Below the pieces are notes generated by a model that ran no database searches, was not told the DNA's origin, and worked only from the letters and a program-made list of their open reading frames with translations. The translations under genes and the position numbers were made by a program. From the NCBI GenBank assembly GCA_019689635.1, contig JADGHB010000017.1:1-56451 (forward strand): a stretch of DNA of 56,451 nt, read 5' to 3'. The stretch is from Nevskia sp. Its GTDB lineage: Bacteria > Pseudomonadota > Gammaproteobacteria > Nevskiales > Nevskiaceae. Shown piece after piece: positions 1 to 56,451 of this stretch. The first letter of the stretch is position 1; each line of letters starts with the position of its first letter.

Positions 1-756
1 ATCCCGCGCGTCGGTAAAGCCGTGCAGCGGCGCGGTATAGGCGTCGTCGAAGGCGAAGAAATCTCGAGCGCGGTTTGCGGCAGACAGGTCCACACCCGGT
101 GGCACGGGGACCGGCCCGTGCTTGCGGCGCAGTTGTGCCCGCAGCTCGCGCAGCAGGGCGCGGGTATAGATTCGGGAGAAGCCGCGGCGCAGTTTTGACG
201 CGCAGGGCGCGAGCCGGAACGGGGCGCAGGCTGCGGCGGCGGCGGTCAGCGGCGAGCGTTCGCCTTCTTCGCCCAGCGCCTTGAGCAGGATGTTGGCGCC
301 CATCGACCAGCCGGCGGCGTACAGCGGTGCCCGCGGCGCGCGCTCGCGCAGCAGCCGGCACAGGTGGAGGAAATCGCCGGTGTCGCCGTGATGGTAACAG
401 CGCGGCAGACGGTTGGGCTCCGGTCCGGAGCCGCGCAGTTGCAGCACCACGCCGCGCCAGCCGTGGGCGAGCAGTCGCTGCGCCAGCCCGCGCAGATATT
501 TGGACTCGAAGCCGCCGGTCATGCCGTGCAACAGCACCGCGATCGGTCCATCGCCTTCGCCCCACCAGCCGAGATCGACGAAATCGCCGTCCGGTAATTC
601 GAGCCGCTCCCTGCGCAAGGCCAATTTCGGGCTCGGCCGCAGCAGGGCGGGGAACAGCGTCTGCACATGCGGCCCGCGCAGCCAGGGATGCGGGCGGAAC
701 TCGGCTGCGAGGATACGGCCGTGGAGCCGGTTCGCTGGAGGTGCGGGGCCGTGCAC
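1..756 (-). CDS. YheT-like alpha/beta hydrolase, C-terminus cut by window edge
   Basis: Predicted esterase/hydrolase of the YheT (EMB-1/Hydrolase-4) family; the true substrate is unknown. The 252 visible codons start at a GTG and read off position 1 without a stop. An N-terminal HPWLRGPHVQT segment is typical of YheT proteins. The oxyanion-hole region reads LLHGMTGG, and the nucleophile elbow GWSMGAN supplies the catalytic serine. The catalytic Asp and His would lie beyond the edge. The GTG lies 18 bases after the stop of the MFS gene on the same strand, so the two may be co-transcribed. No ATG start fits the conserved N-terminus better. Family assignment is firm; function is inference. Confidence 0.85.
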   Translation of the reverse strand, partial: MHGPAPPANRLHGRILAAEFRPHPWLRGPHVQTLFPALLRPSPKLALRRERLELPDGDFVDLGWWGEGDGPIAVLLHGMTGGFESKYLRGLAQRLLAHGWRGVVLQLRGSGPEPNRLPRCYHHGDTGDFLHLCRLLRERAPRAPLYAAGWSMGANILLKALGEEGERSPLTAAAAACAPFRLAPCASKLRRGFSRIYTRALLRELRAQLRRKHGPVPVPPGVDLSAANRARDFFAFDDAYTAPLHGFTDARD

Positions 757-774
757 GGCGAAACCGATCGTCTT

Positions 775-2034
775 TCAGACCTCGCCGACCGCGGCGGGTC
801 GTGGACGTGCCGCACGCGCCGCCGCGGCGGCCAGGAGCAAGGCCAGCGTCAGCAATCCGGCGGCGAGCAAGAACGGCGCGCCGGGCAGGTGCAGCGGCGC
901 GCGCGCGCCGATGAACCAGGCGAAGATCTGCGTGAACAGGCCGGGTCCCAGCAGGCCGGCGATGCCGACGATGCTGGCGTTGGCGCCCTGGAGCTGGCCT
1001 TGCTCGGAAGGCGACACCCGCTGAGTCATCAGACTCTGCAGTCCGGGCGTGAACAGGCCCATCAGCGCGAACACCGGCAGCGCGCTCCACATCCAGGCGC
1101 CGCTCGGCGCCAGGGCGAAGCCGGCGAAGCCGGACAGGCCGAATGCCAGGCCGGTGTAGAGCGCGCCGCGTTCGCCCAGCCGGCGCACCGCCGGCTTGAC
1201 GAGAAAACCCTGCACCGCGATGTTGAGCACGCCGACTGCGGTCAAGGTCAAACCGATCGTGCGCGCGTCCCAGCCGTAACGATAGCCGGTGTACAGCACG
1301 TACACGCTGGGCAGCACATAGTGCGCGAGCTGGAACAGGAAATTCACGCCCGCCAGGCCCAGCAGCTCGGGGTGCGAGCGCAGCAGCTTGAGCGAGCCGA
1401 TCGGATTGGCGCGTTGCCATGCGAACGCCGGCGAGCGCCGCTCGCGCGGCAGCGATTCCGGCAGGACGAACAGGCCGTAGCTGGCATTGAGCAGTGCCAG
1501 GCCTGCCGCGCCCCAGAACGGCAGGCGCGGATCGATGCTGCCGAGCAGTCCACCCAGCGCCGGCCCGACCACGAAGCCCACGCCGAAAGCGGCGCCGATC
1601 ATGCCGAAGGCCGAGGCGCGCTTCTCCGGCGGCGAAACGTCGGCGATGTAGGCTCCGGCGGTGGAGAAACTCGAGGCGCAGATGCCGGACACGATGCGTC
1701 CGAGCAGCAGCCAGCCCACCGTCGGCGCCAGCGCCATCACGAGGTAGTCCAGCCCCAGCCCGAAGCAGGAGATCAAGATCACCGGCCGGCGGCCGAAACG
1801 GTCGGAGATCGCGCCGAGCAGCGGCGAGAACAAAAACTGCATCGTCGCCCAGGCGGTGGAGAACAGGCCATAGATCTGCGCCGCGCGCGCCGTGTCGCCG
1901 TGCATGAACTGCACCACCAGCTTGGGCAGCACCGGGATGATCACGCCGAAACCGAGCACGTCGATCACCACGGTGACGAAGATGAAGGCGACCGCGGCGC
2001 GGCGCGCGTGCGGCGATGAGGCGGGTGCGGGCAT
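775..2034 (-). CDS. TetA-like major facilitator (drug:H+ antiporter family) transporter
   Basis: A 419-residue inner-membrane protein with about 12 hydrophobic segments. After the first helix ([20 protein letters not shown]) comes the loop 2-3 signature [13 protein letters not shown], the classic MFS motif A. A long positively charged central loop around residue 200 (LPRERRS) separates the two halves. This pattern and the length match the TCR/Tet family of 12-TM drug:proton antiporters. Family members export tetracyclines or other small molecules; the substrate here cannot be read from sequence. The ATG start is followed by a short cytoplasmic tail. The gene is probably transcribed from the 220-base gap at 2035-2255 and is followed 18 bases later by the hydrolase. 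Confidence 0.9.
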
Positions 2035-2255
2035 GTCGATGAACGAGTCGGAAAGGTGTCGATGATGCGTTGGATGGCGGCGAGCCCGGTCGGTCGAACT
2101 CAGAGCAATGAGAGACGCGGCGCTTTCTTCGGCTGGCCGCGGGGCACGACGATCCTCCCTGAAAGCGCAAGTCTACCGATCCCTGGGCACGGAAGGGTAA
2201 GGCTGCGCGGATCTTCAATCGCCGCGCTGCGCCGGCATGTGGCGTGGACTGCGCT

Positions 2256-2699
2256 TCACGAATGGGCCTCGGCCCAGGGATCGTAGTCGCCGAACGACCA
2301 CAAATGGCCTTCCGGATCGCGGCAAGAATAGCCGCTGCCGCCGTAATCCTTGGTTTCCAGTTCGTCCACGATCATGGCGCCTGCGGCCTTGGCGCGGGCG
2401 TAGTGCGCGGCGCAATCGGCGACGATCACATAACACGTCTGCGTCTGGCGGCCGCCGATCTGGTCCGGTTGCACCATGTGCTGGCTCCAGGGCGAGTCGT
2501 TGTCAGTCGAGCCGAGCATGATCATGCCGCGGCCGAAGCGGAGCTGGGCGTGTTGCACGATCTTGCCGCTGCCATCGGTGTACACCGCGTGCTTCTCGAA
2601 GCCGAACGCCCGGCACAGCCAGTCGATCATGGCGTGCGCGTCGCGATAGCGCAGCGAGGGGATCACGGTGACGAGGGTGTCCCTGGCGGGTGAAGTCAT
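2256..2699 (-). CDS. VOC (glyoxalase/bleomycin-resistance fold) family protein
   Basis: A 147-residue soluble protein of the vicinal oxygen chelate superfamily. It opens with VIPSLRYRDAHAMIDWLC and carries FGFEKHAVY, and ends with the metal-side signature CRDPEGHLWSFGDYDPW, which is typical of PhnB-like or YaeR-like VOC proteins. I chose the ATG at 2699 (MTSPARDT) over an upstream start at 2750 because the 17 extra residues do not look like the family. Its partners are unknown. It may be cotranscribed with the downstream MFS gene, but 221 bases separate them, so that is doubtful. Possible roles are dioxygenase, isomerase or sequestration; nothing here decides between them. Confidence 0.85.
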   Translation of the reverse strand: MTSPARDTLVTVIPSLRYRDAHAMIDWLCRAFGFEKHAVYTDGSGKIVQHAQLRFGRGMIMLGSTDNDSPWSQHMVQPDQIGGRQTQTCYVIVADCAAHYARAKAAGAMIVDELETKDYGGSGYSCRDPEGHLWSFGDYDPWAEAHS

Positions 2700-2775
2700 G
2701 GTTGCACTCCGGTGGTCGAGGTGCGAGCAGGATATCCGCGCTCGGCGCACAGGAATTGTAAAAAATTTCCCACGC

Positions 2776-3648
2776 TCAGCCCGGCAACGGAATGTGTTGC
2801 ACGCGCTCGCCGCGCACGGTGAGATAGGCCGAGGGGTTCCAGCCGGAGAAAGCGCGGAAATCGCGGATGAAATGCGCTTGGTCGTAGTAGCCGCAGTCGA
2901 CAGCGATGCCGGCCCACTCTACCGTTCGGCTGCGCTCGATCATGCGCAGGACGCGTTGGAAGCGGCGCACGCGGCAGTAATACTTCGGCGTGTAGCCCAC
3001 CTGCTCGCGGAACAAGCGGATGAAGCGCTTGGGCGAGATGCGCGTTTCGCGCGCCAGTTCGCTGATCGTGCGCATCGCCGGCACGCGCTCCAACTCCCGT
3101 AGCGCATGCGCCACCGCCGGATGCAGCTTAAGCGGCCGCGCGGCGTAGCTCAGCAACGCGCGCTCCAGGATGGCGAACTTGGCTTGCGGCGTCGGCGTGT
3201 CGATCAACTGCTGGTGCAGGCTGTGCGCCCGCGCACCCCACAGATCCTCGAGCGACACATCGGTGTCGGTGAAGGCCTCGGCCGGCGGCGCCAGGAACGG
3301 AAACATGCCGCCGGGCTTGAAGTGCACGCCCATGATGCGGCGCTGCTCGGCGGTGTCGAGCACGGCGTGCTGCAGATAGGCCCCGGCGATGCAGATGCCG
3401 CGCGAATACTGCGGCGGCCGGTCGCCGAAGCGGCAGCTCAGACGGTCCTCGACGAGGTTCACCACCAGCGCCATGCGGCCGCTCGGCATGACGCGCTCAT
3501 AGCGATGCGCAGGGTTCGGATGCTCGCAGTACCAGAAGCGGTCGACGAAGTCTGATAACGGCGCCGGCGGGACGTAGACGAGGAGCGTATAAGCCGCGCC
3601 ACCGGCGTCGCCGTGCAGGATCTGATCCGGAGCTGCTGCGTTTTTCAC
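2776..3648 (-). CDS. AraC/XylS family transcriptional regulator
   Basis: A 290-residue DNA-binding regulator. The N-terminal two thirds (about residues 20-160) resemble the DUF6597-type ligand domain seen in many AraC proteins (YVPPAPLSDFVDRFWYCE, GVHFKPGGMFPFL). The C-terminal ~100 residues hold two helix-turn-helix motifs, including TISELARETRISPKRFIRLF and the second-HTH signature GYYDQAHFIRDFRAFSGWNPS. The start codon is GTG at 3648, and no ATG lies before the conserved domain. The target is unknown; the adjacent VOC gene, whose promoter region is the 76-base gap at 2700-2775, is the simplest candidate. Confidence 0.9.
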   Translation of the reverse strand: MKNAAAPDQILHGDAGGAAYTLLVYVPPAPLSDFVDRFWYCEHPNPAHRYERVMPSGRMALVVNLVEDRLSCRFGDRPPQYSRGICIAGAYLQHAVLDTAEQRRIMGVHFKPGGMFPFLAPPAEAFTDTDVSLEDLWGARAHSLHQQLIDTPTPQAKFAILERALLSYAARPLKLHPAVAHALRELERVPAMRTISELARETRISPKRFIRLFREQVGYTPKYYCRVRRFQRVLRMIERSRTVEWAGIAVDCGYYDQAHFIRDFRAFSGWNPSAYLTVRGERVQHIPLPG

Positions 3649-3658
3649 GATGGCCTGC

Positions 3659-4036
3659 CTAGTCGGGTCCGGCGTCGCAGAAGTCGAGGAGAGCGCCGCG
3701 CGAGACCCAGCGGTCGCCCTGGCGCACGAATTCGTAGGCCTTGGAGCCGCCGCAGCCGGGCGAGGTCAGACCGCGCGCGTAGTTGCACACCATCACTTTG
3801 TCAGGGCCTTGGCCGAGCCACACCAGCTCGCGGTCCGGCGGCAGGTTTTCCAGCCTCAGCAACTCGGCGGATTCCGGCGGCGGCGCCGACAACGGCGTCC
3901 AGCCGGGCCCCGCCAGCCGGCTGCAATCTTCGATTTTGCGGTTGGCGCAGGCGGCGAGCGCGAGCGCGCTCAGCGCTACGAACGCAAGGCACCAGCGGCG
4001 TGCGCCGGTGGCGAGGGGCGGCGTCATGCGGTTCAC
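3659..4036 (-). CDS. Small predicted lipoprotein of unknown function
   Basis: A 125-residue protein with a lipoprotein signal peptide: positive N-terminus, hydrophobic run, then lipobox LAAC with the lipidated cysteine at about residue 30. The mature part contains CSRLAGPGWTPLS and a conserved-looking PDKVMVCNYARG block with three further cysteines. I recognise no named family with certainty. The GTG at 4036 is preferred over the ATG at 4027 because an AGGAA ribosome binding site lies at a good distance upstream; either gives the same mature protein. Its stop lies 10 bases before the GTG of the AraC gene on the same strand, so the pair may be cotranscribed. Confidence 0.75.
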   Translation of the reverse strand: MNRMTPPLATGARRWCLAFVALSALALAACANRKIEDCSRLAGPGWTPLSAPPPESAELLRLENLPPDRELVWLGQGPDKVMVCNYARGLTSPGCGGSKAYEFVRQGDRWVSRGALLDFCDAGPD

Positions 4037-4098
4037 GGGAATTCCTGACGGGCAGCCGTAGCGCGTACTTTAGCGAAAGCGCGCGGCCCCGATTGGAT

Positions 4099-4359
4099 TC
4101 AGGGATGACGGCGCGGTCGAACCTGGTTGAGCAAGCCCTCGATCTGCTTGGCGCACAGCGCGGCCATCTTGGCCGGCGTCGCGCCGCGTTCCACCGGGTC
4201 GCGCAGCACCTCAGCCGTGCAGATCAGCGCGGCGCCCAGGGCCGCGGCAAACTGCTCAGTCTGCGTCAGCGCCAGCAGTTCGGCGCGGCTGCGTTCGCCG
4301 AGCAGGCGCGCGAGTTCGGCACCGACACGGTCGGCGAATTCCAGGGGATCGGTTTTCAT
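4099..4359 (-). CDS. Small hypothetical helical protein
   Basis: An 86-residue, probably all-helical soluble protein that I do not recognise. It has no signal peptide or membrane segment. The ATG overlaps the stop of the upstream GFA-type gene in an ATGA motif, so translation of the two is coupled, which argues that this is a real gene despite its size. A Cys-rich turn (LICTAEV, ALCAKQIEG) is the only notable composition. A role as partner of the GFA protein is inference. Confidence 0.6.
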   Translation of the reverse strand: MKTDPLEFADRVGAELARLLGERSRAELLALTQTEQFAAALGAALICTAEVLRDPVERGATPAKMAALCAKQIEGLLNQVRPRRHP

Positions 4360-4781
4360 CGTCGTTCCGTCTCCCTTTCCTGCGCTCGAGCTCCGCGATT
4401 CTGGAGACATTGCTGTTCCCAATTGCGGCCGTCGAACGGCGCGATGCGCACGTCTTCCACCGTGCCGGGATCGAGGCAGCGCAGATTCACGCTGTAGCCG
4501 TCCGGGTGCGAGCGCGGGACGTAAAAGGATTTCACGCCGCACACCGAGCAGAACAAATGCCTGGCGGTGCCGGTGTTGAACCGATAGCTGGTCAGCGCCT
4601 CGGCCCCGGAAACCAGCTTGAAGCGCTCGGCGGGGACGATCAGGTGCAGAAAACCGCTCATGCGGCAGATCGAACAGTTGCAGTCGAGCACGTCCAGCCG
4701 CGCCGGGGCCTGCACCTCGAAACGCACGCGGCCGCAGTGACAGCCACCCCGGTGGATGACCAGGCGGGATTCCATCGGCAT
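4356..4781 (-). CDS. GFA (glutathione-dependent formaldehyde-activating-like) zinc protein
   Basis: About 141 residues. It contains the full set of GFA/CENP-V zinc ligands: GGCHCGRV near the N-terminus, CNCSICRMSG about 30 residues later, and FCSVCGVKSF. Members bind two zinc ions; a few act on S-hydroxymethylglutathione, most are uncharacterised. The start is uncertain. I use the ATG at 4781 (MPMESRLVIHRGG), with a second ATG at 4775; a further upstream ATG at 4820 would overlap the dodecin stop. The last 4 bases overlap the small hypothetical gene downstream, giving a two-gene translationally coupled unit. Confidence 0.85.
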   Translation of the reverse strand: MPMESRLVIHRGGCHCGRVRFEVQAPARLDVLDCNCSICRMSGFLHLIVPAERFKLVSGAEALTSYRFNTGTARHLFCSVCGVKSFYVPRSHPDGYSVNLRCLDPGTVEDVRIAPFDGRNWEQQCLQNRGARAQERETERR

Positions 4782-4816
4782 GCGGCGCTCCTGGCCGGAC
4801 GTGGATCGGTGCAGGC

Positions 4817-5026
4817 TCATTCCTCCAGCGTGAACCAGATCTTGAGCGAGACCTGCCAGTGCGCGATCTTGCCGTTTTCGACATGACCGCGCTGGTCGGT
4901 CACCTCGAACCACTTGATGCCGCGGACGGTTCGTGACGCGCGCTCGATCGCCGTTTTGATCGCGTCGTCGCTGCTTTCGGTCGACGATCCCGTGAGCTCC
5001 AGCGATTTGTAGACATGGTGGGTCAT
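4817..5026 (-). CDS. Dodecin family flavin-binding protein
   Basis: A 69-residue protein matching dodecin in length and layout: beta strand (VYKSLELTGSS), one amphipathic helix (SDDAIKTAIERASRTV), then WFEVTDQRGHVENGKI and a closing strand WQVSLKIWF. Dodecins form hollow dodecamers that store riboflavin/FMN or CoA in the cytoplasm. The tryptophan after the helix (W39 in IKWFEV) is the residue that stacks on the isoalloxazine ring in family members. The start at 5026 is fixed by a strong Shine-Dalgarno sequence (TCAGGAGGAT) immediately upstream. An in-frame hydrophobic extension upstream is discussed under rejected items. Confidence 0.92.
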   Translation of the reverse strand: MTHHVYKSLELTGSSTESSDDAIKTAIERASRTVRGIKWFEVTDQRGHVENGKIAHWQVSLKIWFTLEE

Positions 5027-5243
5027 GGAGATCCTCCTGACTGAGGAGGCCATGCTACCCCTGCGGGACGTTGGCGACAAAACGGTGCCGACGCCTGGCG
5101 CGTGAAGCGGCGGTCGATGACGGGCTTCCGCGAAATGGACAAACACGAGCGCCAGCGCCACGGCCAGCGGGCCGACGAATGTGGCCGCGAGCGGCAGCCT
5201 TCCGGAAAAGCCCATGATCGGCGCCGCGCGGAGGTCAGCGGGT
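5027..5243. other. Intergenic gap between dodecin and L,D-transpeptidase genes
   Basis: This 217-base stretch holds the dodecin ribosome binding site (about 5030-5040). On the minus strand it also has an open frame, continuous with dodecin, that would encode a hydrophobic segment. I see no convincing independent gene, hairpin or repeat. The dodecin promoter probably lies here. Confidence 0.4.
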
Positions 5244-5738
5244 CTAGGGGACGATGTCCACCGGAGTCCCGTCCGGGACCAGTTGCCAGATCTCGTCGAT
5301 CGCCGGATCGCTCACCGCGATGCAGCCCTGCGTCCAGTCCACCGACCAGTGCGAGGGCCCGCTCCAGCCCCAACGGTCATCCACGCCGTGGATCGCGATG
5401 TCTTGACCGGGGTCCACGCCGTGCGCCGCCGCCCAGGCGCGATCCTCGGCATTGGGATAAGACAGGTGCAGGGACCGGTGAAAGCGGCTGTCCGGATTAC
5501 GGCCATCGACCACGTAGTGGCCCTCCGGCGTGCGGCCGTCTCCCTTACGGCGCTTGGGCCCGACAGGGTGGCGACCCAGCGCGATCGAATACGTTTTCAG
5601 CACCGTGTTTCCGTGAAACAGAATCAAGCGGCGCTGCGCCTTCTCCACCAGCACCCGGTCGGCCAACACGGCTCCATCGCTGGCTCGCAGCGGCACGCTC
5701 GCCAGCAAGGCTCCCGACAGCGCCATCGCCCAAGCCAT
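5244..5738 (-). CDS. YafK-like L,D-transpeptidase (YkuD domain)
   Basis: A 164-residue exported protein. Residues 1-19 form a signal peptide (MAWAMALSGALLASVPLRA). The YkuD catalytic core follows: SIALGRHPVGPKRRKGDGRT, then IAIHGVDDRWG with a conserved histidine, then DWTQGCIAVSDPAIDEIW with the catalytic cysteine. The DWTxGCIA form rather than SHGC is typical of the short YafK-type branch. The family cross-links peptidoglycan or attaches or removes proteins on it; in E. coli, YafK (DpaA) releases Lpp from peptidoglycan. The ATG at 5738 is chosen because it begins a clean signal peptide; longer in-frame starts add only arginine-rich sequence. Confidence 0.88.
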   Translation of the reverse strand: MAWAMALSGALLASVPLRASDGAVLADRVLVEKAQRRLILFHGNTVLKTYSIALGRHPVGPKRRKGDGRTPEGHYVVDGRNPDSRFHRSLHLSYPNAEDRAWAAAHGVDPGQDIAIHGVDDRWGWSGPSHWSVDWTQGCIAVSDPAIDEIWQLVPDGTPVDIVP

Positions 5739-5927
5739 CCGCGCAAGCCCGCTGGGCCGCGGCCTGAGGATTCCGCCGGCACGGCGGCGGACTTGCGCGA
5801 TCGTTGCGCGCCCGGTACGCCGTCTGAGCGATGACCGCACCTCGAACCCTCGCTCCCCTCGATGTTTTTGCCCGCGACACGATAGGACAGGTCCTCGAAA
5901 ACCGCGAGCCCGAAGCACGCCGCCGGA

Positions 5928-6518
5928 TCAAGCCGCCGGGAATAGCAGCTCGTCGAGCGCGTCGCATAGGCAATGCAGCAACAGGATGTGCGTTTCCTGT
6001 ACGCGCGCGGTGACGGCGCTCGCCGCCCGCAGTTCCACGTCGCCGGGTTTGAGCAGGGTTGCCATGCGGCCGCCGTCGCGGCCGGTGAGCGCGATCACGC
6101 CGCCGCCGCATTCGTGCATGGCCTCGATGGCGCGCACCACGTTGGGCGAGTTGCCGGAGGTGGAGATCGCCAGCAGCCAGTCGCCCGGCCGCGCCAGCGC
6201 GCGCACCTGCTTGGCGAACACCTGCTCGTAGGAATAATCGTTGGCGATGGCGGTCAGCGCCGAGGTGTCGGTGGTCAGCGCGAGGCCAGGCAGGCCAGGC
6301 CGTTCGCGTTCGAAGCGGCCGGTCAGCTCGGCGGCGAAGTGCTGGGCGTCGGCGGCGGAACCGCCGTTGCCGCAGGCCAGCACTTTGTGGCCGGCCTTGA
6401 GCGCGTCGGCCAGGGCGCGCGCCGCGCGCTCCAGCGCGGGCAGCGCCGTTTGCAGGGTGCGCCGCTGGGTCTCGATGCTCGCCTCGAAGTGCGAGCGGAT
6501 GCGTTGCGTCAGCTCCAT
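5928..6518 (-). CDS. diaA: SIS-domain protein DiaA / phosphoheptose isomerase family
   Basis: A 196-residue SIS-fold protein, the exact length of E. coli DiaA. Hallmarks are [17 protein letters not shown], a [13 protein letters not shown] block, [14 protein letters not shown], and the second phosphosugar-binding loop [16 protein letters not shown]. DiaA tetramers bind DnaA and promote its assembly at oriC; the paralogue GmhA isomerises sedoheptulose 7-phosphate for LPS heptose. The order lpoA-yraN-this gene is that of the E. coli lpoA-yraN-diaA region, which favours DiaA, but GmhA activity cannot be excluded from sequence. It follows yraN with almost no gap (yraN ends at 6519). Confidence 0.85.
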
Positions 6519-6878
6519 TCAATCCTCCGCGTCGAAGGCGGCCTTGATCCACTGCGGCGGCGCGTCGCCTTCGAAGACGACGACATCGAAGCGCGCCGAC
6601 CGCCGGGCATACTGCGGGTGCGCCGCGAGGTAAGCCTGCGCCGCGCGCACCAGACGCTGGCGTTTACGCGCTTGCACCGATTCCAGCGCGCCGCCGTAGT
6701 CCGCCCGCGCCCGGCTGCGCACTTCCACCAGCACCAGCGTGCCGGCGTCGTCCATCACCAGGTCCAGCTCGCCGCGCGCACAGCGCCAGTTGCGCGCCAG
6801 CAGCTTGAGACCCTGGCGCTGGAGGTGGCGCAGCGCCCGGTCTTCGGCGGCGGCGCCGCGCCGCAGGGCGAACGTCAT
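6519..6878 (-). CDS. yraN: YraN/UPF0102 endonuclease-like protein
   Basis: A 119-residue protein of UPF0102, which has a restriction-endonuclease-like (PD-(D/E)xK) fold. The nuclease core is visible as GELDLVMDD followed by LVLVEVRSRARADYGGALE, with D, E and the VEVRSR basic element in the expected order. The ATG overlaps the lpoA stop in ATGA. Family function is not settled; the conserved place beside lpoA and diaA supports orthology with E. coli yraN. Confidence 0.9.
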   Translation of the reverse strand: MTFALRRGAAAEDRALRHLQRQGLKLLARNWRCARGELDLVMDDAGTLVLVEVRSRARADYGGALESVQARKRQRLVRAAQAYLAAHPQYARRSARFDVVVFEGDAPPQWIKAAFDAED

Positions 6879-8476
6879 GGCGCAGCCGGCGGGGCGATGG
6901 GTCCCGCCGGCGGCAGGAGCTGCGGGTCGCCACGGGTGGTCTGGGCGCAGATCAGGCCGCGGTGGACGGCGCCGTCCGCCCCCACGCGCAGCGTGCCGGT
7001 GGCGCCGGGCAATTCGTCGTAAGGACGCAGACCGTTCTGCGCCAGACGTTGCGCGAGCACGAAGGCGTCGTCGCCCAGCGCATAGAAGCGCGCGAGGTCC
7101 AGCGAGCGACCGTTTGCGGCGGCGTTGCGCAGCGCCGCCCAGGTGCCGCCGGGATCGAGCAGCCAGGGCGCGTCGCAGAAGTCGATGCCCGCCAGGTCGG
7201 GATCGCCGCTGCCTTCGTTGACGCTGCTGGTGGCGTAGATCGGCATGCGCTCGGCGTGGTAGTACTTGAACTCCGGCCACAGGATGCGCGCCTGCGCGGC
7301 GCTGGCGCCGATGAACAGGAAATCGAAATCGTTGCGCCGTTGCGGGTCGGTGCCGGGCGGGGCCTTGGCGCGCAGTTCCTCGAGCTTTTTTTTGTCGTCG
7401 ATCGCGCGGTAGTGCAGCAGCGCGCGAATCGGGTCGGCCCAGGTTTCGATGTCGCCGCCGTAGGTGGCGGCGTCGATCACGCGACCGCCGAGTTCCGCCA
7501 GGCGACTCTGGAAAGCGCCCAGCACGCGCCGTCCCCAGTCGTTGTTGGGCACCAGCGCCAGGGCGCGCTTGAGTCCGCGCGCGGCGGCGTCTTCGGCGGC
7601 GGCGCGGGCTTCGTCTTCCGGGGCCAGCCCGAACTGGTAGAAACCCGGCGCCGGCGGCAGCGTCGCATCCAGATAATTGAGCGCCAGCACCGGCCCGCGC
7701 GGGTCGGCGCGGTCGAGCGCGGCGACGTCGTCCTTGGTGAGCGGGCCGACGATCAGGCCGGCGCCGTCGTTCAGCGCGCGCTGATAGGCTTGCAGCGCGC
7801 CAAGACTGGCGACGTCGTAGGTCTGGATGGACACGGCCGCGCCCGCGCGCGCGGCCGCCTCGGCGAAGCCGTCGCGCACCGCCGTGCCCAGGGCCGCCAG
7901 CGGTCCGCTCTGCGGCAGCAGCAGGGCGTAGAAGCCTGGGCGTGCGGACAGCGGCTGGAAGGCGGTGCCCGGCGCAGGAGCGGCCGGCACCACGGGCAGC
8001 GGTGCGGGCAGCGGGGTGGGCGCCGCCGGCGCGGCGTTGGGCATCATCAGCGCGGCGAGGCGTTCCTGACCCGGATGGTTCGGATAACGCTCGCGCCAGG
8101 CCTCGAACAGCTCCAGCGAAGCCTTCATGCGCGCCAGGTTGGCGAGCTCGATCCAGCCGCGAGTGACGGCGTCGGCGCCCGCGGCGCGCTGCACGGTCGT
8201 CGCGTCCAGGCGCGCCGACATCAACCCGTTCCAGAGCGCATCGCGGTTGGCGGCGATCGCGGCCGGATCGGCGAGGCTGCGCTCGCGCTCGACCAGCGTG
8301 CGCACCGCCGCCAGCGTGTCGCCGGCGGCGAACAGCGCCTGCGCGCGCTGCAGCTGCGGATCCGGCAGCGCTGCTGGCGGCGCGACATTGGGGGCGCCCG
8401 GGTTCATGGGCGTGGCGCAGCCGGCCGGCAGCAGTGCGGCGAATAGCAACAGGCACAGCGGACGGCGAGCGTTCAT
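6875..8476 (-). CDS. lpoA: LpoA-like penicillin-binding protein activator lipoprotein
   Basis: A 533-residue outer-membrane lipoprotein of the LppC/LpoA family. The signal peptide ends in LPAGC with the lipidated Cys at residue 20. After a helical TPR-like N-terminal part (about 45-150) and a Pro/Ala-rich linker (about 165-190), the C-terminal domain has a periplasmic-binding-protein fold, with LLLPQSGPLAALGTAVRDGF, GLIVGPLTKDDV and ALVPNNDWGRRV. LpoA activates the peptidoglycan synthase PBP1a in gammaproteobacteria; the partner here is inferred. The ATG at 8476 is chosen as the only start with a proper lipoprotein signal. It is divergent from rsmI across 71 bases. Confidence 0.88.
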   Translation of the reverse strand: MNARRPLCLLLFAALLPAGCATPMNPGAPNVAPPAALPDPQLQRAQALFAAGDTLAAVRTLVERERSLADPAAIAANRDALWNGLMSARLDATTVQRAAGADAVTRGWIELANLARMKASLELFEAWRERYPNHPGQERLAALMMPNAAPAAPTPLPAPLPVVPAAPAPGTAFQPLSARPGFYALLLPQSGPLAALGTAVRDGFAEAAARAGAAVSIQTYDVASLGALQAYQRALNDGAGLIVGPLTKDDVAALDRADPRGPVLALNYLDATLPPAPGFYQFGLAPEDEARAAAEDAAARGLKRALALVPNNDWGRRVLGAFQSRLAELGGRVIDAATYGGDIETWADPIRALLHYRAIDDKKKLEELRAKAPPGTDPQRRNDFDFLFIGASAAQARILWPEFKYYHAERMPIYATSSVNEGSGDPDLAGIDFCDAPWLLDPGGTWAALRNAAANGRSLDLARFYALGDDAFVLAQRLAQNGLRPYDELPGATGTLRVGADGAVHRGLICAQTTRGDPQLLPPAGPIAPPAAP

Positions 8477-8547
8477 CCTGGTGATCGGTTTTGCGCGATG
8501 GATTCTGCGGGTCCGGCGCCCGCCAAAAGAGGACGCTAAAGTATGAC

Positions 8548-9465
8548 ATGCCGCACCCGCCACCGAAGACCGCGCCGCCGGCGCAGGATGACCTCCGTCA
8601 CGAATCCGCGCAGGAACCGCGCGCGGGCGCGCTCTACGTGGTGGCCACGCCGATCGGCAATCTGAACGACCTCTCGCCGCGGGCGCGCGCGATCCTCGCC
8701 GGCGTGGACGCGATCGCCGCCGAAGACACGCGCACCAGCGGCGTGCTGCTCAAGCATTTCGGCATCGAGGCGCGGCTCGTCGCGCTGCACGAGCACAACG
8801 AGGACCGCGTGAGTCCCGAGCTGGTGGCGCGCCTCAAGCGCGGCGAGCGCCTGGCCCTGATCAGCGACGCGGGCACGCCGCTGGTTTCCGATCCCGGCTT
8901 CGCGCTGGTGCGCGCGGCGCGCGCGGCCGGCGTGCCGGTCTACGCGGTGCCCGGCCCCTGCGCGGCGATCGCGGCGCTGTCGGTTTCCGGTCTGCCCAGC
9001 GACCGTTTCGTGTTCGAGGGCTTTCTGCCGCCCAAGCGCGCCGCGCGGCGCGCGCGTCTGCAAGCGCTGGCGCACGAACCGCGCACCTTGATCGTTTACG
9101 AATCCGCCCACCGCATCCTCGAGTGCCTGGAAGACGTGGTGGCCGTGTTGGGCGGCGCGCGCCGCGTGGGTCTGGCGCGCGAGCTGACCAAGCGCTTCGA
9201 GGAGAGCGTCACGGCTCCCGCGGCCGAGGTGCGCGCCTGGCTCGCGGCGGAGGTCGAGCGCCGACGCGGCGAGTTCGTGCTGGTCATCGCCGGCGCGCCG
9301 CAGACCGCCGAGTACGGCACGGCCGAACGCGTGTTGCGCACCCTGCTGCGCGAACTGCCGCCGTCGCGCGCGGCGCGGCTGGCGGCGGAACTCACCGGCG
9401 TGTCCCGGCGTACGCTCTACGAACTCGCCCTGCGCTTGACGCCTGCGGAGGGCCAAGGACAATAG
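8548..9465 (+). CDS. rsmI: 16S rRNA (cytidine-1402-2'-O)-methyltransferase RsmI
   Basis: A 305-residue SAM-dependent methyltransferase that makes the 2'-O-methyl of C1402 in 16S rRNA. The tetrapyrrole-methylase fold is clear: LYVVATPIGNLNDLSPRA, AAEDTRTSGVLLKHFGI, ALISDAGTPLVSDPG, VYAVPGPCAAIAALSVSGL and the FEGFLP loop, then IVYESAHRI. The ATG at 8548 gives an N-terminal tail of about 30 residues before the core. It is divergent from lpoA, as in many proteobacteria. No unusual feature. Confidence 0.95.
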   Translation: MPHPPPKTAPPAQDDLRHESAQEPRAGALYVVATPIGNLNDLSPRARAILAGVDAIAAEDTRTSGVLLKHFGIEARLVALHEHNEDRVSPELVARLKRGERLALISDAGTPLVSDPGFALVRAARAAGVPVYAVPGPCAAIAALSVSGLPSDRFVFEGFLPPKRAARRARLQALAHEPRTLIVYESAHRILECLEDVVAVLGGARRVGLARELTKRFEESVTAPAAEVRAWLAAEVERRRGEFVLVIAGAPQTAEYGTAERVLRTLLRELPPSRAARLAAELTGVSRRTLYELALRLTPAEGQGQ

Positions 9466-9488
9466 CGCGCCCTCCCGCGCGCCCACGT

Positions 9489-10763
9489 ATGCCCGAATCG
9501 TCCGCATCCGCTGCGCCGCAGCCGGCGCACGACGCCCTCGCCGCGCTGCGCCACCGCGAGTTTCGCGGCCTGATCGGCGGCGTGTTCCTGTTCACCGTCG
9601 CGATGCTGGTGCAGGAGGTGGTGCTCGGCTACACGCTCTACGCGCTGACCCGCGATCCGCTGGTGCTGGGCCTGATCGGGCTGGCCGAGGCGGTGCCGTT
9701 CATCTCGCTGGCGCTGTTCGGCGGTCACGTCGCCGACCGCGGCGACCGCGTGCGCATCATGCGCCGTAGCCTGTCCTTCGTGATTCTCGGTTCGGTCGTG
9801 CTGCTGTGGGCGACGTGGCCCGCGACTGTCGCGCGCCTGCCGCGGACCGCGCTGCTGGCGATCGTGTACGGTGTGGTCGCGGCGCTGGGACTGGCGCGCG
9901 GTTTCCTCACGCCAGCGGCCGGTTCGCTCACGCCTTTCCTGGTGCCGCGCGAGATCTACGGCAACGCCGCGGCCTGGCGCAGCGTGGCCTGGCAGGCCGG
10001 CGCCATCCTCGGTCCCGCCTGCGCCGGCTTCGTCTATGCCGGCGTCGGGCTGACCGCGACCCTGGCGCTGGTGATCGGACTGGAACTCGCCGCCCTGGCA
10101 CTGTTCGCGTTCATCCGCCCGCGACCGGTGCCGCGCGCGGAGCGGGCCGCGCACGACAATGTGTGGCGCAGTCTCGGTGAAGGCATCGCCTTCGTGCGCG
10201 CCCACCGCATCATCCTCTACTCGATCTCGCTGGATCTGTTCTCGGTGTTGTTCGGCGGAGTGGTCGCGATCCTGCCGGTGTTTGCCGCCGACGTGCTCGG
10301 CGTCGGCGCTTCCGGGCTGGGCCTGCTGCGTGCCGCGCCGTCGGCCGGGGCCATGCTCACGCTTTTGGCGTGCACGCGCTTTCCGCCCACGCGCGCCGCC
10401 TGGCGCAACCTGCTCGTGGCGGTCACCGGCTTCGGACTGGCGACGCTCGTGTTCGCGCTGTCCAAATGGTTCTGGTTGTCGATGGCGGCGCTGTTCGCCA
10501 CCGGCGCCTTCGACAGCATCAGCGTGGTGATCCGCGGCACGATCCTGCAAGTGCTGCCGCCCGACCATCTGCGCGGGCGCGTGGTGTCGGTCAACAACGT
10601 ATTCGTCAGTGCGTCCAACGAGCTGGGCGCCTTCGAGTCCGGCCTCGCCGCACACTTGATGGGGACGGTGCCTTCGGTGATCTTCGGTGCCGCGATGACG
10701 CTGGCGACCGTGCTCTACGTGTGGCGGCGGTCGAAAGATCTGTTCGCGGTGAATCTGACGTAA
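9489..10763 (+). CDS. MFS transporter, EntS/MFS_3-like
   Basis: A 424-residue inner-membrane protein with about 12 hydrophobic segments. It begins LRHREFRGLIGG, and has the loop 2-3 signature GGHVADRGDRVRIM, a form common in the MFS_3 group that includes the enterobactin exporter EntS. A TM7 block (RHIILYSISLDLFSVLFGG-like) and a late GRVVSVNNVFVSASNELGAFE motif are typical of this group. The substrate is unknown. The start at 9489 comes 23 bases after rsmI on the same strand, so readthrough from rsmI is likely. Confidence 0.88.
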   Translation: MPESSASAAPQPAHDALAALRHREFRGLIGGVFLFTVAMLVQEVVLGYTLYALTRDPLVLGLIGLAEAVPFISLALFGGHVADRGDRVRIMRRSLSFVILGSVVLLWATWPATVARLPRTALLAIVYGVVAALGLARGFLTPAAGSLTPFLVPREIYGNAAAWRSVAWQAGAILGPACAGFVYAGVGLTATLALVIGLELAALALFAFIRPRPVPRAERAAHDNVWRSLGEGIAFVRAHRIILYSISLDLFSVLFGGVVAILPVFAADVLGVGASGLGLLRAAPSAGAMLTLLACTRFPPTRAAWRNLLVAVTGFGLATLVFALSKWFWLSMAALFATGAFDSISVVIRGTILQVLPPDHLRGRVVSVNNVFVSASNELGAFESGLAAHLMGTVPSVIFGAAMTLATVLYVWRRSKDLFAVNLT

Positions 10764-11011
10764 GCGGCGCGTCGAGCCGGCCGGGTGCCGTTGCGACGGT
10801 GGATCTTGGGTGCGCGCGTGGAAGAAGCGCGCGCCGGCATGGGTCTCGTGAGGCGCCTTGTCCGCGGGAAAACGACTCTCGCGCTGGATGCGGAACAGCG
10901 AGCCGCCCACGGGGCGCGGATCGGCGACATAATGTGGACTCGCGGCGGACGCGCGCTCCCGGGGATGGGCAGGATTTCGGTGCGGGCATCTTGGGACGGA
11001 GGGCGGGGAAG
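10764..11011. other. Intergenic gap with a GC-rich hairpin
   Basis: A 248-base gap between the MFS gene and the aldolase. A perfect 7-bp inverted repeat (GCGCGCG at 10812-10818, CGCGCGC at 10828-10834, 9-nt loop) could form a hairpin after the MFS gene, but no T-run follows. CATAAT at about 10928-10933 could serve as a -10 for the aldolase, without a clear -35. A 76-codon open frame here has no recognisable features and I do not call it. Confidence 0.35.
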
Positions 11012-11788
11012 ATGACGGCTCGGCGTGCAGAACAACCGGCGGACGTGCGCGGCCACGTGTCCGCGGAGGAATGGCAACTGCGGGTGGATCTCGCCGCCGC
11101 TTACCGGCTGGTGGCGCTGTTCGGCTGGGACGATCTGGTGTTCACCCACATCTCGGCGCGGGTGCCGGGGCCCGAGCGCCATTTCCTCATCAATCCCTAC
11201 GGCTTCCTGTTCGAGGAGATCACCGCCAGCTCGCTGGTCAAGGTGGACTTGAACGGCGGGATCGTGATGGACACGCCGCACTTCATCAATCCCGCCGGCT
11301 TCACCATCCACAGCGCGATCCACGCCGCGCGCGAGGACGCGCATTGCGTGCTGCACGTGCATTCGGTGAACGGCGTGGCGGTATCGGCGCAGAAACACGG
11401 CCTGCTGCCGATCTCGCAGCAGTCCTTGTTCGTGCTCGCTTCGCTGGGCTATCACGATTACGAAGGCGTGGCGCTGCGCGAGGAGGAAAAACCGCGCCTG
11501 GTGCGCGACCTCGGCGACAAGTCGTTCCTCATGCTGCGCAACCACGGTCTGCTGACGGTGGGCGCCACGGTCGCCGACGCCTTCTTGTTCATGTATCTGT
11601 TCGAGGCGGCCTGCATGATCCAGGTGCGCGCGCAGAGCGGCGGGGGCGAGCTGCTGCCGATCGCGCAGCCCATCCTCGACGGCATCCGCGCGCAGGCGGC
11701 CCAGGTGACCAAGGGCCTGGGCGGCGCGCTGGTGTGGCCGGGCCTGCTGCGCAAACTCGACCGGCTCGATCCTTCTTACAAAACGTGA
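11012..11788 (+). CDS. Class II aldolase/adducin family protein
   Basis: A 258-residue cytosolic protein of the class II aldolase family (fuculose-phosphate aldolase fold). Characteristic blocks are LVALFGWDDLVFTHISARV, the zinc-binding pair in VLHVHSVNG, and MLRNHGLLTVG with the third metal histidine. The substrate is unknown; many such proteins decarboxylate or cleave short hydroxy acids, others are structural. The ATG at 11012 is preceded by a GGGGAAG-like site. Its TGA overlaps the GTG of the hydrolase (GTGA), so the two products are translationally coupled and probably act on one pathway. Confidence 0.88.
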   Translation: MTARRAEQPADVRGHVSAEEWQLRVDLAAAYRLVALFGWDDLVFTHISARVPGPERHFLINPYGFLFEEITASSLVKVDLNGGIVMDTPHFINPAGFTIHSAIHAAREDAHCVLHVHSVNGVAVSAQKHGLLPISQQSLFVLASLGYHDYEGVALREEEKPRLVRDLGDKSFLMLRNHGLLTVGATVADAFLFMYLFEAACMIQVRAQSGGGELLPIAQPILDGIRAQAAQVTKGLGGALVWPGLLRKLDRLDPSYKT

Positions 11789-12693
11789 GCGCGGACGCCT
11801 TCGTCGCCTGGCACGCCGCGGGGCGGCGCTTCGTCCATCGCGGTCAGGCGATCTTCTATCGCGAGCACGGCGCCGCCGGTGCGCAGCCGGCGCTGCTGTT
11901 GATTCACGGTTTTCCCACCGCGTCCTGGGATTGGCACAAGCTGTGGCCGGCGCTGACGCGCGAGTTCGCCCAGGTGCTGGCGCCGGACCTGATCGGTTTC
12001 GGGGCGTCGGCCAAACCGCGCCGCTACGATTACTCGATTTTCGACCAGGCCGATCTGTGCGAGGCGCTGCTGCGCGACCGCGGCGTGACGCGGTTTCACG
12101 TGCTGGCCCACGACTACGGCGATACCGTGGCCCAGGAGCTGCTCGCGCGCGAGTCCGAACGCCGCGCGCTCGGCCAGGAGGGCTTGCGCCTGGAGTCCGT
12201 GTGCTGGCTCAACGGCGGACTGTTTCCGGAAACGCATCGGGCGCGGTGGGTGCAGAAGCTCTTGCTCACGCCCCTGGGTCCGTGGCTGGCGCGGGCGATG
12301 AACGAGCGCCGTTTCGCGCGCAGCTTCGCGGCGGTGTTCGCGCCCGCCACCCGGCCCAGCGCCGCGGAGCTGCACGAGTTCTGGCAGCTCGTGCAGCACG
12401 CAGGCGGGGCGCGCATCGCTCATCGCCTGATCCGCTACATCCCGGAGCGGCGCGATCACCGCAGCCGCTGGGTCGGGGCGCTGGTGCGCAGTCCGGTGCC
12501 GCTACGGCTGGTGTGCGGCGGCATCGATCCGGTGTCCGGCGCGCACATGGCGGCGCGCTACCGCGAACTGGTGCCGGACGCCGACGTGGTTCTGCTGGCG
12601 CAGGCCGGACACTATCCGCAGCTCGAGGCGCCGCAGGACACTCTGGCCGCTTTCCTCGCGTTTCAGCGCGCCCTCGGCACGCTCAAATCTTGA
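11785..12693 (+). CDS. MEST-like alpha/beta hydrolase (epoxide hydrolase / dehalogenase group)
   Basis: A 302-residue alpha/beta hydrolase starting at GTG inside the aldolase stop. The oxyanion block is LLIHGFPTASWDWHKLW. The nucleophile elbow reads LAHDYGDTVAQELLARE, so the nucleophile is Asp110 rather than Ser, as in epoxide hydrolases and haloalkane dehalogenases. A WLNGGLFPETHR block, a downstream RRWVGAL-like segment and the final GHYPQLE (catalytic His) together match the vertebrate MEST/PEG1 subfamily and its bacterial relatives. The substrate is unknown; coupling to a class II aldolase suggests catabolism of a small carbonyl or epoxide compound. Its 3' end overlaps the convergent EthD gene by 11 bases. 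Confidence 0.88.
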   Translation: MSADAFVAWHAAGRRFVHRGQAIFYREHGAAGAQPALLLIHGFPTASWDWHKLWPALTREFAQVLAPDLIGFGASAKPRRYDYSIFDQADLCEALLRDRGVTRFHVLAHDYGDTVAQELLARESERRALGQEGLRLESVCWLNGGLFPETHRARWVQKLLLTPLGPWLARAMNERRFARSFAAVFAPATRPSAAELHEFWQLVQHAGGARIAHRLIRYIPERRDHRSRWVGALVRSPVPLRLVCGGIDPVSGAHMAARYRELVPDADVVLLAQAGHYPQLEAPQDTLAAFLAFQRALGTLKS

Positions 12694-12994
12694 TTTCGCT
12701 GATCTGCACGATGGGCTGGATCGGCGTGTAGTTGGGGATGTCGGCCATGATCTCGGCGGCATGCGGGCCGAACGAGGTCTGGAACGCCTCCACGGAGTCG
12801 AACAGCAGGTGGCCCATCGCCACGTAGGTCGGCGGCGAACCGGGCGTGCCGCCGGCCAGGCCCTGTTCCACCGCGATGCCCTTGCACGCCGCGCCGCATT
12901 TATTCTTCACCATCGGCATGTGCGTCTTACAGTAGTAGTCCATGTCGAACTTGGCGCCCGCTCGATACGGATACAGCACGCTGACTTTGATCAT
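12683..12994 (-). CDS. EthD family protein
   Basis: A 103-residue dimeric alpha/beta-barrel (ferredoxin-like) protein of the EthD family. Visible signatures are IKVSVLYPYRAGAKFDMDYY, the CKTHMPMVK segment, and the final strand of the barrel around PIQPIVQISEIKI. EthD proteins occur beside oxidative catabolic genes; most lack a known reaction. The ATG at 12994 is preceded by GAGGAG. It is convergent with the MEST-like hydrolase, with the stop codons overlapping, so it is expressed separately. Confidence 0.85.
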   Translation of the reverse strand: MIKVSVLYPYRAGAKFDMDYYCKTHMPMVKNKCGAACKGIAVEQGLAGGTPGSPPTYVAMGHLLFDSVEAFQTSFGPHAAEIMADIPNYTPIQPIVQISEIKI

Positions 12995-13116
12995 CGTCTC
13001 CTCCTCGCGTACGAATGGCCGGTGTGAGGGATTAGAATCCCGGCCGCGCCGTCCGGCAAGCGCAACGGGCGAGGCGGCGCGCGTTGTGGCGTTTCTGACC
13101 CGCGCGGCGCCCGGAC

Positions 13117-14346
13117 TCAGGAGCGCTCCGGCATGCGGCGCAGCAGACTCAGGCACAGCCCCAGCGCAGGCGGCAGCAGGAGCAGGATCCAGTGCAGATT
13201 GTCCTGCCGCGGAATCGCCGGGCTCAGTTTGAGCAGCGGCGTGCAGAGCGCCGCCACCGCGATGATCCAGACCAGTGCGCGCTGCCGCGGACCCCAGGCG
13301 CGCGCGGCCGGAGCACCGCGCAGCAGCCCCGGCAGCAGCGCCCAGTACAGCGGATCGAGCAGCAGCAGGTTTTGATTGCCCCAGCTCGCCCAGTGCCGCG
13401 TGAATCCCCACATGAGCAGCAGGATCGTGCCGCCCAAGGCGCACGGCAGGGCGTAGAGCACGGCGAGCGCGGTGAAGCCGATGCGCGTGCCGCGCGCCAG
13501 CAGCAGCAGCCCGGCCAGGACGAGACCGAGCGCCAGGAACGGCACGCGCAGATCGGGCGTCGCGGCGGGTTCGTCGGGCAGCCGCGCTTGCATCAGGCGG
13601 CGTTCCGAGACGACCAGCGGCACGCGCTTGCCGGCGGCCTCGCTCACCGTCACGTCGCGCAGCGCGCGCATCAGCACCATGGGCACGAAGCTTTCCTGCC
13701 ACAAATCGAGCGGGCGATCGGCGACCGGACCCAGCGCCAGGTCCATGCCCAGGGCTAGCAGGGGGTCGGGCCAGATCAGCCGCACCGCGTCGCTGCGGTA
13801 GCTCGCGCGCGTGGGCCGCGCCTGGAGCTGGGCGCGCAGCGCGCCGCCGAGGGCGCGGTCGAGCGCGTCGCGCACCTGCGTGGAGCAGTTGGCGCGGAAA
13901 TAATCGTAGTCGTACTGCGCATGCTCCGGTCGCGCGTTCCATTCCAGGAAGTCGCGCAGCGCCGCGCGCTGCGGCGGGCTGAGCGCCAGCGCCTGCTCCT
14001 CGACCCAGCGGCCCTCCTCGCGATACAGCGCGAGATCCAGCGCCAGCGGGTCGGCGGCGATGCGATAGCGCATGAGCCCGCGGGCGAAGTTCAGGAAGAA
14101 GTGGCGCTGGTTGAAGTCGAAGATGCCGTAGTTGTAGGCGACGGCGCTGCCGGTGGCCGCGTCGCGCACCAGGATGGCGTTGTGGCCGAAGCGTTCCCAG
14201 TAGATCTCGCCGGGGCCGAAAGTCAGCAGGCTGATCGAGAGCGTTTCTCCGCCGTCGGCTTGCGGCTGCGCCTGCGCGGGTAGCACGGCGCACAGCAGGG
14301 CGAAGGCGGCAAGGAGCAGTCGCCGGTTGGGGAACGGAGCGGGCAT
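13117..14346 (-). CDS. Lnb-like (DUF4105) periplasmic/membrane protein
   Basis: A 409-residue protein with a signal peptide (cleavage after about residue 26, PAQAQPQ). The periplasmic DUF4105 (Lnb_N) domain spans about 30-265 and shows IYWERFGHNAILVRD, YNYGIFDFNQRHF, LMRYRI and YFRANCSTQVRDAL; the His in FGHNAI and the Cys in NCST are candidate catalytic residues. Four to five C-terminal membrane segments follow (about 270-400). To my knowledge the Bacteroides Lnb proteins with this domain are lipoprotein N-acyltransferases. The gene lies 31 bases after corC, where lnt usually sits in proteobacteria. Replacement of Lnt is inference; DUF4105 proteins also occur where their role is unknown. Confidence 0.85.
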   Translation of the reverse strand: MPAPFPNRRLLLAAFALLCAVLPAQAQPQADGGETLSISLLTFGPGEIYWERFGHNAILVRDAATGSAVAYNYGIFDFNQRHFFLNFARGLMRYRIAADPLALDLALYREEGRWVEEQALALSPPQRAALRDFLEWNARPEHAQYDYDYFRANCSTQVRDALDRALGGALRAQLQARPTRASYRSDAVRLIWPDPLLALGMDLALGPVADRPLDLWQESFVPMVLMRALRDVTVSEAAGKRVPLVVSERRLMQARLPDEPAATPDLRVPFLALGLVLAGLLLLARGTRIGFTALAVLYALPCALGGTILLLMWGFTRHWASWGNQNLLLLDPLYWALLPGLLRGAPAARAWGPRQRALVWIIAVAALCTPLLKLSPAIPRQDNLHWILLLLPPALGLCLSLLRRMPERS

Positions 14347-14377
14347 GGCGGCATGATAACCGCCGCCGGTGGCGCTT

Positions 14378-15244
14378 TCAGGTCTGCGCCAGAGCGACTT
14401 GCAGCAGATGGATGCGCCGGCTGTCGGCGCGTTGTACGTTGAACTGAAAGCGGTCGATGGTCAGGCTCTCGCCGCGGCGCGGCAGATGGCCGAAGCCGTG
14501 CAGCACCAGGCCGGCGACGGTATCGAACTCCTGGTCGGAGAAATCGGCGCCGAAATAGGCGTTGAACTCCGCGATCGGCGTCAGGCCGTTGACCAGGTAG
14601 TGGCGCTCGTCCTGCTTGAGGATGTGGGCCATGGCGGATTCGTCGAACTCGTCGTCGATCTCGCCGACGATGGTTTCCAGCACGTCCTCGATGGTCACCA
14701 GTCCGGCCACTCCGCCGTACTCGTCCGCCACCAGCGCCATGTGGTTGTGGCTCTTGCGGAAGTCCTTGAGCAGCACGTTGACGCGCTTGGACTCGGGCAC
14801 GAACACCGCCGGGCGCAGCCAGCGGCGCAAGTCGAACGTCGCCGGATCGTAGCCCGGCACGCCGACGGAAAACTTGAGCAAGTCCTTGGCCAGCAGGATG
14901 CCGACGATCTCGTCCTTGGAATCGCCGATCACCGGAAAGCGCGAGTGGCCGGCTTCCACCACTTCGCGCAGCAGGCGCTGAAGCGGCCAGCGCTGCGCCA
15001 CCACGATCATCTGCGCGCGCGGCACCATGATGTCGCGCACCGACAGCTCGGCGGTCTCGAACACGCCGCGGATCATCGCGGCGGCGTCGGCGTCCACCAA
15101 ACCGTCCTCGCGCGCCGCCTGCAGCAAGCCGAGCAGGTCCGCGCGCGAGCGCGGCCCGCGCGCCATGCGCCGGGTCAGACGCCGCCACCAGCCGGGGCTG
15201 CCGGGCGGTTGGCGGCCGCCGCTTCCCTGTGGAGTTGCGCTCAT
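14378..15244 (-). CDS. corC: CorC/YbeX-type CBS-pair protein (HlyC/CorC family)
   Basis: A 288-residue cytosolic protein. The tandem CBS domains are at about 70-190: VRDIMVPRAQMIVVAQ, GHSRFPVIGDSKDEIVGILLAKDLL, and ADEYGGVAGLVTIEDVLETIVGEIDDEFD, followed by the C-terminal CorC_HlyC domain ending near VQRADSRRIHLLQ. Family members are linked to Mg/Co efflux and membrane integrity. It follows ybeY by 9 bases in the conserved miaB-phoH-ybeY-corC order. Confidence 0.93.
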   Translation of the reverse strand: MSATPQGSGGRQPPGSPGWWRRLTRRMARGPRSRADLLGLLQAAREDGLVDADAAAMIRGVFETAELSVRDIMVPRAQMIVVAQRWPLQRLLREVVEAGHSRFPVIGDSKDEIVGILLAKDLLKFSVGVPGYDPATFDLRRWLRPAVFVPESKRVNVLLKDFRKSHNHMALVADEYGGVAGLVTIEDVLETIVGEIDDEFDESAMAHILKQDERHYLVNGLTPIAEFNAYFGADFSDQEFDTVAGLVLHGFGHLPRRGESLTIDRFQFNVQRADSRRIHLLQVALAQT

Positions 15245-15253
15245 CGAAGGCGT

Positions 15254-15736
15254 TCAGTAAGGATCGGGGAAACCCAGACGGGCGAGGATTTCGCGCTCGC
15301 GCGCCTCCATGCGCCGCGCGTCGTCCGCGCGCTCGTGATCGTAGCCGAGCAGGTGCAACACGCCATGCACCACCAGGTGCGCCCAGTGCGCGCGCGGGTC
15401 CTTGCCCTGTTCGTGCGCTTCGCGCGCCACCAGCGGCGCGCAGATCACCAGGTCGCCCAGCACCGGCTCGCAGGCCCCTTCTGCTTCGTAGGGAAAGGAC
15501 AGCACGTTGGTGGCGTAGGGTTTGCGCCGGAACTTGCCGTTGAGCGCGGCGCTCTCGGTTTCGTCCACGATGCGAATGGTCAGCTCGCCCGCGTGCACGT
15601 CATCCGCCGCGGCCAGCGCCGCCCGCGCCCAGGCGCGCAAGGTCGAAGGCGCCGGCACGCCGGCGCTGGCGACGCGCCGCTGCACGTTGATGGGGTTCGA
15701 AGGCGGCGCGTCGGGCCGGCGCTCAGGATGGTTCAC
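15254..15736 (-). CDS. ybeY: Endoribonuclease/rRNA maturation factor YbeY
   Basis: A 160-residue zinc-dependent RNase that matures the 16S rRNA 3' end and acts in ribosome quality control. The zinc signature [12 protein letters not shown] is near residue 125, and the substrate-side block [16 protein letters not shown] is at about 70-85. The start is GTG at 15736, 14 bases inside the 3' end of phoH; no ATG lies before the conserved core. A 45-residue N-terminal segment before the first strand is longer than in E. coli. Confidence 0.93.
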
Positions 15737-16730
15737 GTTTTTCCCATGCGTCGTAGGCGCGCACGATGGATTGCACCAGCGGATGGCGCACCACGTCGGC
15801 GTCGCTGAAATAAGTGAAACGGATGCCGGACACGTGGGCGAGCACTTCGATGGCGTGCTTGAGCCCGCTCGGTACGCCTTTGGGCAGGTCGATTTGGGTG
15901 ATGTCGCCGGTGACCACCGCCACCGAGCCGAAGCCGATGCGGGTCAGGAACATCTTCATCTGCTCCACGGTCGTGTTCTGCGCCTCGTCGAGAATGACGA
16001 AAGACTCGTTGAGCGTGCGGCCGCGCATGAAGGCCAGCGGCGCCACCTCGATCACGCTGCGCTCGGTCAGGCGCGCCACTTTGTCGAAGCCCAGCATCTC
16101 GTACAGCGCGTCGAACAGCGGGCGCAGATAGGGATCGATCTTCTGCGCCATGTCGCCGGGCAGGAAACCGAGCTTTTCGCCGGCCTCCACCGCCGGGCGC
16201 ACCAGCACCAGGCGGCGCACGCGATCGCTCTCCAGCGCCGCCACCGCGCTCGCCACCGCGAGGTAAGTCTTGCCGGTGCCGGCCGGGCCGATGCCGAAAG
16301 TCAGATCGTGCGTGGCGATGTTGCGCAGATAGGCCTGCTGCTGAGGGCTGCGGCCGCGCACGATGCCGCGCTTGGTGCGGATGGAGCGCACGGTTTCGGC
16401 GGTGCCGCCGCGCTCCGCACGCGGCGTGCCGTAGTCTTCGGCCGGGTCGTCGCGGTGCTCGCGCAGCGCCAGGTGCACCGCTTCGCTGTCGATCACCGCG
16501 TCCTCGGTCTGCGCGTAGAGTTCGCGCAGCACATGCTCGGCGCGCGTCACCGCCTCCGCCGGTCCGGCGAGACGGAACCGGTTGCCGCGGTTCTTGATCT
16601 CCACGCCCAGTCCCAGTTCGATGGCCCGCAGATGGGCGTCGAAGGGGCCGTTGAGATTGGCCAGACGTCCACCGTCGTCGGGATCCAGCACCAGATCCAC
16701 GCGGGCGTTTTCGAGGTGCAAGCGGTTCAC
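15723..16730 (-). CDS. ybeZ: PhoH-like ATPase (YbeZ)
   Basis: A 335-residue P-loop NTPase working with YbeY in RNA metabolism. Walker A is [11 protein letters not shown], Walker B is [10 protein letters not shown], followed by [16 protein letters not shown] and the characteristic [19 protein letters not shown]. An N-terminal KH-like region precedes the ATPase domain. The start is GTG at 16730, overlapping the miaB TGA as GTGA, so translation is coupled to miaB. The end overlaps ybeY by 14 bases. Confidence 0.93.
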
Positions 16731-18106
16731 GCGGCCAAGGGCTCGGCGAGCTGCACCAGGCGGCCGCGCAGGGAGTTGGGCAGGGCTTCGGTGATCTCGA
16801 GGTCCACGAAACGGCCGATCCATGCCTCGGGGGGGTCGCGCGACAGCGGGCCTGGCGCACCGTCCGCGATGTCGAAGTTGACCCAGCGGTTGCAGGCGGT
16901 CCGCCCGGCGAGCCGGCCGCCGCCCTTGACGGCCGGCTTCTCCACCAGCACGCGCTGCACGGTGCCGACCAGGCGGCGGGCGTAGTCGGCGCCGAGGCTG
17001 CGGATACGCGCCTGCAGCCGCGCGAGCCGCTCGTGCTTGACCGCCTCGGGCACGTTGTCCCTGAGGTTCGCCGCCGGCGTGCCGGGACGCGGGCTGTAGA
17101 TGAAGGAGAACGCCGAGTCGAAACGCGCTTCCTCGATGAGCTGCAGGGTCTGCTCGAAATCCGCCTCGGTCTCGCCGGGGAAGCCGACGATGAAATCCGA
17201 GGACAGCGCGAGGCCGGGACGCGCCGCGCGCAGGCGGCGGATTTTGTCCAGATACTGCGCGCGGGTGTAGCCGCGCTTCATCATGCCGAGGATGCGGTCG
17301 GAGCCGGACTGCACCGGCAGGTGCAGATAGCCGGCGAGCTTGGGTTCGACGGCGTAGGCTTCGATCAGCGCGTCGCCGAACTCGGCGGGATGGGAGGTCG
17401 TGAAGCGGATGCGGCCGAGGGTTTCGAAGCGCGCCAGGAGGTGGATCAGCAAGGCCAGGTCGCACTCCCCGCCGTCCGCCATCTTGCCGCGATAGGCGTT
17501 CACGTTCTGGCCGAGCAGCGTCACTTCGCGCACGCCCTGGGCCACCAGGCTGTCGACTTCGGCCAGCACGTCGTCGAGCGGCCGGGAGACTTCCTCGCCG
17601 CGCGTGTAGGGCACGATGCAGAAACTGCAGTATTTGGAGCAGCCCTCCATGATCGAGACGAAGGCGGTCGGACCTTCCGCGCGCGGCTCTGGCAGGCGGT
17701 CGAACTTCTCGATCTCCGGGAAACTCACGTCCACCGCCGGCCGGCGCGTGCGGCGCGTTTCCTCCAGCAATTCCGGCAGGCGGTGCAGGGTCTGCGGGCC
17801 GAACACCACGTCCACGATCTTGGCGCGCGCGGCGAGCGCCTCGCCCTCCTGGCTCGCCACGCAGCCGCCGACGCCGATCAGGCGATCGGCGCGCGCCGCT
17901 TTCCATTCTTTCCAGCGCCCCAGCTCGGAGAACACTTTCTCCTGCGCCTTCTCGCGCACCGAACAGGTATTGAGCAGCAACAGATCCGCCGCTTCGGGAT
18001 CGGCGGTGAGCTCGTATCCGTGGGAGGCCTTCAGGACGTCCGCCATCTTGGACGAGTCGTACTCGTTCATCTGGCAGCCGAAGGTTTTGATGTACAGCTT
18101 GGCCAT
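16727..18106 (-). CDS. miaB: tRNA-2-methylthio-N6-dimethylallyladenosine synthase MiaB
   Basis: A 459-residue radical-SAM methylthiotransferase that adds the 2-methylthio group to i6A37 of tRNA. The N-terminal UPF0004 domain begins [19 protein letters not shown] and includes [12 protein letters not shown] with auxiliary cluster cysteines; the third is in [11 protein letters not shown]. The radical SAM site is [17 protein letters not shown] (CxxxCxxC) near residue 155. A C-terminal TRAM domain ends the protein. The ATG at 18106 begins exactly at the conserved N-terminus. It is the first gene of a five-gene minus-strand operon. Confidence 0.96.
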
Positions 18107-18133
18107 CGACCGGTGCCGCTGGATTGGGGATCC

Positions 18134-18162
18134 ATTATACCGGGCCGTTGGTCGCAACGGCC
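18134..18162 (-). promoter_or_regulatory. Candidate miaB -10 with abutting palindrome
   Basis: On the minus strand TATAAT (18134-18139) is a consensus -10 about 28 bases upstream of the miaB ATG. Immediately upstream lies a perfect 8-bp inverted repeat, GGCCGTTG (18143-18150) and CAACGGCC (18155-18162), with a GTCG spacer. It occupies the -10/-35 spacer and I see no good -35 hexamer. This is the geometry of a regulator operator; an RNA role is unlikely because it lies upstream of the expected start site. Confidence 0.45.
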
Positions 18163-18199
18163 GGCGCGGGTTCCAGCGGGTTAATCCAAATCGGCGCAG

Positions 18200-18220
18200 C
18201 GACGCATCCAAGCTGCGTCG
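18200..18220 (+). repeat. 7-bp inverted repeat upstream of small membrane ORF
   Basis: CGACGCA (18200-18206) and TGCGTCG (18214-18220) are perfect complements with a 7-nt loop. The repeat ends 36 bases before the ATG at 18257. It could be an operator or a leader hairpin; nothing decides which. Confidence 0.35.
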
Positions 18221-18256
18221 GTGATCCACCGGCAACGAGAAAACAGCGAGGATGCG

Positions 18257-18466
18257 ATGGCAAGCAGCAGAAAGGCGCAGGGTGGTGCAGCGATGTTGGC
18301 GGCGGCACTGGGGCTGGCGGTGGCGGTCAATGCGGCGTTCGGTTACGTACTCAGCCGCACGCCCACCCACGGGCAGCTTTACTACGCAGCGCTGCGCGAC
18401 CGCGGCCGCCTCGTCGTTTACGTCGCCGGCCTGCCGGCGGTGAAAGTGACGTGCAAACGGGGTTGA
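18257..18466 (+). CDS. Small predicted membrane protein
   Basis: A 69-residue protein of unknown function. It has a basic N-terminus ([10 protein letters not shown]), one hydrophobic helix (about residues 12-32, [20 protein letters not shown]) and a short C-terminal tail with [17 protein letters not shown]. The AGCGAGG sequence just upstream is a fair ribosome binding site. The ATG at 18221 would add 12 polar residues and is less likely. It is convergent with the quinone oxidoreductase gene, stops 13 bases apart. I recognise no family. Confidence 0.5.
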
Positions 18467-18479
18467 GCGCGGCGGCGCC

Positions 18480-19454
18480 TTACGGGATCAGGACGAGTTT
18501 GCCGGTGACGCGGCGCTCCATCAGATCGCGCAGCGCCTGCCCCGCCTCGGCGAGGCGATAGGTTTTCGGCGCCATCGGCTGGAGCCGGCCCTCCGCGATC
18601 CAGCCGAACAGGCGACGGAAATTTTCCGCGCTGACCTGCGGCTCGCGCGCGACGAAAGCCCCCCAGAACACGCCCACCGCCGCGGCGCCCTTGAGTAGCA
18701 GGCGGTTGGCCGCGATCTCGGGGATGGTGCCGGAAGCGAAACCGATGACGAGATAACGGCCGTTCCAGTTGATGCAGCTCAAGCAATCCTGCGCGAGCGC
18801 GCCGCCCACCGGGTCGTAGATCACGTCCGCGCCGGCGCCGCGGGTGAGTGTCTTGACCGCCTCCTTGAGGCTTGCGCGCGAATAATCCACCGTTTCGTCC
18901 GCGCCGAAGCTCTGGCACAGCGCGAGTTTGGCGGCGGAGGAGGCCGCGGCGATCACGCGCGCCCCGAGCAGCTTGCCGAGTTGCACCGCCGCCAGCCCCA
19001 CGCCGCCGGCGGCGCCCAGCACCAGCAGCGTCTCCCCGGGTTTGAGCGCGCCGCGCTGGACCAGGGCGTGCAGGGCGGTGCCGTAAACCAAGGGGAAGCC
19101 GGCGGCCGTGATCGCGTCGAGCGCGTCGGGCAGGGTCAGCACGCTCTCGGCGGGGGCCACGACTTGCTGCGCATAGCCGCCCACCGGCACCAGCGCCGCC
19201 ACCCGGTCGCCCGGCTTCACGTGGGTCACGCGCGCGCCGACTTCCAGCACCGTGCCCGCGACTTCCGCGCCCGGCGTGAACGGCGGCGTCGCCTTCATCT
19301 GGTACTTGCCCGCGATGATCAGCGTGTCGGGGAAATTCACGCCGGCCCCGGCGACCGCGATGCGCACGCCGGATGGCGTCAGCGGCGGTTCCGGCAGGTC
19401 TTCGTACACCAGCTTTTCGGGCGGTCCGAGTTCGCGGCAGACGATGGCTTTCAT
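18480..19454 (-). CDS. NADPH:quinone oxidoreductase family (zinc-free MDR) protein
   Basis: A 324-residue medium-chain dehydrogenase/reductase of the QOR type. It starts [21 protein letters not shown]. The N-terminal GroES-like domain has [15 protein letters not shown] and [13 protein letters not shown], and the Rossmann domain has [17 protein letters not shown] (NADPH binding) and IYDPVGG. Zinc ligands are absent, as expected for QOR enzymes. The ATG at 19454 has a nearby CAGGAGAA site. It lies 61 bases downstream of the last pigment gene on the same strand; membership in that operon is possible but the enzyme type is not a standard APE component. Confidence 0.88.
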
Positions 19455-19515
19455 GGAATTCTCCTGGCGGGTGGGTGTTCGTCGTTCATCGTTTTGGAGG
19501 GACGACCTCGAAACG

Positions 19516-19965
19516 CTAGCGCCCTGATGGCGCCGGCAGCACCGCGACGCGACCGCCGCCGAGTTCGCGCGCGCCACAGCTCGCGCGCACGGCGTACAGC
19601 CAGCCGCGCGCGTCGGCGTGGAGCGGCTCGGCGTACAGCTCCAGCGCCGCGCCGAGGTCGTCGAGCCGCTCGACGGCGAAGCGGAATTCGCGCACCGCGG
19701 CGAGCCAGCCCGGCGCCGCGCGTTCGCCACGCGCGCGCGCGCGCAGGCCGCCGTGGATGGCCATGGCCTGCGCGCCATACTCGATCAGGTGCAGCGCGTC
19801 GAGTCGTCCATCCCGGCGCAGCGGGTGGGCGGGATCGAGATGCGTGTGCGTGCGCGCGCGCAGGTGCCGCGCATCCCAGCTCAGCACCTCGGTGATCAGG
19901 CACATGCGGCCGGCGTGCGGGATCAGCGCGCGGATTTCCTCGCTTCCGAGCGCGGCGGCGGTCAC
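19516..19965 (-). CDS. APE-cluster hotdog dehydratase (ApeP-like)
   Basis: A 149-residue hotdog-fold protein related to FabA/FabZ 3-hydroxyacyl-ACP dehydratases, as found in aryl polyene clusters. The core runs IRALIPHAGRMCLITEVLSW, a DPAHPLRRDGRLDA loop and HLIEYGAQAMAIHGGL, where the His and the Glu are candidate catalytic residues. It would dehydrate the beta-hydroxyacyl chain to add conjugated double bonds, with the second hotdog gene in this operon. The start is GTG at 19965, overlapping the chain-length-factor-like gene as GTGA. Confidence 0.82.
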   Translation of the reverse strand: MTAAALGSEEIRALIPHAGRMCLITEVLSWDARHLRARTHTHLDPAHPLRRDGRLDALHLIEYGAQAMAIHGGLRARARGERAAPGWLAAVREFRFAVERLDDLGAALELYAEPLHADARGWLYAVRASCGARELGGGRVAVLPAPSGR

Positions 19966-20759
19966 GGAAGGACGTCCACGCACAGCGCGCCGTGGCCGGC
20001 ATCCTCGAAGGTCGCGCGGCCGGCCGCGCCGCGCGCCAGCAGGTGCAGCAGCGGCAGCGCGCGCAGCGCGGGATTGGCAAGCCGTAGGGTTTCCAGCGCC
20101 GCGTCGTCCATGCGGCTGGGTTGCGCGCGCGCGACGCGCGCGATGCGCAGGCGGCCCAGGGCCTGCGGCAAGGCCCGGGCGGACAGCACCAGCGCCACGC
20201 TCGCGGCCAGCGCGATGGGGCGCTTTTCGTACAGCGGCGCCGGCGGTGGCACGTCGTAAACGACCAGCAGGGTGTCGAGATTCTCGCCGCCCGCCAGCAG
20301 GGTGGCTTCGAGCAGACCGGCGGCGAAGGAGGCGTCGTAGGCGCAGATCGTATTGGACGGCCCGCGCGCTGCCGTGGCGATGCTCCAGTAGCCGGCGGCG
20401 GCGTTGTGCACCGAGTTGTGAAAGTCGGTCGGCGAGAGTTGCGGCGCGGGATGGGCCAGCGTCTGGCAGATGCGGTGGATGATGCCGGTGTCGGCGTCGG
20501 AGGAGGCGAACACCGCCGCGAGCCGCTCGGCCGGCAGCGGCCAGCGTGCCAGCGCGTCTTCGGCGGCGCGGAACGCCAGGCGTACCGCCGGCGGTGCGCG
20601 GCGGCGCTCGTTGGGCGGTAGAAGCTGCGAGAAAGACGGGGGCAGTTCGGCGGCCACGTGAGGCGCTGCACCGCGCAGTACCGCGCAGGCCGTCGCCCAG
20701 TCCGGCAGGCCCGGGGCTGCGATGCCGGCCGCGGCGACGCTGAGCGTCATGCCGTTCAT
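19962..20759 (-). CDS. Half-length ketosynthase-like protein (chain-length-factor type, ApeC-like)
   Basis: A 265-residue protein matching only the N-terminal part of beta-ketoacyl synthases. The thiolase-fold segments TDFHNSVHNAAAGYWSIAT and GPSNTICAYDASFAAGLLEA are visible. At the nucleophile position of a true ketosynthase (C-S-S-S or C-A-S-G) this protein reads AYDAS, so the catalytic cysteine appears lost; Cys139 lies three residues too early. Such proteins in APE systems pair with the adjacent ketosynthase as a chain-length-factor analogue. Two ATG codons (20759, 20750) are possible; the first is used. It follows the ketosynthase by 58 bases and overlaps the hotdog gene by 4. Confidence 0.82.
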   Translation of the reverse strand: MNGMTLSVAAAGIAAPGLPDWATACAVLRGAAPHVAAELPPSFSQLLPPNERRRAPPAVRLAFRAAEDALARWPLPAERLAAVFASSDADTGIIHRICQTLAHPAPQLSPTDFHNSVHNAAAGYWSIATAARGPSNTICAYDASFAAGLLEATLLAGGENLDTLLVVYDVPPPAPLYEKRPIALAASVALVLSARALPQALGRLRIARVARAQPSRMDDAALETLRLANPALRALPLLHLLARGAAGRATFEDAGHGALCVDVLP

Positions 20760-20817
20760 CGGCGCCCCTGCCTCGGCGCGCGTTGCCGCGCTCGCGCCTG
20801 GCGCGCGCCATGGCGCC

Positions 20818-22008
20818 TCACGCGCGCGCTCCCAGCAGAAGGCTGCAATTGCTGCCGCCGAAGCCGAAGGAGTTGGAGAGTACGCGCCGGAGCGGCACGT
20901 GGCGCGTGCTCATCAGGATGGCGCCTTCGATCCGCGGATCCTTGCGGCGCGTGTTGAGGCTGCGCGGCAGAAAACCTTCGCGCAGGGCGAGCAGCGACAG
21001 CACCGCTTCCAGCGCGCCGGCGGCGCCCAGCGTGTGGCCGGTCCAGCCCTTGGTCGAGCTGCACGGCACGTCGCGCCCGAACAGCGCGCACAGCGCGCGG
21101 TCTTCGGCGAGATCGTTGGCCGGCGTGCCGGTGCCGTGCAGGTTGATGTAATCCACCTCCTGCGGCGCGATCCGGGCGCGCGCCAGCGCGGCGCGCATGG
21201 CGGCGATCGCGCCGCGCCCTTCGGGGTCGGGCGCCGACATGTGATGGGCGTCGCTGCTCTCGCCGTACCCTTCCAGGCGCCAGCGCGCGTCGCCGGCCTC
21301 GCGTTCCAGCAGGAGAAAAGCCGCCGCTTCGCCGAGCGACAGTCCGCTGCGTTCGGCGTCGGCCGGCCGGCAGACGTCGCGCGCCACCAGTTGCAAGGCG
21401 TGGAACCCGTACAAGGTGGTCAGGCACAGGCTGTCCACGCCGCCGACCACGGCCGCGTCGCACAGCCCGGCGCCGAGCGCGCGCGCCGCGGCGGCGAAAA
21501 CCTTGGCGCTGGACGAGCAGGCGGTGGAGATGGCCGCGCTCGGTCCGCAAAGCGCCAGGCGCCGGCGCACGTAGTCGGCGACTGCATAAGTGTTCTGCAT
21601 GGTGCGGTGCTGGAACCAGTCCGGCAGACGGTCCTCGCGCAGTTCGCGGTAGGCGCGCTCGGTCTCGCGCACGCCGGAGGTCGAGGTGCCGATGAACACG
21701 CCGACGCGCTGCGCGCCGTAGCGCGCCCGCGCGCGCTCCACGGCCGCGACGAATCCATCCTGGTTCAGGCCCAGCTCGGCCAGCCGGTGATTGCGGCAGT
21801 CCCAGGCGGACCACTGCGGCGGCAGCGGGATCTCCAGTCCGTCCACCGCGCCGATCCAGGTGTCGAGCGTGCAGTCCTCGAACGCCTGCCGCCTGAGACC
21901 GCTGCGTTCCTCGCGCAGCGCACGCGCGTGCGCCTCCAGCCCGCGGCCCAGCGCCGAGGTCGCGGTGAAGGCGGTGATGGCCGGCGGCTCAAAGTGCCTT
22001 GCGTTCAT
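20818..22008 (-). CDS. Beta-ketoacyl-ACP synthase of the APE cluster (ApeO-like)
   Basis: A 396-residue FabF-type ketosynthase. The catalytic triad is intact: nucleophile C164 in ISTACSSSAKVF, H291 in INLHGTGTPAND, and H325 in KGWTGHTLGAAG. The C-terminal NSFGFGGSNCSLLL loop is present. It condenses malonyl-ACP onto the growing aryl polyene chain, probably as a dimer with the neighbouring chain-length-factor-like protein. The ATG at 22008 overlaps the 3' end of the acyltransferase gene by 20 bases. A second ketosynthase ends the plus-strand operon, so the pathway has two active condensing enzymes. Confidence 0.9.
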   Translation of the reverse strand: MNARHFEPPAITAFTATSALGRGLEAHARALREERSGLRRQAFEDCTLDTWIGAVDGLEIPLPPQWSAWDCRNHRLAELGLNQDGFVAAVERARARYGAQRVGVFIGTSTSGVRETERAYRELREDRLPDWFQHRTMQNTYAVADYVRRRLALCGPSAAISTACSSSAKVFAAAARALGAGLCDAAVVGGVDSLCLTTLYGFHALQLVARDVCRPADAERSGLSLGEAAAFLLLEREAGDARWRLEGYGESSDAHHMSAPDPEGRGAIAAMRAALARARIAPQEVDYINLHGTGTPANDLAEDRALCALFGRDVPCSSTKGWTGHTLGAAGALEAVLSLLALREGFLPRSLNTRRKDPRIEGAILMSTRHVPLRRVLSNSFGFGGSNCSLLLGARA

Positions 22009-22936
22009 CGGGCTGCTCGCCGGGCCGCGCCGCGGACCAAAAGTCGTAGAAGTTGAACCAGTTGTCGGGGGCGGCGCGCGCGTAATGCTCCAGGCGCCGG
22101 GCGTAGCGTTCCACGCATGCGCGGATGAAGGCGTCGCGCTGCGCACGCGGCACGGCCTGTCCGTCGAGGAAGCGCTCGAAGTGTAGCGTGTAGCGGCGGC
22201 CGCCACGATACAGGCCGAAGCACAGCACCACCGGGGCCCCCAACACCGCCGCCAGCTTCCACGGCGCTTCCGGCAGCCGCGCGCGGGCGCCGAGGAACTC
22301 CACCGGCAATCCCCGGTCGCGGCCGGTGGTGCGATCGGCCATGAGGCCGACCAGGCAACCCTGCTGCAGGGCCTCGTGCAGCGCCAGGCCCAGTTGCGGA
22401 TGGCTGCGGCTGCCGTCGATGAGCTCGTCGGCCAGTTTCGGATTGAGCCGCGTCAACAGGCCCATGTAGATGCCGCCGTGGCGCTGATCCATCACGATGC
22501 GGTAGCGCACGCCGCGCCGCACCGCGCCGACCACCCGCAGCACGTCGTAGCTGCCCAGGTGCGCGGTCAACATCAACGCGCCGCCGCCACCATGCACGCG
22601 CGCCAGCACCTGCTGCGGATCGTGCACCGTCACCTCCAGTTCCTGATGGCGGCCGGCGAGCAGATAGACACGGTCCAGCGCGCAAGTCGCGAAAGCATAG
22701 AGCGTCCGCAGTACGCCCAGCGCGCCTTGTCGCGGTGCGCCCGCGCGGCGCAGGAACGCGCGCAGGCTGCGCCGCACCGGCCCGGCGGTGAGATAGAAGT
22801 AGAACACCACCGGCCCCAGCACCAAGCGCGCCACGCCGCGGCCCAGGCGCAGTGCGATCCAGGCCATCAGCGCGACCATCGCCGGCGAGCTGCGCTCGCG
22901 GCTGCGCTTCCATTCCGGCGTGGCGGCGGCGTTCAC
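21989..22936 (-). CDS. LpxL/HtrB-like lysophospholipid acyltransferase of the APE cluster
   Basis: A 315-residue membrane-associated acyltransferase. The HX4D catalytic motif is H126 to D131 in TAHLGSYDVL; DRTTGRDRGLPVEFLG and the substrate-pocket LPEAPWKLA follow, and the C-terminus has DNWFNFYDFW, typical of the lauroyl transferase family. In several APE clusters this domain is the C-terminal half of a glycosyltransferase-acyltransferase fusion (ApeJ type); here it stands alone while the GT2 enzyme is in the other operon. Probable role: acylating the lipid carrier of the pigment. The start is GTG at 22936, overlapping the hotdog stop as GTGA. Confidence 0.87.
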   Translation of the reverse strand: MNAAATPEWKRSRERSSPAMVALMAWIALRLGRGVARLVLGPVVFYFYLTAGPVRRSLRAFLRRAGAPRQGALGVLRTLYAFATCALDRVYLLAGRHQELEVTVHDPQQVLARVHGGGGALMLTAHLGSYDVLRVVGAVRRGVRYRIVMDQRHGGIYMGLLTRLNPKLADELIDGSRSHPQLGLALHEALQQGCLVGLMADRTTGRDRGLPVEFLGARARLPEAPWKLAAVLGAPVVLCFGLYRGGRRYTLHFERFLDGQAVPRAQRDAFIRACVERYARRLEHYARAAPDNWFNFYDFWSAARPGEQPDERKAL

Positions 22937-23253
22937 GGCGGCGCGGGAGAGAACGACAACTCGCCCTGCGCGGCGAGGCCGTCCGCGGTTTCGTAGCGGA
23001 ACGCCGCGCGGCCGCGCGCGGCTTCGACGCGCAGGCTGAGCTGCAGGGGCCCGCCCGGCGGCACGGGACGCAGGAATTTGGCTGCGGGCACGCCCGTCAC
23101 CCGCACCGCGCCCAGGCGTTCGCGCAGCGTGGCGGCCGCGAGGTCCAGGAGCAGCACGGCCGGCAGTAACGGCCGGCCGGGGAAATGGCCGGCGAGGCAG
23201 GGATGATGCTCCGAGACCTCGACGATGGTATGGAAATCCAGCGTCCGCGTCAC
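22933..23253 (-). CDS. FabZ-like hotdog dehydratase of the APE cluster (ApeI-like)
   Basis: A 106-residue single hotdog domain. The FabZ signature is present as HPCLAGHFPGRPLLPAVLLLDL, with the catalytic His in GHFPGRP. The protein is shorter than FabZ (about 150 residues) and lacks its C-terminal extension, as is usual for ApeI-type members. It would act on 3-hydroxyacyl-ACP intermediates of the polyene. The start is GTG at 23253 in a GTGA overlap with the ligase gene; the end overlaps the acyltransferase GTG. Confidence 0.82.
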   Translation of the reverse strand: MTRTLDFHTIVEVSEHHPCLAGHFPGRPLLPAVLLLDLAAATLRERLGAVRVTGVPAAKFLRPVPPGGPLQLSLRVEAARGRAAFRYETADGLAAQGELSFSPAPP

Positions 23254-24557
23254 AGCAGTTCGCGCAGCGCCGCGCGCGCCAGTTTGCCGACGTCGTTGCG
23301 CGGCAGGCGTTCGACTTTGCGCAGCGGCCGCGGCAGGAACACCGGATCGATCAGCCGTGCGAGCGCGGCGCGGATTTCGCGCTCGGAAAGCCGCGGCGCC
23401 ACCACCAAGGCCGCCGGACGGGACAGCACGTCCTGCGCGGCACCGGCCTCCGGCTGGAACACGATGCCGTCGATCACGCCGGGAATGGACAGTAGCTTCT
23501 GCGTGAGGTCGGCGAGCGAGGCGCGCTTGCCGGCGACTTTGAGCATGTCCGCCGCACGGCCGAGGAGACGGAAGCCGCCATCGCAAGCTTCGAGCACGTC
23601 CTGCAGCGGAACTGGTTGCGGCAGATGCACGCCGCGCGCGGAACATCCGCCCGCCTGGTACTCGATGGTCACGCCCGGAAGCGGCTGCCACGGTTCGCCG
23701 GCCAGCGTGCGCCGCGTCGCCAGGCTGCCGGCCTCGGAGCAGCCGTAGATCTCGTGCACCGGGGCGGAGAATTGGGCTTCGGCGCGCTCCGCCAGCTCGC
23801 ACGGCAGTGGCGCGGTCGCGGAAATCACGCCGGCGAGTTCGGGAAGTTTCGTCCCCGATGCGAGCAGGGCGCGGATGTGCACCGGCGTGGTGACCAGGAT
23901 GCGCGGTGCGGGCAGCTCGTCCAAGGCGGTGCGCACGTCGGGCGGGAACACCGGCCGGCCGCGGTGCACGCCGTGGCCACCGGCCAGGGCCAAGAGCACG
24001 CTCGCCTCCAGGCCGTACATGTGCTGGGGCGGCACGGTGGCCACGATGTGGCAGCGGCCGTGGCCGTCGAGCAGACGCCGCGCCAGTTCTTGGCCGGCGT
24101 GCGAGAGCGCGTGCCAGGGTTTGCGGATCGGCTGCGGCGCGCCGGTGCTGCCGGAGGTGTAGACGATGGCCACGCACAGGTCGGCGGCCAGCGCTGGCAG
24201 CTCGACCCGAGGCGCCGGGTCGCGCGGGGCCGCGGTCCGTGGCAGGACCAGCTCGACCGCGCAGGTGGGATGGTCGCCGATGGCATAGGCGCCCGGGTGG
24301 TCGGCGCGGACCGCGGCCAGGGCGCTGGCATGGCCGCTCGGCGGCAGCAACGCCGGCTGGCCGCGCAGCGCGAGCGCGGCGAAGGCGAGCGCGAAGCAAT
24401 AACGGTCTTCGCACAGGTTCAACGCGGCGGGAGCGTCCGGCAAGCGAGCGGCCAGTTCCAGCGCGGCCTGTGCGAACTGTGCGCGTGTGATCGTCGCGCC
24501 GCGGTGCAGGAACAGCGGCGCGTTTGCCTCCGCCGGCGCGAGCAGGGGCAGTTTCAC
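23250..24557 (-). CDS. AMP-dependent acyl-ACP ligase of the APE cluster (ApeH-like)
   Basis: A 435-residue member of the adenylate-forming family. The P-loop is VYTSGSTGAPQPIRKPW (residues 132-148), followed by YGLEASVLLAL, ATAPLPCEL, EIYGCSEAGSLATR (A5-like) and GRAADMLKVAGKR (A8-like hinge); the terminal Lys region is RNDVGKLAR. It is about 100 residues shorter than typical acyl-CoA synthetases, as in APE clusters. It probably activates the hydroxybenzoate starter and loads it on one of the two ACPs. The start is GTG at 24557 within the stop of the membrane protein gene. Confidence 0.87.
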   Translation of the reverse strand: MKLPLLAPAEANAPLFLHRGATITRAQFAQAALELAARLPDAPAALNLCEDRYCFALAFAALALRGQPALLPPSGHASALAAVRADHPGAYAIGDHPTCAVELVLPRTAAPRDPAPRVELPALAADLCVAIVYTSGSTGAPQPIRKPWHALSHAGQELARRLLDGHGRCHIVATVPPQHMYGLEASVLLALAGGHGVHRGRPVFPPDVRTALDELPAPRILVTTPVHIRALLASGTKLPELAGVISATAPLPCELAERAEAQFSAPVHEIYGCSEAGSLATRRTLAGEPWQPLPGVTIEYQAGGCSARGVHLPQPVPLQDVLEACDGGFRLLGRAADMLKVAGKRASLADLTQKLLSIPGVIDGIVFQPEAGAAQDVLSRPAALVVAPRLSEREIRAALARLIDPVFLPRPLRKVERLPRNDVGKLARAALRELL

Positions 24558-25183
24558 GGCGCCGCCTCCGGTTCCTTGGCGTAACGGCCCGCGAATGGTG
24601 GCCGGCGGCGCAGCGTCAGGCGCAGGGATTCCAGGAAACCCGGCTGCGGCAGCCCGCGAAAACGCCAGCGGCGCCAGGCGTATTCGGTCACGAACACCGC
24701 GGCGAGCAGCGCGTAGGCGCCGAGATTGGCGAATTCCGACCAGCGCCGCGCGTCGCCCTCGAAGACGAGCAGGAGTTCGGTCCCGAGCAATGCGGCGATG
24801 ACCGCCGTCCACAGCCAGGTCACGGCGCGGGTATAGGCGAGCAGCGCCGGCGACATGGGGTCGTGAGCGGCGGCGGCGATGCGCGTCACCAGCGGGGTGC
24901 GGCCAGGCAGCAGCGTGGCCGCGAAAGCGCACAGCACGACGGCGGGCAGCGTGATCGAGGGCAGGTACAGCGCCCAGCGCCCGGCGCCGGCGATCAATAG
25001 CAAGGCGTAGCCCGCGCCCAGGGCGGCCAGTCCCAGCCAGGCGCCGCCCGCGCGGCGCGCCAGGGGCACGTAGAGCACGCCGGCGGCAAGCGCCATCGCG
25101 CCGGCCCATTGCAGTGCCGGTCGCTGCTCGATGACCGATAGATGCGTCAGCACCGGGTAGGCGGCGAACAGGCACCAGCGCAT
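24554..25183 (-). CDS. COG4648-type membrane protein of the APE cluster (ApeG-like)
   Basis: A 209-residue integral membrane protein with five or six hydrophobic segments, such as YALLLIAGAGRWALYLPS and TWLWTAVIAALLGTELLLV, and a charged C-terminal tail (LTLRRRPPFAGRYAKEPE). It belongs to a family found almost only in aryl polyene clusters (COG4648). Its biochemical role is not known; scaffolding of the synthase at the membrane is one idea, without sequence proof. The ATG at 25183 lies 20 bases after the ACP gene. Confidence 0.8.
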   Translation of the reverse strand: MRWCLFAAYPVLTHLSVIEQRPALQWAGAMALAAGVLYVPLARRAGGAWLGLAALGAGYALLLIAGAGRWALYLPSITLPAVVLCAFAATLLPGRTPLVTRIAAAAHDPMSPALLAYTRAVTWLWTAVIAALLGTELLLVFEGDARRWSEFANLGAYALLAAVFVTEYAWRRWRFRGLPQPGFLESLRLTLRRRPPFAGRYAKEPEAAP

Positions 25184-25203
25184 GGAAGGGCTTGGTTCGG
25201 CGT

Positions 25204-25482
25204 TCAGACGGCTTGGACGGCGCGCTGGTGCGCGATGTAGTCGGCCAAGGCCGCCAGCGACGCGAAGGCGCGGCGCGTGGCCTCGTCCTCGGCGCGCAGC
25301 TCCACGCCGTATTTCTGCTGCACCGCCAGCGCGATCTCCAGCGCGTCGATCGAGTCCAGCCCCCAGCCCTGGCCGGGTTCGCCGAACAGCGGTGCGGCGG
25401 GATCGACGTCGTCCACGCGCTTGTCCTCGAGGTTGAGCGCTGTGATCAGCAGGGCGGCCAGTTCGCGTTCGTTGTCCTTCAT
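25204..25482 (-). CDS. Acyl carrier protein 1 of the APE cluster
   Basis: A 92-residue carrier protein. The phosphopantetheine attachment site is Ser44 in GWGLDSIDALEI, preceded by an acidic helix I (LLITALNLED) and followed by helix III (SLAALADYI). It carries the starter or the growing polyene as a thioester. A phosphopantetheinyl transferase is not encoded in the window. The ATG is 10 bases after the methyltransferase stop. It is one of two ACPs in the cluster; the second is at 28537. Confidence 0.9.
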   Translation of the reverse strand: MKDNERELAALLITALNLEDKRVDDVDPAAPLFGEPGQGWGLDSIDALEIALAVQQKYGVELRAEDEATRRAFASLAALADYIAHQRAVQAV

Positions 25483-25492
25483 CGTCGCTCCG

Positions 25493-26278
25493 TCAGCACG
25501 TCGGATTTTGCGCAGTGTATTCGCTGAACACGCCGAACACCGTGCGCCGCTGCACTGCCTGGAAGCCGGCCTGGCGCAGGGCGGCCAGGATGGTTTCCGG
25601 CGACACGCAGTGTTCGATGGTGTCCCAGTAGTAGCGCATGAGCTGCGCCGGGGCGCGTCCGCGGCCGCAGGTGCGGGTGGCCAGCGGCACCAGGCTGCGC
25701 AGGTAGAAACGCAGCGCCGCATGCCCCAGGGCGTTGCGCGGGCGAGTGATTTCCAGCAGCAGGAGACCGCCCCCCGCTCTGAGTACGCGGCGGAATTCGC
25801 GGAAAGTGGCGGCGAGATCGGCGACGTGGCGCAAGGCGTAGCCCATGGTCAGGCGGTCGAAACTGGCGTCGGCGAACGGCAGGCGCTCGGCCCAGCCTGG
25901 CACCGTGCGCCGCACCCCGCGGTCGCGCGCCCGCGCCAGCATGCCCTGGCTGGGATCGAGCGCCACCACCAGGCCGCCGTTGCCGACCAGCGGCTGCGCC
26001 AGCGCGGCGATCATGCCCGTGCCGCTACCCACGTCCAGCACGCGCTGGCCGGGTCCGACGCCGGCACGGCGCAAGGCCTCGCGCCGATAGCGCCGGCCGG
26101 AGCCGAAGCTCATCACGGCATTGATCCAGTCGTAGTCGCCCGCGGCCGCGTCGAACCACTGCCGCACCCTGCGGGTCCGTCCCGCCTCGTCGGAGTAGTA
26201 CTCGCGCAGCGGCGGATGGGGCGGCAGCGGTCCAGCGACGACGGGCGAGGGATCGTCAGTGGCGGGCGCGACCGGCAC
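25493..26278 (-). CDS. UbiE-like SAM-dependent methyltransferase of the APE cluster
   Basis: About 261 residues from GTG at 26278. Class I methyltransferase motifs: YDWINAVMSFGSGRRYRREA, motif I VLDVGSGTGMIAALA, motif II VALDPSQGML, post-II ERLPFADASFDRLTMGYALRHV and LLLLEITRP. These are the signatures of the UbiE/MenG group. In APE pathways methyltransferases modify the aryl head; the site here is unknown. An in-frame ATG at 26455 would add 59 residues, but their codons have many A/T third positions (AAT, GTT, ATT, TTA, TTT, TAT), unlike the rest of the gene, so I treat that stretch as promoter DNA. The methyltransferase domain itself is firm; the start is not. Confidence 0.8.
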   Translation of the reverse strand: MPVAPATDDPSPVVAGPLPPHPPLREYYSDEAGRTRRVRQWFDAAAGDYDWINAVMSFGSGRRYRREALRRAGVGPGQRVLDVGSGTGMIAALAQPLVGNGGLVVALDPSQGMLARARDRGVRRTVPGWAERLPFADASFDRLTMGYALRHVADLAATFREFRRVLRAGGGLLLLEITRPRNALGHAALRFYLRSLVPLATRTCGRGRAPAQLMRYYWDTIEHCVSPETILAALRQAGFQAVQRRTVFGVFSEYTAQNPTC

Positions 26279-26571
26279 CCGCAACGATCCCGAACGCTCG
26301 GCCGGGAAGGGCCGGGCAGGATGCTGCGGAGTGCGGCTCAGATGCGCCACGGGCGGCAGGGAATGAAACGTGCAAGTGGCATAAGGAATCGTGACGAGAT
26401 CGGCGCAGTGAAAACGGTGTGGCGGTAAAATGTCGGTCGAACGAACTTGATTCATGCCCCGCTTGCGCCGGCTCCCCCGAGCGGCGGCAGCGTCCCCGCA
26501 ACAATGCATTTTATATGAGAACGGCGCCGCAGAAAGGTGTACCGGCTCGCGGCTTGGGAGATACTGGACTC
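26279..26571. promoter_or_regulatory. Bidirectional promoter region of the APE cluster
   Basis: This 293-base gap between the divergent methyltransferase and chorismatase genes contains the lowest-GC DNA of the cluster (about 26380-26525). The plus strand has CATTTTATATGAG (about 26504-26517) as a candidate -10 region, 55-60 bases before the chorismatase ATG. The minus strand is rich in T tracts near 26400-26440 but has no clean -35/-10 pair. Both operons are probably driven from here. No regulator gene is adjacent. Confidence 0.55.
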
Positions 26572-27603
26572 ATGAAGCTGCCCGAAAGCCCCGCCACGCC
26601 CTGCGCGACCGCATGGCCGGATGCGCCGCCCCGCATCGAGCCGCTGCGACCCGCGGGGGCCGTGTCCTCGCTGGAAACGCTGTGCGCTTTCCGTTGCGCG
26701 CGCGCGGCCGCGGACGATCCCGCGGTGGCCGCGGTGCCGCTTCAGCCGCTGGCGGAGGACAACGGCGAACGCTGGCCCGCCAGCGGGACGGTGCGCAGCG
26801 GGGCCGACGCCGGTCTGCTGTGGCGTGAAGACGGCGAACGCCTGTGCCTGCAGATGCGGCTCGAGGAGGCGGCGCTGCAGCCGATGGCCGCCGCCGTGGA
26901 AGGCGCTTACCGCCGGGCGCTGGCCGCGGCGGCGGCACGCGGTTATCCGCATCTGTGGCGGATCTGGCATTACCTGGGCGAGATCAACGCAGGTGAAGGC
27001 GATAGCGAGCGCTATCGTCAGTTCTGCATCGGCCGCCACCGCGCGCTGGCCGGCGCGCCGGGCTTCGAGGCCCAGCTTCCCGCCGCCAGCGCCATCGGTA
27101 CCCGTGGCGGCGGTCTGTCCATGGTGATGCTCGCCGGACGCCGGCCCGGCATTCAGGTCGAGAACCCGCGCCAGGTCAGCGCCTTCCGTTATCCGCGCGC
27201 CTACGGTCCGCGCAGTCCGAGCTTCTCGCGCGCCGTGCTGCTGCCCTGGCGCGACGGCGCCCAGCTTCTGGTTTCCGGTACCGCCAGCATCGTCGGTCAC
27301 GCCACCGCGCATGCGGGCGATGCCCTCGCGCAGTTGCGCCAGACCGTCGACAATCTCGCGGCCTTGCGCGCCCAGGCCAGGCGCTTGCTCGGGGTGCCCT
27401 CCCTCGTCAGCGAGGGCAAGGATCCCTGGACCGTCGAATCGATGACGCTGTACCTGCGCCACGCGTCCGATTGGCCGGCGCTCGCCGCCGAGCTGCCGCG
27501 TCTGTTTCCCGCACAACGGCTGCAGATCTACCTGGGCGACATCTGTCGGCGCGAACTGTTGCTCGAGATCGAGGCGGTGTACCGCGCGAGCGCCGTGCCA
27601 TGA
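26572..27603 (+). CDS. XanB2-like chorismatase (3-/4-hydroxybenzoate synthase) of the APE cluster
   Basis: A 343-residue member of the chorismatase family (FkbO/Hyg5/XanB2). Diagnostic blocks are LWRIWHYLGEINAGEG, ERYRQFCIGRHRAL, AASAIGTRGGGLSM, ENPRQVSAFRYPRAYGPRSP with SFSRA, and LLVSGTASIVGHATAHAGD. XanB2 of Xanthomonas converts chorismate to 3- and 4-hydroxybenzoate, feeding xanthomonadin and ubiquinone. Here it heads the plus operon of the pigment cluster, so it most likely supplies the aryl starter. The regioselectivity (3- or 4-) cannot be read from sequence with confidence. The ATG at 26572 is chosen as the first sensible start after the promoter region; the stop overlaps the next ATG (ATGA). 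Confidence 0.9.
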   Translation: MKLPESPATPCATAWPDAPPRIEPLRPAGAVSSLETLCAFRCARAAADDPAVAAVPLQPLAEDNGERWPASGTVRSGADAGLLWREDGERLCLQMRLEEAALQPMAAAVEGAYRRALAAAAARGYPHLWRIWHYLGEINAGEGDSERYRQFCIGRHRALAGAPGFEAQLPAASAIGTRGGGLSMVMLAGRRPGIQVENPRQVSAFRYPRAYGPRSPSFSRAVLLPWRDGAQLLVSGTASIVGHATAHAGDALAQLRQTVDNLAALRAQARRLLGVPSLVSEGKDPWTVESMTLYLRHASDWPALAAELPRLFPAQRLQIYLGDICRRELLLEIEAVYRASAVP

Positions 27604-28415
27604 ATGGGCTGTGCGCTGCGCTCCGACTGTGGCGCGCGATGGCCAGCGGCTTCTGTTTCCTGGTGTTCGGCGTGGGCGCACTCGCGCTGTCGCTGACCGC
27701 GTTCCCGCTGCTGACGCTGACCGCGGCCGATCCGGCGACCGCGCGCGCCCGGGTGCAGCGCACGATCCACGGCGGCTGCGCGGTTTTCCTCGGCTTGATG
27801 CGCTTGCTGGGCCTGATCCGCTGGGAACTGCACGGCGGGCAGGCGCTCGCCGCGGGGCCGGGCCCGCAGGGGCGGCTGATCATCGCCAACCATCCCAGCC
27901 TGATCGACGCGGTGTTCCTGCTCGCCTGGCTGCCCCAGGCGGATTGCATCGTCAAGCAAGCCCTGCTCGAGAATCCCTTCCTGCGCCGCGCGGTGCGGTG
28001 CGCCGGCTACCTGGGCAACGCCGACCCCGACGCCCTGGTTGCCCAGTGCGCGGCGGCGCTGCGCTCGGGCCGCACGCTGATCGTGTTTCCCGAAGGCACG
28101 CGCTCGGTGCCCGGCCGCCCGCTGCGGCTGCAGCGCGGCGCCGCGCGCATCGCGCTGGCCGCCGGCGTCCCGATCCTGCCGGTGCAGATCCGCTGCGAGC
28201 CGCTGGTGCTGTCCAAGCGCATGAAGTGGTATCAGATGGGGGATCGTCCCGCGCACTTCCGTTTCGACGTCCTGACGCCGCTGCCGCCGCCCACGCGGCG
28301 CGCCGGCGAGTCCGAGGCGCTGGCCGCGCGCCGGCTGACGCGCACGTTCGAACGCCTGCTCGCGGCCGCGCCGCTCGCGCCGCCGGCCGCCGCTGCCGGT
28401 TACGCCCTGCCATGA
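27600..28415 (+). CDS. PlsC-type 1-acylglycerol-3-phosphate acyltransferase family protein
   Basis: A 271-residue acyltransferase with one or two N-terminal membrane helices (FCFLVFGVGALALSLTAF). Catalytic HX4D is in ANHPSLIDAVF (H98-D103), and the phosphate-binding motif is FPEGTRSVPGRP. Its likely job in the APE pathway is to acylate the glycerol or sugar-linked lipid anchor of the pigment; it is distinct from the LpxL-like enzyme of the other operon. The ATG overlaps the chorismatase stop by 4 bases. The next gene starts 121 bases later. Confidence 0.87.
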   Translation: MNGLCAALRLWRAMASGFCFLVFGVGALALSLTAFPLLTLTAADPATARARVQRTIHGGCAVFLGLMRLLGLIRWELHGGQALAAGPGPQGRLIIANHPSLIDAVFLLAWLPQADCIVKQALLENPFLRRAVRCAGYLGNADPDALVAQCAAALRSGRTLIVFPEGTRSVPGRPLRLQRGAARIALAAGVPILPVQIRCEPLVLSKRMKWYQMGDRPAHFRFDVLTPLPPPTRRAGESEALAARRLTRTFERLLAAAPLAPPAAAAGYALP

Positions 28416-28490
28416 GACGTCCTGTGTCATCGCCTTGCCGAGTCCGCGCGGTCTCATGGGCGCGCCGAGCTCGTGACGGATGCGGGCCAG

Positions 28491-28515
28491 GACCCCAATG
28501 CCACGCGTTGGGGTC
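28491..28515 (+). terminator. Hairpin inside the APE operon, upstream of the ACP gene
   Basis: GACCCCAA (28491-28498) and TTGGGGTC (28508-28515) are perfect complements with a 9-nt loop, followed by TTCC. It lies in the only sizeable gap (28416-28536) near the start of the plus operon, 21 bases before the ACP ATG. It could attenuate transcription, stabilise the downstream mRNA end after cleavage, or form a leader that sets ACP expression. A classical intrinsic terminator would need a longer T-run. Confidence 0.4.
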
Positions 28516-28536
28516 TTCCACGTTGCGCGTGCCGCG

Positions 28537-28821
28537 ATGAGCGCCGAGCCGCCCGCCGTGCCCTTGCCTGCGCTCACGCGCGAGGAAATCCTCGAACGGC
28601 TGCGCCGCATCCTCGTCGAGCAGTTCGAAGTCGAAGCGGCGCAGGTGAGGCTTGCGGCGCGCTTCCGCGAGGACCTCGACATCGACAGCATCGACGTGGT
28701 GGACCTGGTGCTGGAGCTGCGCAAGCTCACCGGCCTGGCGCTGGAGCCGCGGCAGTTCCGCGGCGTGGAGACGGTGGCCGAGGCGGTGGAGCTGGTGCAC
28801 GGTCTGCTTGTCGCCCGCTGA
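28537..28821 (+). CDS. Acyl carrier protein 2 of the APE cluster
   Basis: A 94-residue carrier protein. The phosphopantetheine site is Ser51 in REDLDIDSIDVVDLVLEL. Helix I is REEILERLRRILVEQF, and an acidic linker precedes the site. It has a Pro-rich N-terminal tail of about 13 residues (MSAEPPAVPLPAL). The ATG at 28537 is preferred to an ATG at 28480 whose 19 extra residues are basic, would read through the hairpin and do not resemble carrier proteins. Its stop overlaps the GT2 start (TGATG). Confidence 0.88.
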   Translation: MSAEPPAVPLPALTREEILERLRRILVEQFEVEAAQVRLAARFREDLDIDSIDVVDLVLELRKLTGLALEPRQFRGVETVAEAVELVHGLLVAR

Positions 28822-29585
28822 TGTTCCGCCCCTGCATCGTCATCCCCTATTACCGGCACGAACGCGCCATCGGTGCCCTGATCGAGCGCCTGCGCGGGTT
28901 CGGGCTGCCGTGCTTCCTCGTTGACGACGGCAGCGGGGGCGCCGCTGCCGCGGTGGTGCGCGAGCTGGCCGCGCGCGAAGCCGGCTGGCTGCGCCTGCAG
29001 GTCTTGCCCCGCAACCAGGGCAAGGGCGTGGCGGTGATGAGCGGTTGCGCGGCGGCGGCGGCGGAAGGCTACAGCCACGCACTCCAGATCGACGCCGACG
29101 GCCAGCACGCCACGGCGGATGTGCCGCGCCTGCTCGCGCTCGCCCGCGCCGCGCCCGCGGCGGTGGTTACCGGCGTGCCGGTGTACGACGCCTCCGCTCC
29201 GCGCGTGCGGATCTATGGGCGTTATCTCACCCACGCGCTGGTGTGGCTGCATACCCTGTCGTTCGAGATCCGCGATTCGATGTGCGGTTTCCGCGTCTAT
29301 CCGCTGGCGCCGCTGCTCGCGCTCGAGCGCGCGGGCGGCCTCGGCCGGCGCATGGATTTCGACACCGACGTCCTGGTGCGCTTGCACTGGACCGGCGTGC
29401 GCGTGATTTCCATGCCCACGCGCGTGACCTATCCCGCCGACGGCGTCTCGCACTTCGATTATCTCGCCGACAACGCGCGCATGGCGCGGCTGCATCTGCG
29501 CTTGTTCTTCGGCATGCTCGCCCGCCTGCCGCGCTGGGGCTGGCGCCGCTTGCGCGGCCTGCCGGCCCGGAGCGCCGTGGCGTGA
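28821..29585 (+). CDS. Family 2 glycosyltransferase of the APE cluster
   Basis: A 254-residue GT-A fold enzyme. Motifs are CIVIPYYRHE at the N-terminus, LVDDGSGG (first Asp pair), NQGKGVAVMSGC, LQIDADGQH (DxD for metal/nucleotide sugar), then DSMCGFRVYP and FDTDVLVRLHWTG. This is the DPM1-like group also found as the N-terminal half of ApeJ fusion proteins in other APE clusters. It probably attaches a sugar as part of the pigment's lipid anchor. The ATG starts on the last base of the ACP stop; the end overlaps the LolA-like gene. Confidence 0.88.
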   Translation: MFRPCIVIPYYRHERAIGALIERLRGFGLPCFLVDDGSGGAAAAVVRELAAREAGWLRLQVLPRNQGKGVAVMSGCAAAAAEGYSHALQIDADGQHATADVPRLLALARAAPAAVVTGVPVYDASAPRVRIYGRYLTHALVWLHTLSFEIRDSMCGFRVYPLAPLLALERAGGLGRRMDFDTDVLVRLHWTGVRVISMPTRVTYPADGVSHFDYLADNARMARLHLRLFFGMLARLPRWGWRRLRGLPARSAVA

Positions 29586-30229
29586 AACGCGCCGTTTTCC
29601 TGTTCCTGCTGATCGCCGGCACGGCGCGCGCGGACGCGCTGCCGGAAGTGTTCGCCCATCCGGCCAGCGTGGAGCAACTGCGCGCGTTGCTGGGGCCGGC
29701 GAGCCGCGCGCTGGCGCAGGCGGCCGCGGTGCGCGGCGAGTTCCGCAGCCGCAAGTTCCTGCACGAGCTGCCGCAGCCCTTGACTTCCTCCGGCGATTTC
29801 CTGGTCGCGCGCGGTTTAGGCCTGGTCTGGCACACGCGCGCGCCGTTCGATTCCGAGCTGACCCTGACCCCCAAGGCGCTGGTGCAACGCGACGCCGGCG
29901 GCGCGGCGCTGCGCATCGACGCCGCGCAACTGCCTGGCCTCGGCGCGGTGGTCCAGGTGTTCGACGCGCTCTTCGCCCTGGATCTCCAGCGCCTCGCCGC
30001 GCAATTCGAGCTCTACGGCGCGCGCCGGGACAAGGGCTGGACCTTGGGCCTCAAACCGCGCGCGGCGGCGATGGCGCAGCGCCTGAACGCGGTGGTGATC
30101 GAAGGCGTCACGCAACCGCAGCAGGTGGTGCTGTACGAAGCCGGAGGCGATCGCACCGAACTGGAATTCTCGGGTCAGACCCTGCTCGAGGCGCTGCCGC
30201 CGGACGCGCGCGCGCAACTCGCGCCATAG
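29582..30229 (+). CDS. LolA-like outer-membrane lipoprotein carrier of the APE cluster
   Basis: A 215-residue periplasmic protein with a signal peptide (VKRAVFLFLLIAGTARADA). The half-barrel LolA fold is suggested by VRGEFRSRKFLHELPQPLTS, GDFLVARGLGLVWHT and the final ELEFSGQTLL strand. In APE clusters this protein is thought to move the lipidated pigment or a partner across the periplasm. The start is GTG at 29582 in a GTGA overlap with the glycosyltransferase. The MMPL exporter gene follows 6 bases later. Confidence 0.83.
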   Translation: MKRAVFLFLLIAGTARADALPEVFAHPASVEQLRALLGPASRALAQAAAVRGEFRSRKFLHELPQPLTSSGDFLVARGLGLVWHTRAPFDSELTLTPKALVQRDAGGAALRIDAAQLPGLGAVVQVFDALFALDLQRLAAQFELYGARRDKGWTLGLKPRAAAMAQRLNAVVIEGVTQPQQVVLYEAGGDRTELEFSGQTLLEALPPDARAQLAP

Positions 30230-30235
30230 CCGCGG

Positions 30236-32629
30236 ATGAGCGCGCCGAAGGGTGTGCGGTTGCGCTACTGGCTGTGGAGCGCATTCGCGGCCGCGGTCTT
30301 GATCGCGTTCGCGGCCGGCGCACCGCGCTTGAAGCTGCAGACCGACATCCTCGCGCTGCTGCCGCCCGCCGCCGAGGACGCGGGCGAGGCGCGGGCGCTG
30401 GCGCGCTTCGCCGACCAGCTCGGGCGACAGAACGTGTTCCTGGTCGGCGCCGCGGATTTCGCGACGGCGCGCGCCGCCGCGCAAGGCTTCGCGCAGACGC
30501 TCGCCGCTTCGCCGGCGTTTGCCGGCGTGCAATGGCAGGTGCCGTCGGACTGGCTGCAGCGCGCGGCGGCGGCCTACGCGCCGTACCGCGCCGGCCTGCT
30601 GGCGCCGCAGACGCGCGCCTGGCTCGAAGCGGGCAACGACGCTGCGCTGCTCGCCCGCGCGCGCGCGGCCCTGTACACGCCCGCCGCCTTCCTGCGCGCG
30701 AGCGGCGCGGGCGACGATCCGCTCGACCTGTTCGGCGATTTCCTCGCCTCCGCGCTGCCGGCGCAGGGCGCGTTGACGCTGCGCCAGAACGTGCTGACGC
30801 TGCGCGCGCCGCCGCCGGACGGAAAGACTTACGTCCTGGTGCGCGCCCAGCTCGCCGACAACGCCTTTTCCACCGCGGAGGAGGATGCCGCCGCGCGCGA
30901 CCTGTCGGCGGCATACGCCGCGGCGCACCGCCGGGGGGCGACCGTCATCGGTTCGGGTCTGATCCTGCACGCGGTGGCCGCCGCGCAGCTCGCGCGCCAC
31001 GAGGTGAACCTGTTCGGCGGCGTGCAGCTCGCGGTGCTGAGCGCGCTGTTGCTGTGGGTGTTCCGTTCGCCGCGCATGCTGCTCGGCGCGGCGGCGACGC
31101 TGGCGCTGGGCGTGGCTGCGGCCCTGGTCGTGTGCCAGCGGGTGTTCGGCGAGGTGCACGTGCTGACGCTGGTGTTCTGCAGCAACCTCGCCGGCATCGC
31201 GGTGGACTACTCGATCTACTACGCCGCCGACCAGTTCCGCACGCCCGGCCGTTGGCGCGCCGAGTCCGCGCTGCCGCACCTCGGCGGCGCCATCGCCGTC
31301 AGCGGGGCGGTCGCGCTGCTCTCCTATGCCTTGCTGGCGTGGGCGCCGTTCCCCGGCTTGCGACAGATGGCGCTGTTCTGCTGCGTGGGACTGGCGCTGG
31401 CCTGCGCCAGCGTGCTGGCCTGGTTCCCGCGCTGGCTGCGCCCGGCCGGCGCGGCGCACGCCGAAACGCTCCATGCCGTGTTCGTGCGCCTGGCGGCATG
31501 CCGCGAACGTTGCGCCATGCGGCTGCCGCGCGCGCTGTGGCTGATCCTCGCCGTGGCGGTGGCGCTCGGTCTGGCGCGGCTGCGCTTCGTGGACGACGTC
31601 AGCGTGCTCCAGCCGCACTTGCCTGAACCGCTCGCCCAGGAAAAGCAGGTGCGCGCCCTGCTGGGCAGCGTGCCGGACAGCGCGTTCTTCCTGGTGCGCG
31701 GCGCGGACCCCGAGGCGGTGCTGGAGAACGAGGAGCGTCTGCGCGCCCGCCTGGACGCTTTGCAAGCGCGCGGCGCGCTCGCCGACTACCGTGCGCTGTC
31801 GCGCGGCCTGCCGTCGGAGAGGACCCAGGCGCGCGATCGCGCGCTGCTCGCCGCGCGGGTGTACGGCGCCGACGGACTGCTCGCGCGCTTCATGCGCGAG
31901 CTGGGCTTCCCGCCGGCGGCAATCGCGCAGCAACAGGCGGAGTTCGCGGCGCAAACCACGCCGCTGGCGCTCGACCGCTGGATCGACACGCCCGCCGCGG
32001 AGCCTTACCGAGCGCTGTGGCTCGGCGACATCGCGCGCACGCGCGGCCCGCCGCTGTACGCCAGCGTGGTGACGCTGACCGGCATCGCCGATGCGGCAGC
32101 GCTGCGCGCCGCGGCGCAGGGTTTCCCCGGCGTGCGCTACGTGGACCGCGTGGCCGAGGTGTCCGGCGTGCTGCACCGTTACCGCCGGATCGCGCTCGCC
32201 GTGGTCGCCGCCTCGGTGCCGGTGTCCTTGCTGCTGTTCGCCTGGCCTTACGGCTGGCGCAGCGCGTTCTCGCTGATGCTGGCGCCGACCGCGGCGCTGC
32301 TGGCGACGCTCGCGGTGCTGGGCTTAAGCGGCGTGACGCTGAGTTTTTTCAACGTCGTCGCGCTGCATCTGGTGCTGGGCCTGTCCATGGAATACTCGCT
32401 GCTGTTGCGATTGCCGCGGCTGAGCGGCCCGGCCAGCCTGCTCGCGGTGGTGTTGGCGGCGGGCCTGGCGCTGATCGCCTTCGGCTTGCTGGCGTTGAGC
32501 CGCACGCCGTTCATCCACGCCCTGGGATCGACGGTGGCCGTCGGCGTGGTGTGCGGCTTGGTCTTGGCCGCGGCGCTCGGTACGATGCCCACCGTCGGCT
32601 CGATAAGGGAGGGGGCGGGTGAACGCTGA
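30236..32629 (+). CDS. MMPL/RND-family exporter of the APE cluster
   Basis: A 797-residue inner-membrane transporter of the MMPL type: one N-terminal helix (YWLWSAFAAAVLIAFA), a periplasmic domain of about 200 residues, a five- to six-helix bundle (residues about 255-420), a second periplasmic domain, and a second bundle. The mid-membrane SNLAGIAVDYSIYYAADQFR carries the Asp of the proton relay (VDYSIYY), and FNVVALHLVLGLSMEYSLLL is its counterpart in the second half. It probably extracts or moves the aryl polyene lipid toward the periplasm. Its last 11 bases overlap the halogenase-like gene. Confidence 0.88.
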   Translation: MSAPKGVRLRYWLWSAFAAAVLIAFAAGAPRLKLQTDILALLPPAAEDAGEARALARFADQLGRQNVFLVGAADFATARAAAQGFAQTLAASPAFAGVQWQVPSDWLQRAAAAYAPYRAGLLAPQTRAWLEAGNDAALLARARAALYTPAAFLRASGAGDDPLDLFGDFLASALPAQGALTLRQNVLTLRAPPPDGKTYVLVRAQLADNAFSTAEEDAAARDLSAAYAAAHRRGATVIGSGLILHAVAAAQLARHEVNLFGGVQLAVLSALLLWVFRSPRMLLGAAATLALGVAAALVVCQRVFGEVHVLTLVFCSNLAGIAVDYSIYYAADQFRTPGRWRAESALPHLGGAIAVSGAVALLSYALLAWAPFPGLRQMALFCCVGLALACASVLAWFPRWLRPAGAAHAETLHAVFVRLAACRERCAMRLPRALWLILAVAVALGLARLRFVDDVSVLQPHLPEPLAQEKQVRALLGSVPDSAFFLVRGADPEAVLENEERLRARLDALQARGALADYRALSRGLPSERTQARDRALLAARVYGADGLLARFMRELGFPPAAIAQQQAEFAAQTTPLALDRWIDTPAAEPYRALWLGDIARTRGPPLYASVVTLTGIADAAALRAAAQGFPGVRYVDRVAEVSGVLHRYRRIALAVVAASVPVSLLLFAWPYGWRSAFSLMLAPTAALLATLAVLGLSGVTLSFFNVVALHLVLGLSMEYSLLLRLPRLSGPASLLAVVLAAGLALIAFGLLALSRTPFIHALGSTVAVGVVCGLVLAAALGTMPTVGSIREGAGER

Positions 32630-33884
32630 AACGCCGGTGGATGTGCTGGTGATCGGGGCGGGACCGGCCGGCGCGGCGGCGGCGGCTTTGTCGCGGCAGC
32701 GCGGGCTGTCGGTGCGCGTGCTGGAGAAAACGCGCTTTCCGCGCTTTTCCATCGGCGAGAGCCTGCTGCCACAGTGCCTGGGCTTGCTGCAGGAGGCGGG
32801 CATGCTGGCGGCGGTGGAGCGCTTCGGGTTCCAATACAAGGACGGCGCGCAAATCGCGCGCGGCAGCCGCAAGGTCGATTTCGTGTTCTCGCACAAGATC
32901 AGCGCCGGCCACGACTATGCCTACGAAGTGACGCGCGCGGACTTCGATCAGATCCTGATCGACGAAGCGCAACGCCAGGGCGCGGAAGTGCGCTACGAGC
33001 ACGAAATCACCGCCGCGGCCTTCGATGCGCAGGGCGCGACGCTCGCCGTGCGCGATGCCGCCGGCCGCGAAAGCCGCCACCGGGCGCGCTTCGTGTTCGA
33101 CGCCAGCGGCTTCGGCCGCATCCTGCCGCGTCTGCTCGGCCTGGACGTGCCGGCGGATTTCCCGGTGCGGTCTTCGTTGTTCATGCACGTGGAGGACCGC
33201 ATCGCCGAGGCGGACTTCGACCGCAACAAGATCCGCGTCGCCATCCATCCGCAGCACGAAGACGTGTGGTACTGGCTGATCCCGTTCTCCCAGGGGCGCG
33301 CCTCGGTCGGCGTGGTGGCGGAGGACGCTTTCCTGCAGCGCTACTCGGGGAACGCCACCGAACGCTGGCGCGCGCTGATCGACGAGGAGCCGGGGCTCAA
33401 GCGCATGCTGCGCCACGCCCGGCCGCTATGGCCGCAGGCGCGCGAGATTCGCGGCTATGCCAGCGCGGTGTCGCGCATGCACGGGCCGCACTACGCTCTG
33501 CTCGGCAACGCCGGCAAATTCCTCGACCCGGTGTTTTCCTCCGGCGTCACCATCGCGCTCAAATCCGCCTCGCTGGCGGTGCCGCTGGCGTGCCGCGAAC
33601 TGGGCGGCGAGACGGTGGATTGGGAGGCGGAGTTCACTCAGCCGCTGATGCTGGGCGTGGACACGTTCCAGGGCTATGTCGAAACCTGGTACGAGGGCGC
33701 GCTGCAGACCATCATGTTCAGCCCGCGCCGTCCGCAGCGCGTGTACGAGCTTTTGTGCAGCGTGCTCGCCGGCTACGCCTGGGATCCGGCCAACCCCTAC
33801 GTGGGCCAATCCGGCCGCCGCCTGCGCGCCCTGGCGCAGACCATCCGCGCTGAGGAAGCGGATGCCGCGCGGATTGCTCATTAG
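32619..33884 (+). CDS. Flavin-dependent halogenase-like monooxygenase of the APE cluster
   Basis: A 421-residue FAD enzyme. Dinucleotide motif GAGPAG (13-18), then RFPRFSIGESLLPQ as in halogenases. The Lys in GFQYKDGAQ (K74) is at the place of the conserved catalytic lysine of carrier-protein-type halogenases. WYWLIP (217-222) fits the WxWxIP signature, and FLDPVFSSG (301-309) fits the FxxPxxSxG motif. Xanthomonadins are brominated aryl polyenes, so halogenation of the ring or chain is a plausible role. Some APE clusters whose products are not halogenated have relatives, so an oxidase or reductase role remains possible. The start is GTG at 32619, overlapping the exporter. Confidence 0.83.
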   Translation: MNAETPVDVLVIGAGPAGAAAAALSRQRGLSVRVLEKTRFPRFSIGESLLPQCLGLLQEAGMLAAVERFGFQYKDGAQIARGSRKVDFVFSHKISAGHDYAYEVTRADFDQILIDEAQRQGAEVRYEHEITAAAFDAQGATLAVRDAAGRESRHRARFVFDASGFGRILPRLLGLDVPADFPVRSSLFMHVEDRIAEADFDRNKIRVAIHPQHEDVWYWLIPFSQGRASVGVVAEDAFLQRYSGNATERWRALIDEEPGLKRMLRHARPLWPQAREIRGYASAVSRMHGPHYALLGNAGKFLDPVFSSGVTIALKSASLAVPLACRELGGETVDWEAEFTQPLMLGVDTFQGYVETWYEGALQTIMFSPRRPQRVYELLCSVLAGYAWDPANPYVGQSGRRLRALAQTIRAEEADAARIAH

Positions 33885-34404
33885 CGCATCGCTCGCGCTC
33901 GCCGGCTGCGCGCTGTTGCCGAAGGCGTCGCCGCCGAGTCCGCCGCTGTTGCCGCCCGCCGCGCTGGGCGCTGCGCATCAGGCGCAGCAGGTGCTGCACG
34001 CGCACTTCGGCGAGCGCGAAATCGCCTTGCAGTGCGCCTTGGTGGCCGATTCCGCGGCGGTGACGCTGGTCGCCGTCGGGGCGCTGGGACGGCGCCTGTT
34101 CACCGCCAGCTACGATGGCACGCGCCTGAACGCCCAGACCGATCCGCAGGCGCAGTTGCCGCTGCCGCCGGAGCGCGTGCTGGCGGACGTGCAATTCGCG
34201 CTGTGGCCGCTGGCGGCCTGGCAGTCGCGGCTGGAAGGGAGCGCTTGGCAGATCGAACAGCCCCAGCCGGGCCTGCGCCGGCTGAGCTACCGCGGCCGTT
34301 GGTACGAAGAAGTGCTGTACGGCGATGCGGCGCATCCCTGGCGCGGACGCCTGCGGATCGCCAATTTCGCGCTGGGTTATACGCTGGACATCGTTCCCCA
34401 ATGA
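33862..34404 (+). CDS. DUF3261 lipoprotein of the APE cluster
   Basis: A 180-residue lipoprotein. The signal peptide ends in LAGC with Cys16 lipidated. The mature part has AQQVLHAHFGEREIALQCALV, FTASYDGTRLN and PEKV/ PERVLADVQFALWPLAAW, then LSYRGRWYEEVLYG. DUF3261 proteins are recurrent members of APE clusters and are thought to help place the pigment in the outer membrane. The start overlaps the halogenase-like gene by 23 bases; the stop overlaps the ketoreductase ATG (ATGA). Confidence 0.83.
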   Translation: MPRGLLISASLALAGCALLPKASPPSPPLLPPAALGAAHQAQQVLHAHFGEREIALQCALVADSAAVTLVAVGALGRRLFTASYDGTRLNAQTDPQAQLPLPPERVLADVQFALWPLAAWQSRLEGSAWQIEQPQPGLRRLSYRGRWYEEVLYGDAAHPWRGRLRIANFALGYTLDIVPQ

Positions 34405-35141
34405 ACGCCGACCCTCCACGCCGCTGGATCCTCGTCACCGGCGCCAGCCGCGGCATCGGCCGCGCCACGGCGCTGCGCCTGGCCCGCGACGGTTTCGGGG
34501 TGGTGGTCCACTGCCGCGCCGACGCCGCGCGCCTGGAACCGCTGTGCGCGGAGATCGCGCGCGCGGGCGGGCAGGCGCGCGCCCTGGCGTTCGAGCTCGC
34601 CGACCGGGCGGCCTGCGCCCAGGCCATCGAGTCCGACATCGCCGCGCACGGCGCCTACTACGGCGCGGTGTGCAATGCCGGACTCACGCGCGACACCGTG
34701 TTCCCCGGCATGAGCGGCGAGGATTGGGACGCGGTGCTGCGCGCCAATCTCGACGGCTTTTACAACGTGCTGCAGCCGCTGCTGCGCCCGCTGCTGCGCA
34801 TGCGCCGCGGCGGGCGTATCGTGGTCTTGTCCTCGGCCTCCGGCGTGATCGGCAATCGCGGCCAGGTGAACTACAGCGCGGCCAAGGCCGGCCTGATCGG
34901 CGCCGCCAAGGCGCTGGCGCTGGAGCTGGCCAGCCGCGGGGTCACGGTCAACTGCGTGGCGCCGGGCTTGATCGAAACCGACATGATCGCCGCCGTCCCG
35001 CGCGAGGCGCTGCTCGAGCGGATCCCCGCCGGCCGCGTCGGTACGCCGGAGGAAGTCGCCGCGCTGATCGCCTTCCTGTGCTCCGACGCCGCGGCCTACA
35101 TCACGCGCCAGGTGATCGGCATCAACGGCGGATTGATATGA
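34401..35141 (+). CDS. FabG-like 3-ketoacyl-ACP reductase of the APE cluster (ApeQ-like)
   Basis: A 246-residue short-chain dehydrogenase. The cofactor loop is VTGASRGIGRAT (about 12-23), NAG is at C-NAGLTRD, and the catalytic set is S145 in VLSSASG, Y158 and K162 in NYSAAKAG, with NAN-equivalent N116 in LRANLDGF. The C-terminus has the PGLIETDM and INGG elements of FabG. It reduces the beta-keto group between rounds of chain extension. ATGA overlap upstream and downstream (next ATG at 35138). Confidence 0.92.
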   Translation: MNADPPRRWILVTGASRGIGRATALRLARDGFGVVVHCRADAARLEPLCAEIARAGGQARALAFELADRAACAQAIESDIAAHGAYYGAVCNAGLTRDTVFPGMSGEDWDAVLRANLDGFYNVLQPLLRPLLRMRRGGRIVVLSSASGVIGNRGQVNYSAAKAGLIGAAKALALELASRGVTVNCVAPGLIETDMIAAVPREALLERIPAGRVGTPEEVAALIAFLCSDAAAYITRQVIGINGGLI

Positions 35142-36367
35142 GGCGCCGTGTCGCCGTGACCGGCATGGCGGGCATCACCGCCCTGGGCTGCGACTGGAAC
35201 AGCATCGAGGCCGCGCTGCGCGCGCAGCGCTCCGGCGTGGTGGCGATGCCGGAATGGAATCGTTATGCCGATCTGCGGACGCGGCTCGCCGCGCCGGTGC
35301 CGGACTTCGTGCCGCCGCCGCACTTCACGCGCAAGAAGACGCGCGCCATGGGCCGCGTGGCGCTGCTGGCCGCGGTCAGCGCCGAGGCCGCGCTGCGCGA
35401 GGCCGGCCTGCTCGAGGATCCCGTCCTCAGCAGCGGCCACGTCGGTGTGGCGTACGGTTCCGCCACCGGCGCCACCGACGCCATGCTGGAGTTCGCCCAC
35501 CTGCTGATCGACGGCCGCATGGACCGCGTCAACGGCACGACCTATCTGCGCATGATGAGCCACAGCGCCGCGGTAAACATCGGAGTCTATTTCGGTCTCA
35601 AAGGCCGCGTGATCCCGACTTCCAGCGCCTGCACCTCCGGCAGCCAGGCGCTCGGCGCGGCTTACGAGACGATCCGCGCCGGCCAGCAGACGGTGATGAT
35701 CGCCGGTGGCGCGGAAGCCTTGTGTCCCACCGAGGCGGCGGCGTTCGACACGCTCGGGGCCACCAGCACCGCCAACGACGCGCCGGGCACTACGCCGCGG
35801 CCGTTCGACGTCGCGCGCGACGGCCTGGTGATCGGCGAGGGCGCCGCCACGCTGATCCTGGAGGACTGGGACCACGCCCGTGCACGAGGAGCACAGATCC
35901 ACGCCGAACTGGTCGGCTACGCCACCAACTCGGACGGCGCGCATTTGACCCAGCCGAGCGCGGAGACCATGGCCGTCGCGCTCGAGCTGGCGCTGGCCGA
36001 CGCCGCGCTCGGCCCCGCGGCGATCGGTTACGTCAACGCGCACGCCACCGCTACCGAGGCCGGCGACATCGCCGAGTCGCACGCCACGCGCGCGGCGCTG
36101 GGTCGCGCCGTGCCGGTCAGCAGCCCCAAGGGCCACCTCGGCCACACGCTCGGGGCCTGCGGCGCGATCGAGGCGTGGTGGACGGTGGAGATGCTCAAGC
36201 GCGGCTGGTTCGCCCCCACGTTGAACCTGCACGATCCCGATCCGCGCTGTGCCGAGCTGGATTACCTGATGGACGAGGGGCGCGCGTTGCAGTGCGAATA
36301 CGCGATGAGCAACAACTTCGCCTTCGGCGGCATCAACACTTCGCTGATTTTTCGCCGCGTCGCCTGA
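35138..36367 (+). CDS. Beta-ketoacyl-ACP synthase II type, APE cluster (ApeR-like)
   Basis: A 409-residue FabF-type ketosynthase with an intact triad: C165 in TSSACTSGSQALG, H302 in VNAHATATEAGD and H336 in KGHLGHTLGACG, plus NNFAFGGINTSLIF near the C-terminus. It is the second active condensing enzyme; in other APE systems a separate FabF-like enzyme probably makes the first condensation or supports chain initiation. It is the last gene of the plus operon. The start overlaps the ketoreductase stop by 4 bases. Confidence 0.92.
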   Translation: MRRRVAVTGMAGITALGCDWNSIEAALRAQRSGVVAMPEWNRYADLRTRLAAPVPDFVPPPHFTRKKTRAMGRVALLAAVSAEAALREAGLLEDPVLSSGHVGVAYGSATGATDAMLEFAHLLIDGRMDRVNGTTYLRMMSHSAAVNIGVYFGLKGRVIPTSSACTSGSQALGAAYETIRAGQQTVMIAGGAEALCPTEAAAFDTLGATSTANDAPGTTPRPFDVARDGLVIGEGAATLILEDWDHARARGAQIHAELVGYATNSDGAHLTQPSAETMAVALELALADAALGPAAIGYVNAHATATEAGDIAESHATRAALGRAVPVSSPKGHLGHTLGACGAIEAWWTVEMLKRGWFAPTLNLHDPDPRCAELDYLMDEGRALQCEYAMSNNFAFGGINTSLIFRRVA

Positions 36368-36382
36368 GGCCCGTGGAGGGGG

Positions 36383-36404
36383 CAGCGCGCCTGGAGGGGC
36401 GCTG
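36383..36404 (+). terminator. Candidate hairpin after the APE plus operon
   Basis: CAGCGC (36383-36388) pairs with GCGCTG (36399-36404) across a 10-nt loop in the 54-base gap between the convergent ketosynthase and lipoprotein genes. No T-run follows, so a rho-independent function is uncertain. Confidence 0.3.
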
Positions 36405-36421
36405 GACGGCGAGGATGCGCG

Positions 36422-37045
36422 TTACTGCAACGCCGCCTCGATCTGCGGCGCGTTGAGCAACTGATCCAGCTTCTGGGTGAACACGGCCGGAACGGTTTGC
36501 TTGGCGAGGCCGGCGGGGGCGAGAAAGCGGCCTTCGACGTTTTCCTCGCCGCGCACGCGGCGCGTGCCGAGCGTGCGGCCGGCGGCATCGAAGGCGATCA
36601 GGCTCAAGTCGTATTTGACGGTGGGATTACGGTTGGTGTCGCTTTCCCATTGGTCGATGCGCAGCAGCAGGGCGCGGCGCGGGTGCTGGGCGAGCAGTCG
36701 GGCGCGCGCGCTGGCGAGCGTGTCCTGCGGCGCGAGCCGCACGACCTGGGCATTGTAAGCCGCGGTCAGCAGCGAGGCGGCGAGCGCATCGCCCATCTCG
36801 TCGGCCAGCGGGCGGCCGGAGGCGGTCTTGACGTTGAAAGGAATGCCGTAGAGGTTGCGCTGCAGGCCGACGAAGTCGGGCGACTTGTCGTTGTCGAGCA
36901 CATAGGGTCGCTGGTCCCAGGCGCCGACCGCCACGCTGCCGTTGCCGCTGTAGGACAGCGTGGCGGTGCGACCGGCGTAGTCCATGCCGCCGCAGGCCGA
37001 CAGGCACACGACGGTGGCGCAGATCGAGAGGCGGGCGAGTTTCAT
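36422..37045 (-). CDS. Uncharacterised lipoprotein
   Basis: A 207-residue lipoprotein with signal peptide MKLARLSICATVVCLSAC (Cys18 lipidated). The mature part contains DQRPYVLDNDKSPDFVGLQ, NLYGIPFNVKTASGRPLADE and a C-terminal KQTVPAVFTQKLDQLL. It looks like a periplasmic ABA-type protein of unknown role; I do not recognise a named family. It runs opposite to the pigment operon and may be monocistronic. Between its start and the TonB receptor stop lies a 167-base gap with a 14-bp direct repeat. Confidence 0.75.
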   Translation of the reverse strand: MKLARLSICATVVCLSACGGMDYAGRTATLSYSGNGSVAVGAWDQRPYVLDNDKSPDFVGLQRNLYGIPFNVKTASGRPLADEMGDALAASLLTAAYNAQVVRLAPQDTLASARARLLAQHPRRALLLRIDQWESDTNRNPTVKYDLSLIAFDAAGRTLGTRRVRGEENVEGRFLAPAGLAKQTVPAVFTQKLDQLLNAPQIEAALQ

Positions 37046-37084
37046 GGGGCGGCCATGAGGCGGGCGGTGCACCCATGCTACGCG

Positions 37085-37182
37085 CAGCCGCCGGCGCTGA
37101 CGAGTCGCGCCCGACGGTCGAGCCAGCCCGCATCCGGCATCAGCGCGCCAGCCGGGCATCAGGACCGCGGGCCGCCGGCGCT
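37085..37182. repeat. 14-bp direct repeat in the lipoprotein upstream region
   Basis: GCCGCCGGCGCTGA occurs at 37085-37098 and again at 37169-37182, 84 bases apart, between the TonB receptor stop and the lipoprotein start. Each copy contains the self-complementary core GCCGGC. Spaced repeats upstream of a gene could be regulator sites; no further support. Confidence 0.35.
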
Positions 37183-37212
37183 GATGGGTGTGCGTCGGAG
37201 TCCTACGATCGT

Positions 37213-39657
37213 TCACAGGCCGAACGGCTTGGCCACGCCGAAATACACTGCCGCGCGCGGGCCGTATTGCGGAGCGCCGACGCCGATGCCGGTGCCGTCG
37301 CGGATGACGTTCCTGCGGTCGAGCACGTTGATCGCCGCCAGGCGCAGGTCCAACGCGCCGAGCGCGCCGAGGTGCACGCTGCGCATCGCGCCGAGATCGA
37401 GCTGGAAGTTCGGCGGCAGCTTGCCGGTGTTGGCGAAGTCCTTGCGCAGACCGTCGCCGTACCGGGCTTGCGCGGAGAAGGTCGTGGCGCGCCACCGATA
37501 CGACACGTCGGCCGAAGCCGTGAGCCGCTGGTCGTGGTCGAGATCGACGTAATGCTGCGCGATGTAGGCCAGCTCGTCGGGGCTGAAGTTGAACTGGCCG
37601 GAAGCCACGCGCGTGGCCTGCGCATTGGCCAGGGCGAGGTTCAAGTCCGCGTTCCACGGTCCGCGGTGGAACACGCTGGACAGCTCCAGACCGTAGACGT
37701 GGCCCTGCTGGTAGTTGAACGGCGCGAAGATCAGCGCCTGGCCGAACTGGCCTTCGTCCTGCAGCTCGCGTACGTACTTGTAGTAGCCGTCCAGACCGAC
37801 GCTGAGCGAAGCTCCGATCTGCTGCAGCACGCCGAGGTCGAAGTAATGCGAGCGCTCCGGCGCGACCGGCGAGTTCTCGGTGACCTCGAAGGCGTTGGTG
37901 GTACCGTCGAACTTGGCGATCGAGGTGTTGGAAATCAGCTCGTTGACCGGGGGCGTGAAGTAGCGCGCGTAGCCGGCGTGGACCGTGGTGGTCCTGGTGG
38001 CGTTCCAGATCGCGCCGACGCGCGGCGACAGCTGGCGGGCCTTGACGAAGGCGTTCAATTGATCGAAGCGCACTCCGTAGTTGAGCGTGAAGGTCTCGCT
38101 CCAATCCCACTGATCCTGCAGATAGACCGCGAGCAGCGTGTTGCCGTTCTTGGGGTGGTTGTCCACGATCGTGACCGGCCCGCCGCTCACGCAATAACTT
38201 CCATCGGCGTTGGCCTGGGAGCCCGAGGGGCAGGAACCATCGGCTTGCGGCGGCACGGTGGTGAACACGCGCGCCGTGTCGTCGGCGCGGTCGTCCTCGG
38301 TGGTGGCCAGCACCCCGGCGCGCAGCGTGTGCCGGGCGCCGAGCGGCACGCTCACGTCGCCCTGCAAGCCCAGCGTCGAACTCTTGCGCTTGATGGTGGC
38401 TGCCACGCCGTTGAAAGCGAGATCGCCGAGCGGGTCGGGCTCGTAGTTCACGCTGCTCACGCGCTGAAACGTCGCGACCTGGTAGTGGATGTCGTTCGCG
38501 CTCATGCCTTGCAGCGCGAGAATGCCGTACTGGTTGCGTTCGAACTGACGTTCGTCGAGCCGGGCGGAATCGAAGCCGCTCAGGCCGAGGCGATCGAGAT
38601 AAGCCGGGTCCGGTGGCTGGCCGGGATGGTTGGGGATCTCGAAGCGGTTGACCGCCGTGCCGAACAAGGCGCTGAGCTTGAGGTTCTCGCCTAAAAGCCA
38701 CGAGGCGTAAGCGAAGCCCTTGCCCTGCGTAGTGCGGTCGTGGATGGCGTTGGCCCCGGGCCTGGGGGTTTCCACGCCCAGCGTGCTGCTGAGATAGGAG
38801 CCGGAGAAATAGCCGGTGAAGCGGCCGGCGGTCTTGCCGATCTGCAGGCTGGGGTTGAGCGTGGCGTGGCTGCCGCCGTAGAGATCCACCACGCCGCCGT
38901 CGAGGTCGTCCTTGGTGGTGAGGTCGATCACGCCGGCGGTGCGCTCGCCGTACTGCGCCGGCAGCGCGCCGGTGAGCAAATCGATCTTCTGCGCGATGCG
39001 CGTGTCCAGCGTCTGGCCGAAGCTGCTCACGCCTTCGGGCAGAAGCACGCCATTGATGCGGTACTGCAGATCGGCGTGGTCGCCGCGCACGTGGAGCTGG
39101 CCGTAGGAATCGTTGGCCACGCCCGGCGCCTGCAACAGCACCTGGTTGAGCGGCGTGGCCTCGCCCTGCGGCAGGGTCTCGATGGCCTTGCGGTCGAAGA
39201 CGTACTGGCTGCTGCCGGTGGCCGGCGACAGCGCGTTGCGCGCGCGCGCAGCGCGAGCGCCGACCACGGTGATCGGATGCAGTTCCTGGACCGTGGCCAG
39301 TTCGATGGTCGTGGTCCGGCCAGCGCTCACGTTCACGGTGAGGCTCGCCGCGAGCCCGGTGGCGGCTGCGGTGTAGCGGCCGGGCGTCAGGGCGGCGAAA
39401 CGGAAGCGGCCTTGGCGGTCGCTGAGCGTGCGGCCGACGAGGCGAGCGCGCGCATCTTTGAGCAGCACTTCGGCCCCGCTCACCGGCTGGCCGTCGGCGT
39501 CGGTCAAGGTGCCGCTCAAACTGCCGGTATTGGCGGCTGGGGGATCGTCGGGAGACGGCGCCGGCGCATCCGCCCAGGCGCCTGCCGGCAGGAGCAGGAT
39601 CAAGCACAGAACGATGCGGCGCGCGCACTGGCGCGCCTCGTGGCCAAGCTCAAGCAT
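37213..39657 (-). CDS. TonB-dependent outer-membrane receptor
   Basis: An 814-residue receptor. The signal peptide ends near PAGAWADA (residue about 30). Next is a carboxypeptidase-regulatory-like domain (about 43-120; GTLTDADGQPVSGAEVLLKD, GRFRFAALTPGRYT), then a TonB-box-like PITVVGA and the plug (LNQVLLQAPGVANDSYGQLHVRG, GVIDLTTK). The rest is a 22-strand-type barrel with a terminal aromatic-rich strand ending PFGL. The substrate is not evident; the adjacent small DUF2946-like protein favours a metal, as that pairing is common near copper-related genes. The ATG at 39657 is chosen over 39696 because it starts a conventional signal peptide. Confidence 0.9.
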   Translation of the reverse strand: MLELGHEARQCARRIVLCLILLLPAGAWADAPAPSPDDPPAANTGSLSGTLTDADGQPVSGAEVLLKDARARLVGRTLSDRQGRFRFAALTPGRYTAAATGLAASLTVNVSAGRTTTIELATVQELHPITVVGARAARARNALSPATGSSQYVFDRKAIETLPQGEATPLNQVLLQAPGVANDSYGQLHVRGDHADLQYRINGVLLPEGVSSFGQTLDTRIAQKIDLLTGALPAQYGERTAGVIDLTTKDDLDGGVVDLYGGSHATLNPSLQIGKTAGRFTGYFSGSYLSSTLGVETPRPGANAIHDRTTQGKGFAYASWLLGENLKLSALFGTAVNRFEIPNHPGQPPDPAYLDRLGLSGFDSARLDERQFERNQYGILALQGMSANDIHYQVATFQRVSSVNYEPDPLGDLAFNGVAATIKRKSSTLGLQGDVSVPLGARHTLRAGVLATTEDDRADDTARVFTTVPPQADGSCPSGSQANADGSYCVSGGPVTIVDNHPKNGNTLLAVYLQDQWDWSETFTLNYGVRFDQLNAFVKARQLSPRVGAIWNATRTTTVHAGYARYFTPPVNELISNTSIAKFDGTTNAFEVTENSPVAPERSHYFDLGVLQQIGASLSVGLDGYYKYVRELQDEGQFGQALIFAPFNYQQGHVYGLELSSVFHRGPWNADLNLALANAQATRVASGQFNFSPDELAYIAQHYVDLDHDQRLTASADVSYRWRATTFSAQARYGDGLRKDFANTGKLPPNFQLDLGAMRSVHLGALGALDLRLAAINVLDRRNVIRDGTGIGVGAPQYGPRAAVYFGVAKPFGL

Positions 39658-39723
39658 GAAATTCCTCGCTGCGAGTGAAACGGAGCACAGCCGCAAGCGG
39701 CTGCGGAGAGACTGCGGCTCAGT

Positions 39724-40008
39724 TCAGGCGAGGAAGGGGGGCGGGCCGCGGCTGTTGGGCCGCGTCGGCGCTTGACGGGGCAGCGAAGGGACGACGAGGG
39801 TGGCGGGTTCCGCGCCGCGCGGGATCCAGGTGGCGGCGAGATCCATCGAGGCCGGGGGCGCGCCGGGGGCGTGCGCGATCGCGCAGATCTCGCAGCTCGC
39901 GCTGCGCTCCGGCTTGAGTTCGTGGCTCGTGGCATGCAGCAGCGCCAGCGACTGCCCGACCACGAAGGCGGCGACGAGCAGCGCGTGGGTGAGCCGGCCG
40001 AATCTCAT
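39724..40008 (-). CDS. Small DUF2946-like protein with Cys/His motifs
   Basis: A 94-residue protein with an N-terminal hydrophobic segment (LLVAAFVVGQSLALLHAT) that may be a signal anchor. It has HATSHE and CEICAIAH, two clusters of likely metal ligands, and a Pro-rich tail ending GPPPFLA. This composition resembles the DUF2946 family, whose genes often precede TonB receptors. It lies 66 bases upstream of the receptor on the same strand, so the two are probably co-transcribed and may serve one metal-uptake or metal-sensing function. Confidence 0.6.
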   Translation of the reverse strand: MRFGRLTHALLVAAFVVGQSLALLHATSHELKPERSASCEICAIAHAPGAPPASMDLAATWIPRGAEPATLVVPSLPRQAPTRPNSRGPPPFLA

Positions 40009-40078
40009 GCGCGCACTTTATACCGAGCCGCGCCGGTTTTGCCTAGCCTGCGGGCTCGCCGGTCACGACCGGCGCGGT

Positions 40079-40546
40079 TCAAAACGGAATGTCGTCGTCT
40101 TCGAAATCGTCGCCGCCGTTTTCCGCCGCAGGCTGCGGCTTGGCTGCCGGGCTCGGCTTCGCGGAGCGTTCCGGGTCTTCGCCGGCGTTGAACGGCGCGA
40201 CACCGGCACCGCGGCCGTCCAGCATCTGCATGTCGTTGACGATGATCTCCGTCGTGTAGCGATCCTGTCCGTCCTTGCCCTGCCACTTGCGCGTGCGCAG
40301 GCTGCCCTCGACGTAGATCTTCGACCCCTTTTTCAAATACTGGCCGGCGATCTCGGCGAGTCGGCGCGTGAAGACGAGGTTATGCCATTCGGTGCGCTCT
40401 TTCTTGTCGCCGGATTGCTTGTCGGTCCAAGTCTCGGTGGTGGCGAGCGTGAGATTGCAGAACGCATCTCCGTTGGGAAAGTATTTGAGCTCGGGGTCTT
40501 TCCCCAGATTGCCGATGAGGATGACCTTGTTCACTCCGCGCGCCAT
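40079..40546 (-). CDS. ssb: Single-stranded DNA-binding protein
   Basis: A 155-residue SSB. The OB fold starts [20 protein letters not shown] and includes [40 protein letters not shown] and [16 protein letters not shown] low-complexity linker follows, and the acidic tip DDDIPF recruits repair and replication partners. The ATG at 40546 is exact to the family N-terminus. It follows an MFS gene by 79 bases; uvrA lies beyond in the opposite direction, the usual betaproteobacterial arrangement. Confidence 0.97.
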
Positions 40547-40625
40547 GGCGCCTCCTTGGATCTCGTGATCGTGCGGCTGCATCCAGAATACACCCGCCGC
40601 GCGGTCATCGGGGCAACGGTCGTCC

Positions 40626-41819
40626 TCAGCCGCCCTCATGCAGCGCGGCTGCGTCGCCGCGCGCCGCCGGGCTCAGATTCTCCATGCCCAGGGCGATCAG
40701 CAGCCAGGGCAGGGCGAGCGCGGCCGCGGCCAGGAAGGCACCGGAGGCGCCCCAATGCGCGAGCGCCAAGCCGCCCAGCGAACTGCCGGCGAAGCCGCCG
40801 AGGAACTGTGCGCTGGAGTAAACGCCCAGCGCGGTGCCTTTGTGCTGCGCCGGCGCGCGGCGCGAGATCAGCGAGGGCAGCGTCGCTTCGAGGTAGTTGA
40901 AGCCGACGAAGAACAGCAAAAGCGCCAGCAGCAGGTCGAAGGCCTGACGATGTCCCGCCGCTGCCAAAAGCTGCGCGCCCCCGACCAGCGCGATGGCGCC
41001 GAGAAAAGCGGTGCGCACGCGCCCGCGCGCCTCGATGCGGCGGATCAGCGGCAACACGATCGCCAGCGAGGCGAACAGGATCGGCAGATAGATCTGCCAA
41101 TGCCGCGATTCCGGCAGACCGAGGTCGTTCTGCAGCGCCAGCGGCGCGGCGAAGAACAGGCAGGTCATCATGGTGTGCAGCAGGAAGATGCCGGCGTCCA
41201 GACGCAGCAACTGCGGATCGGCGAGCACCCGGGCAAGCCCGCCGCCGGGGCTCGCTTGTCGCGGGACCCGCGGCACCATGAAGCGCAGCAGCGGGATGGC
41301 CAGCAGCGCTAGCAGGCCGGTGAGCCAGAAGATGCCGTTGACGCCGATCCAGCCGTCGAATACCGGCCCCAGCACCAGCGCGAGGATGAAGGCCGCGCCC
41401 ATGCCGGCGCCATAGAGCGCCATCGCCTGGGTGCGCACGCTCAGGCGCGTGCTGTCGGCGAGCAGCGCCGAGGTGGCGCTGGAGATTGCGCCGGTGCCTT
41501 GCAGGGCGCGGCCCAGGATGATCCAGTGGATGTCGTGCGTGGCGCCGGCCAGAAAGCTGCCGGCGGCAAACAGGACCAGGCCGGTCACGATCACCGGCAG
41601 GCGGCCCAGGCGGTCGGACCACCAACCGAAAGGCAGTTGCAGCAGCGCTTGCACCAGGCCGTAGATGCCGAATGCCAAACCGGCCTGTTGCGGCGTGACA
41701 TGGCCGGGCAGGCTCAAGGCGTACAGCGAGAACACCGGCAGGATCATGAACATGCCGACCATGCGCAGCGCCTGGATCAGCGACAGCGCGACGGTGGCGC
41801 GGATTTCCGAGGAATTCAT
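40626..41819 (-). CDS. MFS transporter next to ssb and uvrA (YajR-like)
   Basis: A 397-residue 12-TM transporter. The first helix is [20 protein letters not shown], a long periplasmic loop follows with [13 protein letters not shown], and the loop 2-3 motif A is [16 protein letters not shown]4 carries [20 protein letters not shown]. It resembles the YajR/EmrD-like drug-transporter group, minus the cytoplasmic C-terminal domain of YajR. Substrate unknown. It is divergent from uvrA across about 150 bases; a coupled promoter with DNA-repair genes is possible but unproven. Confidence 0.9.
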
Positions 41820-41932
41820 GCGAAAGGAAGCGGAAGCTACGAGCGAAGTTCGAACCTAGCCAATTCCATGCCACCCAGGCATGGCCGGATCTGCCAGGCC
41901 GACGCGGCTTATGTTACGGCACGCCGAGTGCG

Positions 41933-41938
41933 TATAGT
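41933..41938 (+). promoter_or_regulatory. Candidate uvrA -10 element
   Basis: TATAGT at 41933-41938 is 31 bases upstream of the uvrA ATG, in the most AT-rich part of the intergenic region. A TTATGT at 41909-41914 could be a weak -35 with an 18-base spacer. No LexA-type CTGT-N8-ACAG box is visible. Confidence 0.4.
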
Positions 41939-41969
41939 AAACAATTTGCTTCGACCCCCTCATTCGGTC

Positions 41970-44798
41970 ATGGATTTCATCCGCATCCGCGGCGCGCGCA
42001 CGCACAACCTCAAGAACGTCTCGCTCGACTTGCCGCGCGACCGGCTGATCGTCGTCACCGGCCTGTCCGGCTCCGGCAAATCTTCGCTCGCCTTCGACAC
42101 GCTCTACGCCGAAGGCCAGCGTCGCTACGTGGAATCGTTGTCCGCCTACGCGCGCCAGTTCCTCGGCCAGATGGACAAGCCGGACGTGGATGCGATCGAG
42201 GGCCTGAGTCCCGCCATCTCCATCGAGCAGAAGAGCACTTCGCACAACCCGCGCTCCACGGTGGGGACCGTCACCGAAATCTACGACTACCTGCGCCTGC
42301 TCTACGCGCGCGTGGGCACGGCCTACTGCCCGGATCATCCGGACGTGGCGCTGGAAGCGCAGTCGGTCTCGCAGATGGTGGACCAGGTGCTGGCGCTGCC
42401 GCCGGAATCGGCGTGGATGCTGCTCGCGCCGGTGGTGCGCGGGCGCAAAGGCGAGCATGCCGAGGTCTTCGAGCGGATGCGCGCGCAGGGCTTCGTGCGT
42501 GCGCGCGTGGACGGCCGCGTCTACGAGCTGGAGGAAATCCCCGCGCTCAACCGCAAACTCAAGCACGACATCGAGATCGTGGTGGATCGGTTCCGCGTGC
42601 GGCCCGAACTCAAACAGCGTCTGGCGGAATCCTTCGAAACCGCGCTGCGGTTGTCCGACGGGCTGGCGCTGGTGGCGCCGTACGGTCAAGGCGCGGCGGC
42701 CGAGATCGCTTTTTCCTCGCGCATGGCCTGCCCGCACTGCGGTTACTCGCTGCCGGAGCTGGAGCCGCGGTTGTTTTCCTTCAACGCGCCGGCTGGCGCC
42801 TGTCCGCGCTGCGACGGTCTCGGCAGCTTGCAGGTGTTCGATCCCGAGCGCGTGGTCGTCTACCCGGACGCTTCCCTGGCCGAAGGCGCGATCCGCGGCT
42901 GGGACAAGCGCAATCCCTACTACTGGGCCCTGATCCGTTCGCTGGCGCGGCACTACCGGTTTTCCACCGAGCAGCCGTTCGACCGGCTGCCGGCGCGGGC
43001 GCGCGAAGTGATCCTCTACGGCAGCGGCGAGGAGCGCATCGCCTTCGAGTATCCCGACGAGCGCGGCCGCAGCGTGACGCGCACCCACCGCTTCGAAGGC
43101 GTGATCCCCAATCTGGAACGGCGTTACCGCGAGACCGAATCGCTGGCGGTGCGCGAGGAGCTGGCGAAATACCTGTCCGACAAACCCTGCCCCGAATGCG
43201 GCGGCGAACGCCTCAACCGCGCGGCGCGCCACGTGCGGGTGGCCGACAAAAGTCTGCCGCAGATCGTGCGCATGTCGGTGCGGGAGGCGGAAGCGTTCTT
43301 CGCCCAACTGCGTCTGCCCGGCCACAAACAGGAGATCGCCGCGCGCATCGTCAAGGAGATCGCGGCGCGCCTGGGCTTTCTCGACAACGTGGGGCTGGAC
43401 TATCTGACGCTGTCGCGCAGCGCGGAGACGCTGTCCGGCGGCGAGGCGCAGCGCATCCGTCTGGCTTCGCAGATCGGCGCCGGCCTGGTCGGCGTGATGT
43501 ACGTGCTCGACGAGCCCTCCATCGGCCTGCATCAGCGCGACAACGCCCGCCTGCTCGACACGCTCAAGCGCTTGCGCGACCTCGGCAACACGGTGATCGT
43601 GGTCGAGCACGACGAGGAGGCGATCCGCGCCGCCGACCACGTGGTGGACATGGGGCCCGGCGCCGGGTTGCATGGCGGGCGCGTCGTCGCCCAGGGCACG
43701 CCCCAGGAGATCGAACGCGTTCCCGATTCGCTGACCGGCCAATACCTGTCCGGCGCGCAGGTCGTCCCGGTGCCGCGGCGGCGCACTTCGCCCAATCCCA
43801 AAAAGAAGCTGGTGCTGCGCGGCGCGCGCGGCAACAACCTCAAGAACCTGACGGTGGAGATCCCGCTGGGCCTGTTGGTCTGCGTCACCGGCGTGTCCGG
43901 CTCCGGCAAGTCCACGCTGGTCAACGACACGCTCTACGCTCATGCCGCGCGCGAGCTCAACGGCGCCGCGACCCAGCCGGCGGCCTGCGACGGCCTCGAC
44001 GGCCTGGAGCATCTGGACAAAGTCATCGACATCGACCAGTCGCCCATCGGCCGCACGCCGCGCAGCAATCCGGCCACCTACACCGGACTGTTCACTCCGA
44101 TCCGCGAACTGTTCGCCGCCGTGCCCGAGGCGCGCGCGCGCGGGTACGATCCCGGGCGCTTCTCGTTCAACGTCAAGGGCGGGCGCTGCGAGACCTGCGA
44201 GGGCGACGGCGTGATCAAGGTGGAGATGCACTTCCTGCCCGACCTGTACGTGACCTGCGACACCTGCAAAGGCCGGCGCTACAACCGCGAGACCCTGGAG
44301 ATCAAGTACAAGCACCGATCCATCGACGAAGTGCTGAACATGACGGTGGAGGAGGCGCTGGAGTTCTTCCGGCCCGTGCCGGCGATCCGCCGCAAGCTGG
44401 AGACGCTGATGGACGTGGGCCTGTCCTACCTCGCCATCGGCCAGAACGCGACCACGCTGTCCGGCGGCGAGGCGCAGCGCATCAAGCTCGCCCGCGAGCT
44501 GTCGCGCCGCGACACCGGCCAGACGCTGTACATCCTCGACGAGCCGACCACCGGCCTGCACTTCCACGACGTGGCGCAACTGCTCAAGGTGCTGGAACGC
44601 CTGCGCGACCACGGCAACACGGTGGTGGTGATCGAGCACAACCTCGACGTGATCAAGCGCGCCGACTGGATCATCGACCTGGGCCCCGAAGGCGGCGACG
44701 GCGGCGGAGAGGTCGTGGCCCAGGGTGCGCCGGAAGACGTGGCGCGCAATCCGCGCTCGCACACCGGGCGTTTTCTCAAACCCCTGCTCGCGGTCTGA
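41970..44798 (+). CDS. uvrA: Excinuclease ABC subunit A UvrA
   Basis: A 942-residue DNA-damage recognition ATPase of nucleotide excision repair. It has two ABC modules: Walker [14 protein letters not shown] near residue 30 and [14 protein letters not shown] near 640, with ABC signatures [12 protein letters not shown] and [12 protein letters not shown]. Zinc modules are CPHC...CPRC (about 250-280) and CETCEGDG...CDTCKG (about 735-765). The signature-2 region ends near [20 protein letters not shown]. The ATG at 41970 is exact to family N-termini; there is no obvious Shine-Dalgarno sequence. No anomalies. Confidence 0.98.
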
Positions 44799-44867
44799 GC
44801 GGCGCCGGCAGCCGTCTCGACCGACGGGTGAGCGCTCGATCCCCTCATGACGGATGCGGGTTAAACT

Positions 44868-44921
44868 CCTCCCTAGCCCGCGCAGCGAGCGGGCCTGCCA
44901 GGGGTCACTCAAACAGGGAGG
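44868..44921 (+). promoter_or_regulatory. Sedolisin leader: anti-SD pairing around an inner hairpin
   Basis: CCTCCCT at 44868-44874 is the exact complement of AGGGAGG at 44915-44921, which is the core of the Shine-Dalgarno sequence before the ATG at 44927. Between them is an inner 6-bp hairpin (GCCCGC 44876-44881, GCGGGC 44889-44894, 7-nt loop). Folding of this leader would bury the ribosome binding site, so it may control translation. The pairing is visible; function is inference. Confidence 0.45.
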
Positions 44922-44926
44922 GGATC

Positions 44927-46576
44927 ATGCGGAAAAGGAATCGTTGCGGCCGTGCGTTCGTCACGCGCGGCGGTTTTGCGCTGGGGTTCGCGCTGGCGGC
45001 GTTCGGCGCCGGGGCGGCCACCGGCGGCTGGAGCAACACGGCCAGCCGTGCTTACCCCTTGGCGAATGCGGTGGCAGTCGGGGTGCTGCCGGAAAACCAG
45101 CCGTTGCGCATCGTGCTGGGGCTCAAGCTGCAGAACGAGGGCGCGCTCGACGATTTCCTCGCGCGTTCACGCACGCCGGTCACCCGCGACTACGGCCGCA
45201 GCTTGTCCGGCGCGGAGTTCGTCGCCGCCTACGCGCCGAGCCTGCGCCAGGTGCAGGCGGTGACCGATTACCTGCGTCGGGCCGGTTTCAGCGATATCGT
45301 CGTGGCGCCCAACCGCTTGCTGGTTTCCGCCACGGCGCCGGCCGCGAGCGTTGAAGCCGCGTTCGCCACCCAGCTGATGCGCTTTGAGTATCAGGGCCGC
45401 ACGGTGTACGCCAACACGCTCGACGCCAAGGTGCCGGCGGCGCTCGGCGGACTGGTGCAGGCGGTGCTCGGCTTGCAGAACGCCGAGCACCCGCAGCCGC
45501 TGCTGGAATTGCCCTCGGCAGCGACGCCAGCGGCCACGACCGCCGGCCACAACCCGGTCGCCTTCGCGGCCATCTACGACGCGACCAGCGTGGCCCCCGG
45601 CGCCGGCACCGACCTCGGCATCGTCACCGACGGCGACCTGACCCAGACCGTGGCGGACTTCCAGGCCTTCGAGAACCAGAACGGCCTGTCGGTGCCGCTC
45701 CACTTCGTGCCCGCCGAGGTCAACGGCAGCGACACCAGCGGCACGCTGGAATGGGATCTCGACAGTCAGAGCGCCGCCGGCATCGCCGGCGGCCTGCGCA
45801 GCATCACCTTCTACAACGCCGCTTCGCTGTCCGACGCCGACCTGGCCATGGCCTACAACGACGCGGTCGTCGCCAACGCGGTGAAAGCGATCAACGTGTC
45901 GCTGGGCATCTGCGAGAAAAGCGAGCACACCAGCGGCGGCATGGCGGTGGACGATGCCATCTTCAAGCAAGCGGCGGCGCAGGGGCAGACCTTCTTCGTC
46001 TCCTCCGGCGATGGCGGCTCGCACACCGGCTGCAGCGGTCATGGCGGGCTCACCGTGCAGGTGAGCTATCCCGCCAGCTCGCCCTACGTGGTCGCGGTCG
46101 GCGGCACCACGCTGTCCACCAACGGCAACGCTTATGCCGGCGAAACCGCCTGGAGCGGCAGCGGCGGTGGCGTGAGCAAGTACGAACCCGCCCCATCCTG
46201 GCAGCAGGCGCTCACCGGCTCGGCGGCGCGCCTGGTGCCCGACGTGGCGATGGACGCCGATCCCAATTCTGGTGCGCTGGTGATCAACGGCGGCGGCACC
46301 ACCCAGGTCGGCGGCACCAGCCTCGCGGCGCCGCTGGCCGCCGGAACCTGGACGCGCGCGCAGTCCGCGCACGGCAATGCGCTCGGTTTCGCCGCGCCGC
46401 TCATCTACGCGGCCAACGGCGCCACGCCCACGCCTTACCACGACGTCACTTCGGGCTCCAACGCCGGCCTGCTGGGCGGCCTGCTCGGCGGCTGCTGCAG
46501 CGCCGGGCCGGGTTATGACGAGGTGACGGGCTTGGGTAGCTTCGACATCGCCAATTTCAACGCGGCGGTGCCGTAA
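44927..46576 (+). CDS. Sedolisin-family (S53) secreted serine-carboxyl peptidase
   Basis: A 549-residue secreted protease. A signal peptide is visible at about 1-32 (basic RKRNRCGR, then GFALGFALAAFGAGAA). The prodomain (about 35-195) has the S53 activation fold (SGAEFVAAYAPSLRQVQAV, VEAAFATQLMRF). The catalytic residues are E275 and D279 in TLEWDLDSQ, D362 in SSGDGG and S465 in GGTSLAAP. The C-terminal calcium site is DVTSGSN and GYDEVTGLGSFD. It works at acid pH outside the cell. The strong SD (GGGAGGGG) is potentially masked by the leader. The 3' end overlaps the convergent LysR gene by 20 bases. Confidence 0.92.
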   Translation: MRKRNRCGRAFVTRGGFALGFALAAFGAGAATGGWSNTASRAYPLANAVAVGVLPENQPLRIVLGLKLQNEGALDDFLARSRTPVTRDYGRSLSGAEFVAAYAPSLRQVQAVTDYLRRAGFSDIVVAPNRLLVSATAPAASVEAAFATQLMRFEYQGRTVYANTLDAKVPAALGGLVQAVLGLQNAEHPQPLLELPSAATPAATTAGHNPVAFAAIYDATSVAPGAGTDLGIVTDGDLTQTVADFQAFENQNGLSVPLHFVPAEVNGSDTSGTLEWDLDSQSAAGIAGGLRSITFYNAASLSDADLAMAYNDAVVANAVKAINVSLGICEKSEHTSGGMAVDDAIFKQAAAQGQTFFVSSGDGGSHTGCSGHGGLTVQVSYPASSPYVVAVGGTTLSTNGNAYAGETAWSGSGGGVSKYEPAPSWQQALTGSAARLVPDVAMDADPNSGALVINGGGTTQVGGTSLAAPLAAGTWTRAQSAHGNALGFAAPLIYAANGATPTPYHDVTSGSNAGLLGGLLGGCCSAGPGYDEVTGLGSFDIANFNAAVP

Positions 46577-47453
46577 CGGGAACTTTGCACACGGCGAGCA
46601 CCGCCGCGAGGCTGGCAGAGACGAATTTGCGCCGGTGCAGCACGACATAGAGCTTGCGGCGCAGGTCGAGAAAGGGCGCGCGCAGGATCGCGATCTCGCC
46701 GCGCGTCCGTGCCTCCGCCAGCGCCAAGTACGACAGACAGCCGAGCAGTTCGCTGGCGGCGACCGCGCGCCGTACCGCCTCGCTCTGGCCCAGCTCCAGC
46801 ACTGCTTGCGGCACGAAGCCCGCGCGCTGCGCGGCACGCTCGAACACTTCACGGGTGCCGGAGCCCGGCTCGCGCAGTGCCCAGGCGCAGGCGCCAAGGT
46901 CGGCAGGCCGCAGCCGGCGTTTGCGCGCCAGCGGATGTCCAGGCGCGGCGATCACCGCCAGCGCATCGTCGCGCCAGGGCCGGATGTCCAGCTCGGGATG
47001 GCGCGCCGGGCCTTCGATGAATCCGGCGTCGGCAGCGAAGCGCGCCGCAGCGTCGATCACGCCCTGGGTGTTGACGACAGCCAGCTCCACGCATAACTGC
47101 GGATGACGTGCCTGTAGCCGCGCCAGCAGTGGCGGCAGCAGGTAACTGCCGATGGTCAGCGAGGCGGCCAGCCGCACGGTACCGGCCAGTGCGCCAGTGC
47201 GAGCCTGCGACTCCAGAGCCTGCGCCTGTTCCAGCAGCGCCAGCGCGCGCGGCAGCAGCTCGCGGCCGCGTTCGTTGAGCACCAGCCGGCGCCCGGCGCG
47301 CTCGAACAGCGGGGCGTCCAGTGCCGCTTCCAGCTCGGCAAGCGCCTGACTCGCCGCCGACTGCGATAGCGGCAGGTGCGCGGCTGCTGCGGCGATGCCG
47401 CCATGACGGCACACCGCGGCGAACACTTCGAGCTGGCGCAGGCGGATGCGCAT
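46557..47453 (-). CDS. LysR-type regulator divergent from a YeiH-type gene
   Basis: A 298-residue LysR protein. The winged helix domain is RQLEVFAAVCRHGGIAAAAA through SQSAASQALAELEAAL and LFERAGRRLVLNERG, then an effector-binding domain with LAASLTIGSYLLPPLLARLQ. The pair LysR-YeiH matches E. coli yeiE-yeiH; YeiE has been described as a sulfite-responsive regulator, so this one may sense sulfite or a related sulfur signal. That is inference. The ATG at 47453 faces the 111-base regulatory gap. Confidence 0.88.
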   Translation of the reverse strand: MRIRLRQLEVFAAVCRHGGIAAAAAHLPLSQSAASQALAELEAALDAPLFERAGRRLVLNERGRELLPRALALLEQAQALESQARTGALAGTVRLAASLTIGSYLLPPLLARLQARHPQLCVELAVVNTQGVIDAAARFAADAGFIEGPARHPELDIRPWRDDALAVIAAPGHPLARKRRLRPADLGACAWALREPGSGTREVFERAAQRAGFVPQAVLELGQSEAVRRAVAASELLGCLSYLALAEARTRGEIAILRAPFLDLRRKLYVVLHRRKFVSASLAAVLAVCKVPVTAPPR

Positions 47454-47564
47454 CGTTCGAGCTATGAATCGGGAAAACAGAATGATCTTATAAGAATAAT
47501 CCGTTTTACCGAATAACGGTCCGAGCCTAAGCTGCGCACCCGAATTCCAGCGGAGTGCACGATA
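47454..47564. promoter_or_regulatory. LysR/YeiH intergenic operator region
   Basis: AT-rich gap with a perfect palindrome TCTTATAAGA (47486-47495) and an inverted repeat CCGTT-N9-AACGG (47501-47519). Adjacent dyads with these spacings are typical of LysR activation and recognition sites between a regulator and its divergent target. The promoter for the exporter probably lies in the same DNA. Confidence 0.6.
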
Positions 47565-48572
47565 GTGACCATTCGAGTGATCCGGCTGCTGCCCGGCCTC
47601 GTCGCCTGCGCCGCGATCGCGGCGCTCGGCCAGGCAGCCGCCGCCTGGCCGCCGCTGGCGCATCTCGGCTTCGGTGCGCTGACGCTGGCCATCGCACTGG
47701 GCATCGTCGTCGGCAACCTGTTGCCGGGGCACTGGCATGCGCCGACCGCGGCCGGAGCCAGCCTGTGCCAGCGCAGCCTGTTGCGCCTCGGCGTGGCGCT
47801 GTTCGGCCTGCACCTGACACTGCAGCAAGTGCTGGCGGTGGGCCCTGACGGCGTGCTCACCGACGTGATCGTCATCGCCGGCGTGCTCGCGCTGGCGCTG
47901 CTGGTCGGGGTGCGCGGGCTCGGTCTGGACCGTGACACCGCGCTGCTGGTCGCCACCGGCAGCGCGATCTGCGGTGCGGCGGCGGTGATGGCTGCCGAGC
48001 CGGTGGTACGAGCGCCGCCGCACAAGGTGGCAGTGGCGGTGGCGACGGTCACGCTGTTCGGCACCGCGGCGATCTTCGTCTATCCGCTGCTCTATCCCTG
48101 GTTGGGGATGGACGATGCGCATTACGGCATTTACGTCGGTTCGACCGTGCACGAAGTGGCGCAGGTGGTGGCTGCGGCGGGCTCGGTGTCGCTGGCCAGC
48201 GCGGACCAGGCGGTGATCGTGAAGCTGATCCGCGTGCTGCTGCTGGCGCCGTTTCTGCTGCTGCTCGCGCGTATCAACGGCGGTGCGTCTGCGGCCGGTG
48301 CGCGCCGGACGATGGTGCCCGGCTTCGTGCTTGCGTTCGTGGTCGTGGTCGCGATCAACTCGCTGGGCTGTCTGCCGGCGTCCGTGCGCACTGTGCTGCT
48401 CGTCGCGGACGGTTGGCTGCTGGCGCTGGCGATGGCGGCGCTGGGTTGGAACACGCGCGCGGCGATGCTGCGCGACGCCGGCCTGCGGCCGATCGCGCTG
48501 GGCGCGGCGCTGTTCGCATTCCTCACTGGCGGGGGGTGGGCGATCAACCGCTGCGTGGCTTGGCTCATTTGA
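47565..48572 (+). CDS. YeiH/UPF0324 family putative sulfate/sulfite exporter
   Basis: A 335-residue membrane protein with about 10 hydrophobic segments. The family blocks AIALGIVVGNLLPG, LRLGVALFGLHLTLQQV, ATGSAICGAAAVMA and the PWLGMDDAHYGIYVGSTVHEVAQV segment are clear. UPF0324 proteins are annotated as putative sulfate exporters. The start is GTG at 47565, no ATG precedes the first helix. Divergence from the LysR gene suggests that the regulator controls it. Convergent with pilR. Confidence 0.9.
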   Translation: MTIRVIRLLPGLVACAAIAALGQAAAAWPPLAHLGFGALTLAIALGIVVGNLLPGHWHAPTAAGASLCQRSLLRLGVALFGLHLTLQQVLAVGPDGVLTDVIVIAGVLALALLVGVRGLGLDRDTALLVATGSAICGAAAVMAAEPVVRAPPHKVAVAVATVTLFGTAAIFVYPLLYPWLGMDDAHYGIYVGSTVHEVAQVVAAAGSVSLASADQAVIVKLIRVLLLAPFLLLLARINGGASAAGARRTMVPGFVLAFVVVVAINSLGCLPASVRTVLLVADGWLLALAMAALGWNTRAAMLRDAGLRPIALGAALFAFLTGGGWAINRCVAWLI

Positions 48573-48602
48573 GCGGTTTGGCGCCAGGCTGTGCGGGCAA
48601 CG

Positions 48603-49937
48603 CTATTCGATGCCCAGCTTCTTGATGCGGTAGCGCAGCGAGCGGAAGGACATGCCGAGCAGCGCGGCGGCCTTGGTCTTGTTGTAGCGCGTCTTCTCCA
48701 GCGCCTCGCGGATGGCGCGACGCTCGATTTCCTCCATTTGTTCTTCCAGGGCGCCGCCCGCCGCGGCGCGAGCGGGCGCGGCGCCGCCGGCGGGATCCGT
48801 GCGCAACTGCAGGTCGGCGGCGGTGATGCGCGCGCCATCGCTGAGCGTGACCGCGCGCTCCAGCACGTTTTCCAGCTCGCGCACGTTGCCGGGAAAAGGA
48901 TGCTGCCGCAGGCGGGCGAGCGCATCGGCCTCCAGCCGCGGCGGCGCGGACAGGCCGTTGGCCGCGGCCAGCCGCGCGAGGATCGCCTCCGCCAGCAGCG
49001 GGATGTCCTCGGGATGTTCGCGCAGGGCGGGCGTGCGGATCTCGATCACGTTGAGGCGGTAGTAGAGATCTTGGCGGAACTGACCCGTGGCGAGCAGGGC
49101 GGCGAGATCGCGGTGGGTGGCGGAGATCACGCGCACGTTCACCGGCGTTTCGTTTTCGGCACCCACCGGACGCACCGCGCGTTCCTGCAGCGCGCGCAGC
49201 AGTTTCACCTGCATGTGCAGCGGCAGATCGCCCACTTCGTCGAGAAACAGCGTGCCGCCCTCGGCGGCCTGGAACAGGCCGGGCTTGTCGCGCGTGGCGC
49301 CGGTGAAGCTGCCTTTCAGATGCCCGAAGAATTCGCTCTCCATCAGCTCGGACGGAATGGCGCCGCAGTTGACCGCGACGAAAGGCGCCTGGCACCGCGG
49401 GCTGCGGGCGTGGATCAACCGCGCCACCAGCTCCTTGCCCGTGCCGGATTCGCCGGCGATGTGCACCGGCGCCTGGCTGCGTGCCAGCCGCTCGATCATC
49501 GCGCGCAAGTGCGCGATGGCGGGCGCCTGGCCGAGCAGGCTGCCGTCGCCGGCGGGCGCGCGCGTGGCGCCGCGCAGCTTGAGCGCGGCGTCCACCAGTT
49601 TGCGCAGCACCTGCAGGTCCAGCGGTTTGGTGACGAAATCGAAGGCGCCGGCCTTGAGGCTTTCCACGGCGGCCTGCGCGTTGCCGTAGGCGGTGATCAC
49701 CGCGACCGGCACCTGCGGATGGCGTTCCTGGATGTGCTGGACCAGCGCGATGCCGTTGCCGTCGGGCAGGCGCATGTCGGTGAAGCACAGATCGAAGTCG
49801 TGCTCGGCGAGCAGCGCGCGCGCCTCCGCCAGCGTGCCGGCGCCGTGCGTGCGCAAACCCATGCGGCCGAGCGTGATCTCCAGCAGCTCGCGGATGTCGG
49901 CTTCGTCGTCGACGATCAGCGCGTGGGCTTTGTCCAT
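48603..49937 (-). CDS. pilR: Sigma-54-dependent response regulator, PilR-like
   Basis: A 444-residue NtrC-family regulator. The receiver domain is at 1-125 (ALIVDDEADIREL; phospho-Asp in FTDMRLPDG; VTKPLDL). The AAA+ domain has Walker A GESGTGKELVARL, ESEFFGHLKGSFTGATRDKPG (the sigma-54 contact loop reads GSFTGA rather than the usual GAFTGA), and Walker B GTLFLDEVGDL. The Fis-type helix-turn-helix at the C-terminus is RYNKTKAAALLGMSFRSLRY. In pilus systems PilR activates pilA with sigma-54. It follows pilS by 20 bases. Confidence 0.88.
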   Translation of the reverse strand: MDKAHALIVDDEADIRELLEITLGRMGLRTHGAGTLAEARALLAEHDFDLCFTDMRLPDGNGIALVQHIQERHPQVPVAVITAYGNAQAAVESLKAGAFDFVTKPLDLQVLRKLVDAALKLRGATRAPAGDGSLLGQAPAIAHLRAMIERLARSQAPVHIAGESGTGKELVARLIHARSPRCQAPFVAVNCGAIPSELMESEFFGHLKGSFTGATRDKPGLFQAAEGGTLFLDEVGDLPLHMQVKLLRALQERAVRPVGAENETPVNVRVISATHRDLAALLATGQFRQDLYYRLNVIEIRTPALREHPEDIPLLAEAILARLAAANGLSAPPRLEADALARLRQHPFPGNVRELENVLERAVTLSDGARITAADLQLRTDPAGGAAPARAAAGGALEEQMEEIERRAIREALEKTRYNKTKAAALLGMSFRSLRYRIKKLGIE

Positions 49938-49957
49938 CGTGCAGTCGCAGGCTCGGT

Positions 49958-51541
49958 TCAGGCGGAGAAGATCAGGCGGAAACGGGCGCCGCGCTCGGCG
50001 TTCAGCAGTTGCAGCCGCGCATGATTGTATTCGCACAGCTCGCGCGCGAGATACAGACCCAAGCCGGTGCCCTGATGGGCGGTGGTGAAGAAGGGTTCGA
50101 AGATCCGGTCGCGTACTTCTTCGGGCACGCCGCGGCCGTTGTCGGCGATGTCCAGCCACGGCGCGCCGCGGTCGTGGAGCCGGCCGCCGCTGAGCGCGAT
50201 GCGCAGTTCCTCGCGCGCCTCGCGCGCCCCGTGCTCGAAGCTGTTGTCCCACAGGTTGTGCAGGATCTGCTGGAGGTGGTGCGGGTCGAAGCGCACCGTA
50301 AGGTCCGCCGGCACCGCCGTGCAGTCGATCGCGGCGCGGGGCAGCGGACGGCCCTCGCGGTACAGCGCGATCGAGCGTTCGAGAAAAGCGCGCAACGGCA
50401 AGCGGCTGGGCGCGGCCGCTTCGCGCCGCGACAGATGGAGCACGTCCTGCACGATCCTGTCGATGCGCGTGCTGTGACGCTGGATCATGTCCAGCAGGTG
50501 GCGCTCCTCGGGGCCGCAACGTGGCGACTCGGCGAGCAACTGACCGGCGTGGTGGATCGCCGACAGCGGATTGCGAATCTCGTGGGCGATGCCGGCGGAC
50601 AGCCGGCCGAGCGCGGCCAGCTTCATCTGTTGCGCCTGGTCGCGCAGGCGCGCCGCGTCGTCGAGCAGCACCAGCAGCGCGCCGCTGCCCAGGCGCGTGA
50701 AACGCGGGATCACTTCCTGGGCGCCGGCCCAGGGGGCCAGCGGCTCGGGCTCGCGTGCGGGGTTGCGTTCCCAGGCCGCCAGGGCCACGGCCAGTTCCGG
50801 GAAGCGCTCGGCGAGGTCCGCGCCCTCGGCGGTTTGGCCCGCGGCGAGCAAGTGGCGCGCCGCCGCGTTGAGCAGGCGGATGCGGCGATTCTCGTCGAGC
50901 ACCACCACGCCGGTGGCCATCTGTTCCACGATGCGCTGATTGAGCTGGGCGAGATTCTGCAGGTCCAGGCCGACGCGGGCGGCCAGCGCCTCGCTCTCCC
51001 GCGCGCGGCGCGCCACCGCGTTGGCGGCCAGCGTGGAACCGAACAGGATCACGCCCAGCAGCGCCACGCCGGCGTATTCGGGTCGCGTCGTGCGCAGCGC
51101 CGCGCGCGACAGTTCCTCGCCGAACAGCGCCAGCGTCGCGGCCGCCGGCAACACCAGCGCGGTGCGCGCGCCCAGCACCAGGCCGCAGCCGACCGCCGGC
51201 GTGATCAGCAGCACGCCGAGGCCGCTGGACACGCCGCCGCTGACGAAGATCAGTCCGCCGATCGCCGTCAGGTCCGCCGCGAAGTGCAGCGGCGCCTGTC
51301 GTTCGATGCGCGGCCGGCGCGCGAACACCAGCCACAGCAACGCCAGGGCCGCCAGCGCGTAGGCGACGCAGATGCGGTGGAACCAGAGCGGATTGTCGCC
51401 GCCGAAGACGCCGCCGATGACGCCGCTGTCGGTCAGCACCAGGAACAGCGTATCCAGCAGCAGCCGGTAGAGCGACAGCGCGCGCAGCAGGCGCCAGTCC
51501 TCCGACGTGGTCGGCGCGGCGCGGATCGCGGCGGCGTTCAC
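49958..51541 (-). CDS. pilS: Sensor histidine kinase, PilS-like
   Basis: A 527-residue membrane kinase. There are six N-terminal TM helices (about 20-175), a PAS-like domain around 190-300 (QRIVEQMATGVVVLDENRRI), then the dimerisation/H-box GRLSAGIAHEIRNPLSAI with the phospho-His, and the ATPase domain with N-box QQILHNLWDNSFEHGA, and G boxes DIADNGRGVP and TGLGLYLAREL. This layout matches PilS. The start is GTG at 51541. It forms a two-gene unit with pilR. The pilin target is not in the window. Confidence 0.88.
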   Translation of the reverse strand: MNAAAIRAAPTTSEDWRLLRALSLYRLLLDTLFLVLTDSGVIGGVFGGDNPLWFHRICVAYALAALALLWLVFARRPRIERQAPLHFAADLTAIGGLIFVSGGVSSGLGVLLITPAVGCGLVLGARTALVLPAAATLALFGEELSRAALRTTRPEYAGVALLGVILFGSTLAANAVARRARESEALAARVGLDLQNLAQLNQRIVEQMATGVVVLDENRRIRLLNAAARHLLAAGQTAEGADLAERFPELAVALAAWERNPAREPEPLAPWAGAQEVIPRFTRLGSGALLVLLDDAARLRDQAQQMKLAALGRLSAGIAHEIRNPLSAIHHAGQLLAESPRCGPEERHLLDMIQRHSTRIDRIVQDVLHLSRREAAAPSRLPLRAFLERSIALYREGRPLPRAAIDCTAVPADLTVRFDPHHLQQILHNLWDNSFEHGAREAREELRIALSGGRLHDRGAPWLDIADNGRGVPEEVRDRIFEPFFTTAHQGTGLGLYLARELCEYNHARLQLLNAERGARFRLIFSA

Positions 51542-51652
51542 GGCGCTAGGCGCGGCGCGGGGCAGGCCGATGCGCCGCCTCCGGGTCTCGCGTCGCGCGC
51601 CGGCGCCGGCACGGGACGGCGCCTTGTCGCGGCACGGCGGGCGCGGAATGTC

Positions 51653-51877
51653 TCATGCGCGCAGTCGTCGCTCGCACTCGCCGCAGCGGCCGTTTTCGCT
51701 CAGGCGGTCGCGTGGCACGAACACGCCGCAGCGCAGGCAGCGCGCCATGCGCTCGTAGTCCTGGGGATCGCGCGGAGTCCGGCGCCGCGGCGGCAGCGCG
51801 TCGGCGTTCCAGCTGCGCAGCACGCGCCACACGAACCAGGCGATGGCGGCGAGAATCAGCAGGCGAAAAGGATTCAT
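51653..51877 (-). CDS. PP0621-type small zinc-ribbon protein
   Basis: A 74-residue protein. One hydrophobic N-terminal segment (FRLLILAAIAWFVWRVL) is followed by a zinc ribbon CLRCGVFVPRDRLSENGRCGEC with four cysteines. It matches the PP0621 family that commonly lies between pilS and sucC in betaproteobacteria. The function is unknown. The ATG at 51877 is used. It is divergent from sucC. Confidence 0.82.
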   Translation of the reverse strand: MNPFRLLILAAIAWFVWRVLRSWNADALPPRRRTPRDPQDYERMARCLRCGVFVPRDRLSENGRCGECERRLRA

Positions 51878-51995
51878 GTGTAAGCGCTGGGCAGCGCGTT
51901 CGATTCCGGCTGCGTCGCAGTGTAGCTTTGCCTGCGGGGGATGTTTAGGGGAGAATGCCCGCCGCCTGCATGAACCGACAGCCCCCGAGGGACGC

Positions 51996-53159
51996 ATGAA
52001 CTTGCACGAATACCAGGCCAAGGAGATTTTTGCCCGCTACGGCATCCCGGTGCCCGCCGGTGCGCTGGCCGCCAGCCCGGAGGCGGCGCGCGCGGCGGCC
52101 AAGCAGATCGGCGGCGACAAGTTCGTGGTCAAGGCCCAGGTGCATGCCGGCGGGCGCGGCAAGGCCGGCGGCGTCAAGCTGGTGGAGGGTTTCGACGCCG
52201 TCGAGGAAGCGGCCAAGAAAATGCTGGGCACGCGCCTCATCACCAAGCAGACCGGCCCGGCCGGCCTGCCGGTCAACTGCGTGTGGGTGGAGAAGCCCTC
52301 GCAGATCGCGCGCGAGCTGTACGTTTCCGCCTTGGTGGACCGCTCGCGCGAGCGCCTGGTGTTCATGGCTTCGGCCGCCGGCGGCATGGACATCGAGGAG
52401 GTCGCCGCCACCACGCCGGAGAAGATCAAGAGCGTCGTCGTGCAGCCCGCCGCCGGCCTGTCGCCCTACCAAGCGCGCGAGCTCGGATTCTTCATCGGCC
52501 TCAACAAGGACCAGGTGGACCAGTTCACGCGCATCCTCGCCGGCCTGTACAAGATTTTCATCGAGCTCGACGCCAGCCTGGTGGAGATCAATCCGCTGAT
52601 CGTCACCGGCGACGGCAAGGTGGTGGCGCTGGACGCCAAGCTCAACTTCGACGACAACGCGCTATACCGCCAGAAGGCGATCGCCGACCTGCGCGACCCG
52701 ACGCAGGAGGACGAGCGCGAGCGCATCGCCCTCCAGCACGATCTCAACTACGTCAGCCTCGACGGCGACATCGGCTGCATGGTGAACGGCGCCGGCCTGG
52801 CCATGGCGACCATGGACATCATCAAGCTGCACGGCGGCCGGCCGGCGAACTTTCTCGACGTGGGCGGCGGGGCCACCGCCGAGCGCGTGTCCAACGCCTT
52901 CAAGCTCATCACCAGCTCGCCGGAGGTCAAGGCGATCCTGGTCAACATCTTCGGCGGCATCGTGCGCTGCGATCTGATCGCCGAAGGCATCATCGAGGCG
53001 GTCAAGCAGGTCGGGTTGAAAGTGCCGGTGGTGGCGCGCCTGCAGGGCACCAACATGGAAAAAGGCCAGGAGATGCTCAAGTCTTCCGGCCTCAAGATCA
53101 CGCCGGTTTCCGATCTCACCACAGCGGCCAAGACCGTCGTCGCCGCGGCGAAGAAATAA
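51996..53159 (+). CDS. sucC: Succinyl-CoA synthetase beta subunit (ADP-forming)
   Basis: A 387-residue TCA-cycle enzyme subunit. It starts [20 protein letters not shown]; the ATP-grasp has [19 protein letters not shown] and EINPLIV; the C-terminal CoA-ligase domain has [13 protein letters not shown] and [18 protein letters not shown]. Together with SucD it converts succinyl-CoA and ADP/Pi to succinate and ATP. A GAGG ribosome binding site precedes the ATG at 51996. sucD follows 14 bases later. Confidence 0.97.
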
Positions 53160-53173
53160 CAAGAGCGCCCGTC

Positions 53174-54049
<876 letters not shown>

Positions 54050-54060
54050 CCAAACGCCGC

Positions 54061-54141
54061 CGTCGTTCCGGCCCCCAAAGCGCCGGACCCCGGCACGGTC
54101 ATGATTGAAAGCGCCGGGTTCCCGCCGATGCGGGAATGACG
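54061..54141. repeat. REP-like element between sucD and nadE
   Basis: An 81-base element whose ends are near-inverted repeats: CGTCGTTCCGG at the left and GCGGGAATGACG at the right. The right part also has a perfect hairpin TTCCCGC (54119-54125) and GCGGGAA (54130-54136) with a CGAT loop. This is the style of the dispersed TTCCCGC...GCGGGAA repeats common in beta- and gammaproteobacterial genomes. I saw no second copy in the window, so the family assignment is inference. The called upstream start of nadE falls inside it. Confidence 0.55.
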
Positions 54142-54150
54142 CAGCGAAAA

Positions 54151-55764
54151 ATGCCCGGCACCTTGCGTCTGGCGGCCGCCCAGCTCGATCTGTGGGTCGG
54201 CGACATCGAAGGCAACGTCGCCAAGATCGTCGCGGCGGCCCATCACGCGCGCGACGCATTGGGCGCCGATCTGCTCGTCGCCCCGGAGCTCGCGCTGATC
54301 GGTTATCCGCCGGACGACCTGCTGCTGCGCAGCGCCCTGCCGCAGGCGCTCGAGCGCGGCCTGCACACCCTGCGGCGCGAAGTGCGCGGCATCGCGCTCG
54401 TGGTCGGCTTTCCCGAACGCGCCGCGGAGGGTCTCTACAACGCGGCCTGGGTGATCCGCGACGGCGAGGTGCTCGCGCGCTACCGCAAGCAGTTGCTGCC
54501 GAACTACGGCGTGTTCGACGAAAAGCGCCATTTCCTGCCGGGCCAAGGCAGCGCGGTGTTCGAGCTCGGAGGCGTGCGCCTGGGACTGTGCATCTGCGAG
54601 GACATCTGGGGTCCGGGTCCCGCCGCCGCGGCCAAGGCCGCCGGCGCGGAGCTCTTGGTCGCCATCAATGCCTCGCCCTACGATCTGGCCAAGGCGCGCG
54701 AACGCCTGGCCGTGCTGCGCGCGCGCAGCGCCGAAACCGCGCTGCCCATCGTTTACGTCAACCTGGTCGGCGGGCAGGACGATCTGGTGTTCGACGGCGC
54801 CTCGCTGGCGGTGAACGCCGACGGCGCGGTCGGTTTCCAGGCGCCGGCCTTCGCAGAAGGCGTGTTTGCCGTGCGCTACGAAAACGGCCGCCTGGCCGGC
54901 GAGGTCGCGCCGCCGCTTGCCGAAGAAGCCACGGTGTACCGCGCGCTGGTCTGCGCCACGCGCGATTACGTCGAGCGCAACGGGTTTCCCGGCGCGCTGG
55001 TCGGCCTGTCCGGCGGGATCGACTCCGCCTTGGTGGCGACGATCGCCGCCGACGCCCTGGGGCCGGAACGCGTATGGACGGTGGCGCTGCCTTCGCGCTA
55101 CACCGCCGACATGTCCAACGAGGACGCGCGGCGACAGGCCCAGGCGCTGGGCGTGCGCCACAGCGTGCTTTCGATCGAGCACGCCTTCCGCGCTTTCGGC
55201 GACACGCTGGCGGAGACTTTCGCCGGCCGTGCGCCCGACCTCACCGAGGAAAACCTGCAGTCGCGCTGCCGCGGGGTGCTGCTGATGGCCTTGTCCAACA
55301 AGTTCGGGCACGTGGTGCTGACCACCGGCAACAAGAGCGAGATGGCCACCGGTTACGCCACGCTCTACGGCGACATGTGCGGCGGCTTCGCGCCGATCAA
55401 GGACGTGTACAAGACGCTGGTCTATCGCCTGGCGCGCTACCGCAATTCGGTGGCTCCGGTCATCCCCGAGCGCGTGCTCACGCGCGAGCCCTCGGCGGAG
55501 CTGCGTCCGGGCCAGAAGGATTCCGACTCGCTGCCGCCCTACGAAGTGCTCGATCCCATCCTCGAGGCCTATGTCGAGGACAGCCGCTCGATCGCCGAGA
55601 TCGTGGCCATGGGCTACGAGGAATCCGTCGTGCAGCGCGTCGCCGCGCTGGTGCGGCGCTCGGAATACAAGCGCCGCCAGGCGCCGCCGGGTCCCAAGAT
55701 CACGCGCCGCGCCTTCGGCCGCGAGCGGAGGTATCCGATCACCGCGGTGTACGGCGATCTTTAG
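54151..55764 (+). CDS. nadE: Glutamine-dependent NAD+ synthetase
   Basis: About 537 residues. The N-terminal nitrilase-type glutaminase domain (1-260) has VAPELALIGYPPDD (catalytic Glu), KQLLPNYGVFDEKRHF (Lys) and LGLCICEDIW (Cys). The C-terminal synthetase domain has the ATP PP-loop GLSGGIDSALVATIA and later HVVLTTGNKSEMATGY. It amidates nicotinic acid adenine dinucleotide to NAD+. I prefer the ATG at 54151 (MPGTLRLAAAQ) over 54136 because the latter ATG is part of the REP-like repeat. Confidence 0.95.
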   Translation: MPGTLRLAAAQLDLWVGDIEGNVAKIVAAAHHARDALGADLLVAPELALIGYPPDDLLLRSALPQALERGLHTLRREVRGIALVVGFPERAAEGLYNAAWVIRDGEVLARYRKQLLPNYGVFDEKRHFLPGQGSAVFELGGVRLGLCICEDIWGPGPAAAAKAAGAELLVAINASPYDLAKARERLAVLRARSAETALPIVYVNLVGGQDDLVFDGASLAVNADGAVGFQAPAFAEGVFAVRYENGRLAGEVAPPLAEEATVYRALVCATRDYVERNGFPGALVGLSGGIDSALVATIAADALGPERVWTVALPSRYTADMSNEDARRQAQALGVRHSVLSIEHAFRAFGDTLAETFAGRAPDLTEENLQSRCRGVLLMALSNKFGHVVLTTGNKSEMATGYATLYGDMCGGFAPIKDVYKTLVYRLARYRNSVAPVIPERVLTREPSAELRPGQKDSDSLPPYEVLDPILEAYVEDSRSIAEIVAMGYEESVVQRVAALVRRSEYKRRQAPPGPKITRRAFGRERRYPITAVYGDL

Positions 55765-55784
55765 AACCCCATCTCTGGGGCGGG

Positions 55785-56451
55785 CTAGTGGATGTCCCAG
55801 CCGGCGGTCAGGTAGTTCCAGATACGGGTGAACAGGCCCGGCTTGGACTTCGGCGAAGTCTTCGCGGGCTGCGCGGTCTTGCCGCTGTCGTCCGGCTGGC
55901 TCGTCGCGGGCGGATTCGCCGACGACGAGACGCTGGAGGATGCAGACGCCTCCGGATTGGCAGTGGCGACCGCCTGTGCAGACTGTTTTGCATCAGCGCC
56001 GTTTCGATCTGCGGGCGATGCCGATGCCGTGGCGCCGTTGTCATCCGCGCGCTTCGTCGAGGGCGCTTCGCCCATCTTGCCGCCGGAGGATTGCTCTTCG
56101 GGCTGGGGCTGCAAGGGCTCGCCATTCACCACGGCGTTGAAGGTGCGCTTCACCCAGTAGCCGAAACCGTGCGTCTGCGCCGCCGCCGCGGTCTGCGTCT
56201 TGGCCTCGGCAGCGCCCGCGTCGGAAGTACCGCTCGCCGCATCCGAGGAGGTCTGAGGCTGGGCGCTGGCGGTCACCACGGCGCCGTTCGGTGCCTTGTC
56301 CGCCGCAGGGGCGCTGGCGCTCACCGTCGTCGCCGGCGGGCTGGTGCTCGCGGTGCCGGATTTGTCCGCCGCGGGCTTGTTCGTCGTCGGCTGCTGCAGC
56401 GGTTCGCCCATCACCACCACGTCGAAGACGCGTTTCATCAGCGCCTTGAAG
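55785..56451 (-). CDS. Ala/Ser/Pro-rich protein with a repeated GEPLQ motif, cut at window edge
   Basis: I do not recognise this protein. The frame is open from the window edge (FKALMKRVFDVV...) to the stop at 55785, so the N-terminus is probably cut off; an internal ATG at 56438 is possible. It has two related hydrophobic-basic motifs, MKRVFDVVVMGEPLQQ and VKRTFNAVVNGEPLQPQ, about 95 residues apart, separated by low-complexity linkers rich in A, S, T, P and D. The C-terminus is FTRIWNYLTAGWDIH. This looks like repeated short binding or anchoring motifs on a flexible chain. It is convergent with nadE, stops 20 bases apart. Confidence 0.6.
   Translation of the reverse strand, partial: FKALMKRVFDVVVMGEPLQQPTTNKPAADKSGTASTSPPATTVSASAPAADKAPNGAVVTASAQPQTSSDAASGTSDAGAAEAKTQTAAAAQTHGFGYWVKRTFNAVVNGEPLQPQPEEQSSGGKMGEAPSTKRADDNGATASASPADRNGADAKQSAQAVATANPEASASSSVSSSANPPATSQPDDSGKTAQPAKTSPKSKPGLFTRIWNYLTAGWDIH

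What the first reader, a model, noticed from the sequence alone, without database searches (positions are those of the whole stretch)
19516..36367. Complete aryl polyene pigment cluster in two divergent, translationally coupled operons
Seen: about 19 genes covering two active ketosynthases, a half-length ketosynthase, ketoreductase, two hotdog dehydratases, two ACPs, AMP ligase, two acyltransferases, GT2, COG4648 protein, LolA-like, MMPL, DUF3261 and tailoring enzymes. Established: this set defines aryl polyene (flexirubin/xanthomonadin-like) pathways of Gram-negative bacteria. Not found here: a hotdog thioesterase of the ApeK type and a phosphopantetheinyl transferase. Most junctions are ATGA/GTGA overlaps, unusual in density.
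Basis: partly seen in the sequence, partly recalled or inferred. Interest (0 to 1): 0.7.

Follow-up and report, generated by a model that had tools for sequence, protein, structure and literature searches.

The report
Xanthomonadin-type pigment gene cluster
This stretch is a complete-looking set of genes for making a yellow, probably halogenated, membrane pigment of a well-known kind, and the gene that makes its starter molecule probably also feeds the cell's respiratory quinone; it is a good but essentially ordinary example.

Summary
Nineteen genes at 19516-36367, in two divergent operons, form an aryl polyene (APE) cluster: the best solved matches of both ketosynthases and of the half-size chain-length factor are APE enzymes. 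26572-27603 is a FkbO/Hyg5/XanB2-family chorismatase and 32619-33884 keeps the flavin-halogenase lysine and WxWxIP. This makes it a xanthomonadin/arcuflavin-type cluster, as in Lysobacter, Xanthomonas and Azoarcus. The draft genome shows no UbiC, one chorismatase and a UbiA, so the pigment gene probably also supplies 4-hydroxybenzoate for ubiquinone, as XanB2 does in Xanthomonas. Lack of a PPTase gene is also reported for E. coli's cluster, and of a thioesterase for Lysobacter's. 'Most junctions are 4-nt overlaps' is not confirmed: 6 of 17 are, though 10 of 17 overlap. The same layout occurs in 6 of 20 fetched relatives' loci. Verdict: new member of a known kind. Side leads: a Cys-to-Ser change in chorismatases of same-genus genomes without the APE marker, and an apparently missing Gln in the chain-length factor.

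The parts
19516..19965 (-). ApeP-like hotdog dehydratase subunit
   Evidence: no Pfam/NCBIfam hit at E 0.01; only PDB hit 6qsr_B, a FabA/FabZ-named dehydratase chain, E 0.0017; that 6qsr is the ApeI:ApeP complex is recalled
19962..20759 (-). ApeC-like half-length ketosynthase (chain-length factor)
   Evidence: PF13723; PDB hits only 7f28_A and 6qsp_B
20818..22008 (-). ApeO-like elongating ketosynthase
   Evidence: PRK09185 521 bits (cut-off 407); best PDB 6qsp_A and 7f28_B; Cys-His-His in sequence
21989..22936 (-). lipid A-type acyltransferase with HX4D
   Evidence: PF03279; HLGSYD
22933..23253 (-). ApeI-like FabA/FabZ hotdog dehydratase
   Evidence: weak FabA/FabZ hits, Pfam below cut-off
23250..24557 (-). 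AMP-forming aryl:ACP ligase (ApeH/ArcT role)
   Evidence: PF00501; 4-coumarate-CoA ligase model below cut-off
24554..25183 (-). small membrane protein in the ApeG (COG4648) position
   Evidence: no family hit; 3 hydrophobic segments; beside the ACP in relatives
25204..25482 (-). ACP (ApeE-like)
   Evidence: PRK09184 105.7 bits, cut-off 70
25493..26278 (-). UbiE-like SAM methyltransferase (aryl head methylation, inferred)
   Evidence: PF01209; start chosen, frame open to 26509
26572..27603 (+). chorismatase, FkbO/Hyg5/XanB2 family; 3-hydroxybenzoate (and probably 4-hydroxybenzoate) synthase
   Evidence: PF21168 120 bits; TIGR04444 200.6 bits, below its cut-off of 325; PDB Hyg5 5ag3; Cys, Gly and Glu kept, third subfamily Gly replaced by Ala; frame open from 26419
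27639..28415 (+). PlsC-type acyltransferase with HX4D (ApeD-like)
   Evidence: PF01553; NHPSLID
28537..28821 (+). second ACP (ApeF-like)
   Evidence: PRK05350 83.5 bits, cut-off 65
28821..29585 (+). GT2 glycosyltransferase
   Evidence: PF00535
29582..30229 (+). LolA-like periplasmic carrier
   Evidence: PF19574, PF03548; flexirubin LolA2 model weak
30236..32629 (+). MMPL/RND exporter
   Evidence: PF03176; 13 hydrophobic segments
32619..33884 (+). flavin-dependent halogenase-like protein
   Evidence: PDB 3nix first, then halogenases ChlB4, 8zop, 3e1t, 5buk; Lys and WYWLIP kept
33862..34404 (+). DUF3261 protein, lipobox-like LAGC start
   Evidence: PF11659 98.9 bits; sequence
34401..35141 (+). 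ketoreductase (ApeQ-like by position, inferred)
   Evidence: PRK05653.1-5 359 bits, cut-off 273; best PDB 7caw, named FabG
35156..36367 (+). ApeR-like second ketosynthase
   Evidence: PRK09116 662 bits, cut-off 470; best PDB 4ewg and 7f27; Phe118, Tyr135, Phe202 and His268 of AbApeR kept
26279..26571 (.). divergent intergenic region, presumed promoters
   Evidence: position; no sigma-70-like site found

Best explanation
A xanthomonadin/arcuflavin-type aryl polyene cluster of a Nevskia-related gammaproteobacterium. The chorismatase turns chorismate into 3-hydroxybenzoate, and probably some 4-hydroxybenzoate. The AMP ligase loads 3-hydroxybenzoate onto the ApeE-like ACP. ApeO/ApeC elongate it with malonyl units, ApeR helps in early rounds, and the KR and the ApeI/ApeP dehydratase pair reduce and dehydrate each unit to a conjugated polyene. 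The UbiE-like enzyme methylates and the flavin enzyme halogenates the aryl head. The two acyltransferases and the GT2 attach the polyene to a lipid, and MMPL, LolA-like and DUF3261 proteins carry it to the outer membrane as a yellow photoprotective pigment. Family membership is shown here; every reaction is inferred from characterised relatives. With no UbiC found and only one chorismatase in the draft genome, the cluster's chorismatase probably also supplies the ubiquinone precursor.
For: Domain content. Best PDB relatives of both KSs and the half-KS are APE enzymes, identified in PMC8358021: 6QSP ApeO-ApeC, 7F28 AbApeO-AbApeC, 7F27 AbApeR, 4EWG an ApeR homologue. Chorismatase matches Hyg5 and FkbO structures and keeps the catalytic Glu and two of the three residues named for the 3-HBA-forming subfamily. 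Halogenase lysine and WxWxIP present. The chorismatase query hits 43 of 80 named CLF loci, many of them cut short. UbiC in 0 of 61 genomes; chorismatase in 56 of 61, one copy in the window genome; UbiA 341 bits, cut-off 275. In L. enzymogenes, deleting the chorismatase homologue cut pigment by about 90% and 3-HBA restored it (passages read).
Against: No product or expression data. The third residue named for the 3-HBA-only subfamily (Gly-164 of Nat-hyg5) is Ala here, so the enzyme is not a strict Hyg5 type; the Azoarcus authors say the reaction cannot be predicted accurately from sequence alignment alone. TIGR04444 scored below its curated cut-off. The halogenase-like gene could be another flavoenzyme: its best structural match 3nix is named only flavoprotein/dehydrogenase. 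No sigma-70-like promoter in the divergent gap. The genome is a 101-contig draft without a 16S match, so a UbiC or a second chorismatase could lie in a gap.
Confidence: 0.85

Rival explanations
1. An E. coli-type APE cluster that uses 4-hydroxybenzoate as starter, with the chorismatase there only for ubiquinone.
For: ApeR, second ACP, methyltransferase and COG4648-position genes resemble the E. coli set; the XanB2 type makes 4-HBA too; the Gly-164 position is Ala, unlike the 3-HBA-only subfamily.
Against: The chorismatase sits in the cluster and keeps the Cys and Gly named for the 3-HBA-forming subfamily; 41 of 41 readable chorismatases of named CLF loci keep that Cys (42 examined).
Confidence: 0.14
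2. A fatty-acid or other lipid pathway rather than a pigment.
For: KR and KSs belong to the FabG and FabF/FabB superfamilies.
Against: ApeC-type half-KS, chorismatase, aryl ligase and halogenase-like gene together; a separate KS in a 430-aa frame lies on another contig (G000:C57).
Confidence: 0.01

Closest known systems
Xanthomonadin-like 'yellow' cluster of Lysobacter enzymogenes (PMC3691225; passages and one section read)
   Same: KS plus half-KS pair, KR, two DHs, AT, ACP, ORF15 pigment-modifying gene (dolichyl-phosphate mannose synthase type), LolA-like, exporters, XanB2-type gene; no thioesterase in the cluster
   Different: Window has a halogenase-like gene, a UbiE-like methyltransferase, a second ACP and an ApeR-type KS, and two divergent operons; the paper says the halogenase is absent in L. 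enzymogenes and the methyltransferase missing from its cluster
Arcuflavin cluster of Azoarcus sp. BH72 (PMC3949708; passages read)
   Same: XanB2-type chorismatase, halogenase, methyltransferase, AMP ligase, KS plus half-KS, GT, LolA, exporter
   Different: Azoarcus genes lie in separate loci, with dialkylresorcinol genes in another; none of the 19 cluster proteins here was assigned to that pathway
E. coli CFT073 APE cluster (PMC8253772; passages read)
   Same: Counterparts by family or position of ApeB, C, D, E, F, G, H, I, J, L, M, O, P, Q and R; no PPTase gene in the cluster
   Different: No gene assigned to ApeA or ApeK (their sequences were not compared directly); chorismatase in place of UbiC; added halogenase-like gene; two divergent operons instead of one direction

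Membership tests
Aryl polyene cluster | ApeO-type KS paired with a half-length ApeC | tested here: met
   structure names
Aryl polyene cluster | KR plus two hotdog dehydratases, ACP and aryl AMP ligase | tested here: met
   ApeP by one weak PDB match only; the ApeI-like protein below Pfam cut-off
Aryl polyene cluster | lipid-attachment and export genes (acyltransferases, GT2, LolA, MMPL, DUF3261) | tested here: met
Aryl polyene cluster | yellow conjugated polyene product | not testable with these tools
   needs culture or expression
Xanthomonadin/arcuflavin type | XanB2-type chorismatase in the cluster | tested here: met
   family match and catalytic Glu and Cys; subfamily and product not tested; TIGR04444 below cut-off
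[quoted passage not shown]
   Gly-231 and Cys-318 positions met; Gly-164 position is Ala
Xanthomonadin/arcuflavin type | halogenated aryl head (flavin halogenase) | tested here: inconclusive
   motifs kept; activity untested; halogenase reported absent in L. enzymogenes too
Flexirubin / arcuflavin hybrid | dialkylresorcinol (Dar) genes | not tested
   none assigned among the 19 cluster genes; the whole genome was not searched for them
E. coli-type APE cluster | ApeK thioesterase in the cluster and 4-HBA from UbiC | tested here: not met
   no 4HBT-family hit among the cluster proteins; UbiC not found in the draft genome

The most novel reading that the evidence does not exclude
In this genus the chorismatase tracks the pigment. 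Genomes with the APE marker (CLF) carry a Cys-type enzyme, genomes without it a Ser-type at the Hyg5 Cys327 position, perhaps a 4-HBA-only enzyme kept for ubiquinone. That would make the residue a natural product switch between pigment and respiration. In the genus, 8 of 9 readable CLF-positive genomes are Cys (a tenth, G011, is cut off) and 8 of 8 CLF-negative genomes are Ser. But the tree needs only two changes, G013 is an exception, and 26 CLF-negative genomes outside the genus keep Cys.
Probability: 0.2. Interest if true: 0.45.

Novelty: new member of a known kind. Interest (0 to 1): 0.25.

Why it matters
It places the xanthomonadin-type APE pathway, with its own chorismatase and a halogenase-like gene, in Nevskia-related bacteria with a recurrent two-operon layout. 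It also gives a case where an 'accessory' pigment gene is probably the only source of the ubiquinone head group, so its deletion should affect respiration as well as colour.

Tried and rejected
Primary fatty-acid synthesis: rejected. Finding 16S for naming: no match in the draft; the genus was inferred instead from same-genus contigs whose lengths equal those of named records. Promoter and terminator scan around the divergent gap: nothing. The idea that the Cys/Ser residue is a clean marker of pigment across the order: rejected; it holds only in the genus, with one exception. The CLF marker is imperfect: G042 gave no CLF match although its locus L058 carries other APE-like genes, and the G001 match is a fragment at a contig edge. 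Literature: one paper holds both 'Nevskia' and 'xanthomonadin', on Luteibacter (listing only); the twelve listed papers (of 270) hold no 'Solimonas'. This is weak evidence that these clusters are undescribed in print; ten searches in all.
Full report
What is there. My gene caller finds 19 genes at 19516-36367: nine on the minus strand, ten on the plus strand, separated by a divergent gap of 293 bp with the starts chosen. Pfam and NCBIfam identify a Ketoacyl-synt_2 half-ketosynthase, two ketosynthases, a FabA/FabZ-like dehydratase, an AMP ligase, two ACPs, a UbiE-like methyltransferase, two acyltransferases, GT2, LolA, MMPL, a flavin enzyme, a chorismatase, DUF3261 and a ketoreductase. Two proteins, 19516-19965 and 24554-25183, had no Pfam or NCBIfam hit. 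The first matches a dehydratase chain, 6qsr_B, at E 0.0017. The second looks like a membrane protein by hydropathy.

Aryl polyene membership. The half-KS matches only two PDB chains, 7f28_A and 6qsp_B. The KS at 20818 has 6qsp_A and 7f28_B as its best two. PMC8358021 (passages read) gives 6QSP as ApeO-ApeC of Xenorhabdus doucetiae, 7F28 as AbApeO-AbApeC, 7F27 as AbApeR, and argues that 4EWG is an ApeR. The KS at 35156 has 4ewg and 7f27 as its only matches under 1e-90. Against the AbApeR residues named in that paper it keeps Phe118, Tyr135, Ala163, Phe202, Leu229 and His268 at an offset of 5, and Leu336 and Phe392 at an offset of 4 (the alignment has a one-residue shift by its end); Leu201 is Ala. 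That 6qsr is the ApeI:ApeP complex is recalled; the paper does not mention it.

The plus-strand leader gene is a chorismatase: PF21168 at 120 bits (cut-off 27), TIGR04444 at 200.6 bits though its cut-off is 325, and PDB Hyg5 5ag3 at 3e-45. PMC7170507 (passages read) names Gly-164, Gly-231, Cys-318 and the catalytic Glu-325 for the 3-HBA-forming Nat-hyg5. Placed through Hyg5 by the alignment, the window has the Gly-231, Cys-318 and Glu equivalents but Ala at Gly-164. Gly is rare there in its relatives too: 2 of 58 chorismatases of the genome set, and 1 of 42 in named CLF loci (38 Ala, 1 Cys, 2 gapped). So it is not a strict Hyg5 type; that this fits the XanB2 type is my inference. The flavin enzyme aligns with ChlB4, 8zop, 3e1t and 5buk with its lysine and a WxWxIP (WYWLIP) in register (the roles of these motifs are recalled). 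The lysine is kept in 15 of 15 readable rows of 16 and the full WxWxIP in 14 of 16. Xanthomonadin, arcuflavin and L. enzymogenes clusters carry a XanB2-type gene. The L. enzymogenes paper reports no thioesterase in its cluster, and the E. coli paper no PPTase in its cluster and only partial loss of colour without ApeK. So the two 'not found' items are unremarkable.

Link to ubiquinone. UbiC (PF04345) was found in 0 of 61 genomes including the window's, with E. coli ringing as control. Chorismatase is in 56 of 61, one copy in the window genome and that one in this cluster. UbiA is present at 341 bits, cut-off 275. The inference that one enzyme serves both pathways follows XanB2 of Xanthomonas (PMC5069965 and PMC3949708, passages).

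Relatives. In L039 and L048 a homologue of the quinone oxidoreductase that flanks the window cluster is the next match beside ApeP. No KS_R match lies between KR and the next matched gene in L039 and L049. Of 80 named CLF loci, many cut short and only the best 80 of 536 relatives kept, 78 hit KS_O, 77 ApeP, 61 KR, 43 the chorismatase and 33 the halogenase-like query, some of the last at only 22-35% identity. Several of these are the same contigs as. The window genome's genus includes MAGs named Nevskia sp., by equal contig lengths, but also contigs titled Rhodospirillales and Sinobacteraceae; the naming is an inference.

Junctions. 6 of 17 same-strand junctions are 4-nt overlaps, 1 is a 1-nt overlap, and 10 of 17 overlap at all; elsewhere in the window 4 of 26 overlap (p=0.007). 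The cluster is compact, but 'most' is not right.

Side results. Chorismatase residue: of 58 chorismatases 55 are readable, 44 with Cys and 11 with Ser. Cys with CLF 18, Cys without 26, Ser with CLF 2, Ser without 9. Within the genus it is 8 Cys and 1 Ser among CLF-positive genomes (one more unreadable), 0 and 8 among CLF-negative. The tree needs two changes, so the evidence is two events, not 17. My p value for this table left out the window genome and ignores kinship, and I do not rely on it. Chorismatases in named CLF loci: 41 of 42 Cys, one truncated. Chain-length factor: the L. enzymogenes paper says a Gln (Q166) is shared by all its homologues and that changing it abolished pigment. The only majority-Gln column in 81 aligned sequences has Gln in 54; 27 differ, with Leu in the window and 18 others. 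That this column is Q166 is inferred from position. Halogenase: the window copy is 78-81% identical to copies in G003, G006 and G008, where it lies beside the chorismatase past ApeP, but 65-66% to the copies in the same place in G005, G012 and G017. Its tree groups it with the former (98/99), whereas the KS tree does not resolve the window's place.

Judgement. This is a well-formed new member of the xanthomonadin/arcuflavin type of APE cluster. Specialists would not be surprised; the side leads are modest.

Noticed in passing
26572-27603; same-genus Ser-type loci L032, L034, L035, L036, L038, L069, L072, L077 (CLF-negative) and L067 (G013, CLF-positive): Chorismatases of the 8 same-genus genomes without the CLF marker have Ser where the Hyg5-type Cys is; 8 of 9 readable CLF-positive ones have Cys. 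Two changes on the tree; G013 is an exception.
   Followed up: partly
20295-20297, CLF residue 155 (gene 19962-20759): A Gln reported as shared and essential in the half-size chain-length factor of Lysobacter appears to be Leu here and differs in 27 of 81 aligned homologues; the column assignment is inferred.
   Followed up: partly
32619-33884: Halogenase-like gene is 78-81% identical to copies at a different place in three same-genus clusters but only 65-66% to copies in the same place in three others, suggesting transfer or gene replacement.
   Followed up: partly
L041:7819-8109, L045:11735-12076, L096:1286-1609, L098:2484-2807, L100:2551-2898, L104:2202-2570: Relatives carry an extra small hotdog gene between the second ACP and the GT2, a place where the window has none (28821); possibly a thioesterase or third dehydratase.
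   Followed up: no
G000:C35:12666-13463 (L001) and G000:C25:2174-3016 (L003): A 2094-aa open frame with a ketosynthase domain and a 504-aa frame with another on a 3.5-kb contig, perhaps a separate polyketide pathway.
   Followed up: no
L181, L182 (G056, G055): Genomes with an APE-like cluster in which neither chorismatase nor UbiC was found: the source of their hydroxybenzoate is unclear.
   Followed up: no
37213-39657: TonB-dependent receptor with an N-terminal carboxypeptidase-regulatory-like domain beside the cluster; a homologue lies past the halogenase-like gene in L050 and L178.
   Followed up: no
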